A stretch of 43,615 bases of DNA from Varibaculum cambriense (lineage in GTDB: Bacteria > Actinomycetota > Actinomycetes > Actinomycetales > Actinomycetaceae), in NCBI RefSeq assembly GCF_022133705.1, contig NZ_JAKNHJ010000020.1:1-43615 (forward strand). The letters run 5' to 3'. Position 1 is the first letter of the stretch, and each line of letters opens with the position of its first letter. Shown here piece by piece: positions 1 to 43,615 of the stretch. Below the pieces are notes generated by a model that was not told the origin of the DNA, made no database searches, and saw only the letters and a list, made by a program, of their open reading frames with translations. The translations under genes were made by a program, and so were the position numbers.

Positions 1-137
1 CCCGGGCTTGCCTGCTGAGTTTCTTGCCAGTAACTTGCGTCAATTCCCGCTATTTCCTGCTCTCAGACAATTGACTGCCCACTCTGGCGGCGGAAACTAT
101 TCCGTCGCGACGTAGCTGTATATGCGGGTTGTCAGTG

Positions 138-1502
138 TTAGTTCTTGAAGGAATGTACCGGGGCGGGGATACGTCCTCCCCGAGCCGCAAACTTTTCTGA
201 AGAGAGCGAGGCTACTTCCATAATCGGTGCCCAGCCCAACAGTCCTCCAAAATTCGCTTTGTCGCCTACCCCTTTACCCGGTACTGGAATCACCCGCACC
301 GCGGTGGTTTTCCCATTCGCAACCCCAATAGCGGCTTCATCGGCAATCACACCGGTAATAGTAGCGGCAGGGGTGTCACCGGGAATCGCAATCATATCCA
401 GTCCTACCGAACAAATAGCGGTCATGGCTTCTAGTTTCGCCAGGCTCAAGGAGCCGCGCTGGACTGCTTGAATCATATTTGCGTCCTCGGAAACCGGGAT
501 AAAGGAGCCGGAAAGTCCCCCTACCAGGGAACAAGCCATCAGGCCGCCCTTTTTAACCGCATCGTTGAGCAGAGCTAAAGCCGCAGTCGTACCGGGAGCT
601 CCGACCGCTTCTACTCCCAGCTCTTCTATAATCGCGGCCACCGAATCGCCTACTGCCGGGGTGGGAGCTAGCGATAAATCCACGATTCCGAAACTGACGC
701 CCAAACGCTTCGCTACGGTTTGCCCCACCAGCTGTCCCATGCGGGTAATCTTGAAAGCTGACTTTTTAATGGCCTCCGCGCATTCTTCAAAAGGACGCCC
801 GCGCACCCCCTTAAGCGCCCGCTCGATTACTCCCGGGCCCGAAATGCCTACCGATACCACCGCATCGGGTTGGCTCACGCCATGGAAAGCACCCGCCATA
901 AAGGGGTTATCTTCTACCGCGTTGGCAAACACTACCAGTTTTGCGGCTCCGATTCCGTCTTTATCGGCAGTTTTATGGGCGGCGGCGAGTATCTGCTGAC
1001 CCATTTTTGCGGTCGCACTCATATTGATTCCGCTGCGGGTAGAACCGATATTTACCGAGGAACACACGATATCGGTAGAGGCTAAGGCCTCGGGAATGGA
1101 CTCTATCAACGCTAAGTCACTGCGGGTGGCACCGGCTTGCACTAGCGCGGAATATCCACCTACAAAATCTACGCCCACGGCCTTACCGGCGCGATCGAGC
1201 ACCTGAGCGAAGGGGAGGAGGTCGTCGGTACGACAAGCCGCTGCCACCAGAGAAATTGGGGTTACTGAGAGGCGTTTATTAATGATGGGTACCCCGAATT
1301 CACCCGCGACTTCCTCGGCGGTGGCAACCAGGCGGGAGGCGGCGCCCATAATCCGTTCTTCAATCCGTTCGCAGGCGCGCTCGATATCCGCATCGGCACA
1401 GTCCAGTAGGGAAAGCCCCAAAGTAACCGTGCGTACATCCAGGTTGTCCTCGGCAATCATCTGTATGGTTTCCAGGATTTCCCCGGTGGTATCCAGTCCC
1501 AT
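138..1502 (-). CDS. PFL family protein (UPF0210/DUF711)
   Basis: The 454-residue protein matches the UPF0210 (PFL, formerly DUF711) family over its whole length, which is the usual length. The name reflects a resemblance to the pyruvate formate-lyase fold; no reaction is firmly established for this family. It is rich in Gly/Ala loops, for example [14 protein letters not shown] near the middle and a long Gly/Ala-rich C-terminal third. No signal peptide or membrane segment is visible, so it should be cytoplasmic. The ATG at 1502 has a good ribosome site (GGGAG) just upstream. It lies 49 bases downstream of a UPF0237 ACT-domain gene on the same strand. This gene pair is conserved in many Firmicutes and Actinobacteria, so the ACT protein may be its regulatory partner; that is inference. 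Family assignment is secure, function is not. Confidence 0.9.
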
Positions 1503-1551
1503 TATTCTCCCTTGCGTTTAAGGCTCCCTGCGTAGTTTTACGGTAAGTAGT

Positions 1552-1821
1552 TTAGAGTTTGTGCATGGCGTTGAACAGGGATTCCGCCTGCACTTTAATA
1601 ACCAGCCCTTGCGTTTTCTCTACTGTTGCCATCGCCTGCTGCACCTGCGCTAAGGCGATTTGAGTCTCCTCAAATTCTAGCTGCATAATCATGGTGAAAT
1701 ATTCATCCATCAAGGTCTGCGACACATTGATGATGTTCACCTGGTTTTGAGCGAGCGCTTGAGAAACCGCCGCGATAATCCCGGTGTGATCAATCCCGGT
1801 AACCGTCATAATTGCTTTCAC
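1552..1821 (-). CDS. ACT domain protein (UPF0237)
   Basis: This 89-residue protein is a single ACT domain of the UPF0237 type. It opens with MKAIMTVTGIDHTGIIAAVS, the typical first strand and ligand-binding Gly-Ile-Ile loop, and has the full length of the family. ACT domains bind small molecules, often amino acids, as dimers; the ligand here is unknown. The start is GTG at 1821, chosen because the family begins with this MKAI segment; the ATG four codons later (1809) is possible. It precedes the PFL gene in what looks like a two-gene operon, and is divergent from the cadD-like gene, with only 87 bases between the two starts. Confidence 0.88.
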   Translation of the reverse strand: MKAIMTVTGIDHTGIIAAVSQALAQNQVNIINVSQTLMDEYFTMIMQLEFEETQIALAQVQQAMATVEKTQGLVIKVQAESLFNAMHKL

Positions 1822-1908
1822 GTGCTTCAGCTTACGTTCTTCTGCAGCTTTTTTGCGATTTCTCGCCCCGGTTTCTTCACTTCTGCACTCTTAGGTAATA
1901 ATGGCGGA

Positions 1909-2529
1909 GTGACTTCTAGTTTGATTTTTTCGACCCTCGTGCAAGCGCTAGTGCTATTTGTAGCCACCAATATTGACCACTTGGCGTTACTGGCTTTGTG
2001 GTTTGTACACGGCCAGAATCGTCCGGGAACCACTGCGCGCATCTGTGCCGGTCAATATGTAGGTTTCGGGGTGATCCTGGCAGTAACCGTAGTCTTAAGC
2101 GCAATTTCTGGTTTGGTAATCCCGCAGGAGTACCTGCGTTTCTTGGGGCTGATACCCCTGGCACTGGGGATAAAAGCGGCGATCGGAGAAATCCGCGAGC
2201 GCTTGTCTGCAGAAGAGGATGACGACGAGGACGAGGGCGAGGCGCAACTAAAGGGGAAAAAGGTCAGTGTGGGTGCAGTTGCCCTGGTGACTATGGCTAA
2301 TGGGGGCGATGAAGTAGCCGCCTATCTACCAGTTTTTGCCCTCTCTACCTGGTGGCAAATCGCCCTGTTTTGTGCAGTGTTCTTAGCGCTTGCTGGGGTG
2401 CTGCTTGCTCTTGCCCGTTTCATCACTGGACGTATGGGGCTGGCAGAGGTATTGGAACGTTTTGAAGCGATTATTTTCCCCAGCGTACTTATCCTGCTAG
2501 GAGTACTAATCCTCGTGGATCTGCTTTAG
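1909..2529 (+). CDS. CadD-family cadmium/heavy-metal transport protein
   Basis: The protein is about 206 residues and hydrophobic, with five or six predicted membrane segments, and matches the CadD cadmium-resistance family (PF03596) in length and in motifs such as ATNIDHLALL near the N-terminus and TMANGGDEVAAYLPVFA after the central loop. CadD proteins are membrane proteins linked to cadmium tolerance or export; the substrate here is unproven. The open frame runs further upstream to 1747, but that part would overlap the divergent ACT gene and reads as non-protein. GTG 1909 with GGCGGA directly before it gives the family length, so I chose it; TTG 1921 is an alternative. The central cytoplasmic loop, roughly residues 100-113, is strongly acidic (EEDDDEDEGE), which could bind metal (inference). 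Confidence 0.82.
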   Translation: MTSSLIFSTLVQALVLFVATNIDHLALLALWFVHGQNRPGTTARICAGQYVGFGVILAVTVVLSAISGLVIPQEYLRFLGLIPLALGIKAAIGEIRERLSAEEDDDEDEGEAQLKGKKVSVGAVALVTMANGGDEVAAYLPVFALSTWWQIALFCAVFLALAGVLLALARFITGRMGLAEVLERFEAIIFPSVLILLGVLILVDLL

Positions 2530-2595
2530 GTGGATTACCTAGCTGGGGGAGATAGCAAACACGAGCTGACGCTAAGAAAGAAGCGATTACCAATA

Positions 2596-2701
2596 GCGTG
2601 GGAGTAGGTTTTATCCGAGTAGGCGCGGTGGGCATAAGAATTTGGAAAATGTCGCTACGTTTTCCAAATTCTTGGGCAGGAGGAAAAACCTACTCCCGCG
2701 C
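2596..2701. repeat. Nested-palindrome intergenic element, copy 1
   Basis: Outer arms GCGTGGGAGTAGGTTTT (2596-2612) and AAAACCTACTCCCGCGC (2685-2701) are complementary with one wobble position. Inside is a perfect 14-bp hairpin, AAGAATTTGGAAAA (2636-2649) and its complement (2660-2673), with a 10-base loop. Between arm and hairpin lie two segments shared with other copies, ATCCGAGTAGGCGCGGTGG on the left and GGGCAGGAGGAAAA on the right. It sits between the convergent 3' ends of the cadD-like gene and the ABC-2 operon, so it could terminate both transcripts. Confidence 0.85.
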
Positions 2702-2720
2702 GAACAGACGCCGCTTTCTT

Positions 2721-3869
2721 TTAGGCACGTCTCCGCAGGCGCGTGATTAGCATGGCGATGCCCCATAGCGCCAGCGTGAAAACTACCTGCACTCCGATAT
2801 TTACCCAGAACTGTGAGGCGGCGGCGCCGCTAAAGCTGGTCATTTCGGCTAACGCATTGTTATTGTCGATGTAGTAAAAGCTGGGTAGCGCTCTCCCGAT
2901 GGCTACCACCGCATCTGGCATTAGTTCCCGAGGAATAAACGCCCCGCACAGGAAAGCACTGGCTAGGGCCACCACGTTTACGATGGCGCTGAGGGCTTCC
3001 TTGTTATTGGTAATTTTTGTCATTAAGAAGCCTAAGGCTAGTACCGGCAGCCCAAAAGCCACAATGTTAAGCGCATAGAGTCCCTGTCGTCCGGTATCGG
3101 CGATGCCGGGCAGTAGCAGTCGCACTAAGAGCACATTGAGTGCCACGAGGAACGCTACGATTAGGGCGCAGCCGGCTATTAGGCTTAGGTCAATCCGGAA
3201 GGGATGGGCGGGGGAAACCAGGGTACGTTTACGTACGTTTATTACCGAAAAGGCCGCTAGCACCATAGTGATTACATAAGTGGCGCCGGCCATTAGGGTG
3301 TAGCTGCCAAAGTTATACAGGGCGGTCACGTTGTGGAGTGTTTTTTGATCTAAATGGGAAGTGAGACTGACTTTACTATCCAGTTTCAGGCTAGAGTTTA
3401 CCGCTTTGACCAGCTCGTCCTCGTCCGTTAAATATTGCCCATATCCGGTAGCCAGCCGCAGGAAACGACTTACTAATACCTCGGCCGAGGCGCTCTCGGA
3501 GCTGGGGCGAGATTTTACGTCTACCACCGGTTTTTCGCCTTTGAGGATGGTGGTGGTGAAGTCGTGGGGCAGGTAAACGACGTAGGACAAAGTTTGGTAA
3601 TAGAGGGCGTCGTCGATTTCGCGTTCGCTAGTGCCGGTGTCTGCTTTCTTGGTTTGTCCGGCCAAGTAGGAGTTAAAAGACCGGGTGAGGGCAGTATCGT
3701 TGCCGCGGTTGATAACTAAAACTGTAGGTTTGGAAGCGGTGAAATCACCGGAGGAGCCAGGGCTGGTGTGGAAAGCAGTCAGTCCCATAACCACCATGAT
3801 GGTGGTAAAGAGAATAACGAAAGCAATATTGCGGAGCAGTACCTGCAGGAAACCTTTAAAGACTGTCAT
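2721..3869 (-). CDS. ABC-2 type transporter permease (second permease)
   Basis: This 382-residue protein has the ABC-2 permease layout: one N-terminal membrane segment (about residues 12-30), a large extracytoplasmic domain of roughly 150 residues, then five or six membrane segments up to the C-terminus, ending in the basic RLRRRA. It is the last gene of a three-gene operon and its start overlaps the end of the upstream permease by 14 bases, which implies translational coupling and probably a heterodimeric transmembrane unit. The substrate cannot be told from sequence; this class exports drugs, lipids or peptides. The family call is strong, the substrate unknown. Confidence 0.85.
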   Translation of the reverse strand: MTVFKGFLQVLLRNIAFVILFTTIMVVMGLTAFHTSPGSSGDFTASKPTVLVINRGNDTALTRSFNSYLAGQTKKADTGTSEREIDDALYYQTLSYVVYLPHDFTTTILKGEKPVVDVKSRPSSESASAEVLVSRFLRLATGYGQYLTDEDELVKAVNSSLKLDSKVSLTSHLDQKTLHNVTALYNFGSYTLMAGATYVITMVLAAFSVINVRKRTLVSPAHPFRIDLSLIAGCALIVAFLVALNVLLVRLLLPGIADTGRQGLYALNIVAFGLPVLALGFLMTKITNNKEALSAIVNVVALASAFLCGAFIPRELMPDAVVAIGRALPSFYYIDNNNALAEMTSFSGAAASQFWVNIGVQVVFTLALWGIAMLITRLRRRA

Positions 3870-5115
3870 AGCGTTGCTTCCTTAGGACGAACAGGGAGGC
3901 ACCCAGGAGCACTGCTGAAATAATCAGCAGCAAGGTGACGTCTTGCCAAAAACCATCGAATCCGGGGTGATAGTAGAGGTTATAGAAACCGTCCGTGATT
4001 AGGGCAGTGGGATTTAGTTTATTTACCAGGGGCGCTTTTTGGTCTACTACGTAGCGCATGGTTCCGCCCATCATGCCGGCCAGTACTGCCCCCAACATGG
4101 TGACTGAAATCAAGACTCCAATTTTCATGTTTTCCCCGCCGGGCACGAGCGCGGAAATCGCTACCCCGAAGGACAATCCGACCAGGGCTCCGAGGGAAGT
4201 TAGCAGGAAGGTTAATGCCCAATTGGGGCCAAAATCGATATTGAACAGGACGTGGCACACTGCCACCAGTAAAATCAGTCCCACCAATTGCAGTAGGTAA
4301 CTGGAAATAATCCCGGAAATAATCAGTTTGGTTTTGCTGGTCGGTGCCACCGCTACTCGTCTGCCGATTACCCCCAGGGGTGGCTGGGCATTATTCATCA
4401 CTGTCATGGAGAACATCCCCCCATACAGGGCAGCCATAGCTAGCAGCGAGAAGAACTCTGCCATCAGCAAGTCCATAGATTTGGGGCTGCGGTCACGCAA
4501 AGTAAAGTCGCTCTTAGCGAGTTTGTCTTGAACCGAGGCCGCTACCTGGGAAGGATCAAAGGCAGGAGGCTGGCCGGGCGGAATATTTTGAAAATCCGGC
4601 GGAGAGTGGGCGCGAACTTTTGCTGCCATCTCTCGCTGCGTCAGTTGGCTGATCATATCGGTGCGTTGGGTGATCTCGTCAAGAATCGCTTTCAAGATAG
4701 TTTGCTCCACCCCGTTGGAAGCCAGCGTCAAATGAGCTTTGGCATCCCTGCTGATACCTGCTTGCGAGGAGCCGGTAATCTCGACTACTCCGGAAACTTC
4801 CTCGTCCTCTAAAAGCCATTTTCCTTCCTCTAAGGTCTTGACCATACGCAGTTTCAACAGGGGTTGGGTTTCCGAGCTGACGGGGGAGGAGTCCTTCTTG
4901 CTTAAATCATCGAAAGCGATTTTGAAGGTGCTGTCTTGGTAGACCTGGGAGTTTACTACCGCTACCGGGACGGTATCGAAGGCTTCTTTATTGACAATGT
5001 CACTGAGTGCCCCTTTGAACAGCAAGCCCAGCAGGAGGGGAAAGGCGAGCGTCCAAAAAACCAAGGTGCGGTTGGAAAGCAGTAGCTTTAGGTTGTATCC
5101 GATTAGGTGCCCCAT
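3856..5115 (-). CDS. ABC-2 type transporter permease (first permease)
   Basis: A 419-residue membrane protein with the same design as its downstream partner: a membrane segment at about residues 18-35, a long polar extracytoplasmic region that includes a Pro-rich stretch (PPDFQNIPPGQPPAFDPS), then a block of six hydrophobic segments from about residue 220 onward. It starts two bases after the ATPase gene stops and overlaps the next permease gene, so the three genes are clearly one operon encoding one exporter. ABC-2 permeases of this type (YhgE/Pip-like or NatB-like) export hydrophobic compounds or polymers. No substrate can be assigned. Confidence 0.85.
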   Translation of the reverse strand: MGHLIGYNLKLLLSNRTLVFWTLAFPLLLGLLFKGALSDIVNKEAFDTVPVAVVNSQVYQDSTFKIAFDDLSKKDSSPVSSETQPLLKLRMVKTLEEGKWLLEDEEVSGVVEITGSSQAGISRDAKAHLTLASNGVEQTILKAILDEITQRTDMISQLTQREMAAKVRAHSPPDFQNIPPGQPPAFDPSQVAASVQDKLAKSDFTLRDRSPKSMDLLMAEFFSLLAMAALYGGMFSMTVMNNAQPPLGVIGRRVAVAPTSKTKLIISGIISSYLLQLVGLILLVAVCHVLFNIDFGPNWALTFLLTSLGALVGLSFGVAISALVPGGENMKIGVLISVTMLGAVLAGMMGGTMRYVVDQKAPLVNKLNPTALITDGFYNLYYHPGFDGFWQDVTLLLIISAVLLGASLFVLRKQRYDSL

Positions 5116-5117
5116 AG

Positions 5118-6056
5118 CTAGTCTCGCAATTCCTTGCCGGTTAGCTGCAAGAAAACGTCATTTAGGGTGGGACGCTCCGAGTAAATCGACTCATAAGCTA
5201 TGCCGGCCTGGCTCAACTGGGCGATGAGAGTGGAAACGTGGTTTTGTCCGTGCCGGTAAACTAGCTGGACTGTGCGATTTCTGGTGGTAACTGACTCAAT
5301 TTGGGGATCGGATTCCAGCTTTTCTTTAAGTTCTGGAGGCAGCTCCACCCCCTGCAAAGTAACTTTTTCTTCTATATCAGATAACTGTTTCAACTCATTA
5401 ATGGTGCCTTGCGCAATGATTTCACCCTTGTCAAGAATGATGATGCGGTCGCAAATCTGCTCTACTTCTTCCATATAGTGAGTGGTGTAAACCACCGTGG
5501 CTCCGCGGTCACGCAAAGTGACGATACCGTCCAGGATATTGTTGCGGCTTTGGGGATCGACTGCCACGGTCGGCTCATCCAGGAAAATCAGCTCTGGTTG
5601 ATGGGCGATACCGCACGCTAGGTTTAAGCGGCGCAACAGGCCTCCGGAGAGCTGCTTAGGGCGAAACTTTAGGTACTCCTGCAAGCCCACCAACTTTACT
5701 GCCGCTTCAATTTTTTTCGCGCGTTCGGATTTGTCGGAAATATAGAGCCCGCAAAAATAGTCCAGATTTTGCGCCACGGTTAGCTCATCGAATACTGCTA
5801 CATCTTGGAAGACCACCCCTAGGCGCCGTTTAATGTCAAAAGCATCGGGACGCATTTCTTTCCCGAAAATCTTCACGCTCCCGCTGCCAAAACGCAGCAG
5901 GGACAGCATGCAGTTGATAGCGGTTGATTTACCGGAGCCATTGGGGCCGAGCAGCCCCAGAATTTCGCCTTGACGCACCTGGAAAGTTAACTTATTGAGG
6001 GCGCGCAACTGCTGGTAGTCCTTAGATAGACCCTCTACTTCGATTACGTTGGTCAC
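5118..6056 (-). CDS. ABC transporter ATP-binding protein (ABC-2 exporter)
   Basis: This 312-residue cytoplasmic ATPase powers the two permeases encoded directly downstream. The nucleotide-binding domain fills about residues 1-220: Walker A GPNGSGKST near residue 40, Q-loop VFQD, an LSGGLLRR signature, Walker B LIFLDEPT and the switch histidine in TTHYMEE. The last 90 residues form the accessory C-terminal domain common in DrrA/NatA-type exporters. The signature motif carries LL where most members have Q at the fifth position (LSGGQ), a tolerated variant in this subfamily. It is the first gene of the operon. No regulator lies nearby, and the substrate is unknown. Confidence 0.9.
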   Translation of the reverse strand: MTNVIEVEGLSKDYQQLRALNKLTFQVRQGEILGLLGPNGSGKSTAINCMLSLLRFGSGSVKIFGKEMRPDAFDIKRRLGVVFQDVAVFDELTVAQNLDYFCGLYISDKSERAKKIEAAVKLVGLQEYLKFRPKQLSGGLLRRLNLACGIAHQPELIFLDEPTVAVDPQSRNNILDGIVTLRDRGATVVYTTHYMEEVEQICDRIIILDKGEIIAQGTINELKQLSDIEEKVTLQGVELPPELKEKLESDPQIESVTTRNRTVQLVYRHGQNHVSTLIAQLSQAGIAYESIYSERPTLNDVFLQLTGKELRD

Positions 6057-6276
6057 GACGGTTCTCGCGTTCTTAAAGTGGCTATAGATGTAGCAATTTT
6101 AACAAGGCTAATCCCTTAGGTACCAGTAAACAGGGGTGTTAATCAAGAATTACCCTAACTTTACAGCAGCTTTTAGATAGATTTTCGAGATAGAGGAAAG
6201 AAGAATTTTTCCATCGTAAATTTATGGAGTCGGTTAAGCTGGCAGACAAAGCAGATATCAAAGGATGGGTGAGCTT

Positions 6277-6786
6277 ATGGGGAAGAAACATGTGAAAACT
6301 AACGCCATGCGCGCCCTCGAAAATGCGGGTATTGCAGCGCAAATGACTCAGGTTTCTTCCAAGGGGGAGTTTTTAGATGCGCTCACGGTTGCCCAGGCGC
6401 TGGGGGTGGATCCGAATCTGGTGTATAAAACCCTAGTTTTAGAGGGCGGCCCCGGAGAACATTTCGTGGCGGTAGTACCGGCTACGCACGAGTTAGATTT
6501 GAAGGCTGCCGCCAGGTGCTTTGGGGTAAAGCATTTGACAATGTTGCCCTTAAAACAGTTAACCCCGCTTACCGGTTACCGGAAAGGGGCCTGTTCGCCC
6601 CTGGGAATGAAGAAAGATTTTCCAACGGTAATCGATGAATCTGCTTTTTCGCAAGAAAAAATCTATGTTTCTGCAGGTAAGCGCGGCTATCAGATTCTGG
6701 TGGCGGCAGCAGATTTACAGAGGGTGATTAGCGCAAAGCGAGGGGAGATTTCGCGCCCCCTAAATCATGGCACTCGAACGCCCTAA
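6277..6786 (+). CDS. ybaK: Cys-tRNA(Pro)/Cys-tRNA(Cys) deacylase, YbaK/EbsC type
   Basis: The protein, about 169 residues, belongs to the YbaK/EbsC branch of the INS editing-domain superfamily. Typical YbaK motifs are visible: KTNAMRALENAGI at the start, DPNLVYKTLV, a VPATHELDLKAAAR segment, TGYRKGACSPLGMKK, and YVSAGKRGYQI near the end. YbaK hydrolyses Cys-tRNA(Pro) made in error by prolyl-tRNA synthetase, acting in the cytoplasm. I chose ATG 6277 because GGGTGAG lies just upstream; ATG 6265 in the same frame would add four residues. It is followed after 155 bases by mntH, a gap with its own operator-like site, so the two genes are probably separate transcripts. Confidence 0.9.
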   Translation: MGKKHVKTNAMRALENAGIAAQMTQVSSKGEFLDALTVAQALGVDPNLVYKTLVLEGGPGEHFVAVVPATHELDLKAAARCFGVKHLTMLPLKQLTPLTGYRKGACSPLGMKKDFPTVIDESAFSQEKIYVSAGKRGYQILVAAADLQRVISAKRGEISRPLNHGTRTP

Positions 6787-6830
6787 CGGCATTGTTGCGT
6801 GGTTTTTATCTTCCGAAAAATCAAGGTAAA

Positions 6831-6869
6831 GTTTCGGGTATACGAAACTTATCTAAGGGATACCCGAAA
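6831..6869 (+). promoter_or_regulatory. Operator-like inverted repeats upstream of mntH
   Basis: Two overlapping dyads lie about 75-110 bases before the mntH start. GTTTCGGGTATACGAAAC (6831-6848) has 6-bp arms, GTTTCG and CGAAAC. In addition TTTCGGGTAT (6832-6841) recurs inverted as ATACCCGAAA (6860-6869). Manganese transporters of the Nramp family are commonly repressed by DtxR/MntR regulators that bind such palindromes; I do not recognise this as a known consensus, so its role is inference from position. Confidence 0.5.
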
Positions 6870-6941
6870 AACGGCTAAGGGAAAGTATAAGTCTAGCTAG
6901 ATGAAGTAGTTTCCCCGATACAGAAAGGTGAAGCTGCGCAG

Positions 6942-8207
6942 ATGGAAAAGCATCCGACTCCAGATTCTCAGAATGCTCCCGACGCTAAATCAGCAGCCAA
7001 GAAAGGGCTGGTTCCGTTACTAGGACCAGCCTTCGTAGCGGCAGTAGCCTATGTTGATCCCGGGAACGTAGCCGCCAATATCACTGCTGGAGCCCGCTAT
7101 GGCTACCTGCTGGTGTGGGTATTGGTGCTTGCCAACCTGATGGCGGTAATCATTCAATATCAAAGCGCCAAACTGGGGCTAGTAACCGGGAAATCTCTAC
7201 CGGAGATTTTGGGGGATCGGCTTCCCAAAGGTAAACGCATCGCGTTTTGGATCCAAGCGGAGATTATCGCCGCCGCCACCGACCTCGCCGAAATCGTGGG
7301 GGGCGCAATCGCTCTGCAGCTACTGTTTGGGCTGCCGCTGTTGGCAGGGGGCTTTATCGTAGGCTGTGTGTCGTTAGCGCTGCTAGTTTTTCAGAATGAA
7401 CGCCGGCAAAAACAGTTCGAAACTATCGTGGTCGGTTTGCTAGTAATCATTACCGTAGGCTTCTTGTCGGGGCTGGTGATTAGCCCGCCTGATCCTGCGG
7501 GAATGTTGGGGGGATTACTGCCCCGTTTTGCCGGCACCGACACCGTGCTGATCGCGGCCTCCATGCTGGGGGCAACGGTTATGCCGCACGCTATTTACCT
7601 GCATTCTTCGCTGGTAAATCACCGTTTCCCGGAGCGAGGCTCTCGCGATATTCCCCACCTGTTACGTGCCTCCAAACATGACGTGGCCTATGCGCTATTT
7701 GTCGCGGGAGCGGTCAATATTGCGCTGTTATTGCTGGCCGCCTCGGCGCTCGCTGGAAAGAGCGGCACCGATACTATCGAGGGCGCACATGCCGCTATCG
7801 AAAATGCTCTGGGCAGTGGAATCGGAGTAATTTTTGCGATTGGCCTGCTAGCTTCCGGTCTCGCTTCCACTTCGGTAGGTGCTTATGCGGGTTCGGAAAT
7901 CATGGGCGGGCTACTGCATGTGCGGGTACCACTTTTCTTGCGCCGTCTAATCACCCTGATTCCCGCGCTGCTGATTCTGTGGCTCTACCCCAACCCCACC
8001 TGGGCATTAGTTGTTTCCCAGGTAGCGCTGTCTTTCGGGATTCCCCTGGCGGTAGTGCCGCTTGCTGTCTATACCCGTAAGAAAGAACTGATGGGCAGCT
8101 ACACCGATAGCCAGGCAATGCGTTGGACGATGGGCGCCATCGCGGGCTTGATAATCGCCCTGAATCTGCTGCTGGTGGTGCTCACTTTCGTGGGAGTTGA
8201 CGTATAA
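6942..8207 (+). CDS. mntH: Nramp family Mn2+/divalent metal:H+ symporter
   Basis: A 421-residue membrane protein with the 11-segment Nramp fold. The metal-binding signature DPGNVAANITAGA is in the first membrane segment (about residues 43-55) and the matching sixth-segment motif MPHAIYLHSSLV appears near residue 213; together these hold the Asp, Asn and Met ligands of the family. It imports Mn2+ (and possibly Fe2+ or other divalent ions) driven by protons across the cytoplasmic membrane. The start ATG 6942 has AAGGTGA about ten bases before it. Inverted repeats upstream suggest metal-dependent repression. A strong hairpin follows the gene. The family call is secure. Confidence 0.95.
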   Translation: MEKHPTPDSQNAPDAKSAAKKGLVPLLGPAFVAAVAYVDPGNVAANITAGARYGYLLVWVLVLANLMAVIIQYQSAKLGLVTGKSLPEILGDRLPKGKRIAFWIQAEIIAAATDLAEIVGGAIALQLLFGLPLLAGGFIVGCVSLALLVFQNERRQKQFETIVVGLLVIITVGFLSGLVISPPDPAGMLGGLLPRFAGTDTVLIAASMLGATVMPHAIYLHSSLVNHRFPERGSRDIPHLLRASKHDVAYALFVAGAVNIALLLLAASALAGKSGTDTIEGAHAAIENALGSGIGVIFAIGLLASGLASTSVGAYAGSEIMGGLLHVRVPLFLRRLITLIPALLILWLYPNPTWALVVSQVALSFGIPLAVVPLAVYTRKKELMGSYTDSQAMRWTMGAIAGLIIALNLLLVVLTFVGVDV

Positions 8208-8302
8208 ACCGGTGTCTGTAAAGAGCTAGGTTATCTCGGGAAAGCAGCCTGCGTCCTCGCGATTGGTTTTGGTATCCGGGAGAGTAGATCTAAAAGTATT
8301 AA

Positions 8303-8343
8303 GGGTGCGTCCTCGAGAACGAACCATTCTCGAGGACGCACCC
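8303..8343. terminator. Bidirectional terminator-like hairpin between mntH and glgB
   Basis: GGGTGCGTCCTCGAGAA and TTCTCGAGGACGCACCC form a perfect 17-bp stem with a 7-base loop. It lies between the convergent 3' ends of mntH and glgB. The A/T-rich flanks (TATTAA on the left, TATTAAG on the right) give weak T tracts in both directions, which suits a bidirectional terminator. Confidence 0.75.
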
Positions 8344-8375
8344 TATTAAGCCATTAAAGTGGCTAAGCTAGTGAT

Positions 8376-10559
8376 CTAGTCTTCTTTAGGACGCAACCAG
8401 AGGCACCCCAAGGGCGGTACCCTTAGCTCTACCGAATAGGGGCGGCCATTCCACTCCATATCTTCGGCAGATACCTGACCTAAGTTGGTGACCCCGGAGC
8501 CGCCATACTTGGCGTCATCGGTGTTAATAATTTCTTCCCACTCCCCGCCGTCGGGTAGTCCTACTCGGTAGCCTTCGTGGGGATTACCTGCGAAGTTACA
8601 GATACACACCATCTTGTGTTCGCGTCCGCGATCATCACGGGACTTGCGTACATAAGAGATCACGTTGTGTTCGGAATCGTTGGATTCGATCCATTCAAAC
8701 CCGGTGTGTTCGTCATCCCACAATGCCGGATCGGTGGTGTAGATCTGGTTCAAGTCCCGTACCAGTGCTTGCACCCCTTGGTTGCGCTCGTCATCTAGCA
8801 AGAACCAATCTAGGGAACGATTCGCATCCCACTCGGCGCCTTGGGCGAACTCGCCGCCCATGAACAGCAGCTGCTTACCTGGGTGTGACCATTGATAGGC
8901 GTAAAGGGAACGTACCCCCGCCAGTTGCCGCCAGTAGTCACCTGGCTGCTTGGCCAGAATCGAACCCTTGCCGTAGACGACCTCGTCATGAGACAGCGGT
9001 AAAATATAGTGCTCCGAGAACGCATACACCAGGGAGAACGTGAGTTCGCCGTGGTGCCAAGACCGGTTTACTGGGTCTTCACGCAGGTAACGCAAAGTAT
9101 CGTTCATCCAACCCATATTCCACTTCAAACCGAAGCCCAAGCCCCCGGCATCGGTAGGAGCAGTTACCCCTGGCCAAGCTGTAGACTCTTCTGCAATCAT
9201 GCAGATGCCCGGATATAGGCGGTAGCAGGTGGCATTGGTTTCCTGGAGGAAAGAAATCGCTTCCAGGTTTTCGCGTCCGCCATACTGGTTTGGATGCCAC
9301 TGGCCTTCTTCGCGGGAATAATCCAGGTAAAGCATGGAGGCCACCGCGTCGACCCGCAAACCATCGATATGGAATTCATCCAACCAGTAAAGAGCGTTGG
9401 CCACCAGGAAGTTTCGTACCTCGTTGCGACCAAAGTTGAAAATCAAGGTCCCCCAATCGGGTTGTTCCCCGCGGGTGGGATCCGGATGTTCATAGAGTTT
9501 GGTGCCATCAAAGTCGGCGAGCGCAAACTGGTCTTTGGGGAAATGGCCGGGAACCCAGTCCATGATCACCCCGATTCCCGCCTGGTGCAGTTTATCTACC
9601 AGGTAGCGGAAATCATCGGGAGTACCATAGCGGGACGAGGGCGCATAGTAGCCGCTCTGCTGGTAACCCCAGGAACCATAGAAGGGATGCTCGGAAACTG
9701 GCATCATTTCTACGTGAGTAAAGCCCATATCTTTGACGTAGGTAACCAGATCGTCAGCCAAATCCCGATAGTGGGTGTCATAAGACCAGGATCCGATATG
9801 CATCTCATAGACCGACATGGGGGAGTTATGGGGATTAGTTTTTGCCCGCTTGTCCATCCACTCTTGGTCTTCCCACTGGTGGTGTTTATCGGTAACTACC
9901 GAGGCCGTCAAGGGAGGAATCTCGCAGGCGCGCGCCATCGGGTCGGCTTTTTGTTGCCAGGTGCCATCCGGTCTTAAAATCTCGAACTTGTAGCGAGCCC
10001 CAATTTCTACGTCCGGGATAAACAATTCCCAGACCCCGGAAGAACCGAGGGAACGCATCGAGGAGGTCTCCCCGTCCCAATAGTTAAAGTCACCCACTAC
10101 CCGCACCGCTTGGGCGTTCGGTGCCCAGACTGCGAAGGATGCCCCCTTGGTTTGCCCCATCTCGGTTTCATAGGTGCGCAGGTGAGCTCCCAGCACTTCC
10201 CAAAGTCGCTCGTGACGCCCCTCAGAAATCAGGTAAAGGTCGAATTCGCCAACGGTGGGCAGGTAACGGTAACCGTCATCTAGCTCTGTGGTTTCTTCCC
10301 CATAGGTGGTGCGCACCCGGTAATCAGGGATTTCGGTGCCGTCAAGGACTGTCACCCAAATGCCATCTTGCTCATGGGTGGCGGGGAATGTGCCCTTGGG
10401 AGTGATGATCTCTACCGCATCTGCCAGGTGGGCAACGGTGCGGATAGTTACGGAATCTTCCCCCACGTGGGTGCCGAGCACCGAATGGGGGTCAAAATAG
10501 CGTCCGTGGGCAACGTTAGCAAGGACGTCTGGATCTACAGGTACAGGTTTTGCGTTCAT
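8376..10559 (-). CDS. glgB: 1,4-alpha-glucan branching enzyme
   Basis: This 727-residue enzyme makes alpha-1,6 branches in glycogen-like glucan. It has the long actinobacterial form: an N-terminal beta-sandwich module (about residues 1-120), a CBM48 module (about 125-240, with FAVWAPNAQAVRVVGDFN), the GH13 barrel and a C-terminal sheet domain. The catalytic nucleophile Asp lies in DGLRVDAVASM (about 403), the acid/base Glu in MIAEESTAWPGV (about 456) and the transition-state His-Asp in LPLSHDEVVYGK (about 524). It lies apart from the glgE-treS-mak operon but should act on the same polymer. The start ATG has GAGG unusually close to it. The gene is intact and the assignment is secure. Confidence 0.97.
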   Translation of the reverse strand: MNAKPVPVDPDVLANVAHGRYFDPHSVLGTHVGEDSVTIRTVAHLADAVEIITPKGTFPATHEQDGIWVTVLDGTEIPDYRVRTTYGEETTELDDGYRYLPTVGEFDLYLISEGRHERLWEVLGAHLRTYETEMGQTKGASFAVWAPNAQAVRVVGDFNYWDGETSSMRSLGSSGVWELFIPDVEIGARYKFEILRPDGTWQQKADPMARACEIPPLTASVVTDKHHQWEDQEWMDKRAKTNPHNSPMSVYEMHIGSWSYDTHYRDLADDLVTYVKDMGFTHVEMMPVSEHPFYGSWGYQQSGYYAPSSRYGTPDDFRYLVDKLHQAGIGVIMDWVPGHFPKDQFALADFDGTKLYEHPDPTRGEQPDWGTLIFNFGRNEVRNFLVANALYWLDEFHIDGLRVDAVASMLYLDYSREEGQWHPNQYGGRENLEAISFLQETNATCYRLYPGICMIAEESTAWPGVTAPTDAGGLGFGLKWNMGWMNDTLRYLREDPVNRSWHHGELTFSLVYAFSEHYILPLSHDEVVYGKGSILAKQPGDYWRQLAGVRSLYAYQWSHPGKQLLFMGGEFAQGAEWDANRSLDWFLLDDERNQGVQALVRDLNQIYTTDPALWDDEHTGFEWIESNDSEHNVISYVRKSRDDRGREHKMVCICNFAGNPHEGYRVGLPDGGEWEEIINTDDAKYGGSGVTNLGQVSAEDMEWNGRPYSVELRVPPLGCLWLRPKED

Positions 10560-10711
10560 GCCTCTAGCGTGTCACGAATCGCCCAATAATTCTTTAGAAT
10601 AACGCCCCGATTTCCAATTATTTTTTCACCCCGAGTTCCAGCAGCGTGCATAGCTTAATGTCATCTGGTTTTATTATTCGGGGCTGGCTCGGTAAAAGCA
10701 CTCCGGCTAAA

Positions 10712-10877
10712 GCGCGGGGGAGAAGTTTTTCCTCCTGCCCAAAATCTAAAAAGCTGTGGCTTTTTAGATTTGCTTATTAAGCCCGGGAAAAGTTCTGATT
10801 TATAACCAGGTATCCGAAAATTAGTCTTGCGATTACTAAGCTGTCTAGCCTGCTCGGATAAAACTTCTCCCCCACGC
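10712..10877. repeat. Nested-palindrome intergenic element, copy 2
   Basis: The outer arms GCGCGGGGGAGAAGTTTT (10712-10729) and AAAACTTCTCCCCCACGC (10860-10877) pair throughout except one wobble. This copy lies in the opposite orientation to copy 1: TTTCCTCCTGCCCAA follows the left arm and CTGCTCGGATAAAA (in part GCCTGCTCGG) precedes the right. The inner hairpin AAATCTAAAAAG / CTTTTTAGATTT (10742-10771) has a sequence unrelated to the inner hairpin of copies 1, 3 and 4 but occupies the same place. The interior is about 60 bases longer than in copy 1. Confidence 0.8.
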
Positions 10878-10924
10878 AAGGGGCACAGCTTGTGCGGGAT
10901 TTTCGCAAGGTACGTACTGAGCGT

Positions 10925-11027
10925 GCAGGGGCGGATTTATGCCGCAGGGTAGGCTCCGGGCACTAAATCCGTGAAAATGCCAGAGCATTTTCCGGATTTC
11001 GGGGCGAGAGGCAAAATCCGCCCCTGC
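10925..11027. repeat. Nested-palindrome intergenic element, divergent family
   Basis: Outer arms GCAGGGGCGGATTT (10925-10938) and AAATCCGCCCCTGC (11014-11027) are perfectly complementary over 14 bp. Inside is a hairpin of AAATCCgtGAAAATGC and GCATTTTCcGGATTT (10965-10999) with a CAGA loop. The design equals that of the other elements (G-rich outer arm ending in TTT, offset inner hairpin) but the sequence, including the spacer segments, is different. It lies just downstream of gabD. Confidence 0.75.
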
Positions 11028-11062
11028 GGTCGGAATCTAGTGGTGACGTAGGTGGGGAAAGG

Positions 11063-12532
11063 TTACCAATCGAGGCTGAAGTATTGCACCTCTTGGAACT
11101 CCCTAATCCCTTCGCGGGCGCCCTCGCGACCAATCCCGGATTGCTTTACTCCCCCAAAGGGGGCGGCGGGATCGGAAACCAGGCCGCGGTTTACTCCGAT
11201 CATTCCGGCTTCGATTCTTTCCGCTAAATGCAGCGCCCAGTTCAGGTCGCCGTAAACGTAGGAGGCCAGTCCCATTTCGGTGCCATTTACCATTTTGAGG
11301 AGTTCATCCTCGTCTGCATATTCCTTAATGGGGGCGAGGGGCCCGAAGATTTCGTTTTGTAGTAGGGGAGAGTCGGCGCGGGGTACTTCGATCACTGTGG
11401 GTGCCACGAAGTATCCGGCTAGATCCTGGGGGAGGGGTGCTTGCGCCAGGACTTTTGCTCCTTGGTCTTGGGCGGACGAGAGTAGCTCGTTCATCCTTTG
11501 CTTTGCTTTTTCGTTAACTACCGTGCCGATTTCGGTTTCTGGATCTAGTCCCGCGCCTACTTTCAGAGCTTCTACCCGCTGGCATAGCTTTTTCGTGAAC
11601 TCTTCTTTAATGTCTTTGTGCAGGTAGATCCGGTTAGCGGCGGTGCAGGCTTGACCGCCGTTGCGGAACTTGGCAACCATCAGCCCTTCGATAGCGGCGT
11701 CTACATCGGCGGTAGCGCCTACTACGAAGGCCGCGTTTCCGCCTAGTTCCATAGCGGTGTTCACTACCCGGGGAGCGGCCAGCCCCAGCAGGGTGCGTCC
11801 TACCGGGGTAGAGCCGGTGAAGGACACTAGGCGTACTCGAGGATCGGCTAGCCAGGTATTGGATATTTCGGCAGAGTGGCGCGAAGGCACCAGGTTTACT
11901 ACCCCGTCTGGCACGCCGGCCTCTTTTAGGATGCGCATAATGGCCAGGGCGGTTAAGGGGGTTTCGGAGGCTGGTTTCAGCACTACCGCGTTGCCGGCGG
12001 CGAGGGCGGGCGCGATTTTCCGGGTCGCCATGGCGGCCGGGAAATTCCAGGGCGTGATCAGTGCGCATACCCCGACCGGGCGGGCAGTGACCAGGGTGCG
12101 CGAGCCGCCTGCGGGCGGAATCGCATAATCTCCGTCAGAGCGTACAGCTTCTTCGGAGAACCAGCGGAAGAATTCGGCGGCATAGGAGGCTTCGCCCAGA
12201 GAATCGGTGTAGGCTTTACCGTTTTCCCAGCTCATTAAGCTAGCGAGTTCCTTGGAGCAAGCAATCATTAGCTCCCAGGCGCGGCGCAGGATCTCGGCGC
12301 GTTCGCGGGGGGCGCGGGCAGCCCACCCGGGTTGAGCGCTGGCTGCAGCATCGAGAGCAGCACTGGCATCGGCGGCGGTACCCGAGCTTACTTCAGTAAT
12401 CGCGCGAGTGGTGGCGGGATCTATTACCGGGAAGGTTTCCCCGCTCGCGGCTGGCCGGGTCGAGTTGTTAATCCAAATTGCTCTTTGCGGTTCCAAGTCT
12501 GCTACGTACTGCGTTAATTTCTTGCTATCCAT
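11063..12532 (-). CDS. gabD: NAD(P)-dependent succinate-semialdehyde dehydrogenase
   Basis: A 489-residue aldehyde dehydrogenase of the GabD type. It oxidises succinate semialdehyde to succinate, the last step of GABA breakdown. The catalytic Cys is residue 296 in NGGQACTAANR, the general base Glu lies in MELGGNAAFV, and the coenzyme-binding segments ITPWNFPAAM and SFTGSTPVGR are present. The end has the family's PFGGVKQSGIGREGAREG motif. It is full length. The gene sits downstream of glutamate dehydrogenase on the same strand but is separated from it by a strong hairpin, so it probably has its own promoter. A related semialdehyde as substrate cannot be excluded from sequence alone; no GABA aminotransferase lies in the window. 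Confidence 0.88.
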   Translation of the reverse strand: MDSKKLTQYVADLEPQRAIWINNSTRPAASGETFPVIDPATTRAITEVSSGTAADASAALDAAASAQPGWAARAPRERAEILRRAWELMIACSKELASLMSWENGKAYTDSLGEASYAAEFFRWFSEEAVRSDGDYAIPPAGGSRTLVTARPVGVCALITPWNFPAAMATRKIAPALAAGNAVVLKPASETPLTALAIMRILKEAGVPDGVVNLVPSRHSAEISNTWLADPRVRLVSFTGSTPVGRTLLGLAAPRVVNTAMELGGNAAFVVGATADVDAAIEGLMVAKFRNGGQACTAANRIYLHKDIKEEFTKKLCQRVEALKVGAGLDPETEIGTVVNEKAKQRMNELLSSAQDQGAKVLAQAPLPQDLAGYFVAPTVIEVPRADSPLLQNEIFGPLAPIKEYADEDELLKMVNGTEMGLASYVYGDLNWALHLAERIEAGMIGVNRGLVSDPAAPFGGVKQSGIGREGAREGIREFQEVQYFSLDW

Positions 12533-12621
12533 AATCTCTTCTTCTCTTTTCGTTCAGATACCGCTTTTTCTGCGCCCTCGCGCATATTCTATATTCCTAT
12601 TATCAGAGGTGGCAGGAAAAG

Positions 12622-12658
12622 TATCTCCCCCGAGCGGCCGGCCCGCTCGGGGGAGATA
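12622..12658 (-). terminator. Terminator hairpin downstream of gdh
   Basis: TATCTCCCCCGAGCGG and CCGCTCGGGGGAGATA make a perfect 16-bp stem with a 5-base loop. On the minus strand it follows the glutamate dehydrogenase stop by about 40 bases and is itself followed by ACTTTTCC, a short T run, so it reads as the gdh terminator and isolates gabD from gdh. Confidence 0.8.
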
Positions 12659-12699
12659 TGGTTTCACCTCAACGGGCAGATTTTCTGCCTAAGCGTCGA

Positions 12700-13956
12700 T
12701 CACGGGTAGAGACCGCGCCGTTTGTGCGCCTGCAAGACGCGCTCCACCGCCAATACGGTAGCTGCAACCCGCAAGGTCACGCCCTTTTCTTCGGCGTAGG
12801 CTTCAACGTCTTTCCAGGCGGCGGTGATCCGCTGTTCTTCTTCTTTTTGTACCCGCTCTAGCGGCCAGAAGAAGTTGTCGCGTCCTTGTACCCATTCGTA
12901 GTAGGACACGATTACACCACCGGAGTTCGCCAGAATGTCGGGAACTACCATGACGCCTTTTTCGTTTAGGATCTTGTCGGCGGCGGAATCAGTCGGGCCA
13001 TTGGCGCCCTCGACAATAATCTTGGCTTTCACATCGGGAGCATTGTCCTTGGTGAGCACGCCCTCAATGGCGGCCGGTACCACTACGTCGACGTCCAGCA
13101 GTAGCAGCTGGGAGGCATCCATGGGTTCGGCACCGGGGAAGCCTACGACTTTGCCCTTTTCGTCAACGTATTCGCCCAGAGCCTTGGTGTCGATACCGTC
13201 GGCGTTGTAGATGGCGCCGAAGATATCGGAGATGGCGACTACTTTGCCGCCGCGACGCTGCGCGATTTCGGCAGCTCCGCGCCCAACTTTACCGAAGCCT
13301 TGGATCGCCAGGGAGGCGTCCGCGAATTTAATGCCCTTTTTCTTCAGAGCGGCTTCTACCATGATTACTACGCCCAGGGAGGTCGCTTCTGCGCGCCCCA
13401 AAGATCCGCCGAGAGAAACCGGTTTACCAGTACAAATCCCGGGGACGGTGTAGCCTTGGAACTGCGAATAGGTGTCCATGATCCAGGCCATGGTCTGTTC
13501 GTTAGTGCCTACGTCCGGGGCGGGAACGTCCTTTTCTGGGCCGATAATCGGCAGAATCTCGGAAATATAGCGGCGAGTTACCCGCTCTAGTTCGGCCTGG
13601 GAATACTTGCTGGGGTCAATAGTGACCCCGCCTTTAGCTCCGCCATAGGGCAAATTCACTAGGGCGCATTTCCAGGTCATCCACATGGATAGGGCGCGAA
13701 CTTCGTCAATATCGACGTGTTCGTTGTAGCGGATGCCGCCTTTGGCTGGTCCGCGCGTCAAGTTGTGTTGTACCCGGTAGCCGTGCAGTACCTCATGGGT
13801 GCCGTCATCGCGACGAATCGGAATCGAAACGCTCATTTCACGGCGCGGCGAAGCAAGCATCTCGTAGTCGCCCTCGGAAAATCCCAGGATTTTCTGGGCT
13901 TCCCGCAGCTGATTCTTCGCGTCCTCATAGGGATTCGGTTTGTAATCCTCGGACAT
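12700..13956 (-). CDS. gdhA: Glu/Leu/Phe/Val family dehydrogenase (glutamate dehydrogenase)
   Basis: The 418-residue protein matches the hexameric glutamate dehydrogenases of the roughly 420-residue class. The catalytic Lys lies in NLPYGGAKGGVTIDP, the substrate-binding segment RGPAKGGIRY is at about residues 70-80, PAPDVGTNEQTMAWIMDTYS is present, and the Rossmann dinucleotide motif is IQGFGKVGRGAAEI. It interconverts glutamate and 2-oxoglutarate plus ammonium in the cytoplasm. GGAGATC stands before ATG 13956. The divergent PucR gene begins about 200 bases away and the gap is full of small palindromes, so PucR control of this gene is likely (inference). The substrate could be another amino acid, but the motifs favour glutamate. 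Confidence 0.92.
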   Translation of the reverse strand: MSEDYKPNPYEDAKNQLREAQKILGFSEGDYEMLASPRREMSVSIPIRRDDGTHEVLHGYRVQHNLTRGPAKGGIRYNEHVDIDEVRALSMWMTWKCALVNLPYGGAKGGVTIDPSKYSQAELERVTRRYISEILPIIGPEKDVPAPDVGTNEQTMAWIMDTYSQFQGYTVPGICTGKPVSLGGSLGRAEATSLGVVIMVEAALKKKGIKFADASLAIQGFGKVGRGAAEIAQRRGGKVVAISDIFGAIYNADGIDTKALGEYVDEKGKVVGFPGAEPMDASQLLLLDVDVVVPAAIEGVLTKDNAPDVKAKIIVEGANGPTDSAADKILNEKGVMVVPDILANSGGVIVSYYEWVQGRDNFFWPLERVQKEEEQRITAAWKDVEAYAEEKGVTLRVAATVLAVERVLQAHKRRGLYP

Positions 13957-14005
13957 ATGTTTTGATCTCCTTTAAGGTTTTCAATTGGGGACTGACCTTA
14001 GATTT

Positions 14006-14042
14006 TCCTGACTGACAGGAATCATATAGGACGATTGTCGTC
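14006..14042. promoter_or_regulatory. Dyads in the gdh/pucR divergent promoter region
   Basis: Two inverted repeats lie 50-86 bases upstream of the gdh start: TCCTG-ACTGA-CAGGA (14006-14020) and GACGA-TTG-TCGTC (14030-14042). Both sit between the divergently read gdh and pucR genes, the expected place for regulator binding. Neither matches a consensus I know; the role is inferred from position and symmetry. Confidence 0.45.
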
Positions 14043-14124
14043 ATTGCTAAGGTAGTCAGCGCCCCATCACCTCCGTTTTGAGCGGCGGTAACTGCAGTCT
14101 ATCTAGGACGAAAGTCAGGGGTAA

Positions 14125-14172
14125 ATATGCAATATGCATAAATTGTGGAGGCATAATGTGCATAATGTATAT
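14125..14172. promoter_or_regulatory. Tandem ATATGCA / GCATAATGT repeats at the pucR start
   Basis: ATATGCA occurs twice back to back (around 14125-14138), and GCATAATGT occurs twice in tandem (14151-14168), the second pair overlapping the pucR ribosome site and GTG start. Repeats over the start of a regulator gene suggest autoregulation; this is inference. Confidence 0.4.
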
Positions 14173-15669
14173 ATGATTACCGTGCAGGCGCTCTTGGGGC
14201 GGCCGCATTTACACATTCAATCCCTGTGGTGTCCGAATCCCTCGGCGAAGCTGCGCTGGGTGGCGACCTCGGAACAGATAAATCCCGCTACTTTCTTAGA
14301 GGGAAACGAGTTGTTGCTGACCACTTCCGCGGGGAATCCGAAAGGGGCATCGGGCTGGTTGGAGTATGCCCAGCGCCTGGTGACTGGGGGGATTACTACC
14401 CTAGGATTTGGCCTGGGGGTCAGCCACGATACCGTTCCTCCGCTACTGGTACAGGCAGCCCGAAAAACTGGTCTTAATCTGATTGAGGTTGCCCCCGATC
14501 AATCTTTTGTCGCACTTTCGCAAGAAGTCGCGCAGATGATCGAGGTCGAAGCCACCTCGGGGAAATATAAACTGACGGCTTTGCAGCAGCGCCTGATCCA
14601 AGCATCTGCGCAGCCGCGCAGTATAGACACGATTACCAGGGAGCTAGCGCGGGGGATTGGCGCGCGGGTAATTATCAGAGATAAGGTGGGCAGGGTAGTA
14701 GCCCAAGCGGCCGCACCCACGTTGCCTGCCGATTTAGGGGAGTTTTCAGAACAGTCTTGGGAGAGATTTTCCGCCAATACGGCGCAGCTTTCCTTTGAAA
14801 CTGAGGAAGGCTACTGTCTTTTCACTCCGATAAATGCCCTCGGGCAGGAAACCGCTTGGCTACAAGCCTGTTGGAGCGTGTTTCCCCAGCCGTGGCAGCA
14901 GCAGGCCCTTTCGCAGGCGGGGCTGTTAGTCGCCTCGGCGTTAGCTAATTTCCGCTTTGTTGCCTCCTATCATGGGCGCCTATTGCAACGGGCATTTGAA
15001 CTGTTACTTTCTGGGGAGCTGGGGGCGGCGCAGATTCTAACCGAGATGGCGTTTCCGCTCTCTCGCCCGCTGAGCGGACGCTATGTGCCGGTAGTAGTGG
15101 CCGGGGAGGAGGGAGCCCTGCGGGCTTTAGCTGCCAGAGTGGAGCGGGCAGTCACTAAAACTATGCCTCCGCCGCTGTGGCGTTTTGGCGCCGAAAATCT
15201 GGAAATGGCGATTCCGGTAGCGGCACTGCCGCTAACTTTGTCGAACTTCTCTCGCAAAGAATTTTCGGCTCTGCGGGCGGGGGTGGGGCAGGATTACCCG
15301 ATCTCGCGGTTTAATGCCGGCCTAGCGGGGGCACGGCAAGCCTTGCGGCACACCGGAAATACCCAGCCGGTAGCCCGGTGGGAGGAGATTTCCCGTTCCG
15401 GACTATTGCAGGTAATGGGGAGAGAAACGGTAGCGGCGTTTTCTCAGCAGTTCCTGCTGCCCTTACGGGGAGAAGCAGACCTGCTGGCGCTGCTGGAACA
15501 GTATGTTGCCACTAAAGGTAACCGGCAGCAGATGGCCAAGACCCTGGGACTACACCGCAACACCGTGGCTAAGCGGCTAGAAAAACTGCAAAGCAAACTA
15601 GGCGTTAACCTGGCAGAAGCCGGTGCCCAAGCCTCCGCCTGGGTAGCCCTCCAAGGACGCAATTCCTAG
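14158..15669 (+). CDS. PucR family transcriptional regulator
   Basis: The protein, about 503 residues, has the three-part PucR layout: an N-terminal sensor domain (residues about 5-125; LLTTSAGNPKGASGWLEYAQRLVTGG is the typical PucR N-terminal segment), a GGDEF-like middle region, and a C-terminal helix-turn-helix (NRQQMAKTLGLHRNTVAKRLEKLQ, about residues 455-478). Members respond to purines, amino acids or other nitrogen compounds. I chose GTG 14158 because GGAGG (14147-14151) stands six bases before it; ATG 14134 lies before that ribosome site and ATG 14173 is a second option. It is divergent from gdh, which is its likely target. Its stop overlaps that of the convergent surface-protein gene by four bases, with no terminator between. 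Confidence 0.88.
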   Translation: MHNVYMITVQALLGRPHLHIQSLWCPNPSAKLRWVATSEQINPATFLEGNELLLTTSAGNPKGASGWLEYAQRLVTGGITTLGFGLGVSHDTVPPLLVQAARKTGLNLIEVAPDQSFVALSQEVAQMIEVEATSGKYKLTALQQRLIQASAQPRSIDTITRELARGIGARVIIRDKVGRVVAQAAAPTLPADLGEFSEQSWERFSANTAQLSFETEEGYCLFTPINALGQETAWLQACWSVFPQPWQQQALSQAGLLVASALANFRFVASYHGRLLQRAFELLLSGELGAAQILTEMAFPLSRPLSGRYVPVVVAGEEGALRALAARVERAVTKTMPPPLWRFGAENLEMAIPVAALPLTLSNFSRKEFSALRAGVGQDYPISRFNAGLAGARQALRHTGNTQPVARWEEISRSGLLQVMGRETVAAFSQQFLLPLRGEADLLALLEQYVATKGNRQQMAKTLGLHRNTVAKRLEKLQSKLGVNLAEAGAQASAWVALQGRNS

Positions 15670-18600
15670 CGGTCTTGGCGCAGTTTGCGAGCCGTGAGCA
15701 CTCCGGCTCCAGCCAGTGCCAGGATCGCGGAGATCAAAGCCAAGGTGGCTCCGTTCGCACCGGTAATTCTCAGTGACGAGGGCGCCGGTCCCGCGCTAGT
15801 GCCAGAGGCATTCGAACCACCGGTCATATACGCACCGGCAGGTGCCTCGACAGCTCCACCGTTTTGGTCAGCTGACGGTGGCGTAGTGCTTGCTCCACCG
15901 TTGTCACCCGGATGGGGTTCAGAGGTAGGGTCAGTACTGGGCGCAGTCGGCTGGGAAGTAGGTTCGTCGCTAGGCTTGGTGCTCGGCTCATCCGTGGGAT
16001 CGGGAGTCGGTTTATCTTCCGATCCCGCCAGGTTAACGAAGGGTTTCGCAGCGTTTTGTGACCATTTGCCATCCGTTCCCTTACTGAAAGAAAGCGTTTG
16101 CTCCGCTGCCAGTTCCAGACCCTTGGCAGTGGTTAGCTGCTTTAGCTGGTACTGCAAGCTTACGTCGTCAACCTTTACTTTATAGGCACCGGTCGCAGCA
16201 TCTTGGTCAGTGCGTACCGCGAAGGTGGTGGTGCCACTGACAAAATCAGCGACTTCAAAGGCAGCCGCGGTATTGGGCTTACCATCTTTGCCCAGGGGAG
16301 TGACCTGGAAAGAAGTTCCGGCTACTGGCTGATCTTTACCATCAACCACCTTCCAGGTGAGTTCCCCGCTGACCGGTTTGGGATCAGGGGTCGGCTCGTC
16401 TGTGGGATCCGGTTTGGGATCCGGGGTGGGATCGGTGGCCTGCTTGTTATTGCTGATCACCAGCGTCCCCTCAGTAAGGTCAACCCCGGTGTCATCTACT
16501 GAAACCTGAACTTTTCCACCCTCAAAACTGATGGTGTAAATCTTGGTGTCTTTGTCGTAACCTTCCGGGGCAGCGGTCTGCTGCAACTTATAGGTCTTAG
16601 CTTGATTCAAAGTGGCCTGGAAAGAGGCATCCGCCTTATTCTCCGTGACCGGAACGGTTTCGCTACCATCTTTCAGGGCGAAACTGCCGCCCGCTAGGGG
16701 CTTAGAATCCTTATCTACCAGTTTCCAAGTAAACTGCGCGGTCTTAATCACTGGAGTGTTTTCAAACTTGAGTCCGCCCAGATCAACGATTTGGCTGTAG
16801 CGTCCATCAGTTTGCAGCTTGAAGGTGACCACCTGGGCGCCGGTCTTGGGAACGAAATCAGCGCCAGCGGTTAGCTGTTCCACCTGGTATTTAAGAGAAC
16901 CATCTGGAACTTCTACCCGGTATTGCCCCAGATTTGGATTCAGATCCCGATCCCCGGCGATTGCGGTGGCATCAGATACGATGAAAGACTTCGTGGTATC
17001 CAAGTTCTGCCCATCAGCTTTAAAGGCAGTCACCTTAAAGGAAGTGCCGGGCACATACTGCTTAGCATCCGCGCTGGATACTACTTCCCAACGAATCTCT
17101 GCCTTGGTGGGAAGTTTAACGTTCTTAATAACCAGACCCTGATCTGCCAAAGGCTTACCATTTATCTGCGGCTGGTAGGTGTCACCCTTGGCAACGAAAG
17201 TGAGCGTATAGCTGGCGGTATCGGCTTTATAACCACTGGGAGCAGTAGTTTCGGTCAAAGTGTAGGTCTTGGCGGGATCCAGATTCGAAGCGCTATATAC
17301 CCCGGGATCGGCTGCGTCCTGGGAGGTAACCGTCAACGGGGCTTCCCCACCGCTCAGGGTGAAGGTAGCTCCATTAAGGTTCTTGCCGGCAGTGTCCGTC
17401 AGCTTCCAAGAGAAGGAAGTAGTAGCCGGAGGCTTCGGTAGAGCCACGTTGGTGAAGGTAACTTCACTGGTTTCCTTACCGGCAACCACCGCAGCCCAAA
17501 TCCCATTGGCGTTATCTTTTTCTACGAAACTTATTTGATAGGAGGTAGCGTCACCCAGCTTGTAGCCTTCGGGGGCGGCAGTCTGGGTGAGGGTGCAGGA
17601 GTCCTTAGTGGGATCCAAAGAAACGCTATAGGTACCGGAGGCGCTACCTGCAGCAGGAAGTGCTACCTCCTCAGAGCCGCAAACCAGTTTGAAGCTGCCA
17701 CCAGGCAGCAGATTATTGGCGGTATCTTGTAGTTTCCAGTTGAAAACTACCGGCTGAGGAGGCAGCGGAGTCTTGGTGTTAGTAATTACAAACGCTTCCC
17801 CGCTTGCTGCCTTGCCGTCTACTTTTGCCTGGTAGCCCTGGGAGGTCTTTTCAAAAGTAACGGTATGACTGGTTTGCTGCGGCAAGTCGTAGCCTTTTGG
17901 AGCAGCGGTTTGGGTGAGCACATAGCTCTTTGCCGGATCTAAGTCACTGGCGGTGAAAGTACCGGAAGCAGAATCCGGGATGGTAACTGCCGCACCGTCT
18001 TTTTCAGTCAAAGTAAACTGTCCGCCAGTTAATGGCTGGCCCTTATCATCCTGCAGCTGCCAGGTGAATGCAGTTGTTTCCGGCTTCGGATCCGGGGGAG
18101 TAACCGTGTCCTCACACTTAGTTACCGCTTTCACCACCGTATCGGCACTCAGCTTCGTCTGCATTAACTGATCCTCCGCTACCGGGGCATCGTTGAGTTC
18201 CCAATGATCCACCGCGCAGGTCTTACCCGAAACCGAGGGTAAAGTTACTGCCGGTAGCGATCCGATAACAGTATTCGGGGGTAGATAACGCGCAGTGGTA
18301 TACGCCTGGGGGAGGGAACCGCCCTCGCCAGCTACCTGGTACTTCAACGAGTAACCCTGCGCCCACAGCAACCCGTCCTGGGTGTAAATCTGGCCGTTAA
18401 CTGGGAAGATAAAGGCATCCGCCGCGTTCTTATCGCCGTGATAGGCGAACAGTGAGGGGGTCACTCGCGATTGCAGGTAATAGTTACCGGCCTTGGGAAC
18501 CGACAGTGCCAGATTATTGTAAAGAGTGCTGGTCAGAGCGGAGGAAAGCACAGTTTCGCCCTCGGCAGTGACCAGGGAGAAAGGTACTGACTGTTTCTTT

Positions 18601-20807
18601 TGGGTGAGCTTAGCTACCGCGGTACTCAAACCCAAAGTTTGCGGATTGCCGGCGCCGTCAGCTTTTCCATCAGCAAAACGCAAGTTTAGTACCTGCCCCT
18701 TGCCGGAGCTGGTGTCTAGGGGCATATTTTCCTTGTCGGCAAGCGGGTAGGTACGCTGCGCGCTGCCATCAGTACGGGGAGCACCCTCAGGCGAGGTGAC
18801 CTGGAGCTTAGCGCCGGCGTCCAAGTTTGCGGTAACGGTGTTGCCGCCACCGGTACTTTGGTAGCCGAGTCCTACCCCAGAGCTGGCCTGTCCGCCAATC
18901 AAATCCAGATTGGGGCTGCCGGAAAGAGTGATTTTAGCGGGAACTTTAGTCTGATACCCGGAGCCAATTGCTGCTCCGAAACCGTAACCTAATTTTTGAG
19001 TTTGCTGCGATACTGGCTGCACGGAGGCTTGCACTGTGGGAGAGTCAGAAATAGTGACCTGGAAGGGGTCGGATACGTAGGTATCTATAAACCCGGCACT
19101 GCCGATTACTGCTCCATCGCGGCGTCCAAAGACTTTCGCAGTCACATTTGCCTGGTCAGTGAGGCTTACCCGCCCGGAACGGTTAGCGGCAGCGCCAATA
19201 GCTCCGTTAACCGCAGTGTACTTTTCGGCAGAATCCCGGGCAGTCTCCGCATTCACTCGCGCATTTCCCGAAATAACCACCTGGTTTTGCTCGGCCCCGC
19301 GAATCGTGTCTTCGTTCAAACGGGAGTTGCCCGCAAAGATTTGTTCTGGGGGGAGACCGCCAGCCCCAATAGCGGGGGATTCTCGAACTACCCCGAGGGC
19401 ATCAACCTGGGCGCTATCAGTAATGGTGACCTTAGTAGCTCCCGAGGCGTAACCCCCACCAATCGCGGCGCCGCGACCGTTAGAATAGGCGGTTACCTGG
19501 GCATTACCAGAGATTTTTACGTCTAGGTTGGCGCTGTCAGGGCCAGACCCAATAGCCGCGATATCCCCGGCCTGATCGAGGTTAGAGTCCGCGGAGCCCA
19601 CTGCGACTTCGCCGCCGCTAATAGCTACTTCACAGCCAGGAGCCTTTGGCCAGCCGAGATTAGCGAAGTTTTCGTTCCAGTTGCCCACCCCACGGCAACC
19701 AATATTCATCGCGCTATTGCCGGTGTCGCCACTAGCCGGGCTGACCTGGACAAGGCCACCGGAAATATTTACCCGTGGGTACGGCTGGGTGAAAGCATTC
19801 TTTATGTGTCCCTCAGAATCTTGCATGGGGGTAGTGAAACTACCTGCCCCCAGGGCGGTGTGGTTCCCGGTAGCGTTAATCTGTCCGCCGCTAACGTTGA
19901 TAGTGACCGCCGCGTTTTTCTGTGCCCAATCGGCTTGTGCACCTGCCGGAAGTTTAACCGCGCCGCGACCAGTACCGATGAAAGCCCCTCCGTACGACCC
20001 GTTGCCTACTTTTGCCAGGTTGACAGACCCGCCTTTGACATTGATAGTGCCCCCAGCGCTCCAGGGGGTTTGATCGTAGTTGTTGAGCCAGCTGGGATTA
20101 GTATTCGGGTTCACCTCGTAGTAAGCACCACCGGAACCAATCAGGGCAGCACTTTCGGAAGACCCCTTGAGGTTTAAGGTGCCGCCAGCAATGTTAATGG
20201 TGCCGAAAGTTGAAAAGTATTGGGTTCCAATCAGGGCTGCTTGAGAGCGGGGAGAGCCGGGATTGTTCAGGTTCAAGACACCCGATCCCGCCTGGCCGAC
20301 ATTCAAAGTAGTATCTGCCTTTACCTGCACCAAGGGGAGTGGAACCGGGTATTCCTTGGTGGCATTTTCCGAGGAGGCGTCCTGGCGGGTGAAAGTGTTT
20401 GTCCCGCTAAAAGCCAGGCGGTTATGGGCATTGTTGTCCCCAGCGGTAACCATCGCCAAGTCTGGGTGGGAGGAGTTATCGATATTGAGGTTGTTTACCG
20501 TCAGGGTATGACCTGCGGTGACCAGGAAAGACAGTCCCTTAAAAGTCTTATTAGTCGCGCCGGTTACGGTGACGTTGCCCCCAACAGTGATGGTGCGCTT
20601 TGAGGCGTCGGCAGGCAAAGCAGAATCGCTGAGGTCGATGTCCTCGGTGAGGACGGTACCCAGCTGGTTCCAGGATTTGATGACCTTACCGTTGGCGGCG
20701 TTAGCGACACCTACCGCTAAAGCCGGACCGATCAGGGCGATCATGTATCCGATTAGGGAGAGGGTGAGGACTAGCGCCGTGGGGCGCTTAGCTAAGGGAT
20801 TGCGCAT
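15666..20807 (-). CDS. Large secreted surface protein with beta-helix-like region, six SpaA/Cna-B-like repeats and sortase-type C-terminus
   Basis: The 1713-residue protein has a signal peptide (residues 1-37, basic start, hydrophobic core, GVANA cleavage region). Residues about 50-660 consist of Gly-rich repeats such as GAAIGGGYASG followed by short VTISGxAxV-like strands, which suggests a right-handed beta-helix. Six domains of about 95-125 residues follow from about residue 909, each starting with a (F/I/L)xW(K/Q/E)(L/V) strand and most carrying a TAAPxGY-like segment: these are SpaA/Cna-B-like. A Pro/Thr/Asp-rich wall-spanning stretch (about 1600-1655) leads to LRITG, a hydrophobic helix and RKLRQDR. 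That end resembles a sortase signal, but with Arg where Pro is expected. I chose ATG 20807 (AGGAG before it) over an upstream TTG. It probably acts as an adhesin; no sortase gene is in the window. Confidence 0.85.
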   Translation of the reverse strand: MRNPLAKRPTALVLTLSLIGYMIALIGPALAVGVANAANGKVIKSWNQLGTVLTEDIDLSDSALPADASKRTITVGGNVTVTGATNKTFKGLSFLVTAGHTLTVNNLNIDNSSHPDLAMVTAGDNNAHNRLAFSGTNTFTRQDASSENATKEYPVPLPLVQVKADTTLNVGQAGSGVLNLNNPGSPRSQAALIGTQYFSTFGTINIAGGTLNLKGSSESAALIGSGGAYYEVNPNTNPSWLNNYDQTPWSAGGTINVKGGSVNLAKVGNGSYGGAFIGTGRGAVKLPAGAQADWAQKNAAVTINVSGGQINATGNHTALGAGSFTTPMQDSEGHIKNAFTQPYPRVNISGGLVQVSPASGDTGNSAMNIGCRGVGNWNENFANLGWPKAPGCEVAISGGEVAVGSADSNLDQAGDIAAIGSGPDSANLDVKISGNAQVTAYSNGRGAAIGGGYASGATKVTITDSAQVDALGVVRESPAIGAGGLPPEQIFAGNSRLNEDTIRGAEQNQVVISGNARVNAETARDSAEKYTAVNGAIGAAANRSGRVSLTDQANVTAKVFGRRDGAVIGSAGFIDTYVSDPFQVTISDSPTVQASVQPVSQQTQKLGYGFGAAIGSGYQTKVPAKITLSGSPNLDLIGGQASSGVGLGYQSTGGGNTVTANLDAGAKLQVTSPEGAPRTDGSAQRTYPLADKENMPLDTSSGKGQVLNLRFADGKADGAGNPQTLGLSTAVAKLTQKKQSVPFSLVTAEGETVLSSALTSTLYNNLALSVPKAGNYYLQSRVTPSLFAYHGDKNAADAFIFPVNGQIYTQDGLLWAQGYSLKYQVAGEGGSLPQAYTTARYLPPNTVIGSLPAVTLPSVSGKTCAVDHWELNDAPVAEDQLMQTKLSADTVVKAVTKCEDTVTPPDPKPETTAFTWQLQDDKGQPLTGGQFTLTEKDGAAVTIPDSASGTFTASDLDPAKSYVLTQTAAPKGYDLPQQTSHTVTFEKTSQGYQAKVDGKAASGEAFVITNTKTPLPPQPVVFNWKLQDTANNLLPGGSFKLVCGSEEVALPAAGSASGTYSVSLDPTKDSCTLTQTAAPEGYKLGDATSYQISFVEKDNANGIWAAVVAGKETSEVTFTNVALPKPPATTSFSWKLTDTAGKNLNGATFTLSGGEAPLTVTSQDAADPGVYSASNLDPAKTYTLTETTAPSGYKADTASYTLTFVAKGDTYQPQINGKPLADQGLVIKNVKLPTKAEIRWEVVSSADAKQYVPGTSFKVTAFKADGQNLDTTKSFIVSDATAIAGDRDLNPNLGQYRVEVPDGSLKYQVEQLTAGADFVPKTGAQVVTFKLQTDGRYSQIVDLGGLKFENTPVIKTAQFTWKLVDKDSKPLAGGSFALKDGSETVPVTENKADASFQATLNQAKTYKLQQTAAPEGYDKDTKIYTISFEGGKVQVSVDDTGVDLTEGTLVISNNKQATDPTPDPKPDPTDEPTPDPKPVSGELTWKVVDGKDQPVAGTSFQVTPLGKDGKPNTAAAFEVADFVSGTTTFAVRTDQDAATGAYKVKVDDVSLQYQLKQLTTAKGLELAAEQTLSFSKGTDGKWSQNAAKPFVNLAGSEDKPTPDPTDEPSTKPSDEPTSQPTAPSTDPTSEPHPGDNGGASTTPPSADQNGGAVEAPAGAYMTGGSNASGTSAGPAPSSLRITGANGATLALISAILALAGAGVLTARKLRQDR

Positions 20808-20924
20808 CAGGACTCCTGCTGGTTTCCTCAAAGTTACAAAGATTACAATTCTGTAACAAGTCTACCAGAATTTGAGGTTGATCCGCTAGTGAGTTCGCCC
20901 TTAAAAACTTATTGTTTATGCTGG

Positions 20925-22259
20925 TTAGGCCGATTGTGGTAGAAGTAGCATCAACGCTTCTAAGGGGATGGTTACCCAGTCGGGACGTTGCTCGGCTTCG
21001 TAGCGCACTTCATAGAGAGCTTTTTCCACTTCAAAGGCTCTTAAAACCACTAGCGCGGGGCCGGGAAGTTGTTCTTCTCCAAAGTATCCGGACAGGAAGG
21101 CTAGGCGGGCACGGTTAAGCCAGTCTCCATCCGCCCCGCCCTCTACGCGGGCATAGTCGAATGAACGCAGCATCCCGGCAATATCCCGCTCTACCTGATC
21201 AGGAGCGGTACGTTCTTCTAGGGGGCGTAAAGGTTCGCCCTCGAAATCGATCGCATACCAACTCTTCGAGCTATACAGGCACTGACCTAGGTGATAGTCT
21301 CCGTGTACTCGCTGCGTAGGTGGCAATCCTCCCAGGCCAGTAAGTGCCTGAGCGAGGCGAGCGACTTCCTCCCCGATTAAATGGTCTCGCAGTTGCGGAT
21401 AAGCGGCCTCCGCCTGCTGATACTGGTTGCGCAAACGGGTAGCGAGCATAGTTCCTGAGGCCGGATCCTCGCCCTGCCCAAAGGCCTCCAAAAGGTGGCG
21501 GTGCATATCGGCGGTAAACGCTCCTAGCTGGTGAGCTAGCTCCGTGGGGTCTTCGCCGCTCGCGGCCAGGGAACAAATCAGCTTGAAACCATCTTGAGCC
21601 TGATCTAGGCAGATCGCCGCACTTGCGGTAGTGACCTCTTGGGGTTGGCCCTCTTGATCCCAAAGACTAAGCTGCGAGTAACCGCGGGGCTGTGGCACTC
21701 CCTGCCAGCCGGTACGCGCCAACGCCAAGGGTACGGTCACCTCCGGGTTCGACCCGGTTACGAGCACCCGGAAAAACTTAATAATCGTGGGGTATTTTCC
21801 GCCCAACAGCACCGAAGTATTAGATTGTTCCCCAGATAAAACTTTGCTTTCCAAACTGGCAGCTAGCAGGTTAGACAACAGATCGTCAGCTTCTGGCAAT
21901 AGGGGCAAAGTGCCCGCCTGGTGGGTAGAGCGGATCCAATGCTGTACGTATGCCGGGCAGTAGGGGCCGTCTACCAGGTATCCGGGATTTTCCTTGGGGT
22001 AGGAAGTACGTCCGGCTATCCCTGCTCCGTTCCAATCTGCCACCAACGCCAAGGGTAGGTGATACCAGATGCCCTGCGCTTCCAAAATCAAGAGCCGGAA
22101 ATTCGGATCTTCAAGTTCCCGATAATCTAAAACCCGCACCTGGGAGCGCTCCAGGTTAGAGGGAAACCAACGCCGCTGGATCAGATACTCCCAGATAGTG
22201 TCGATAATAGCGTCTCTGCCAGGCCATTTAAGCTGGCTATTGGGGGACTCAGCGGTCAT
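20925..22259 (-). CDS. mak: Maltokinase
   Basis: The 444-residue protein phosphorylates maltose to maltose-1-phosphate with ATP, feeding GlgE. The aminoglycoside-phosphotransferase-like catalytic core is seen in RVHGDYHLGQCLY and YAIDFEGEPLRPLEERT (about residues 315-350), both classic maltokinase motifs; the N-terminal cap region LILEAQGIWYHLPLAL is also typical. ATG 22259 has AAAGGAG seven bases upstream and lies inside the end of treS (11-base overlap), so translation of the two is coupled. In many actinobacteria TreS and maltokinase form a stable complex or are fused. The protein is full length. Confidence 0.93.
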   Translation of the reverse strand: MTAESPNSQLKWPGRDAIIDTIWEYLIQRRWFPSNLERSQVRVLDYRELEDPNFRLLILEAQGIWYHLPLALVADWNGAGIAGRTSYPKENPGYLVDGPYCPAYVQHWIRSTHQAGTLPLLPEADDLLSNLLAASLESKVLSGEQSNTSVLLGGKYPTIIKFFRVLVTGSNPEVTVPLALARTGWQGVPQPRGYSQLSLWDQEGQPQEVTTASAAICLDQAQDGFKLICSLAASGEDPTELAHQLGAFTADMHRHLLEAFGQGEDPASGTMLATRLRNQYQQAEAAYPQLRDHLIGEEVARLAQALTGLGGLPPTQRVHGDYHLGQCLYSSKSWYAIDFEGEPLRPLEERTAPDQVERDIAGMLRSFDYARVEGGADGDWLNRARLAFLSGYFGEEQLPGPALVVLRAFEVEKALYEVRYEAEQRPDWVTIPLEALMLLLPQSA

Positions 22260-24159
22260 CTTGGTTCTCCTTTAACACCGAGAAATCTAGCGCCGGGTAA
22301 GGATAGGCGGTAGTTTCGGCATCTGTGTCGGGTTGTGGGGCAGCTGCCGAGGTGGCGCTATGGGCGATCACCGGAACAGAGGTAGTAGTGGTTGGGGGCT
22401 CATTTTCTTTATCTTGCAGGTCTTGTGCCTGGTCAGGAGCAAAAAGTTCTAGCCAATAAAAACCGTGGCGGTTCAGAGTTACGGTGACGGTTTCATCCGC
22501 GCCCACTGCTGGGAACCAGCCGCCATCGAAAGCTTCCCGCAAACACCAAGTGGCCATCCCGGGCAAGGTTAGCCGCGCCGCTACCGCGCCCTCGCCCAGA
22601 TTGTAGATGCAAAGCACTGTGGAGTTTTGGTCCCGGCGAATAAAGGCCAATACCGAGTCCTGATCTGAGCCTACCTGTGACAATGACCCTTGCCCGAAGC
22701 AGGTCAGGCGGCGGCGCAAATGGATAGCATCGCGCAACCAGTGCAGCAACGACGTGGGACGCCCCAGAGATTCTTGCACGTTAATGGTGCGGTTATCCCA
22801 ACCGGGAGAGTCAATCAGGGGAACCAGGAAAGACTCCGGGTCGGCGGAAGAAAAGCCAGCGGTCGCCGAAGTATCCCATTGCATGGGAGTGCGCACTCCG
22901 AACCGGTCAGGGAGCCAAATATTGTCGCCCATGCCGATTTCGTCCCCGTAATAGAGGAAGGGCGAACCAGGCATAGAAAGCAAGAGGGCGTGGGCGAGTT
23001 CTATTTTGCGGCGAGAACCCCCTAAAAGCGGCGCGAGGCGGCGGCGAATCCCCACGTTCGCCCGCATCCGCGATTCCGGTGCATACCAGGAATACATGTT
23101 TTCACGTTCCTGGTCAGTCACCATTTCCAGGGTGAGTTCATCGTGGTTACGCAAGAAAGTTCCCCATTGGGCACCCGCCGGCAGCTCCGGTAGCTCCGCT
23201 AGGATTTGCCGCAGCCCCTTGGAAGAGCCGGTGCGCAGCGCCGCAAACAGCCGAGGCATTAGGGGGAAGTGGAAACAAATATGGCATTCGGGTTCGGTTT
23301 CGCTGCCGAAATAGTCAATCACATCCAAGGGGGGCTGATTGGCTTCGGCCACCATTAACGTTCCCGGGAACTCTGCGTCCACCATTTTGCGCAGTTCGCT
23401 CACAAACCAGTGAGTTTTCGGGAGGTTTTCGCAGTTGGTGTCGTTTTCTTCAAATAGGTAGGGGATCGCGTCCAGGCGGAAACCATCCACCCCGGTGCGG
23501 CACCAGTAGCGCACCACGTTCATTACTGCCGCTTGCACCGCCGGATTTTCAAAGTTCAAATCCGGTTGGTGCGAAAAGAAACGATGCCAATAGTACTGTC
23601 CGCGTACCTCGTCATAGGTCCAGTTAGAGGTTTCGGTGTCGATAAAAATAATGCGGGCATCTTGGTAGTCCTGGTCGCTGTCTCGCCAAACGTAAAAATC
23701 CCCGTATTCGCCCTCGGGATCCTTCCGGGAAGCTTCGAACCAAGGATGCTGGTCAGAGGTGTGGTTGACTACAATATCGACCAGGATGCGGATGCCGCGC
23801 TCGTGAGCGGCCTCCACTAAGGCAGTGAAGTCTTCCATCGAACCGAAAGCCGGGTTCACATCGGTGTAGGCGCTAATGTCGTAGCCACCATCGCGCATCG
23901 GCGAAGGATAAAAGGGAGGCAGCCACAGGCAATCCACTCCCAGCCAGGCCAGGTAATCCAGACGGGAAATCAGCCCCTGGAAATCCCCCACGCCGTCCCC
24001 ATTAGAATCCGAAAACGCCTGGATCAGTACTTCGTAGAAAACGGCGCTGCGATACCAGTTCGGGGTTTCCGCAGGGGAGGGAACCGCCTGGCAATCCCGG
24101 CGCGGCAGCAATAGTTTGCCCAGGTTGTCGTATTCCTCAGTTATGGCTTCGCTCAACAA
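22249..24159 (-). CDS. treS: Trehalose synthase (maltose alpha-D-glucosyltransferase)
   Basis: This 636-residue GH13 enzyme interconverts trehalose and maltose. Typical TreS features are the opening NWYRSAVFYEVLIQAFSDSN, the nucleophile Asp230 in GFRLDAIPYL, the acid/base Glu272 in MVAEANQPP, and the third acid in FLRNHDELTLEMV. The last 60 residues after the C-terminal sheet domain are a Thr/Ala/Pro-rich tail absent from most TreS proteins. The start is a TTG (24159, or the adjacent TTG at 24156) following GAGGAG; no ATG fits. The gene lies 23 bases after glgE and overlaps mak, so the three form one operon for converting trehalose to glucan. Confidence 0.94.
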   Translation of the reverse strand: MLSEAITEEYDNLGKLLLPRRDCQAVPSPAETPNWYRSAVFYEVLIQAFSDSNGDGVGDFQGLISRLDYLAWLGVDCLWLPPFYPSPMRDGGYDISAYTDVNPAFGSMEDFTALVEAAHERGIRILVDIVVNHTSDQHPWFEASRKDPEGEYGDFYVWRDSDQDYQDARIIFIDTETSNWTYDEVRGQYYWHRFFSHQPDLNFENPAVQAAVMNVVRYWCRTGVDGFRLDAIPYLFEENDTNCENLPKTHWFVSELRKMVDAEFPGTLMVAEANQPPLDVIDYFGSETEPECHICFHFPLMPRLFAALRTGSSKGLRQILAELPELPAGAQWGTFLRNHDELTLEMVTDQERENMYSWYAPESRMRANVGIRRRLAPLLGGSRRKIELAHALLLSMPGSPFLYYGDEIGMGDNIWLPDRFGVRTPMQWDTSATAGFSSADPESFLVPLIDSPGWDNRTINVQESLGRPTSLLHWLRDAIHLRRRLTCFGQGSLSQVGSDQDSVLAFIRRDQNSTVLCIYNLGEGAVAARLTLPGMATWCLREAFDGGWFPAVGADETVTVTLNRHGFYWLELFAPDQAQDLQDKENEPPTTTTSVPVIAHSATSAAAPQPDTDAETTAYPYPALDFSVLKENQDDR

Positions 24160-24182
24160 ATACTCCTCTTACATGATGCAGT

Positions 24183-26480
24183 CTAGGAAGCTTCGATAGA
24201 CATAATATGGGCAGGACGATCGTAGGGGTTGAGCTCGAAATAGTTAGCCGAGCCCCAATCGTAGACTTTCCCATCTAGCTCGTCGCGTACTTTAAAGCAG
24301 GACGAGGAAGATCCACTGATCTTTAGCGCCGACAGATCCAGGTGAATGGCGCCAATCGCGGTATCGTGCGGATCCAGATTGACTACCACAATCACCGTGT
24401 CAGCCACCCCGGTAGGAGATTCCCAAGCATCTAGGTGTCGGGAGAAACAGACCACCCCCGGATGGGTAGTTTCATGAATCTTCAAATTCCGCAGACGCTG
24501 CAAAGCCGGGTGACGGCGGCGAATCCCATTCAAAGTAGTTAGCAAGCCCATCATTTCTTGCGCGGTTTCCCCGGAGTAATCACGTGGCTTGTACTCGTAC
24601 TTTTCGTTATCGATTTGCTCCTCAAAGCCGGGACGCTGCACATTTTCAATCAGTTCATAGCCGGAATAAATACCCCAGTTAGGGGAACCAGTAGCTGCCA
24701 AAACTGCCCGCATTTTGAAAGCCTGGATCCCGCCATCTACCATGACCTGGGTCAAAATATCGTGGGTAGTCGGCCAGAAAGAAGGCCGCATATAGGGGCT
24801 GGATTCCCAAGCCACCTCGTCGAAGTATTCTTCAATCTCTTTACGGGTGTTGCGCCAAGTGAAATAGGTATAGGACTGGTGGAAACCTACCTGCGCCAAA
24901 GTGCGCATCATAGCGGGGCGAGTAAACGCCTCCGCCAGGAACAACACTTCGGGATGCTTGTTGCGGAACTCCGCTAAGATTTCTTGCCAGAACTGTACCG
25001 GCTTGGTGTGGGGATTATCCACCCGGAAAATCGTTACCCCATGATCAATCCATTTTTGAATCACGTCGCGTACCGCGTTATATAAGCCGCGATAGTCTTG
25101 ATCAAAAACTAGGGGATAAATATCTTGATATTTCTTGGGAGGATTCTCCGCATAGGCAATCGTGCCATCCGGGCGGTGCTTAAACCACTCGGGATGATTC
25201 TTTACCCAGGGATGATCCGGGGAGCATTGCAGCGCCAAATCCAGCGCTACCTCTAGACCTAGACCTTTCGCTTTCTTAACGAAGTAATCAAAATCGTCAA
25301 AATCGCCCAGATCAGGGTGAATAGCGTCATGTCCCCCCTCGGGGCTGCCGATGCCGTAGGGTGAGCCGGGATCTTCCGGGGTAGCCTCCAAAGAATTATT
25401 ACGTCCCTTACGGAAAGTAGTTCCGATGGGGTGAACCGGAGTTAAATAGGCGACGTCGAACCCCATAGCGGCAATGCGCGGCAAATCAGCGGCGGCAGTG
25501 CGCAAGGTTCCCGTATGCCAATGCCCTTCCTGATCTTTATAGGCGCCGATAGAACGGGGGAAGATCTCGTACCAGGAACCGTAAAGGGCGCGTTCGCGGT
25601 CAACCCGCAAAGGATAGGTGCGGGAAGACTCCAGCAGATCCCGGAGGGGATGAGTCCGGAAGATTCCTCGAATCGAAGAATGAAGCCCCACCGACAGACG
25701 CTCTTGCACCGGACGCGACTGATCCCGCATAGCTTTGGCGGCATCCAAGAGGCGAGCGGCGCTCTTGGCATCCGGTGCCTGCTGGGTGGGATTATTTACG
25801 GCTTCCCCGCCGGCGGCACGTTCAAAAAGCCTGGCGCCTAGCTCAAACTCCATCTCCACATCTTGATCTGCCTGCACCTTAATGGAGGCTTCCTTTGCCC
25901 AGGTCTGATAGGGGTCGCAGAAAGTGTCGACCCTAAAACTCCAGTCCCCAACGCCGGTGGGCTTAATCCAGGCTTCCAGACGATCCAAACCGGGAGCGAC
26001 ATCGTACATCCGGGAGCGCATAGTTTCTTTGCCTTGCGGATCGATCAATACCACTTCTGCCCCTAAAGCATCGTGGCCTTCCCGGAACACCGTGGCGCGC
26101 ACGGGGAAAGATTCGTTCTCGACTGCTTTGGCGGGCCACAGCCCGTCCTCGAAAACCGGTTCAACTTCGGTGACCGGGATTCGTGCCAGGCGAGCCTCGG
26201 GAGAAATAAGGTTTAAAGGCTTTGCGGCAGCTGCTTTGGGGGAGGCTGCTTTCGCCCGGCTAGCGCGCCGGGGAGGAGCGCTGGTAGTAGTTTTAGCTTT
26301 ACTAGCGGAGGCCGTCTTGGCTTTCGCGGTGGTACTCGCCGGGGGAGTAGTGGTGGCGGCCTTGGCGTGAACCGCGGTTTTACGGGAACTGGTGGCGCTC
26401 ACCTTAGAAGATTTTGCCCCCTGACCAGCTGACCTAGTAGTTGAGCGAGTTTTGCGAGAACGAGGCGTATCGCCGGCCAT
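24183..26480 (-). CDS. glgE: Alpha-1,4-glucan:maltose-1-phosphate maltosyltransferase
   Basis: The 765-residue GH13_3 enzyme transfers maltosyl units from maltose-1-phosphate to growing alpha-1,4-glucan. The nucleophile is Asp488 in FRVDNPHTKP and the acid/base is Glu517 in LAEAFTRP; SYTYFTWRNTRKE and the N-terminal RIPVTEVEP segment are diagnostic of GlgE. The first 90 or so residues are an unusual Ala/Lys/Ser/Thr-rich basic extension, without which the enzyme would have the normal 670-residue length. ATG 26480 has GGAGACACC directly before it. It is the first gene of the glgE-treS-mak operon. GlgE is a known essential enzyme in mycobacteria because maltose-1-phosphate is toxic when it accumulates. 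Confidence 0.96.
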   Translation of the reverse strand: MAGDTPRSRKTRSTTRSAGQGAKSSKVSATSSRKTAVHAKAATTTPPASTTAKAKTASASKAKTTTSAPPRRASRAKAASPKAAAAKPLNLISPEARLARIPVTEVEPVFEDGLWPAKAVENESFPVRATVFREGHDALGAEVVLIDPQGKETMRSRMYDVAPGLDRLEAWIKPTGVGDWSFRVDTFCDPYQTWAKEASIKVQADQDVEMEFELGARLFERAAGGEAVNNPTQQAPDAKSAARLLDAAKAMRDQSRPVQERLSVGLHSSIRGIFRTHPLRDLLESSRTYPLRVDRERALYGSWYEIFPRSIGAYKDQEGHWHTGTLRTAAADLPRIAAMGFDVAYLTPVHPIGTTFRKGRNNSLEATPEDPGSPYGIGSPEGGHDAIHPDLGDFDDFDYFVKKAKGLGLEVALDLALQCSPDHPWVKNHPEWFKHRPDGTIAYAENPPKKYQDIYPLVFDQDYRGLYNAVRDVIQKWIDHGVTIFRVDNPHTKPVQFWQEILAEFRNKHPEVLFLAEAFTRPAMMRTLAQVGFHQSYTYFTWRNTRKEIEEYFDEVAWESSPYMRPSFWPTTHDILTQVMVDGGIQAFKMRAVLAATGSPNWGIYSGYELIENVQRPGFEEQIDNEKYEYKPRDYSGETAQEMMGLLTTLNGIRRRHPALQRLRNLKIHETTHPGVVCFSRHLDAWESPTGVADTVIVVVNLDPHDTAIGAIHLDLSALKISGSSSSCFKVRDELDGKVYDWGSANYFELNPYDRPAHIMSIEAS

Positions 26481-26608
26481 GGTGTCTCCTTATTAGACGG
26501 ACTGCTTCCCCTCCAGCCTAACAAGAGGTAGTGCGCCTCGCGTCCTTTCCGCTGTCAGCAAGCAATAAAAGTGAGCGTAAAGTACGGCTTCTTTGGAAAA
26601 AAACGGTT

Positions 26609-27274
26609 TTAACCATCGGTATCCGAGGCCGGGCCGTCTAAGGAAATCTTCGGACCGAGATAGGTGGGTTTTTGCTCGGTAAGCACCCAAGCAACATCCT
26701 TGGTGCGCGCCAAATATTCGCGGAGGTTACGTTCTACTTGCCCCCGATACGCATTACCGGCCGCACCTACTCCCCAAACCTCGATACCGCGGCTTTGACA
26801 ATCGTAGAGGGCGCGGGGCAGATGATAGGGCTGAGTCACTACGATCGCGCGTTGTACCGAAAAAATCGCTTCCGCGCGATAAGCCGATTCATAGGTAGAA
26901 AAACCGGCATGATCAGCATAAATCACCTGGGGGCTAATCCCATGCTTAATCAGCCACTGGCGCATCGCCTTGATCTCGTCATAGTGAACCTGTCCGTGAT
27001 CACCGCTAATCAAGATTGTCTTCGCCGCTCCGGCCTGATACAGATTCAAAGCAGTTTGCAGACGGTGGGTAAGCATCGGCGAGGGCGAGCCATTAGGCTT
27101 TACCCCCGCCCCCAAAACCAAGATCACCTGGGCATCCTGATCTTTAGCGTCAGATAACGAAACAATCTGATCTTTGGTTTTCTGCCAAACATAAATATTG
27201 GTTCCCGCCACCACAATAGCGGCAATCACCACCAGGGTAATCACTAGCCGGATCAGGCCACGTAAAGCACGCAT
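26609..27274 (-). CDS. YdcF/SanA family (DUF218) membrane-anchored protein
   Basis: The protein has 221 residues. An N-terminal hydrophobic segment (residues 7-27) anchors a DUF218 domain outside or at the membrane. The domain carries VILVLGAGVKPNGSPSPMLTHRL, TILISGDHG and IVVTQPYHLPRALYDC, the recognisable SanA/YdcF motifs. SanA is linked to vancomycin resistance and envelope barrier function in enterobacteria; the reaction is unknown. It starts four bases after trpS stops and lacks a good ribosome site of its own, so it is probably translated by coupling to trpS. Confidence 0.85.
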   Translation of the reverse strand: MRALRGLIRLVITLVVIAAIVVAGTNIYVWQKTKDQIVSLSDAKDQDAQVILVLGAGVKPNGSPSPMLTHRLQTALNLYQAGAAKTILISGDHGQVHYDEIKAMRQWLIKHGISPQVIYADHAGFSTYESAYRAEAIFSVQRAIVVTQPYHLPRALYDCQSRGIEVWGVGAAGNAYRGQVERNLREYLARTKDVAWVLTEQKPTYLGPKISLDGPASDTDG

Positions 27275-27278
27275 GAGG

Positions 27279-28382
27279 CTAGTAAACCATGTTCATCGCC
27301 TGGCGAACCTCTGACAAGGTCTGGTCAGCTACCTCATTGGCGCGTTGATTTCCGCGCTCTAGTACCTGCCACAAATAACCAGGGTCAGCCAAGAGTTCCG
27401 CGCGCCGCGCCCTAATCGGGGACAGAGCGCCATCTAAAGCCTCGGTGAGCACCTGTTTTAGCTTTCCTGCCCCCTGATCTCCGATTTCCTCGGCCAACGC
27501 GTGCGGATCCTGTCCACTAGCCAGGCCGGCCAGCCGTAACAGGTTCGAAACCTCGGGGCGATTCTCCGGATCATAAGTAATCTGGCGCTGCGCATCCGTC
27601 TTCGCGCGTTTAATCAACTTCGCAGTTTCGTCACTGGTCATTCCCAGTTCCACCGTGTTACCGCGCGACTTCGACATTTTTTCGCCATCGAGTCCCAAAA
27701 TCAGGGCGCCATCACCAGAAAGCAGTCCTTCCGGACGGGGGAACACCCGATGTTCCAAGGAAGACTTACGCCGGAAAACCCGCTCGAAACGATCCGAAAT
27801 CACCCGCGCCTGCTCCAAGTGAGGAAGTTGATCTTTACCCACTGGCACCAGGTTCGCTTTACAGAACAAAATATCGGCCGCCTGATGTACCGGGTAAGTC
27901 AGCAATAATCCCGACATGGGACGCTGCGAAGCCTCCAACTCTGCCTTCACCGTGGGGTTGCGGTGTAGCTCCGCCTCAGTCACCAACGACAGGAACGGCA
28001 ACATTAACTGGTTAGCTGCCGGCACCGATGAGTGCGTGAAAATCGTGGTGTTTTCCGGATCTAGGCCGCAAGCAATATAGTCTGCCAGCATATTCAGGAC
28101 GCGCTCACGGATCGGGCCAGTGCCCTCCCGATCGGTAATCACCTGGTAGTCCGCGATCAGAATCCAGGTTTCCACCCCGCGCTGCTGGATCGTGACTCGG
28201 TTCTTAATTGTCCCGAAATAATGCCCCAAATGGAGGGCGCCCGTGGGGCGATCCCCGGTAAGTACCCGGAACTTGGACGGATCCTTATCAATCGCTGCCT
28301 CAATCTCTTGAGATTTCAGCTCTGCCCGCTTCAAAGAAGCCGCATCAGTGGAATTTTCTAGTTTCTCGCCGCTATCGCTCAT
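27279..28382 (-). CDS. trpS: Tryptophan--tRNA ligase
   Basis: The protein, 367 residues, charges tRNA-Trp with tryptophan. It has the class I synthetase signatures: GALHLGHYFGT (the HIGH-type motif, about residue 45) and EKMSKSRGNTV (KMSKS). DILFCKANLVPVGKDQLPHLEQAR is a typical TrpS segment. I chose ATG 28382; the frame is open to a TTG at 28430, which has no family support. The N-terminal 35 residues before the catalytic core are a little longer than in E. coli TrpS. The downstream ydcF-like gene is co-transcribed. Confidence 0.95.
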   Translation of the reverse strand: MSDSGEKLENSTDAASLKRAELKSQEIEAAIDKDPSKFRVLTGDRPTGALHLGHYFGTIKNRVTIQQRGVETWILIADYQVITDREGTGPIRERVLNMLADYIACGLDPENTTIFTHSSVPAANQLMLPFLSLVTEAELHRNPTVKAELEASQRPMSGLLLTYPVHQAADILFCKANLVPVGKDQLPHLEQARVISDRFERVFRRKSSLEHRVFPRPEGLLSGDGALILGLDGEKMSKSRGNTVELGMTSDETAKLIKRAKTDAQRQITYDPENRPEVSNLLRLAGLASGQDPHALAEEIGDQGAGKLKQVLTEALDGALSPIRARRAELLADPGYLWQVLERGNQRANEVADQTLSEVRQAMNMVY

Positions 28383-28460
28383 GGTTCCCAGTCTACGGTG
28401 CCAAGGATATTCCCGGAAAACCGGGTGCAACTGATAAGTCTCTTTCTTGTTGTTAGGTGT

Positions 28461-28626
28461 GCGCGGGGTAAAAGTTTTTCCTCCTGCTAATCACCCGGGG
28501 GCGAGATTTTTCCTCCTGCCCAAGAATTTGGAAAACATAGCCACGTTTTCCAAATTCTTATGCCCACCGCACCTGCTCGGATAAAATCTCGCCCCCGGGT
28601 TTACTCGGAAAACTTTTTCCCCACGC
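28461..28626. repeat. Nested-palindrome intergenic element, copy 3a (interrupted outer copy)
   Basis: Arms GCGCGGGGTAAAAGTTTT (28461-28478) and AAAACTTTTTCCCCACGC (28609-28626) are complementary with two differences. Inside the left arm is TTTCCTCCTGC, and before the right arm is ACTCGGA, the same subterminal segments as in the other copies. The middle, where the inner hairpin would be, is instead a complete second element (28494-28599). It lies downstream of the DUF3800 gene and upstream of trpS. Confidence 0.8.
28494..28599. repeat. Nested-palindrome intergenic element, copy 3b (inserted in copy 3a)
   Basis: Arms CCCGGGGGCGAGATTTT (28494-28510) and AAAATCTCGCCCCCGGG (28583-28599) match perfectly over 17 bp. 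The inner hairpin is AAGAATTTGGAAAAC / GTTTTCCAAATTCTT, the same stem as in copies 1 and 4. The spacers TCCTCCTGCCC and TGCCCACCGCACCTGCTCGGAT are present. It is complete and sits inside the arms of copy 3a. Confidence 0.85.
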
Positions 28627-29038
28627 TTAGCCAATACATGTAAGCTGCTAGGTCTGGTTGGACCCGGGTTTTCGGGAATGGAGGTAAGTAAGAGGAGCGT
28701 GTCCCTGTTAAGTTGCGCGTGCAGTTGATTATCAGGTGCCTTGAAAATTGGTGGTAGTTCCGCGCGTGTGGATTGTAATTATTGCTCTTGGTATTCTTCG
28801 ACCGGTATTGCCGGAATCATTATTTGACATTTGAGTTATATGAAGGGGATCTTTTTCGTTTTCAGGTGGTCTGTTAACGCAGAGGTTGTCATTGACGAAC
28901 CCAACAATAACGGCACCACGGCTGCAGACATCTGCTCCCTAATGCATGAGCTACCAGCCTGGACTAACTGTTTACCGATTGATGCTGTCGGATGCGAGTG
29001 CGGTTTTTATCAGCAGGATTGAGTGCATGGCTCGCGGT
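28627..29038. other. 412-base region with only a small unrecognised ORF
   Basis: Between the palindromic element and the DUF3800 stop I see no recognisable gene. One plus-strand frame from ATG 28840 to 29022 would give 60 residues (starting MKGIFFVF, then AEVVIDEPNNNGTTAADI). It reads somewhat protein-like and has GAAGGGG near its start, but I know no match, and there is no second line of evidence. It may be a fragment of a gene broken when the island formed. Confidence 0.35.
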
Positions 29039-29851
29039 CTAGTAGCAGGTGGCGTAGTTGCCGAGGAATTTCGGGTAGAGGTCTTTCGTGGTGCTGCTTG
29101 CGGCGCGTATTTTGGAGTGTTCGCTCGTGATCCCACTGAGCCGGTTACCAAAATACTTGAGTGCCCACTTATATTCAGCAAAATCCGAATCATATTTGTA
29201 TGCAGCAATACGGCCAAGGATTGCACATATCCAGTCCGCGCATTGAACCGTTTGATACAGATGACTCTCCACCTCCATCGGCGGCTCCACAAGTTTCGTA
29301 GCATCTTCACTGCTGAACATGAACGCTGCTGCGCCAGCGAAAATCTCCAGTCGTTCCTTCTCGCCCTGTTTGTCGAGCACCATCAACAGATTCTCAGCAT
29401 CAGGCAAATCCCAATTCACTCGTTGAATCAGCTGCTTCATCGCATGGTCGTAACGCTCAGCGTTCGTCTCAGGGGCCTCACTCGGAGTACCGCGCAGTTT
29501 CTCCTGCCCATAAAACACCACGCGAGCATCCAATGATTCCAGCGTGTCTAAAACCCTGAAAATGAGGCGGCGAGTTTCCCGATACTTCTCGATATTCTTC
29601 GTGGTGAGCAACGCTGAGCCTTTCTTTTCCCAATGCTCCACGCGTTTACCTGCCGAGATTACTTTCGCCTCAATTTCTTCACGTAGCCCATGCTCCTTAA
29701 CGAAACGGAAAATACCAGACAGCTTGCGAATGTTCTGGGCTGGGATCACAAAACCGCCGAGTCCGAATACCGGGTGAGTCTTGTAGGACGGGTCGAATCG
29801 GCTCACGTATGCGCCGTTATGCCCAAACTCATCGAAATACCCGACGTACAC
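29039..29851 (-). CDS. DUF3800 domain-containing protein
   Basis: The protein, about 270 residues, carries the DUF3800 hallmark YFDEFGHNG right at its N-terminus (residues about 5-13), then FGLGGFVIP, and an acidic LLMVLDKQGEKERLE segment near the middle, consistent with an RNase H-like metal-binding fold. Function is unknown; members are frequent in mobile and defence-related regions. The frame is open to TTG 29959, but GTG 29851 has GGGAGGT four bases upstream and places the conserved motif at the normal distance from the start. A stable hairpin (29875-29896) lies just before it. Downstream is the palindromic element. It belongs to the accessory island with hsdS. Confidence 0.8.
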   Translation of the reverse strand: MYVGYFDEFGHNGAYVSRFDPSYKTHPVFGLGGFVIPAQNIRKLSGIFRFVKEHGLREEIEAKVISAGKRVEHWEKKGSALLTTKNIEKYRETRRLIFRVLDTLESLDARVVFYGQEKLRGTPSEAPETNAERYDHAMKQLIQRVNWDLPDAENLLMVLDKQGEKERLEIFAGAAAFMFSSEDATKLVEPPMEVESHLYQTVQCADWICAILGRIAAYKYDSDFAEYKWALKYFGNRLSGITSEHSKIRAASSTTKDLYPKFLGNYATCY

Positions 29852-29874
29852 GTCACCTCCCGCTACGAACACGA

Positions 29875-29896
29875 AAGCCCGCGAAATCGCGGGCTT
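29875..29896 (-). terminator. Hairpin with AAGCCCGCG / CGCGGGCTT stem before DUF3800
   Basis: A 9-bp perfect stem (AAGCCCGCG, loop AAAT, CGCGGGCTT) lies 24 bases before the DUF3800 start. On the minus strand the stem ends in CTTTCG, a poor T tract. Stems of this kind are common as terminators in phage-derived DNA. Here it could end transcription from hsdS, or modulate the DUF3800 gene. Confidence 0.5.
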
Positions 29897-30012
29897 CGGA
29901 AGTGGAGCACCGAAATGCGTCCACAGGTAAATATACCAGAGCCCTACCGCAACCAGCAATAGCGGATACTAGGGTCAAGGGTTAATGGCTAAACCACCCC
30001 GACACGCCCGGG

Positions 30013-30057
30013 AAAAGACACACATTTGGGCATTAGCCCAAAATCTTCTGGTCTTTT
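30013..30057. repeat. Small nested inverted repeat
   Basis: AAAAGAC (30013-30019) and GTCTTTT (30051-30057) enclose TTTGGGC-ATTA-GCCCAAA (30025-30042), a perfect 7-bp hairpin. This gives the same outer-arm plus inner-hairpin plan as the larger elements on a smaller scale, but shares no sequence with them. Confidence 0.5.
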
Positions 30058-30228
30058 GCCGTTGGCAGTGCTGTGTTTCGTCAATGTTTGCGCGAATCCT
30101 TGGGGTGAACGAAAGCCGCTGTCATCGGCACTCTCCTGATAAGTGGAGGGTCAACGGCAGGAGTCCTTTGCCATTAGATACTCCTATTTTCGTTATGACG
30201 CAGCAGTGCTGGACAGGTTTTACCGGCG

Positions 30229-31391
30229 CTAATTGCTGGGGGTGAAAATCAGAAGTCGGTCGCGGTAATACTCGTACTGTTTACGCCGAGCTTCGATTTC
30301 TGCCGGTAAACCAGAAGAAAGATCATTTACCAAAGCATCGAACTTATCCAGAATCGCAACAATCCGTTCCTGCTCCGACAAAGGCGGCACTTTAATAACC
30401 ATCTTTTTTAGATCACCACCAGTTACCAAAGGTTGTCCCCCTCCTTTAGCTAGATTGCGTAAATTAATTGCAGTAAGTTGGTGAAAAGCATAACGCAGAT
30501 TCCAACTGGGATTTGGATGCATTATCAACGCATTGTCGCTAACTCCGTAATCACCATCTACTACATAAACCTTCCCTGCATATGCGCCCACACGAGCGAT
30601 TAGTATTGCCGACCCTGAATAAAGAGACCGATTCGTTGTAGCGATTTTTCCGGTTGACCCAAATAAAGGAAATAATCCATCCTCTGCCCAGTCTGATTTT
30701 TTACTTTTCCCAGATTTAACATCAATAATGAGATCCGCAATGGATTTTTCCTCCGAATTGCGAACGTTCTTCAAAAGCGAGTCGCGGTAGTACTCGTACT
30801 GCTTGCGACGAGCTTCTAGCCCCGCTTCTAGCTCCGCTTCTAGCTCCGTAAAAGAATCTAAAATCCGTACGATCTCATTTTGCACTTCCAGTGGCGGCAC
30901 CGGAAATTTTATTTTTGCAAGAGCTTTTTTAGAAATATTGTATCTAGTTACACCATTCGCACATTTTATTATCTGTTTTCGCATGCCTGTAGAACGGAAT
31001 AAATACTTAGCAAATTCCGGTTTAATGCTCTCTGGGAGATGCACAAAAAGCAGAAGCTATTTAGAAAAATGTCTTCCTTTAAATCTGTGGTCACAACCGA
31101 GGTCATCCCGGACTCATCTAAATTTTCTGAGGAGGATGTAAAAATTAAATCCCCTCTTCGTAGACTCGTCTGGCGTTCTCCAACATTGATTCTTACAGAT
31201 TTAAGATCTGAAAAATCGACTTCGATATTATCGAAAACATTTTTATATGAAACGAATTTCGCATTACCATCTGCAAAGTCTGCTTTGGTCTTGCCCTTCA
31301 AACCTGAAATAAAGTCACCCAGGTCGGATATACGCAAGTAATCCACGCCGTTGGGGCAGTGGTGGGAGATTAGGTCTGCTATGCGGCTCAT
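30229..31391 (-). pseudogene. hsdS: Type I restriction-modification specificity subunit, frameshifted
   Basis: HsdS selects the DNA target of a type I restriction-modification enzyme. The reading frame starts at ATG 31391 (GAGGT before it) and runs through the first target-recognition domain to FLNSFCFL, then continues in another frame from 31044 as HLPESIKPEFAKYLFRSTG. The break lies at a run of five T on the coding strand (31045-31049); one T missing or two extra explains it. After the break come the central conserved repeat EARRKQYEYYRDSLL, a second target domain (FPLFGSTGKIATTN) and the C-terminal repeat EARRKQYEYYRDRLL. Rejoined, it is about 387 residues, normal for HsdS. No hsdM or hsdR is nearby. 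It may be phase-variable, decayed, or a sequencing error. Confidence 0.85.
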
Positions 31392-31570
31392 GCGGTTACC
31401 TCGTTTTTGGGGGTGCTGCTGGCGCTTTCGGGGATTGGTGTTTGCGCTGTTGCAGCTTGCAAGATGGACCTCCCGATAATCGCAGCCTCGCCCTCTATAG
31501 TACAAAGTTAGTAACCGCCTAGCGATAAACTTGCCGCCGGTGATCTACTTCAAGACAGATATTTATACGT

Positions 31571-31680
31571 TCGCGCGGGGGAGAGATTTTATCCGAGTGG
31601 GTGCGGTGGGCATAAGAATTTGGAAAACGCCGCGACGTTTTCCAAATTCTTGGGCAGGAGGAAAAATCTCGCCCCCGCGA
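31571..31680. repeat. Nested-palindrome intergenic element, copy 4
   Basis: Arms TCGCGCGGGGGAGAGATTTT (31571-31590) and AAAATCTCGCCCCCGCGA (31663-31680) pair apart from one extra base and one mismatch. The inner hairpin AAGAATTTGGAAAACG / CGTTTTCCAAATTCTT is as in copies 1 and 3b; ATCCGAGTGGGTGCGGTGGG and TGGGCAGGAGGAAAA are the shared spacers. It fills most of the 354-base gap between the antitoxin gene and hsdS; the rest of that gap holds nothing I can name. TATAC occurs on both sides close to the ends, a weak hint of a target duplication. Confidence 0.85.
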
Positions 31681-31745
31681 TATACACACCGGCAGAAATT
31701 TGCCTATTGTGCAGGGATTCTTCCGATTTGATCAGCAACTTATTC

Positions 31746-31988
31746 TCACAAGCAAAGGTGATCTTGTAGCTGGTCAATCGATATAGTGTCCAGTTGTCCT
31801 GCTCGGTACTCGTCAACTTTTTTGAGGAGCCCATACTGGTATTCGAGATTCGGTATTGATTCCTCGAGTGCTTTCGTGAAGTAATAGTTGCGGCTGTGTC
31901 CAGTATTCTTAGCCAGATCGTCATAACGCTTCACTAAATCTACCGGTAACCGAACCACTGTTGGCACAGAATTCACTGCTTTACCCAT
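31746..31988 (-). CDS. Ribbon-helix-helix antitoxin-like protein (RelB/CopG type)
   Basis: The protein, 80 residues, has a ribbon-helix-helix DNA-binding N-terminus: the strand VPTVVRLPVDL, then two helices DLVKRYDDLAKNTG and SRNYYFTKALEESI. A charged helix (YGLLKKVDEYRAGQLDTISIDQLQ) follows, of the kind that wraps a RelE/ParE toxin. I chose ATG 31988 with GGAGG six bases upstream over the longer frame from 32030. No toxin gene follows: 66 bases downstream the palindromic copy 4 begins. So it is an orphan, or its toxin was lost. It lies between palindromic copies 4 and 5 in the same orientation. Confidence 0.75.
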   Translation of the reverse strand: MGKAVNSVPTVVRLPVDLVKRYDDLAKNTGHSRNYYFTKALEESIPNLEYQYGLLKKVDEYRAGQLDTISIDQLQDHLCL

Positions 31989-32055
31989 ATTCATCCTCCC
32001 TGGTTCGGCACTTGTAAACCTTGCTAACAATGTACTACGAAAATACTTCTAGTTA

Positions 32056-32187
32056 CGCGGGGGAGAGATTTTATCCGAGCAGGCGCGGTGGGCATAAGAA
32101 ATAAGATATGAGAAGTATCAGCATCGGCTAGACAGTGGGTTTCCGATATTCTAAGTCAAGGATTGAAAAGCGTGCCTCGCCCCCGCG
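32056..32187. repeat. Nested-palindrome intergenic element, copy 5 (interior replaced)
   Basis: The left part is nearly identical to copies 1 and 4: CGCGGGGGAGAGATTTTATC followed by CGAGCAGGCGCGGTGGGCAT. The right arm CCTCGCCCCCGCG (32175-32187) pairs with the left arm, but the inner hairpin and the GGGCAGGAGG spacer are gone and replaced by about 75 unrelated bases. On the minus strand that interior contains CTGTCTAGCC, also found in the long interior of copy 2. It lies between glgX (3' end) and the antitoxin gene. Confidence 0.75.
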
Positions 32188-32216
32188 TTCCATATGCGAA
32201 AGCTACAAGATGTGGG

Positions 32217-34466
32217 CTAATCCCCGCTGGAGTCGGCTAGGAACAGTTTGATGGATAACGGCTCCAGGAAGACATCGTCACCGGCAAGGTTGAAGGGGGG
32301 AGCTTCCTCTTCCGGTTCAGAAACCGCAGAATCCCAGATTTCGTGATAGGCGGTTCCTCGTCCCGGAGCTAGGCGCACATGCTTAGGGTCGAGTGTTCCA
32401 TTGAAAACCGCTAGCAAATCCTGATCCCCGTAGGGGCGTCCCGAACGCAGCATTTGGAAAACTCGGCTGGCCGGATCATGCCAGGCCCGATCGCCCATTA
32501 ACAGTCCCACCTGGTTATACCAGGAAAGATCAGGGATGCTATCACCCGGATGACGCTGGCCGGTCAGGTAGTTCTTAGGCCGGAAAACTGGATGTTCGCG
32601 CCGCAGGGTAATCAGCTTTCGTACTGCCACATAAAAATCTTTTTGCCAATCCACCAGTTCCCAGTTCAGCCAGGTAGTTTCATTGTCTTGGCAATAGGCG
32701 TTATTGTTACCCCCTTGCGTGCGGGCAAACTCGTCACCAGCCAAAATCATCGGGGTACCCGCAGAAATAAATATGGTGGTAAACAGGTTAAGCGCAGACC
32801 GTACCCGGGCGTTTAGCAGTTCTGCCAGTGGAGAGTCACCATCTAAAGCCAGTTCCTTTTCAATACCAAGTTGGAAGGCGCGCCCTTCACTACCGTGATT
32901 CCAAGACAAGTTATTGGGGGATCCGTCCCGGTTATTCTCCAGGTTCTCCTCGTTATGTTTATGGTCGAAGCTAACCAAATCCCCCAAGGTGAAGCCGTCG
33001 TGAGCGGTTACGAAGTTAATCGAGCAGCGGGGAGGGCGCACAGCCGGGACATCCCCAACCCCATACATGTCTTGGGAACCAGAAAGCCGGGAAGCTAGTT
33101 CAAAGGGGGGAGCACCTCGAGATTCTCCCCGCGACTGGGCGCGCCCATCAGCAATCCAAAAACCGCGGACGCTGTCGCGATAGCGATCATTCCAAGTAGA
33201 GAACGGTAACGGAAAATCACTGGTACGCCAACCGTCAGGACCGACATCCCAAGGCTCGGCGATCATTTTCTTGGTTCGCAACACCGGATCATCTAGGCAG
33301 GCCTGGAAGAAAGGATGGAAACGAGTGAAATGTTCCTCGCCCCGCCCGCAGGTAACACCCAGGTCAAAACGGAAGCCGTCGACTCCCACATCGCCTGCCC
33401 AATACCGCAAAGAATCCATGATCATTTGGATCACTCGCGGATGCGAAGTATCTAAAGTATTGCCGCAACCAGAATAGTCGATACTGCCACCTTGGGAATC
33501 CAGGCGATAATACATAGCATTATCGAGGGCGCGCCAAGACAGTGCCTGACCGTCGCCTCCGCCCTCGCAAGTATGGTTATAAACCACGTCGAGCAGCAGT
33601 TCGATTCCGTTTTGGTGCAGGATCGAAACCATGCCTCGGAACTCATCTAATACTGCCGTTGGCCCGAGCATACGGGCATTCTTAGTAGCATAGGAAGGCT
33701 CGGGCGCGAAATAGGACAGGGTGGAGTACCCCCAATAGTTACTTAAGCCTCGCTCGTTTAGGAACGCTTCCGATAGTTTCGCGTGTACCGGCAATAGTTC
33801 GACTGCGGTGATCCCTAAATCTTTTAAGTAGGCGATAGTGGCCGGGTGTGCCAGTCCCGCATAGGTGCCTCGTAGCTCTTCGGGTACTCCCGGAAGTTGT
33901 TTGGTAAGCCCTTTGACATGCGCCTCATAAATAACGGTGTTTTCCCAAGGGGTGGCCGGGCCAGGCGCTACGTCAAACTCTTTACCGGTGACCACTCCGC
34001 GCACGGTATAGGGAGCCGAGTTGGTGGGGTCTAGCTCGAAAGGATGCAGCGGGTAGAGCTGATCATCGGTTTTATGGGCGTACGTTTGACTGCAAAGCTG
34101 TACGTTTCCACTGATAGCGCGAGCATAGGGGTCGAGGGCGAGTTTATAGGGATTAAAAACGTGTCCGCGTTCCGGATTCCAAGCGCCCCAGGTGCGAAGA
34201 CCATAGTAGGTGCCGGCTAATACCCCGGAAACATGGCCATGCCAGATACCATCCACCGGACCTAAGAGACGATAACGAGTTTCGGGAGCGGTTGGTTCCG
34301 CAGAAGTAAAAAAACAGATCTCCACTGCCGAGGCATTCGGGGCTACCACCGCGATATCCACCCCGTTGCCTTCTAGGTGCACCCCCAGGCGGGTCGTATC
34401 AGCGGCACCGTCATGTACATAGGGGCTGGACGGCCTAAAAAAGTCGTCTATTACTCGTCTTGACAC
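32217..34466 (-). CDS. glgX: Glycogen debranching protein
   Basis: The 749-residue GH13_11 enzyme cleaves alpha-1,6 branches of glycogen limit dextrin. It has an N-terminal CBM48-like module (residues about 25-130), the catalytic barrel with nucleophile Asp368 (GFRFDLGVTCG), acid/base Glu404 (MIAEPWDVGPDGW) and NFVTAHDGFTLGDLVSFDHKHNEEN, and a C-terminal sheet domain. Family markers such as LLDVVYNHTCEGG and GDEFARTQGGNNNAYCQDNE are present. The start is GTG 34466. It completes the glucan cycle with GlgB and GlgE elsewhere in the window. Its 3' side borders the accessory island. Isoamylase or TreX naming is an alternative within the same family. Confidence 0.95.
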   Translation of the reverse strand: MSRRVIDDFFRPSSPYVHDGAADTTRLGVHLEGNGVDIAVVAPNASAVEICFFTSAEPTAPETRYRLLGPVDGIWHGHVSGVLAGTYYGLRTWGAWNPERGHVFNPYKLALDPYARAISGNVQLCSQTYAHKTDDQLYPLHPFELDPTNSAPYTVRGVVTGKEFDVAPGPATPWENTVIYEAHVKGLTKQLPGVPEELRGTYAGLAHPATIAYLKDLGITAVELLPVHAKLSEAFLNERGLSNYWGYSTLSYFAPEPSYATKNARMLGPTAVLDEFRGMVSILHQNGIELLLDVVYNHTCEGGGDGQALSWRALDNAMYYRLDSQGGSIDYSGCGNTLDTSHPRVIQMIMDSLRYWAGDVGVDGFRFDLGVTCGRGEEHFTRFHPFFQACLDDPVLRTKKMIAEPWDVGPDGWRTSDFPLPFSTWNDRYRDSVRGFWIADGRAQSRGESRGAPPFELASRLSGSQDMYGVGDVPAVRPPRCSINFVTAHDGFTLGDLVSFDHKHNEENLENNRDGSPNNLSWNHGSEGRAFQLGIEKELALDGDSPLAELLNARVRSALNLFTTIFISAGTPMILAGDEFARTQGGNNNAYCQDNETTWLNWELVDWQKDFYVAVRKLITLRREHPVFRPKNYLTGQRHPGDSIPDLSWYNQVGLLMGDRAWHDPASRVFQMLRSGRPYGDQDLLAVFNGTLDPKHVRLAPGRGTAYHEIWDSAVSEPEEEAPPFNLAGDDVFLEPLSIKLFLADSSGD

Positions 34467-34607
34467 GTAGCCAATCCTATCGGCTGGGGTTCGATAGAGC
34501 TATTCCGCTAGTTAGCTGGGGCTTAGACAGATGGTTATTTTACTCCCTTAGCTAAGGGGTAGGGCTTCTCACTTTTTCACTGGGAAAGCTTGTGGCAAGG
34601 TAGAAGT

Positions 34608-35396
34608 ATGAGGATTGTCGTAACTGTAAAACATGTACCCAACCCGCAATCTGAGCGGCGAATCGAAAACGGTCACGTGGTGCGCGGAGAAGAAGATACT
34701 CTGAACGACCTGGACGAAAACGCCATTGAGGCGGCGCTCAGCGCGAAAGTGGCAGTACCGGAAGCCGAGATTATTGCCCTTACTATGGGGCCGGAAGGGG
34801 CAAAGAAAGCCCTGCTGCGCGCCCTCCAAATGGGGGCAGACCGGGCATATCACCTGTGCGACCCGGCCTTAGCGGGCTCGGATGTAACGGTGACTGCCCG
34901 GGTGCTAGCGCGGGCAATCCAAAAAATCGGGGACGTGGATTTAGTGGTTTGCGGAACCTCCTCCCTCGATGGGATGACTTCTATGCTGCCGGGAGCGCTA
35001 GCAGCTACCCTGCAGTTACCGGTGATCACCGATGCTTCCGAAGTTAGCTTCAGCGCCGAGGCGGCGGCAGCCACCTGTTATCAGGTGAGCACGGCTTTGA
35101 CCTTGCGTGCAGAATATCCCCTGGTGCTTTCGGTAAATGATGAAGCCAACCGGCCACACTATCCCGGGTTTAAAGAAATGTTGGCGGCAAAGAAGAAACC
35201 GGTAGAGCAATGGGACTTGGCGCAGCTAGAGCTTAGCCCTAAAGAAGTAGGGGCAGCTGATTCTGGCACCGAAGTGCTGGATGCCCAGCTCTATAGCCAA
35301 GAAAAGAACCAGGGAACGATTGTTACCGACTCGGCAAACGCTGGCGAAGCATTAGCGAACTACCTGGTTGAATCCGGTTTCGCACAGAAGAAGTAG
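34608..35396 (+). CDS. etfB: Electron transfer flavoprotein beta subunit
   Basis: The protein, 262 residues, matches EtfB: it opens with MRIVVTVKHVPNPQSERR, then DLDENAIEAALSAK, ALTMGPEGAKKALLRALQMGADRAYHL and DLVVCGTSSLDGMTSMLPGALA, all typical of the AMP/FAD-binding fold. With EtfA it carries electrons between flavin dehydrogenases and the quinone pool or ferredoxin. ATG 34608 is chosen for the family start. EtfA follows after nine bases with an AGGAGG site. No acyl-CoA dehydrogenase or ETF:quinone oxidoreductase is in the window, so the partner is unknown. Confidence 0.93.
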   Translation: MRIVVTVKHVPNPQSERRIENGHVVRGEEDTLNDLDENAIEAALSAKVAVPEAEIIALTMGPEGAKKALLRALQMGADRAYHLCDPALAGSDVTVTARVLARAIQKIGDVDLVVCGTSSLDGMTSMLPGALAATLQLPVITDASEVSFSAEAAAATCYQVSTALTLRAEYPLVLSVNDEANRPHYPGFKEMLAAKKKPVEQWDLAQLELSPKEVGAADSGTEVLDAQLYSQEKNQGTIVTDSANAGEALANYLVESGFAQKK

Positions 35397-35405
35397 GAGG
35401 AAATC

Positions 35406-36389
35406 GTGAGCGAAAAAATAGCAAAAGACGTCCTGGTTTTTGCCCACCCAGATGCGGCTCGGCCACAACATTTATCGGTAGCGGCCGCGCGCCTAATTAC
35501 CCTGGCACGCGAAATTACGGACGGCAAGGTAGTCGCGCTCGCGCCCTCTTCTATTGCCCCGCACCATTTTTCCCAGGTCGGGGTGGCGCAAGTACGCTAT
35601 TTTGATCCGGAAGAACCCGAAACCTGGCAGGTAGGAGCCATCTTGGCTGACCTGGTGGTTTCGGCGGTTCGTACCGGAGACTTCGGGGCGGTACTCTTGC
35701 CGTCCACCGCCTGGGGACGTGACGGAGCTGCCCAGAGCGCGATTGTTTTAGGTTCCGGAGCCAGCGTAGACGTGACCAGTCTGAAAGTAGCTGACGGGAA
35801 ATTGGTTGCCGGTAAATCGGTACTCGATGGCACCTGGGAAACCAGCTATTACATTCGCCGCGGCATCCCCATAGTCGCCATGCGAACTACGGCGCTCTCT
35901 GCGGTACCGGTAGCTGAAGCCGGCGAAGTAGAGACCGAGAGTCTGCCGGTTCAGCTACGCGAATCCACAAAACGGATCCAAGTAGTCTCTAGGGAAGATA
36001 CCGGATCTTCACACGCGGGACTAACCGAAGCGCCAGTAGTAGTATGTGCTGGTCGCGGCGTTAATGGCGATTTTGAGCCAGCCGAACAGTTAGCCGAGGT
36101 GCTGGGAGGCTCCGTCGGCGCCACCCGCGTGGCCTGCGAGCAAGGCTGGATTGACCGTGCCGCCCAAATCGGACAATCCGGGATTAGCGTTGCCCCCAAC
36201 CTTTATATCGGGATGGGGATTTCCGGGGATCATCACCATGTGTGCGGGATTCGCGGCGCCAAGAAAATCGTGGCCATCTGTGATGATCCCGAGGCACGCA
36301 TTTTTGAAATGGCAGACTTTGGGGTAGTTGGCGACCTGTTCACCGTGGTTCCAGATGCCCTATCTAGAATCAAACCGCTGGACGCATAG
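35406..36389 (+). CDS. etfA: Electron transfer flavoprotein alpha subunit
   Basis: The 327-residue protein has an N-terminal EtfA domain (residues 1-190) and the C-terminal FAD-binding domain from about residue 205 (VVCAGRGVNGDFEPAEQLAEVLGG, then GQSGISVAPNLYIGMGISG and FEMADFGVVGDLFTVVP). The FAD-contact segment usually written GISGAIQH is GISGDHHH here, and the following VAINKD is VAICDD, so the flavin environment may differ from standard EtfA. GTG 35406 has AGGAGG before it. The stop codon overlaps the GTG start of the next gene (TAGTG), so the cysteine desulfurase is translationally coupled to it. Confidence 0.92.
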   Translation: MSEKIAKDVLVFAHPDAARPQHLSVAAARLITLAREITDGKVVALAPSSIAPHHFSQVGVAQVRYFDPEEPETWQVGAILADLVVSAVRTGDFGAVLLPSTAWGRDGAAQSAIVLGSGASVDVTSLKVADGKLVAGKSVLDGTWETSYYIRRGIPIVAMRTTALSAVPVAEAGEVETESLPVQLRESTKRIQVVSREDTGSSHAGLTEAPVVVCAGRGVNGDFEPAEQLAEVLGGSVGATRVACEQGWIDRAAQIGQSGISVAPNLYIGMGISGDHHHVCGIRGAKKIVAICDDPEARIFEMADFGVVGDLFTVVPDALSRIKPLDA

Positions 36390-37633
36390 TGCAGCTAACC
36401 TACCTCGATAACGCGGCCTCCGAGCCGCTACGCCCCGAAGCGTTAGCGGCGATGAATGAGGCAGCGGCTACGCTTTCCGGGATCGGGGCTAACCCGTCTT
36501 CTGCGCATGCGGCGGGACGTAAAGCGGCCGCGCTCCTAGAAACTGCGCGCGCCCAGGTAGCGAGGGCGCTGGGAGCCGAACCAGCAGAAGTTATTTTCAC
36601 CGGGGGCGGCACTGATTCTTGCGCCCTTGCCTTGCGCGGCCTGGCGAGGGCAGCGCGCCGCCAAGATCCCCGCCGCACCAAAATAGTAGTTAGCCAGGTA
36701 GAACATGATGCGGTTGGGCTTAATGCCCGTGATTTACAGGATGCCGGCTTCCAGGTGCAAGTGCTGCCGGTAGATGGCGGCGGGGTAGTCGAGCTAGCAG
36801 CCGTATCCGCCCTGGACACCACCCAAATAGCGGCGGTATCCGTGATGAGTGTGTGTAACGAAAACGGAGTAGTGCAGCCTCTTGCCGAGCTGTGCCACTT
36901 GCTGCGCGAAAAAGCAACAGATACGCGGGTGCGGCAAGGCGATAGTACGGCATCTGCTCAAGGTGCCGGAAGCGGTCAGACTAGCCAGTTTGCTATTCAC
37001 ACTGACGCGATTGCCGCTGCCGGGCGCCAAGAAATAAACTTTGCCGACTCTCCGGTAGATGCCATTTCGCTAGCCTGCCACAAAGTGGGCGGGCCAGCAG
37101 CACTGGGGGTATTGTTGGCGCGCCGGGAAGTAAATATCGCGAGTGACCGGCGCGGAGGCGGCCAAGAACGGGCGCTGCGGGCTGGCACTCAAGACGTGAT
37201 CGCCGCCGTAGGGGCAGCAGCCGCCTTCACAGCCGCTCAGCAGGAACTAGCAGAAACTACCCGGCGCCACCAACACTTACGGGAAAAACTATTACAAGGA
37301 GCGCTAGCAATACCGGGAGTAAAACTGACCAGCGAAGCCCTGGCAGTACCCGGCATCGTCCAGTTTGCGCTTGAGGGCGCAGAAGCAGAAGGGCTGCTAT
37401 TTGCCCTGGATCAGGCGGGAATCTGCGCTTCTGCCGGGTCGGCTTGTCACACCGGGGTAGCCCGCCCCTCCCCGGTACTCTTGGCGCAAGGCTACAGCGA
37501 AAAGGACGCCCTCGGATCTTTACGGATATCTTTCGGCTGGTCTACGCGCCGCGAGGACGTAGACCGGTTATTGCAGGCACTACCGGGCGCCCTAAGTGCC
37601 TCCCGGAAACTAGCAGAGCGGGAGAGGAAATAA
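36389..37633 (+). CDS. Cysteine desulfurase (NifS/IscS type)
   Basis: A 414-residue PLP enzyme that removes sulfur from cysteine and holds it as persulfide. The N-terminus YLDNAASEPLRPEALAAM, the PLP Lys in SLACHKVGGPAALGVL and the active-site Cys loop SAGSACHTGVARPSPVLLAQG are clear. Before the HTDAIAAAG segment is an insertion of about 25 Gly/Ser/Gln-rich residues not seen in IscS. The start GTG 36389 overlaps the etfA stop. mnmA begins directly after its stop, so this enzyme is the likely sulfur donor for MnmA in tRNA thiolation; supply for Fe-S clusters is also possible. No iscU or sufU is nearby. Confidence 0.92.
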   Translation: MQLTYLDNAASEPLRPEALAAMNEAAATLSGIGANPSSAHAAGRKAAALLETARAQVARALGAEPAEVIFTGGGTDSCALALRGLARAARRQDPRRTKIVVSQVEHDAVGLNARDLQDAGFQVQVLPVDGGGVVELAAVSALDTTQIAAVSVMSVCNENGVVQPLAELCHLLREKATDTRVRQGDSTASAQGAGSGQTSQFAIHTDAIAAAGRQEINFADSPVDAISLACHKVGGPAALGVLLARREVNIASDRRGGGQERALRAGTQDVIAAVGAAAAFTAAQQELAETTRRHQHLREKLLQGALAIPGVKLTSEALAVPGIVQFALEGAEAEGLLFALDQAGICASAGSACHTGVARPSPVLLAQGYSEKDALGSLRISFGWSTRREDVDRLLQALPGALSASRKLAERERK

Positions 37634-38740
37634 ATGAAAGTATTAGCAGCCCTGTCTGGAGGGGTAGACTCCGCGGTCGCCGCCGCCCTCGCTAAAGAGG
37701 CCGGACATGACGTAACTGCCGTACATATGGCGCTAAGCGCTAACCAAGCCCAAAACCGTTGCGGCTCGCGCGGATGCTGCACGGTAGAAGATGCCTCCGA
37801 TGCCCGTCTCGCCGCCTCCATGCTGGACATACCCTTCTACGTGTGGGATATGGCGGAAACCTTCGAAGAAACCGTAGTAGAAGATTTCCTGAATGAATAC
37901 CGCCAGGGACGCACCCCCAACCCGTGCGTGCGCTGTAACGAGTTCGTAAAGTTTAGGGAACTGGCTACCCGCGCCGATGCCCTGGGATTCGATGCGGTGT
38001 GTACCGGGCATTACGCTCGCGTATTGAACGGACCGGGCGGAGTGGAGCTACACCGCGCTAAATGCATCGAAAAAGACCAATCCTACGTATTGGCGGTAAT
38101 GGGCCGGGAAGCTCTCGAGAAAGTGATATTCCCGCTAGGGGAGTATGAATCGAAAAGCCAAGTGCGCGCAGAAGCCGAACGGCGCGGCCTGCCCATGTCC
38201 GCCAAACCAGATTCCTACGATATTTGCTTTATCGCTGATGGGGACACTCGCGGATTTTTGAGTTCCCACCTGGGCAGCAAAGCCGGAAAAATCGTAGACA
38301 CAGAGGGTAAGGAAGTGGGAACCCACTCCGGCGCCTACCAGTACACTATCGGGCAACGCAAAGGACTAAACCTGGGGCGGCCAGCTGCCGATGGACGTCC
38401 CCGCTACGTGCTCGGTACCGATATGAAAACCAATACGGTAGTCGTCGGTGCCAGCGAGCTACTGAGCGTAGATGCAATCACCGCGACCGACGCGGTGCTA
38501 CTGACTGAGCCAGATGATCCGACACTATCCGGGCAGGCAGAAGTAACTTTGCAGTATCGCGCGCACGGACAACAAGTCCCGGCGAAAGTTTATTTAGAGG
38601 CAGACGGTACCTTGCGAGCGGAGCTGCTAGAGCCCACCCGCGCGGTCGCCTCCGGACAATCCCTGGTGGTCTATGCCGGAGATCGCGCAATCTGTGAGGC
38701 AACTATCGAAGAGGCGTTTCGGCAGGAAAAGGGGCAGTAG
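37634..38740 (+). CDS. mnmA: tRNA-specific 2-thiouridylase
   Basis: The 368-residue enzyme puts sulfur at position 2 of the wobble uridine in tRNAs for Lys, Glu and Gln. The PP-loop SGGVDS is at residues 8-13, the first catalytic Cys is in TPNPCVRCNE near residue 97 and the second in SYDICFIADGDTRGFL near residue 195; QYTIGQRKGL and the C-terminal beta-barrel (VTLQYRAHGQ) complete the family plan. It starts one base after the desulfurase stop codon, the tightest possible coupling. An extra Cys-rich patch, RCGSRGCCTVEDA, lies at about residues 42-54 and is typical of the actinobacterial form. Confidence 0.96.
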   Translation: MKVLAALSGGVDSAVAAALAKEAGHDVTAVHMALSANQAQNRCGSRGCCTVEDASDARLAASMLDIPFYVWDMAETFEETVVEDFLNEYRQGRTPNPCVRCNEFVKFRELATRADALGFDAVCTGHYARVLNGPGGVELHRAKCIEKDQSYVLAVMGREALEKVIFPLGEYESKSQVRAEAERRGLPMSAKPDSYDICFIADGDTRGFLSSHLGSKAGKIVDTEGKEVGTHSGAYQYTIGQRKGLNLGRPAADGRPRYVLGTDMKTNTVVVGASELLSVDAITATDAVLLTEPDDPTLSGQAEVTLQYRAHGQQVPAKVYLEADGTLRAELLEPTRAVASGQSLVVYAGDRAICEATIEEAFRQEKGQ

Positions 38741-38793
38741 CCAATTCTGGGACTGGAAAGGGCGGTGCTCCTTAGGTTAATATATTCAAGCCA

Positions 38794-38878
38794 GCGCGAG
38801 TGGCGGAATTGGTAGACGCGCTAGATTTAGGTTCTAGTGTCTTACGACGTGCGGGTTCAAGTCCCGCCTCGCGTACCA
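38794..38878 (+). tRNA. tRNA-Leu (anticodon UAG)
   Basis: The sequence folds as a class II tRNA: acceptor GCGCGAG/CTCGCGT, D-arm with GGTAGACGCGC, anticodon stem CTAGA/TCTAG with loop TTTAGGT (anticodon TAG, reading CUA), a variable arm TGTCTTACGACGT, T-arm GCGGG-TTCAAGT-CCCGC, and encoded CCA at 38876-38878. First-pair G-T is a wobble. Confidence 0.96.
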
Positions 38879-38981
38879 GCTATATCGGCTCTGACCAGCT
38901 TAAATAAAATGGTAGAGTTTAAAACAAAACTGCGCTTCGGCGCTAGTATCTCTACGTTTAACTATTTAAGAGGGAGTGTCC

Positions 38982-39458
38982 ATGTCAGAGTTAACCGCAG
39001 GTCAAAAGGCTCCAGATTTCACCTTGCCTACTGATCAAGGCTCGGAAGTCAGTTTGCAAGGACTCTTAGAAGAATCCGAAAAAGGGGTAGTTATTTATTT
39101 CTATCCCAAGGCTTCCACCCCGGGCTGTACCACTGAGGCTTGTGATTTCCGGGACTCATTAAACTCCTTAAAATCAGCCGGATACGCAGTCGTGGGGATC
39201 AGCCCCGATAAAATGCCAGCCCTAGAAAAGTTCCGGGACAAGCAAGAACTAAACTTTCCCTTAGCCTCCGATCCAGAACGCGAAGTAATGAGCGCCTGGG
39301 GAGCCTACGGGGAAAAGAACTCCTACGGGCGCCTGGTAAAAGGGGTAATCCGTACCACCGTAGTAGTAGGCAAAGACGGAAAAGTGGTGTTAGCGAAATA
39401 TCGGGTACGCGCCAAAGGCCATGTGGCGCGGTTGCGCAAAGAACTGGGAATCGATTAG
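38982..39458 (+). CDS. bcp: Thioredoxin-dependent thiol peroxidase (Bcp/PrxQ)
   Basis: The 158-residue peroxiredoxin reduces hydrogen peroxide and organic hydroperoxides in the cytoplasm with thioredoxin. The peroxidatic Cys49 and resolving Cys54 lie in PKASTPGCTTEACDFRD; FTLPTDQGSEVSL and the ending KGHVARLRKELGID are standard Bcp. I chose ATG 38982 with GAGGGAG before it; GTG 38976 two codons earlier is less likely. The last 111 bases (39348-39458) occur again at 43383-43493, so the 3' end has been duplicated around an insertion. The gene itself is intact. Confidence 0.94.
   Translation: MSELTAGQKAPDFTLPTDQGSEVSLQGLLEESEKGVVIYFYPKASTPGCTTEACDFRDSLNSLKSAGYAVVGISPDKMPALEKFRDKQELNFPLASDPEREVMSAWGAYGEKNSYGRLVKGVIRTTVVVGKDGKVVLAKYRVRAKGHVARLRKELGID
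39348..39458 (+). repeat. Left copy of the 111-bp bcp 3'-end duplication
   Basis: This final part of bcp (36 codons plus the stop) matches 43383-43493 base for base except for about ten substitutions, most of them silent. Both copies end at the stop codon (TAG here, TAA in the other). They flank the phage-remnant and ABC-transporter segment as direct repeats, like the ends of an integrated element. Confidence 0.85.
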
Positions 39459-39638
39459 CTCTCGGTAGAAGGCGAGGGGGAACTTTAGGGTTAATACCTG
39501 ATTGAGGCGCGGATCTCTACGAAGGTCTTGCTCCTCAGCGAGCAGGGTCAACCGTACGTAAAAAGACCGAATCAAACAGGGTGTTAACCCGCAAGCCTTC
39601 CATCACCGGGCTAACCGCCTGGAAGGAGGCGAGATTTC

Positions 39639-39884
39639 ATGGCGAAAGACGGAACCAATCGTGGTGGGTGCCAGGTGCGGGCTGGTGCGAAACCAGGCTC
39701 GCTGAGTGAGAAACTCGCTAAGGGTTTGATTGCTACTCGCTTGGAAGATTGGCTAGCGAGCCCTTTCGATTTCGAGGGCGCAGATGTTGGCGCGGGCGCG
39801 GTGCTTGCTGGTGAGGTGATGCCCGAACCCTCTGAATACTTAAGCGATATTCAGCGCGATTCCAACTCCTGTGCCGATAGCTAA
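39639..39884 (+). pseudogene. Phage terminase small subunit, N-terminal fragment
   Basis: The 81-residue frame begins MAKDGTNRGG and contains VRAGAKPGSLSEKLAKG and MPEPSEYLSDIQRD, the start of an actinophage-type terminase small subunit as I know the family. After QRD the similarity stops and the frame ends eight codons later; a full protein has about 160-200 residues, so at least half is missing. GGAGG stands nine bases before ATG 39639. Terminase small subunits bind phage DNA for packaging; here no large subunit or other packaging gene follows. It is a relic. Confidence 0.7.
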
Positions 39885-39965
39885 CCCCAAGGCAATATTG
39901 TTCATAATGAACCTGAAGAACGCGCGCAGCGTTACCGCTATACCCGCTACCAAAAACCAGGCCAC
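39840..39965 (-). CDS. Possible small membrane protein fragment (doubtful)
   Basis: A minus-strand frame from GTG 39965 encodes 41 residues: a hydrophobic segment AWFLVAGIAVTLRAFF, then MNNIALGLAIGTGVGIALNIA, a Gly-zipper-like pattern seen in some small membrane proteins. AGGCGG lies eight bases before the GTG. It overlaps the end of the terminase fragment on the other strand, so at most one of them is intact here. I include it only because both halves look membrane-like; it may be chance. Confidence 0.25.
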   Translation of the reverse strand: MAWFLVAGIAVTLRAFFRFIMNNIALGLAIGTGVGIALNIA

Positions 39966-40009
39966 AACGTTACCGCCTGTAACCCATTGTTCAAACGGAA
40001 AGTCGCAGC

Positions 40010-40162
40010 TTACGCTCGGGTCTCTACAGACCTGGAAGAACAAGTCACCAGCTTGAGTTGAAAACCCAGTACTCGCATGGAGCGGTTAATATCCGTGATC
40101 GCGCGCTTAAACTCCCGCTCGCCCTCCAGGCCAATACGCAGGCCAAGCGAGCTATCAGACAC
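40010..40162 (-). pseudogene. Phage tail tape measure protein, N-terminal fragment
   Basis: From GTG 40162, with AGGAGG eight bases before it, the frame reads 50 residues: SLGLRIGLEGEREFKRAI then TDINRSMRVLG and LKLVT, the well-conserved opening of many siphophage tail tape measure proteins. After LVT the similarity ends and a stop follows. Complete proteins have several hundred to over a thousand residues. The intact start with a strong ribosome site suggests the rest was deleted. It is read opposite to the terminase fragment 125 bases away, which is not the normal prophage order, so the segment is rearranged. Confidence 0.7.
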
Positions 40163-40198
40163 GTGCTTTCACCTCCTTACAACGTGGGCTAAAATCCC

Positions 40199-40228
40199 TT
40201 GACGCAACTGCAGGTGTAAAAGTAAATT
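40199..40228 (+). promoter_or_regulatory. Candidate promoter for the ABC transporter operon
   Basis: TTGACG (40199-40204) and TAAATT (40223-40228) are spaced 18 bases and lie 65 bases before the ATPase start. This fits a vegetative sigma factor promoter moderately well; no other good pair is in the gap. Confidence 0.45.
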
Positions 40229-40292
40229 CTGAAATGAAAATGGGTTTGGTCACTTTTTGACCCATTACAACGACGTAAAAAGAGTAACACAG

Positions 40293-40982
40293 ATGAACAC
40301 GATGATTTCTTGCTCTGAGGTTTCGTTTAAGTTTCCAGGAGCTAGGGTTGATCGGGTCATTTTCGACGAGATGACTGCGTCTTTTGATACGGGAATGTTT
40401 CATGCGGTGATGGGACCGTCTGGCTCGGGTAAAACCACTCTGTTGAGTTTGCTAGATGGTTCCCTTGCTCCCGATTACGGAACGATTATGCTAGCTGGGC
40501 GTCCCGTCGAATCGTATTCACGACGCGAGCTACGTTCACGCTTGTTGGCTCGGATTTATCAAGATTATCGACTGGTGTCCTTTTTGAGTGCGGTGGATAA
40601 CGTGCGCCTAGCACAGCAGGCAGCCGGTAGCTTACGTAGCCATCCGCTTTTAGCTTTGGAGTATTTAGAGCGTCTTGGGGTTAAAGACTTAGCGGAGTAT
40701 CCGGTGGATAATCTATCGGGAGGCGAAGCACAGCGAGTAGCAATTGCGCGGGCTTTGATTAATTCTCCACAAGTCTTGCTCGCAGACGAACCTACCGGGG
40801 CTTTGGATGAGAAAAACTCTCATGAAATCGGTATTCTACTGCGTGAATTGTCGCATGAGTTAAACGTTTGTTTAGTCGTAGTCACGCATGATCCTGCTTT
40901 AGCCGCGCTTGCTGACCGGGTAGTGGAAGTGAACGATTATCGCTTGCGTGAAAAACAGCTCGCGCCTGCGACAGCCTACTGA
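40293..40982 (+). CDS. ABC transporter ATP-binding protein (MacB/LolD type)
   Basis: The protein, 229 residues, is a single ABC ATPase domain: Walker A GPSGSGKTT near residue 37, Q-loop RIYQDYRLVSF, signature LSGGEAQR, Walker B VLLADEPTGALD and switch His in VVVTHDPALA. It resembles the MacB/LolD/FtsE group that works with FtsX-like permeases. ATG 40293 is chosen; the frame is open to a TTG at 40257, and ATG 40302 is also possible. The permease gene follows after nine bases. No two-component system or peptide gene lies beside it, so the substrate is unknown. The pair sits inside the segment bracketed by bcp 3' ends. Confidence 0.9.
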   Translation: MNTMISCSEVSFKFPGARVDRVIFDEMTASFDTGMFHAVMGPSGSGKTTLLSLLDGSLAPDYGTIMLAGRPVESYSRRELRSRLLARIYQDYRLVSFLSAVDNVRLAQQAAGSLRSHPLLALEYLERLGVKDLAEYPVDNLSGGEAQRVAIARALINSPQVLLADEPTGALDEKNSHEIGILLRELSHELNVCLVVVTHDPALAALADRVVEVNDYRLREKQLAPATAY

Positions 40983-40991
40983 GGTGAGATT

Positions 40992-43316
40992 ATGGGATGG
41001 CGTCTAACCTGGGGCTGCGTAAAAGCGAACCTCAAGCTAGTGGGAGGCTTTTTTGTTTGTCTGCTTGCGCTGTCTTTCACCGCGATTTTTTTGAATAATA
41101 TCGCCACTGTTTATCGTCAAACGGTAGCCGAGGATACGCGAGTCACATATGGAGGGTTTGCCTACCGTATCGGGGCTACCACCCAAAATGCCAAACAACT
41201 GTTACACTCCGCGACCTCTGCTCAAAATCTGGTGCCGGTTATCACCACCACCTGTAAGCTTGACTACGGTGAGAGTAGGGCAGATGCGGAGTGGAAGCGT
41301 TCCGGAGCCGGCTTTGATTATGGACGCTTACTGACAGGAAAACGCGCCACCACTAATAATGAAGTAGAAATTTCCCAGTCCCTTGCCGCGCGCAGCCATA
41401 TTGGGCTGGGAGGTGAGATTAACTGTGATGGTAGGCGCTTTGAGGTAGTGGGCATTAGTGTTTTACCAGCGCGCCGGTCAGAAGTCTATTTATCAACCCG
41501 CCTGGATTCCTCAACCGACTCGGCTAACGTCACCAACTGGGTAACTAATACCGATATAGCTAATTCAAATTATCGTCCACTTTTTGATCGCGGAGAATTG
41601 CGTAAAGTCTCGCTAGATTACGCGATTCGCTATGCACAGGAATCAGCAGAGCAAGGATTTGTTGCTAACGCTCTGATTATCTCCCATCTATTGCTCGCAA
41701 CTGTCGGGATTGTGCTACTGCTAGGATTTTTAGCATTTCGACGGTCTACTGCAAAATTGCGGCAGGCACTCCTGGCAGCCGGTTTTAGCAGCCTGAAAAC
41801 AAGCTTGCATAGTCTCGTGCCTCTTTTCCTGTCCCTGTTTAGCGGGGTTCTTCTTGGAGCTTTAGGCGGTTATTTGGCGCTATTTACCTGGCGAGATCAG
41901 ATTGCGCTTCGTTTTGAACAAGTTTGGGATGCGCTATCGCTAAGCGGCGATTATCGGGCTTTACTCGAACTAGTCACTTATTTCGTGAGCGCACTAGCGG
42001 TATATGTGCTTGCACTTTATTTAAGCGCTTATCGTTCAATTAAAACTAGGGCATCTAAATCTAGTAATCGCGAGTTAAAAGCCGAGCTTATCGCAGGTCT
42101 CGCCTTGCTAGGTGTGGGAGTTTTATGCAGCTTCTTAGCTAGTTCAAATGTCGCTGTCTTGTATTACATTGCGCTAGCCGCAATCGGGATTGGGGTTGCA
42201 CTGCTCGGATGTGCGCTGCCCTTCTACGTTTATAAATCCCCTTTACGTCTAGCCGCCTACCGCGCTAGCGTACATAGTTTTATTCTCGGGCCCATCATCT
42301 GTCTGCTTTGCATCCTCGCCACTCTCGGGGCCACTAACGCTACCATGCAGCAAAGAGCCCTCACCGTCGGTAAACCTAACGCTGACAGCTACCTCACAGT
42401 TTCGTTTATTAACGATGCAGACGTAACCTATCTGAAAACTCGTTTCCCGCAGATTATGACCCATGCCATCATATTTGGGTTCCCGGAAAAATCAGAACAC
42501 TCTTTGCGCGTAGCAGAAGGTGCCTACGCATCCTGCATCCATCAAAACTCCAATAGCGACAGGTGTAACCAGTGGATGACGCTGGTGGGCTTTGTCCTAT
42601 CCGAAAACGGCAAAGAGCTAACCGGAAAAATCTCTCCAGAACTCGCCGACATCCAAGACTCCGCCGAATACGCCCTGGTTATTTTTGGTTCCAATCTGGA
42701 TAAGCCAGAAGAAACCATTCCCGTTACACTGCCCAAAAAGGTAGATGAACGCCTCGACTATGCAGAATTACCTGGCTGGGTAGCTAACCCTCAAGACCCA
42801 ATCTTTAGCAATAAAGGATTTACTATCGGGATAGAAAGACGCCTATACATCCCGGACTTTTCACACTACCCCGCAGACCAGCAACAACGATTCAAATCTG
42901 TGGCTCAACAGCTCTCATCCGATCTGGCCTTATCAGAACCTCTCGGCACCAACAGCCAAACCCTAGACATCATCAACTGGTTAATCCTGTCCATCGAAAC
43001 TGCTCTCTGCCTACTACTTATCTATATCGGCACCACCATCACTACCCAAAACAGTCATGCCCTAGTTAGCACCCTGAGAGACTACGGTTACCCGCCTCAT
43101 AAACTAGCCGCCATACGTTTAACTCAAATAGCCCCCTATCTAGCCGCAGTGGTGGCTGGTTCGCTTATCGGCCGAATAATGCTAAGACCAGTTGTTGCCG
43201 GCCGTGCAGTACCCGAAAACATTTCCCCAGATTGGACATGGATTCTACCAGCCATTATTATCGCGGCTGTCGTTGGCCTTACCCTCGTCCCTAAAACAGT
43301 AAAAAATCCGGGATAA
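40992..43316 (+). CDS. FtsX-like ABC transporter permease
   Basis: The 774-residue membrane protein has an N-terminal membrane segment (about residues 17-38), an extracytoplasmic domain to about 220 with paired Cys residues likely, a first block of membrane segments between 223 and 355, more segments at about 365-455, a second extracytoplasmic domain to about 670, and three closing segments at about 675-770. This is the duplicated FtsX/MacB plan of permeases that act on envelope substrates or bacteriocins and antimicrobial peptides. GAGGTGAG precedes ATG 40992. It pairs with the upstream ATPase. Codon use looks more AT-rich than in the flanking metabolic genes, in line with acquisition by transfer. 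Confidence 0.85.
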   Translation: MGWRLTWGCVKANLKLVGGFFVCLLALSFTAIFLNNIATVYRQTVAEDTRVTYGGFAYRIGATTQNAKQLLHSATSAQNLVPVITTTCKLDYGESRADAEWKRSGAGFDYGRLLTGKRATTNNEVEISQSLAARSHIGLGGEINCDGRRFEVVGISVLPARRSEVYLSTRLDSSTDSANVTNWVTNTDIANSNYRPLFDRGELRKVSLDYAIRYAQESAEQGFVANALIISHLLLATVGIVLLLGFLAFRRSTAKLRQALLAAGFSSLKTSLHSLVPLFLSLFSGVLLGALGGYLALFTWRDQIALRFEQVWDALSLSGDYRALLELVTYFVSALAVYVLALYLSAYRSIKTRASKSSNRELKAELIAGLALLGVGVLCSFLASSNVAVLYYIALAAIGIGVALLGCALPFYVYKSPLRLAAYRASVHSFILGPIICLLCILATLGATNATMQQRALTVGKPNADSYLTVSFINDADVTYLKTRFPQIMTHAIIFGFPEKSEHSLRVAEGAYASCIHQNSNSDRCNQWMTLVGFVLSENGKELTGKISPELADIQDSAEYALVIFGSNLDKPEETIPVTLPKKVDERLDYAELPGWVANPQDPIFSNKGFTIGIERRLYIPDFSHYPADQQQRFKSVAQQLSSDLALSEPLGTNSQTLDIINWLILSIETALCLLLIYIGTTITTQNSHALVSTLRDYGYPPHKLAAIRLTQIAPYLAAVVAGSLIGRIMLRPVVAGRAVPENISPDWTWILPAIIIAAVVGLTLVPKTVKNPG

Positions 43317-43382
43317 GGAGATAAACCATAAAGCAATACAGACACCACTACGAGGCGGTAATCTAAAACTGTCCAAAAAACA

Positions 43383-43493
43383 ATCCGCACCACCATAGTA
43401 GTAGGTAAAGACGGAAAAGTAGTGTTAGCGAAATATCGGGTACGCGCCAAAGGACATGTTGTTCGCCTGCGCAAAGAACTGGGAATCGATTAA
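43383..43493 (+). pseudogene. Duplicated 3' fragment of bcp (right copy)
   Basis: This stretch encodes IRTTIVVGKDGKVVLAKYRV and then RAKGHVVRLRKELGID followed by TAA, the last 36 residues of Bcp with two conservative changes (V to I, A to V). It has no start and no upstream part of the gene, so it is not expressed as a protein. About ten base differences from the left copy are nearly all silent, so both versions evolved as working genes before being brought together. Confidence 0.85.
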
Positions 43494-43561
43494 AAACAGT
43501 TAGCGCCTTCGGATTAGGGGTAAAACCTAGAAGTGGCTGGTAACAAGGGAAACAAATCCGG

Positions 43562-43615
43562 TACGCCACCGGGGACTCGAACCCCGAACCCTCTGATTAA
43601 GAGTCAGATGCTCTA
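43562..43615 (-). tRNA. tRNA-Lys (anticodon CUU), partial at window end
   Basis: On the minus strand the sequence gives the anticodon arm TCTGA-CTCTTAA-TCAGA (anticodon CTT, reading AAG), a short variable loop, T-arm CGGGG-TTCGAGT-CCCCG, and the 3' half of the acceptor stem GTGGCGT with discriminator A at 43562. CCA is not encoded. The 5' half runs off the window. Confidence 0.93.

What the first reader, a model, noticed from the sequence alone, without database searches (positions are those of the whole stretch)
2596..32187. A family of nested-palindrome elements in intergenic gaps with covarying arms
Five related elements (2596-2701, 10712-10877, 28494-28599, 31571-31680, 32056-32187), plus an interrupted one at 28461-28626, share the spacer motifs ATCCGAG...GCGGTGGGCAT and GGGCAGGAGGAAAA. 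Their outer arms differ: GGGAGTAGG, GGGGAGAAG, GGGGCGAGA, GGGGGAGAGA and GGGGTAAAAG. In each copy the opposite arm has changed to match. The inner hairpin is also swapped completely in copy 2 (AAATCTAAAAAG instead of AAGAATTTGGAAAA) yet still pairs. Compensatory change at both levels means the structure is kept, as RNA or as a cruciform. I do not recognise it as REP, ERIC or BOX.
Basis: seen in the sequence. Interest (0 to 1): 0.75.

Follow-up and report, generated by a model that had tools for sequence, protein, structure and literature searches.

The report
Nested-hairpin repeats in Varibaculum genomes
Bacteria of the genus Varibaculum carry dozens of copies of a roughly 110-base nested-hairpin DNA element, often close to the ends of genes; its stems differ from copy to copy but still pair, and at one site at least the element has turned around in place between species, which offers a cause for the matching stems other than selection on RNA.

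Summary
The window's elements belong to an interspersed family: at least 68 places in the 2.23-Mb genome, 39-51 matches in each of five congeneric genomes, none in 53 genomes outside the genus. Named hits give Varibaculum. Two stems of nearly free sequence flank a conserved, G-rich asymmetric internal loop. Covariation is strong (25 of 34 pairs change on both sides). Two findings alter the reading. (1) At 10 of 37 ortholog clusters the element is reversed relative to its flanks. At window e1 this is an in-place inversion with adjacent flank conserved; at most others adjacent flanks no longer align. Matching arms plus inverted spacers are the published mark of replication template switching, so covariation alone does not prove RNA selection. 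(2) G.T outnumbers A.C on one strand, 85:27, so that strand's fold seems favoured. Where a facing gene 3' end is within 150 nt, it lies on the same side in 45 of 50 loci. No Y1/RAYT transposase, Rfam match or target duplication of 3 nt or more was found. Filed as a new variant of interspersed palindromes; its job is unproven.

The parts
2594..2702 (+). Element e1, type A, complete; inner hairpin 2636-2673; between convergent ORFs ending at 2529 and 2721. The gap holds an element with nearly the same arms in all 6 genomes; interior reversed in G001 and G004
10712..10878 (-). Element e2, long variant (167 nt) with an inner hairpin of unrelated sequence; similar long variants at G000 C8:50909-51075 and C19:7396-7562
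10920..11031 (+).
28461..28626 (-). Outer element whose interior is replaced by e3 (nested)
28493..28601 (-). Element e3, type A, complete; G001 has the same nesting; G002 has e3 with the left part of the outer element, its right part reduced
31572..31680 (+). Element e4, type A, complete; inner hairpin 31614-31651
32054..32188 (+). Element e5, degenerate type A: left half and right arm only. In G002 one element carries the left flank of e4 and the right flank of e5

Best explanation
An old, genus-specific family of interspersed palindromic elements (about 110 bp). Anatomy (shown): variable outer stem; a bulged base, a short TCC:GGA stem and facing GA steps; G-rich asymmetric internal loop; variable inner hairpin. 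Many copies are shared between species at the same sites, often just past a gene's 3' end and in one orientation. Mechanism (inferred): a single strand folds during replication; DNA polymerase switches template between the arms, copies one arm onto the other and sometimes inverts the interior in place. On top of this, selection favours the folded form of the ATCCGAG strand, with the internal loop as the recognised part. Most likely job (inferred, weakest step): a structural element that limits transcription running between neighbouring, often convergent, genes. Odds: genus-specific interspersed palindrome family 0.95; in-place inversion as a recurring event in the family 0.75; template switching as cause of inversion and matching arms 0.5; role at gene ends 0.3.
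For: Copies and restriction to the genus. Covariation. e1 against G001: 1,292-nt collinear alignment (84%) in which the 108-nt element also matches at 93.5% on the opposite strand; own-orientation identity of the two elements 0.93 against 0.74 the other way, and adjacent 40 nt conserved in the flipped frame, 0.93 on the left to G000 and 0.93 on the right to G002, against a background of about 0.4-0.7. 10 of 37 both-flank clusters contain a reversed copy. G.T:A.C 85:27, p 3.6e-8; inner stems 43:18 over 118 distinct sequences. Inner stem identity 0.90 against 0.69 and 0.65 for 40-nt flanks over 76 same-orientation ortholog pairs. Facing gene 3' end within 150 nt on the right in 45 and left in 5 of 98 loci. 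76 of 168 copies lie between convergent ORFs, 16 between divergent ones.
Against: The strand with the G.T excess is antisense to the nearest gene in most loci with a near 3' end, which does not fit a simple 3'-UTR or terminator role for that gene. T-runs are rare after the elements. Outside e1 and one side of a second locus (E014/E069, 0.80), the 40 nt beside the reversed copies do not align, so separate insertion or larger rearrangement is not excluded there; in 4 of 10 tested pairs the change is larger than the element or displaced, and in one (E136/E159) a second copy lies in the gap. The type-A inner loop is reversed in only 2 of 95 copies. Within loci 24 paired changes stand against 162 changes involving an unpaired state, so homogenisation is not fast. 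Inner hairpin types differ between some orthologs with like arms, which template switching does not explain.
Confidence: 0.45

Rival explanations
1. A structured RNA under ordinary selection: the ATCCGAG strand is transcribed and folds; two free helices hold a conserved internal loop that binds a protein or ligand; compensatory changes are selected one by one through G.U.
For: Covariation; G.U over A.C 85:27; within-locus paired changes mostly of the kind reachable through G.U (18 of 24), and 54 WC/G.U against 25 WC/A.C changes; facing GA steps in all 177 analysed copies (partly by construction, as copies were picked by these spacers).
Against: G.U pairs are few (53 of 1,494 arm cells in 166 copies). 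In-place inversion at e1. Left flanks within G000 share mainly type C, type D or other element copies in the matches I looked at (8 flanks, up to 3 matches each). No Rfam match.
Confidence: 0.22
2. A family of switchable elements: a site-specific recombinase inverts the interior between the arms in living cells at many loci.
For: Boundary-exact inversion at e1; tyrosine-recombinase matches in all 6 genomes (all below the integron-integrase cut-off).
Against: Arms differ between copies (78 distinct left 9-mers in 166 copies), whereas a recombinase usually needs a shared crossover site. Side relative to a near gene end is strongly biased (45:5). No reads could be examined.
Confidence: 0.1
3. A miniature non-autonomous transposon (MITE-like) that spread in the ancestor of the genus and now decays; reversed copies are separate insertions.
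For: Inverted terminal arms, many dispersed copies, nesting, one presence/absence case (E105 in G001 against G002, flanks aligning to within 29 and 34 nt); unalignable sequence beside most reversed copies.
Against: No target duplication of 3 nt or more; arms vary, unlike transposon ends; no parent element with such ends within 6 kb in held loci; 0 of 6 genomes with a Y1 transposase (other transposases not searched); 35 of 48 analysed G000 copies have an ortholog with like arms.
Confidence: 0.18
4. Folded single-strand recombination sites that work like integron attC sites: beside gene 3' ends, one strand active, structure kept rather than sequence, genes exchanged between sites.
For: Fixed side at gene 3' ends with the favoured strand opposite to the gene; e4 - small ORF - e5 in the window equals one element in G002; G004 joins half of e3 to a half like that of e4.
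Against: 0 of 6 genomes with an integron integrase over the cut-off, though none of the 14 control genomes passed it either; no cassette array seen; homologous recombination between copies explains e4/e5 equally well.
Confidence: 0.05

Closest known systems
REP / BIME repetitive extragenic palindromes (GTAG- and CGTC-tagged; PMC3733652, start of abstract and passages)
   Same: Short palindromic, intergenic, many copies, often downstream of genes, single or in mosaics with other repeats
   Different: About 110 bp with two nested stems instead of one 5-13 bp stem; no GTAG/CGTC tag; 0 of 6 genomes with Y1/RAYT; stems free in sequence
MITEs of bacteria (Correia, RUP, NEMIS; recalled, not compared by sequence)
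   Same: Inverted terminal arms, dispersed intergenic copies, no coding capacity
   Different: Arms not conserved between copies; no target duplication of 3 nt or more; the conserved part is an internal loop, not the ends
Inverted repeats shaped by template switching (PMC8604942, abstract and introduction; PMC8794818, abstract and passages)
   Same: Matching arms and an inverted spacer at an orthologous site
   Different: Those reports concern scattered unrelated repeats or RNA-gene stems; here a repeat family is affected
Integron attC sites (recalled)
   Same: Folded single strand, structure over sequence, position after genes
   Different: No integrase over the cut-off, no cassette array seen

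Membership tests
REP/RAYT palindromes | Y1 (RAYT) transposase in the genome | tested here: not met
   PF01797: 0 of 6 genomes at E 0.01; control rings in 6 of 14 genomes
REP/RAYT palindromes | GTAG or CGTC tag at one end of the stem | tested here: not met
   No conserved GTAG/CGTC beside either stem in the 34-copy alignment, by reading; CGTC occurs in the inner hairpin of some copies
MITE | Terminal inverted repeats shared by the copies | tested here: inconclusive
   Arms pair at 7 or more of 9 positions in 166 of 177 copies but have 78 distinct left 9-mers
MITE | Target-site duplication | tested here: not met
   k=3: 6 against 3.0 shuffled (max 8); k=4: 0; k=5: 1; k=6, 8: 0; k=2 is raised, 23 against 12.4 (max 21 of 200 shuffles)
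MITE | Parent transposon with the same ends | tested here: inconclusive
   21 half-pairs with matching arms listed; the five 1.5-2.1 kb apart coincide with two complete copies each; held loci only, and the contents between the nearer halves were not searched for genes
Rfam RNA families | Covariance-model match | tested here: not met
   Only two tRNAs in the window at gathering; for one copy (211 nt) below gathering only mir-8356, rox1 and mir-3913 at E 0.04-0.9
Integron attC | Integron integrase | tested here: inconclusive
   TIGR02249: 0 of 6 genomes over the cut-off, but 0 of 14 controls over it either; weaker tyrosine-recombinase matches in all 6
Intrinsic terminator | T-run directly after the stem | tested here: not met
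   T-run of 4 or more within 20 nt in 9 of 107 (forward) and 6 of 121 (reverse) copies
Inverted repeats under template switching | Homogenised arms together with spacer inversion in orthologs | tested here: met
   Boundary-exact at e1 with covariation; other reversed loci less certain; the cause is not testable here
ERIC, BOX, RUP, Correia | Sequence match to the consensus | not tested
   Not compared; the model matched 0 of 53 genomes outside the genus, which were of the same family or order

The most novel reading that the evidence does not exclude
Varibaculum carries a genome-wide set of some 50 folded-strand sites, each with its own pair of arms, that are actively inverted in living cells by a dedicated machinery which reads the conserved internal loop rather than the arms: a many-locus switch or a strand-specific recombination system at gene ends unlike known invertons or integrons.
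Probability: 0.08. Interest if true: 0.85.

Novelty: new variant of a known kind. Interest (0 to 1): 0.55.

Why it matters
Base-pair covariation is a usual proof of a functional RNA structure. This family has strong covariation and, at one orthologous site clearly and at others probably, DNA-level inversion between the arms, so it is a natural test case for how much covariation replication itself can create. With dozens of copies per genome and many shared sites in six species, the rates of inversion, of arm matching and of selection on one strand could be measured separately. If a protein recognises the conserved loop, it would be an unknown kind of folded-strand site at gene ends.

Tried and rejected
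Rfam at gathering and, for one copy, at E 1: no bacterial family. Y1/RAYT transposase: 0 of 6. Integron integrase: none over the cut-off, in controls neither. Autonomous transposon bounded by half-elements: the five pairs 1.5-2.1 kb apart coincide with two complete copies each. One copy against phages and plasmids: no match. IMG/VR: one contig (L199) with a complete element, by eye bacterial flank. The single non-Varibaculum stretch among 53 (L096, RUG409) shows no arms or hairpin by eye. Splitting the G.T/A.C ratio by the left gene's strand looked different before collapsing loci (38:5 against 13:7) but not after (53:14 against 28:10): dropped. A first inner-helix count used a wrong slice and left out 142 of 177; redone with 172 of 177. 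A scan for other in-place inversions is uninformative for short-loop palindromes, which match both strands; it gave 79 element, 5 fragment and 18 other hits; the 15 others printed were palindromes or a further variant of this family. Rows dropped: 27 of 204 candidate copies, in the part of the list I saw mostly second readings of one copy; a 26-member cluster that merges loci (left out of inversion counts; its members counted singly). Literature: six searches; no listed title or abstract start named a repeat family in Varibaculum; subscription journals are mostly not held.
Full report
1. Observation. The named places were read directly and the repeats recomputed. Three copies are complete, one (10712-10878) is a longer variant, one (32054-32188) is degenerate, and one (28461-28626) is an outer element whose interior has been replaced by another copy. 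A further relative with the same plan but other sequences lies at 10920-11031. Both strands of two copies fold far better than shuffled sequence (z -6.5 to -8.4).

2. Extent. One copy against the own genome gave 73 matches, many of them the inner palindrome on the opposite strand. A covariance model from 34 copies gave 86 matches at E 0.01, 68 places after removing 18 opposite-strand duplicates by hand; the 34 match by construction, and only 150 of 1185 candidates were scored. Of 59 genomes, the 6 of the genus (own included) had 39-57 matches and 0 of 53 others had any at E 0.001, with stricter filters and 65 candidates scored per genome. A pattern scan of one genome for each of 84,980 species found 53 stretches, 52 from three genomes: V. 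cambriense DSM 15806, V. vaginae Marseille-P5644 and one titled Tissierella sp. Marseille-P2918. The 53rd shows no hairpin by eye. Equal contig lengths equate these three with G002, G001 and G005, so the record titled Tissierella is one that the genome collection places in the window's genus. No call names the window's own species.

3. Anatomy. From the ATCCGAG side: outer arm (commonly GCGCGGGG, five variable bases, TTTT), a bulged A, TCC, GA, a G-rich 5' spacer, an inner stem of about 15 bp with a small loop, the 3' spacer GGGCRGGAGG, AAAA and the matching outer arm. Across six genomes 177 copies were analysed, picked by the spacers only, so spacer conservation is partly by construction; arms were not used. 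Facing GA steps are present in all 177. Arms pair at 7 or more of 9 positions in 166 of 177, with 78 distinct left arms. There are 118 distinct inner sequences among 172 copies. Type C lies 31-225 nt from an A/B element in 9 of 10 places (coordinates). A third palindrome, type D, has 25 pattern hits in the own genome, 18 within 300 nt of a place.

4. Covariation. On alignment A2, 25 of 34 pairs have changes on both sides and 133 cells are doubly changed, against 43.1 in shuffles.

5. Inversion. Flank comparison gave 38 usable clusters of orthologous copies with like arms, plus one of 26 members that mixes loci. Of 37 clusters with a pair supported by both flanks, 10 contain a reversed copy and 27 do not. 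One pair was tested per reversed cluster. In two the region aligns collinearly over 1.29 kb while the element itself matches better on the opposite strand (E174/E103, which is window e1, and E060/E124; like-armed second copies lie about 1.5-1.7 kb away in that region of both genomes, so its orthology is less sure). In three the flanks are collinear with indels beside the element; in one a second copy lies in the gap; in four the reversed stretch is larger or displaced. The strictest check is the 40 nt beside the element in the flipped frame: 0.93 at e1 on the left to G000 and on the right to G002, 0.80 on one side for E014/E069, and background (0.42-0.68) for the rest. So in-place inversion is shown at e1 and only likely elsewhere. 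At e1 the interior is forward in G000, G002, G003 and G005 and reversed in G001 and G004, with nearly the same arms. The type-A inner loop is reversed in 2 of 95 copies.

6. Meaning of the covariation. Template switching between inverted repeats homogenises arms and inverts spacers (PMC8604942, abstract and introduction) and has been proposed to create and maintain RNA stems (PMC8794818, abstract and passages). e1 shows both hallmarks, so covariation here is not sufficient evidence for selection on a structure. Within clusters, 24 paired changes (18 of transition type) stand against 162 changes that involve an unpaired state, of which 54 are WC/G.U and 25 WC/A.C (113 genome pairs).

7. Strand asymmetry. 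A DNA-level process blind to strand predicts equal G.T and A.C mismatches. On the ATCCGAG strand there are 85 to 27 with clusters of up to six counted once and the 26-member cluster counted singly, and 43 to 18 in inner stems. The common C-to-T bias of the coding or leading strand would be expected to push the other way in most loci (general knowledge; the local bias was not measured). A strand bias of template switching could also contribute.

8. Setting. Of 168 copies with both neighbours held, 76 lie between convergent ORFs, 76 between codirectional and 16 between divergent ones (mechanical ORFs of 100 aa or more; 26 of 177 copies overlap one; copies, not loci). Per locus, a facing 3' end within 150 nt lies on the right in 45 and on the left in 5 of 98; 34 have it farther and 14 have none. 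The favoured strand is then antisense to that gene. T-runs are rare.

9. Age and mobility. 35 of 48 analysed G000 copies have a like-armed ortholog among the partial regions held (all clusters). Over 76 same-orientation pairs the inner stem is 0.90 identical against 0.65-0.69 for 40-nt flanks; arm identity (0.89) is raised by the clustering rule, which asked for like arms. One copy (E105) has a counterpart gap without element or arms, and one (E165) sits inside the inner hairpin of a type D element (most of the 25 candidate rows there were uninformative). No target duplication of 3 nt or more. Elements mark breakpoints: G002 has one element where the window has e4, a small ORF and e5, and G004 joins half-elements.

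10. Verdict. Confirmed as a genus-specific interspersed family with unusual nested anatomy. I file it as a new variant of interspersed palindromic elements. It fails the tested features of REP/RAYT repeats and Rfam families, fails the target-duplication test for MITEs and is otherwise inconclusive for them, and is inconclusive for attC-like sites.

Noticed in passing
window 10920-11031; G000 C73:40455-40564, C65:96947-97058, C8:51118-51227: Type C elements: same nested plan with other arms and spacers, 31-225 nt from a type A/B element in 9 of 10 places
   Followed up: partly
G000 C9:4271-4289, C12:111027-111045 and 23 further pattern hits: Type D palindrome (GGTAAAAGATRCGAGAGGG ... CTTTTACC) with its own nested hairpin; 18 of 25 hits within 300 nt of a model match; sometimes with an A/B or C element inside
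   Followed up: partly
window 28946-31505: Stretch between e3 and e4 with a type I restriction specificity domain (30229-31044) and a DUF3800 protein (29039-29959); aligns only in pieces with the other five genomes
   Followed up: partly
window 31746-32030: 94-codon ORF between e4 and e5 without a Pfam match; the interval is absent in G002, where one element remains
   Followed up: partly
G000 C3:5853-5960, G001 C4:61527-61633, G002 C6:4178-4286: In three genomes an element lies 79-139 nt from the family match of a 320-aa tyrosine recombinase
   Followed up: no
FQLW01000006.1 (G005 C5): Public record titled Tissierella sp. Marseille-P2918 belongs to the window's genus in the genome collection; no taxon of that name in the NCBI taxonomy copy
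   Followed up: partly
window 39347-39457 and 43382-43492: Two 111-nt direct repeats, 91% identical, in the neighbourhood of tRNA genes (38794-38875 and 43562-43615)
   Followed up: no
L199 (IMG/VR contig), 4070 bases: Complete element near a regulator-like ORF, a transposase-like ORF, tRNA-like stretches and a recombinase-like ORF (all by eye, no search)
   Followed up: no
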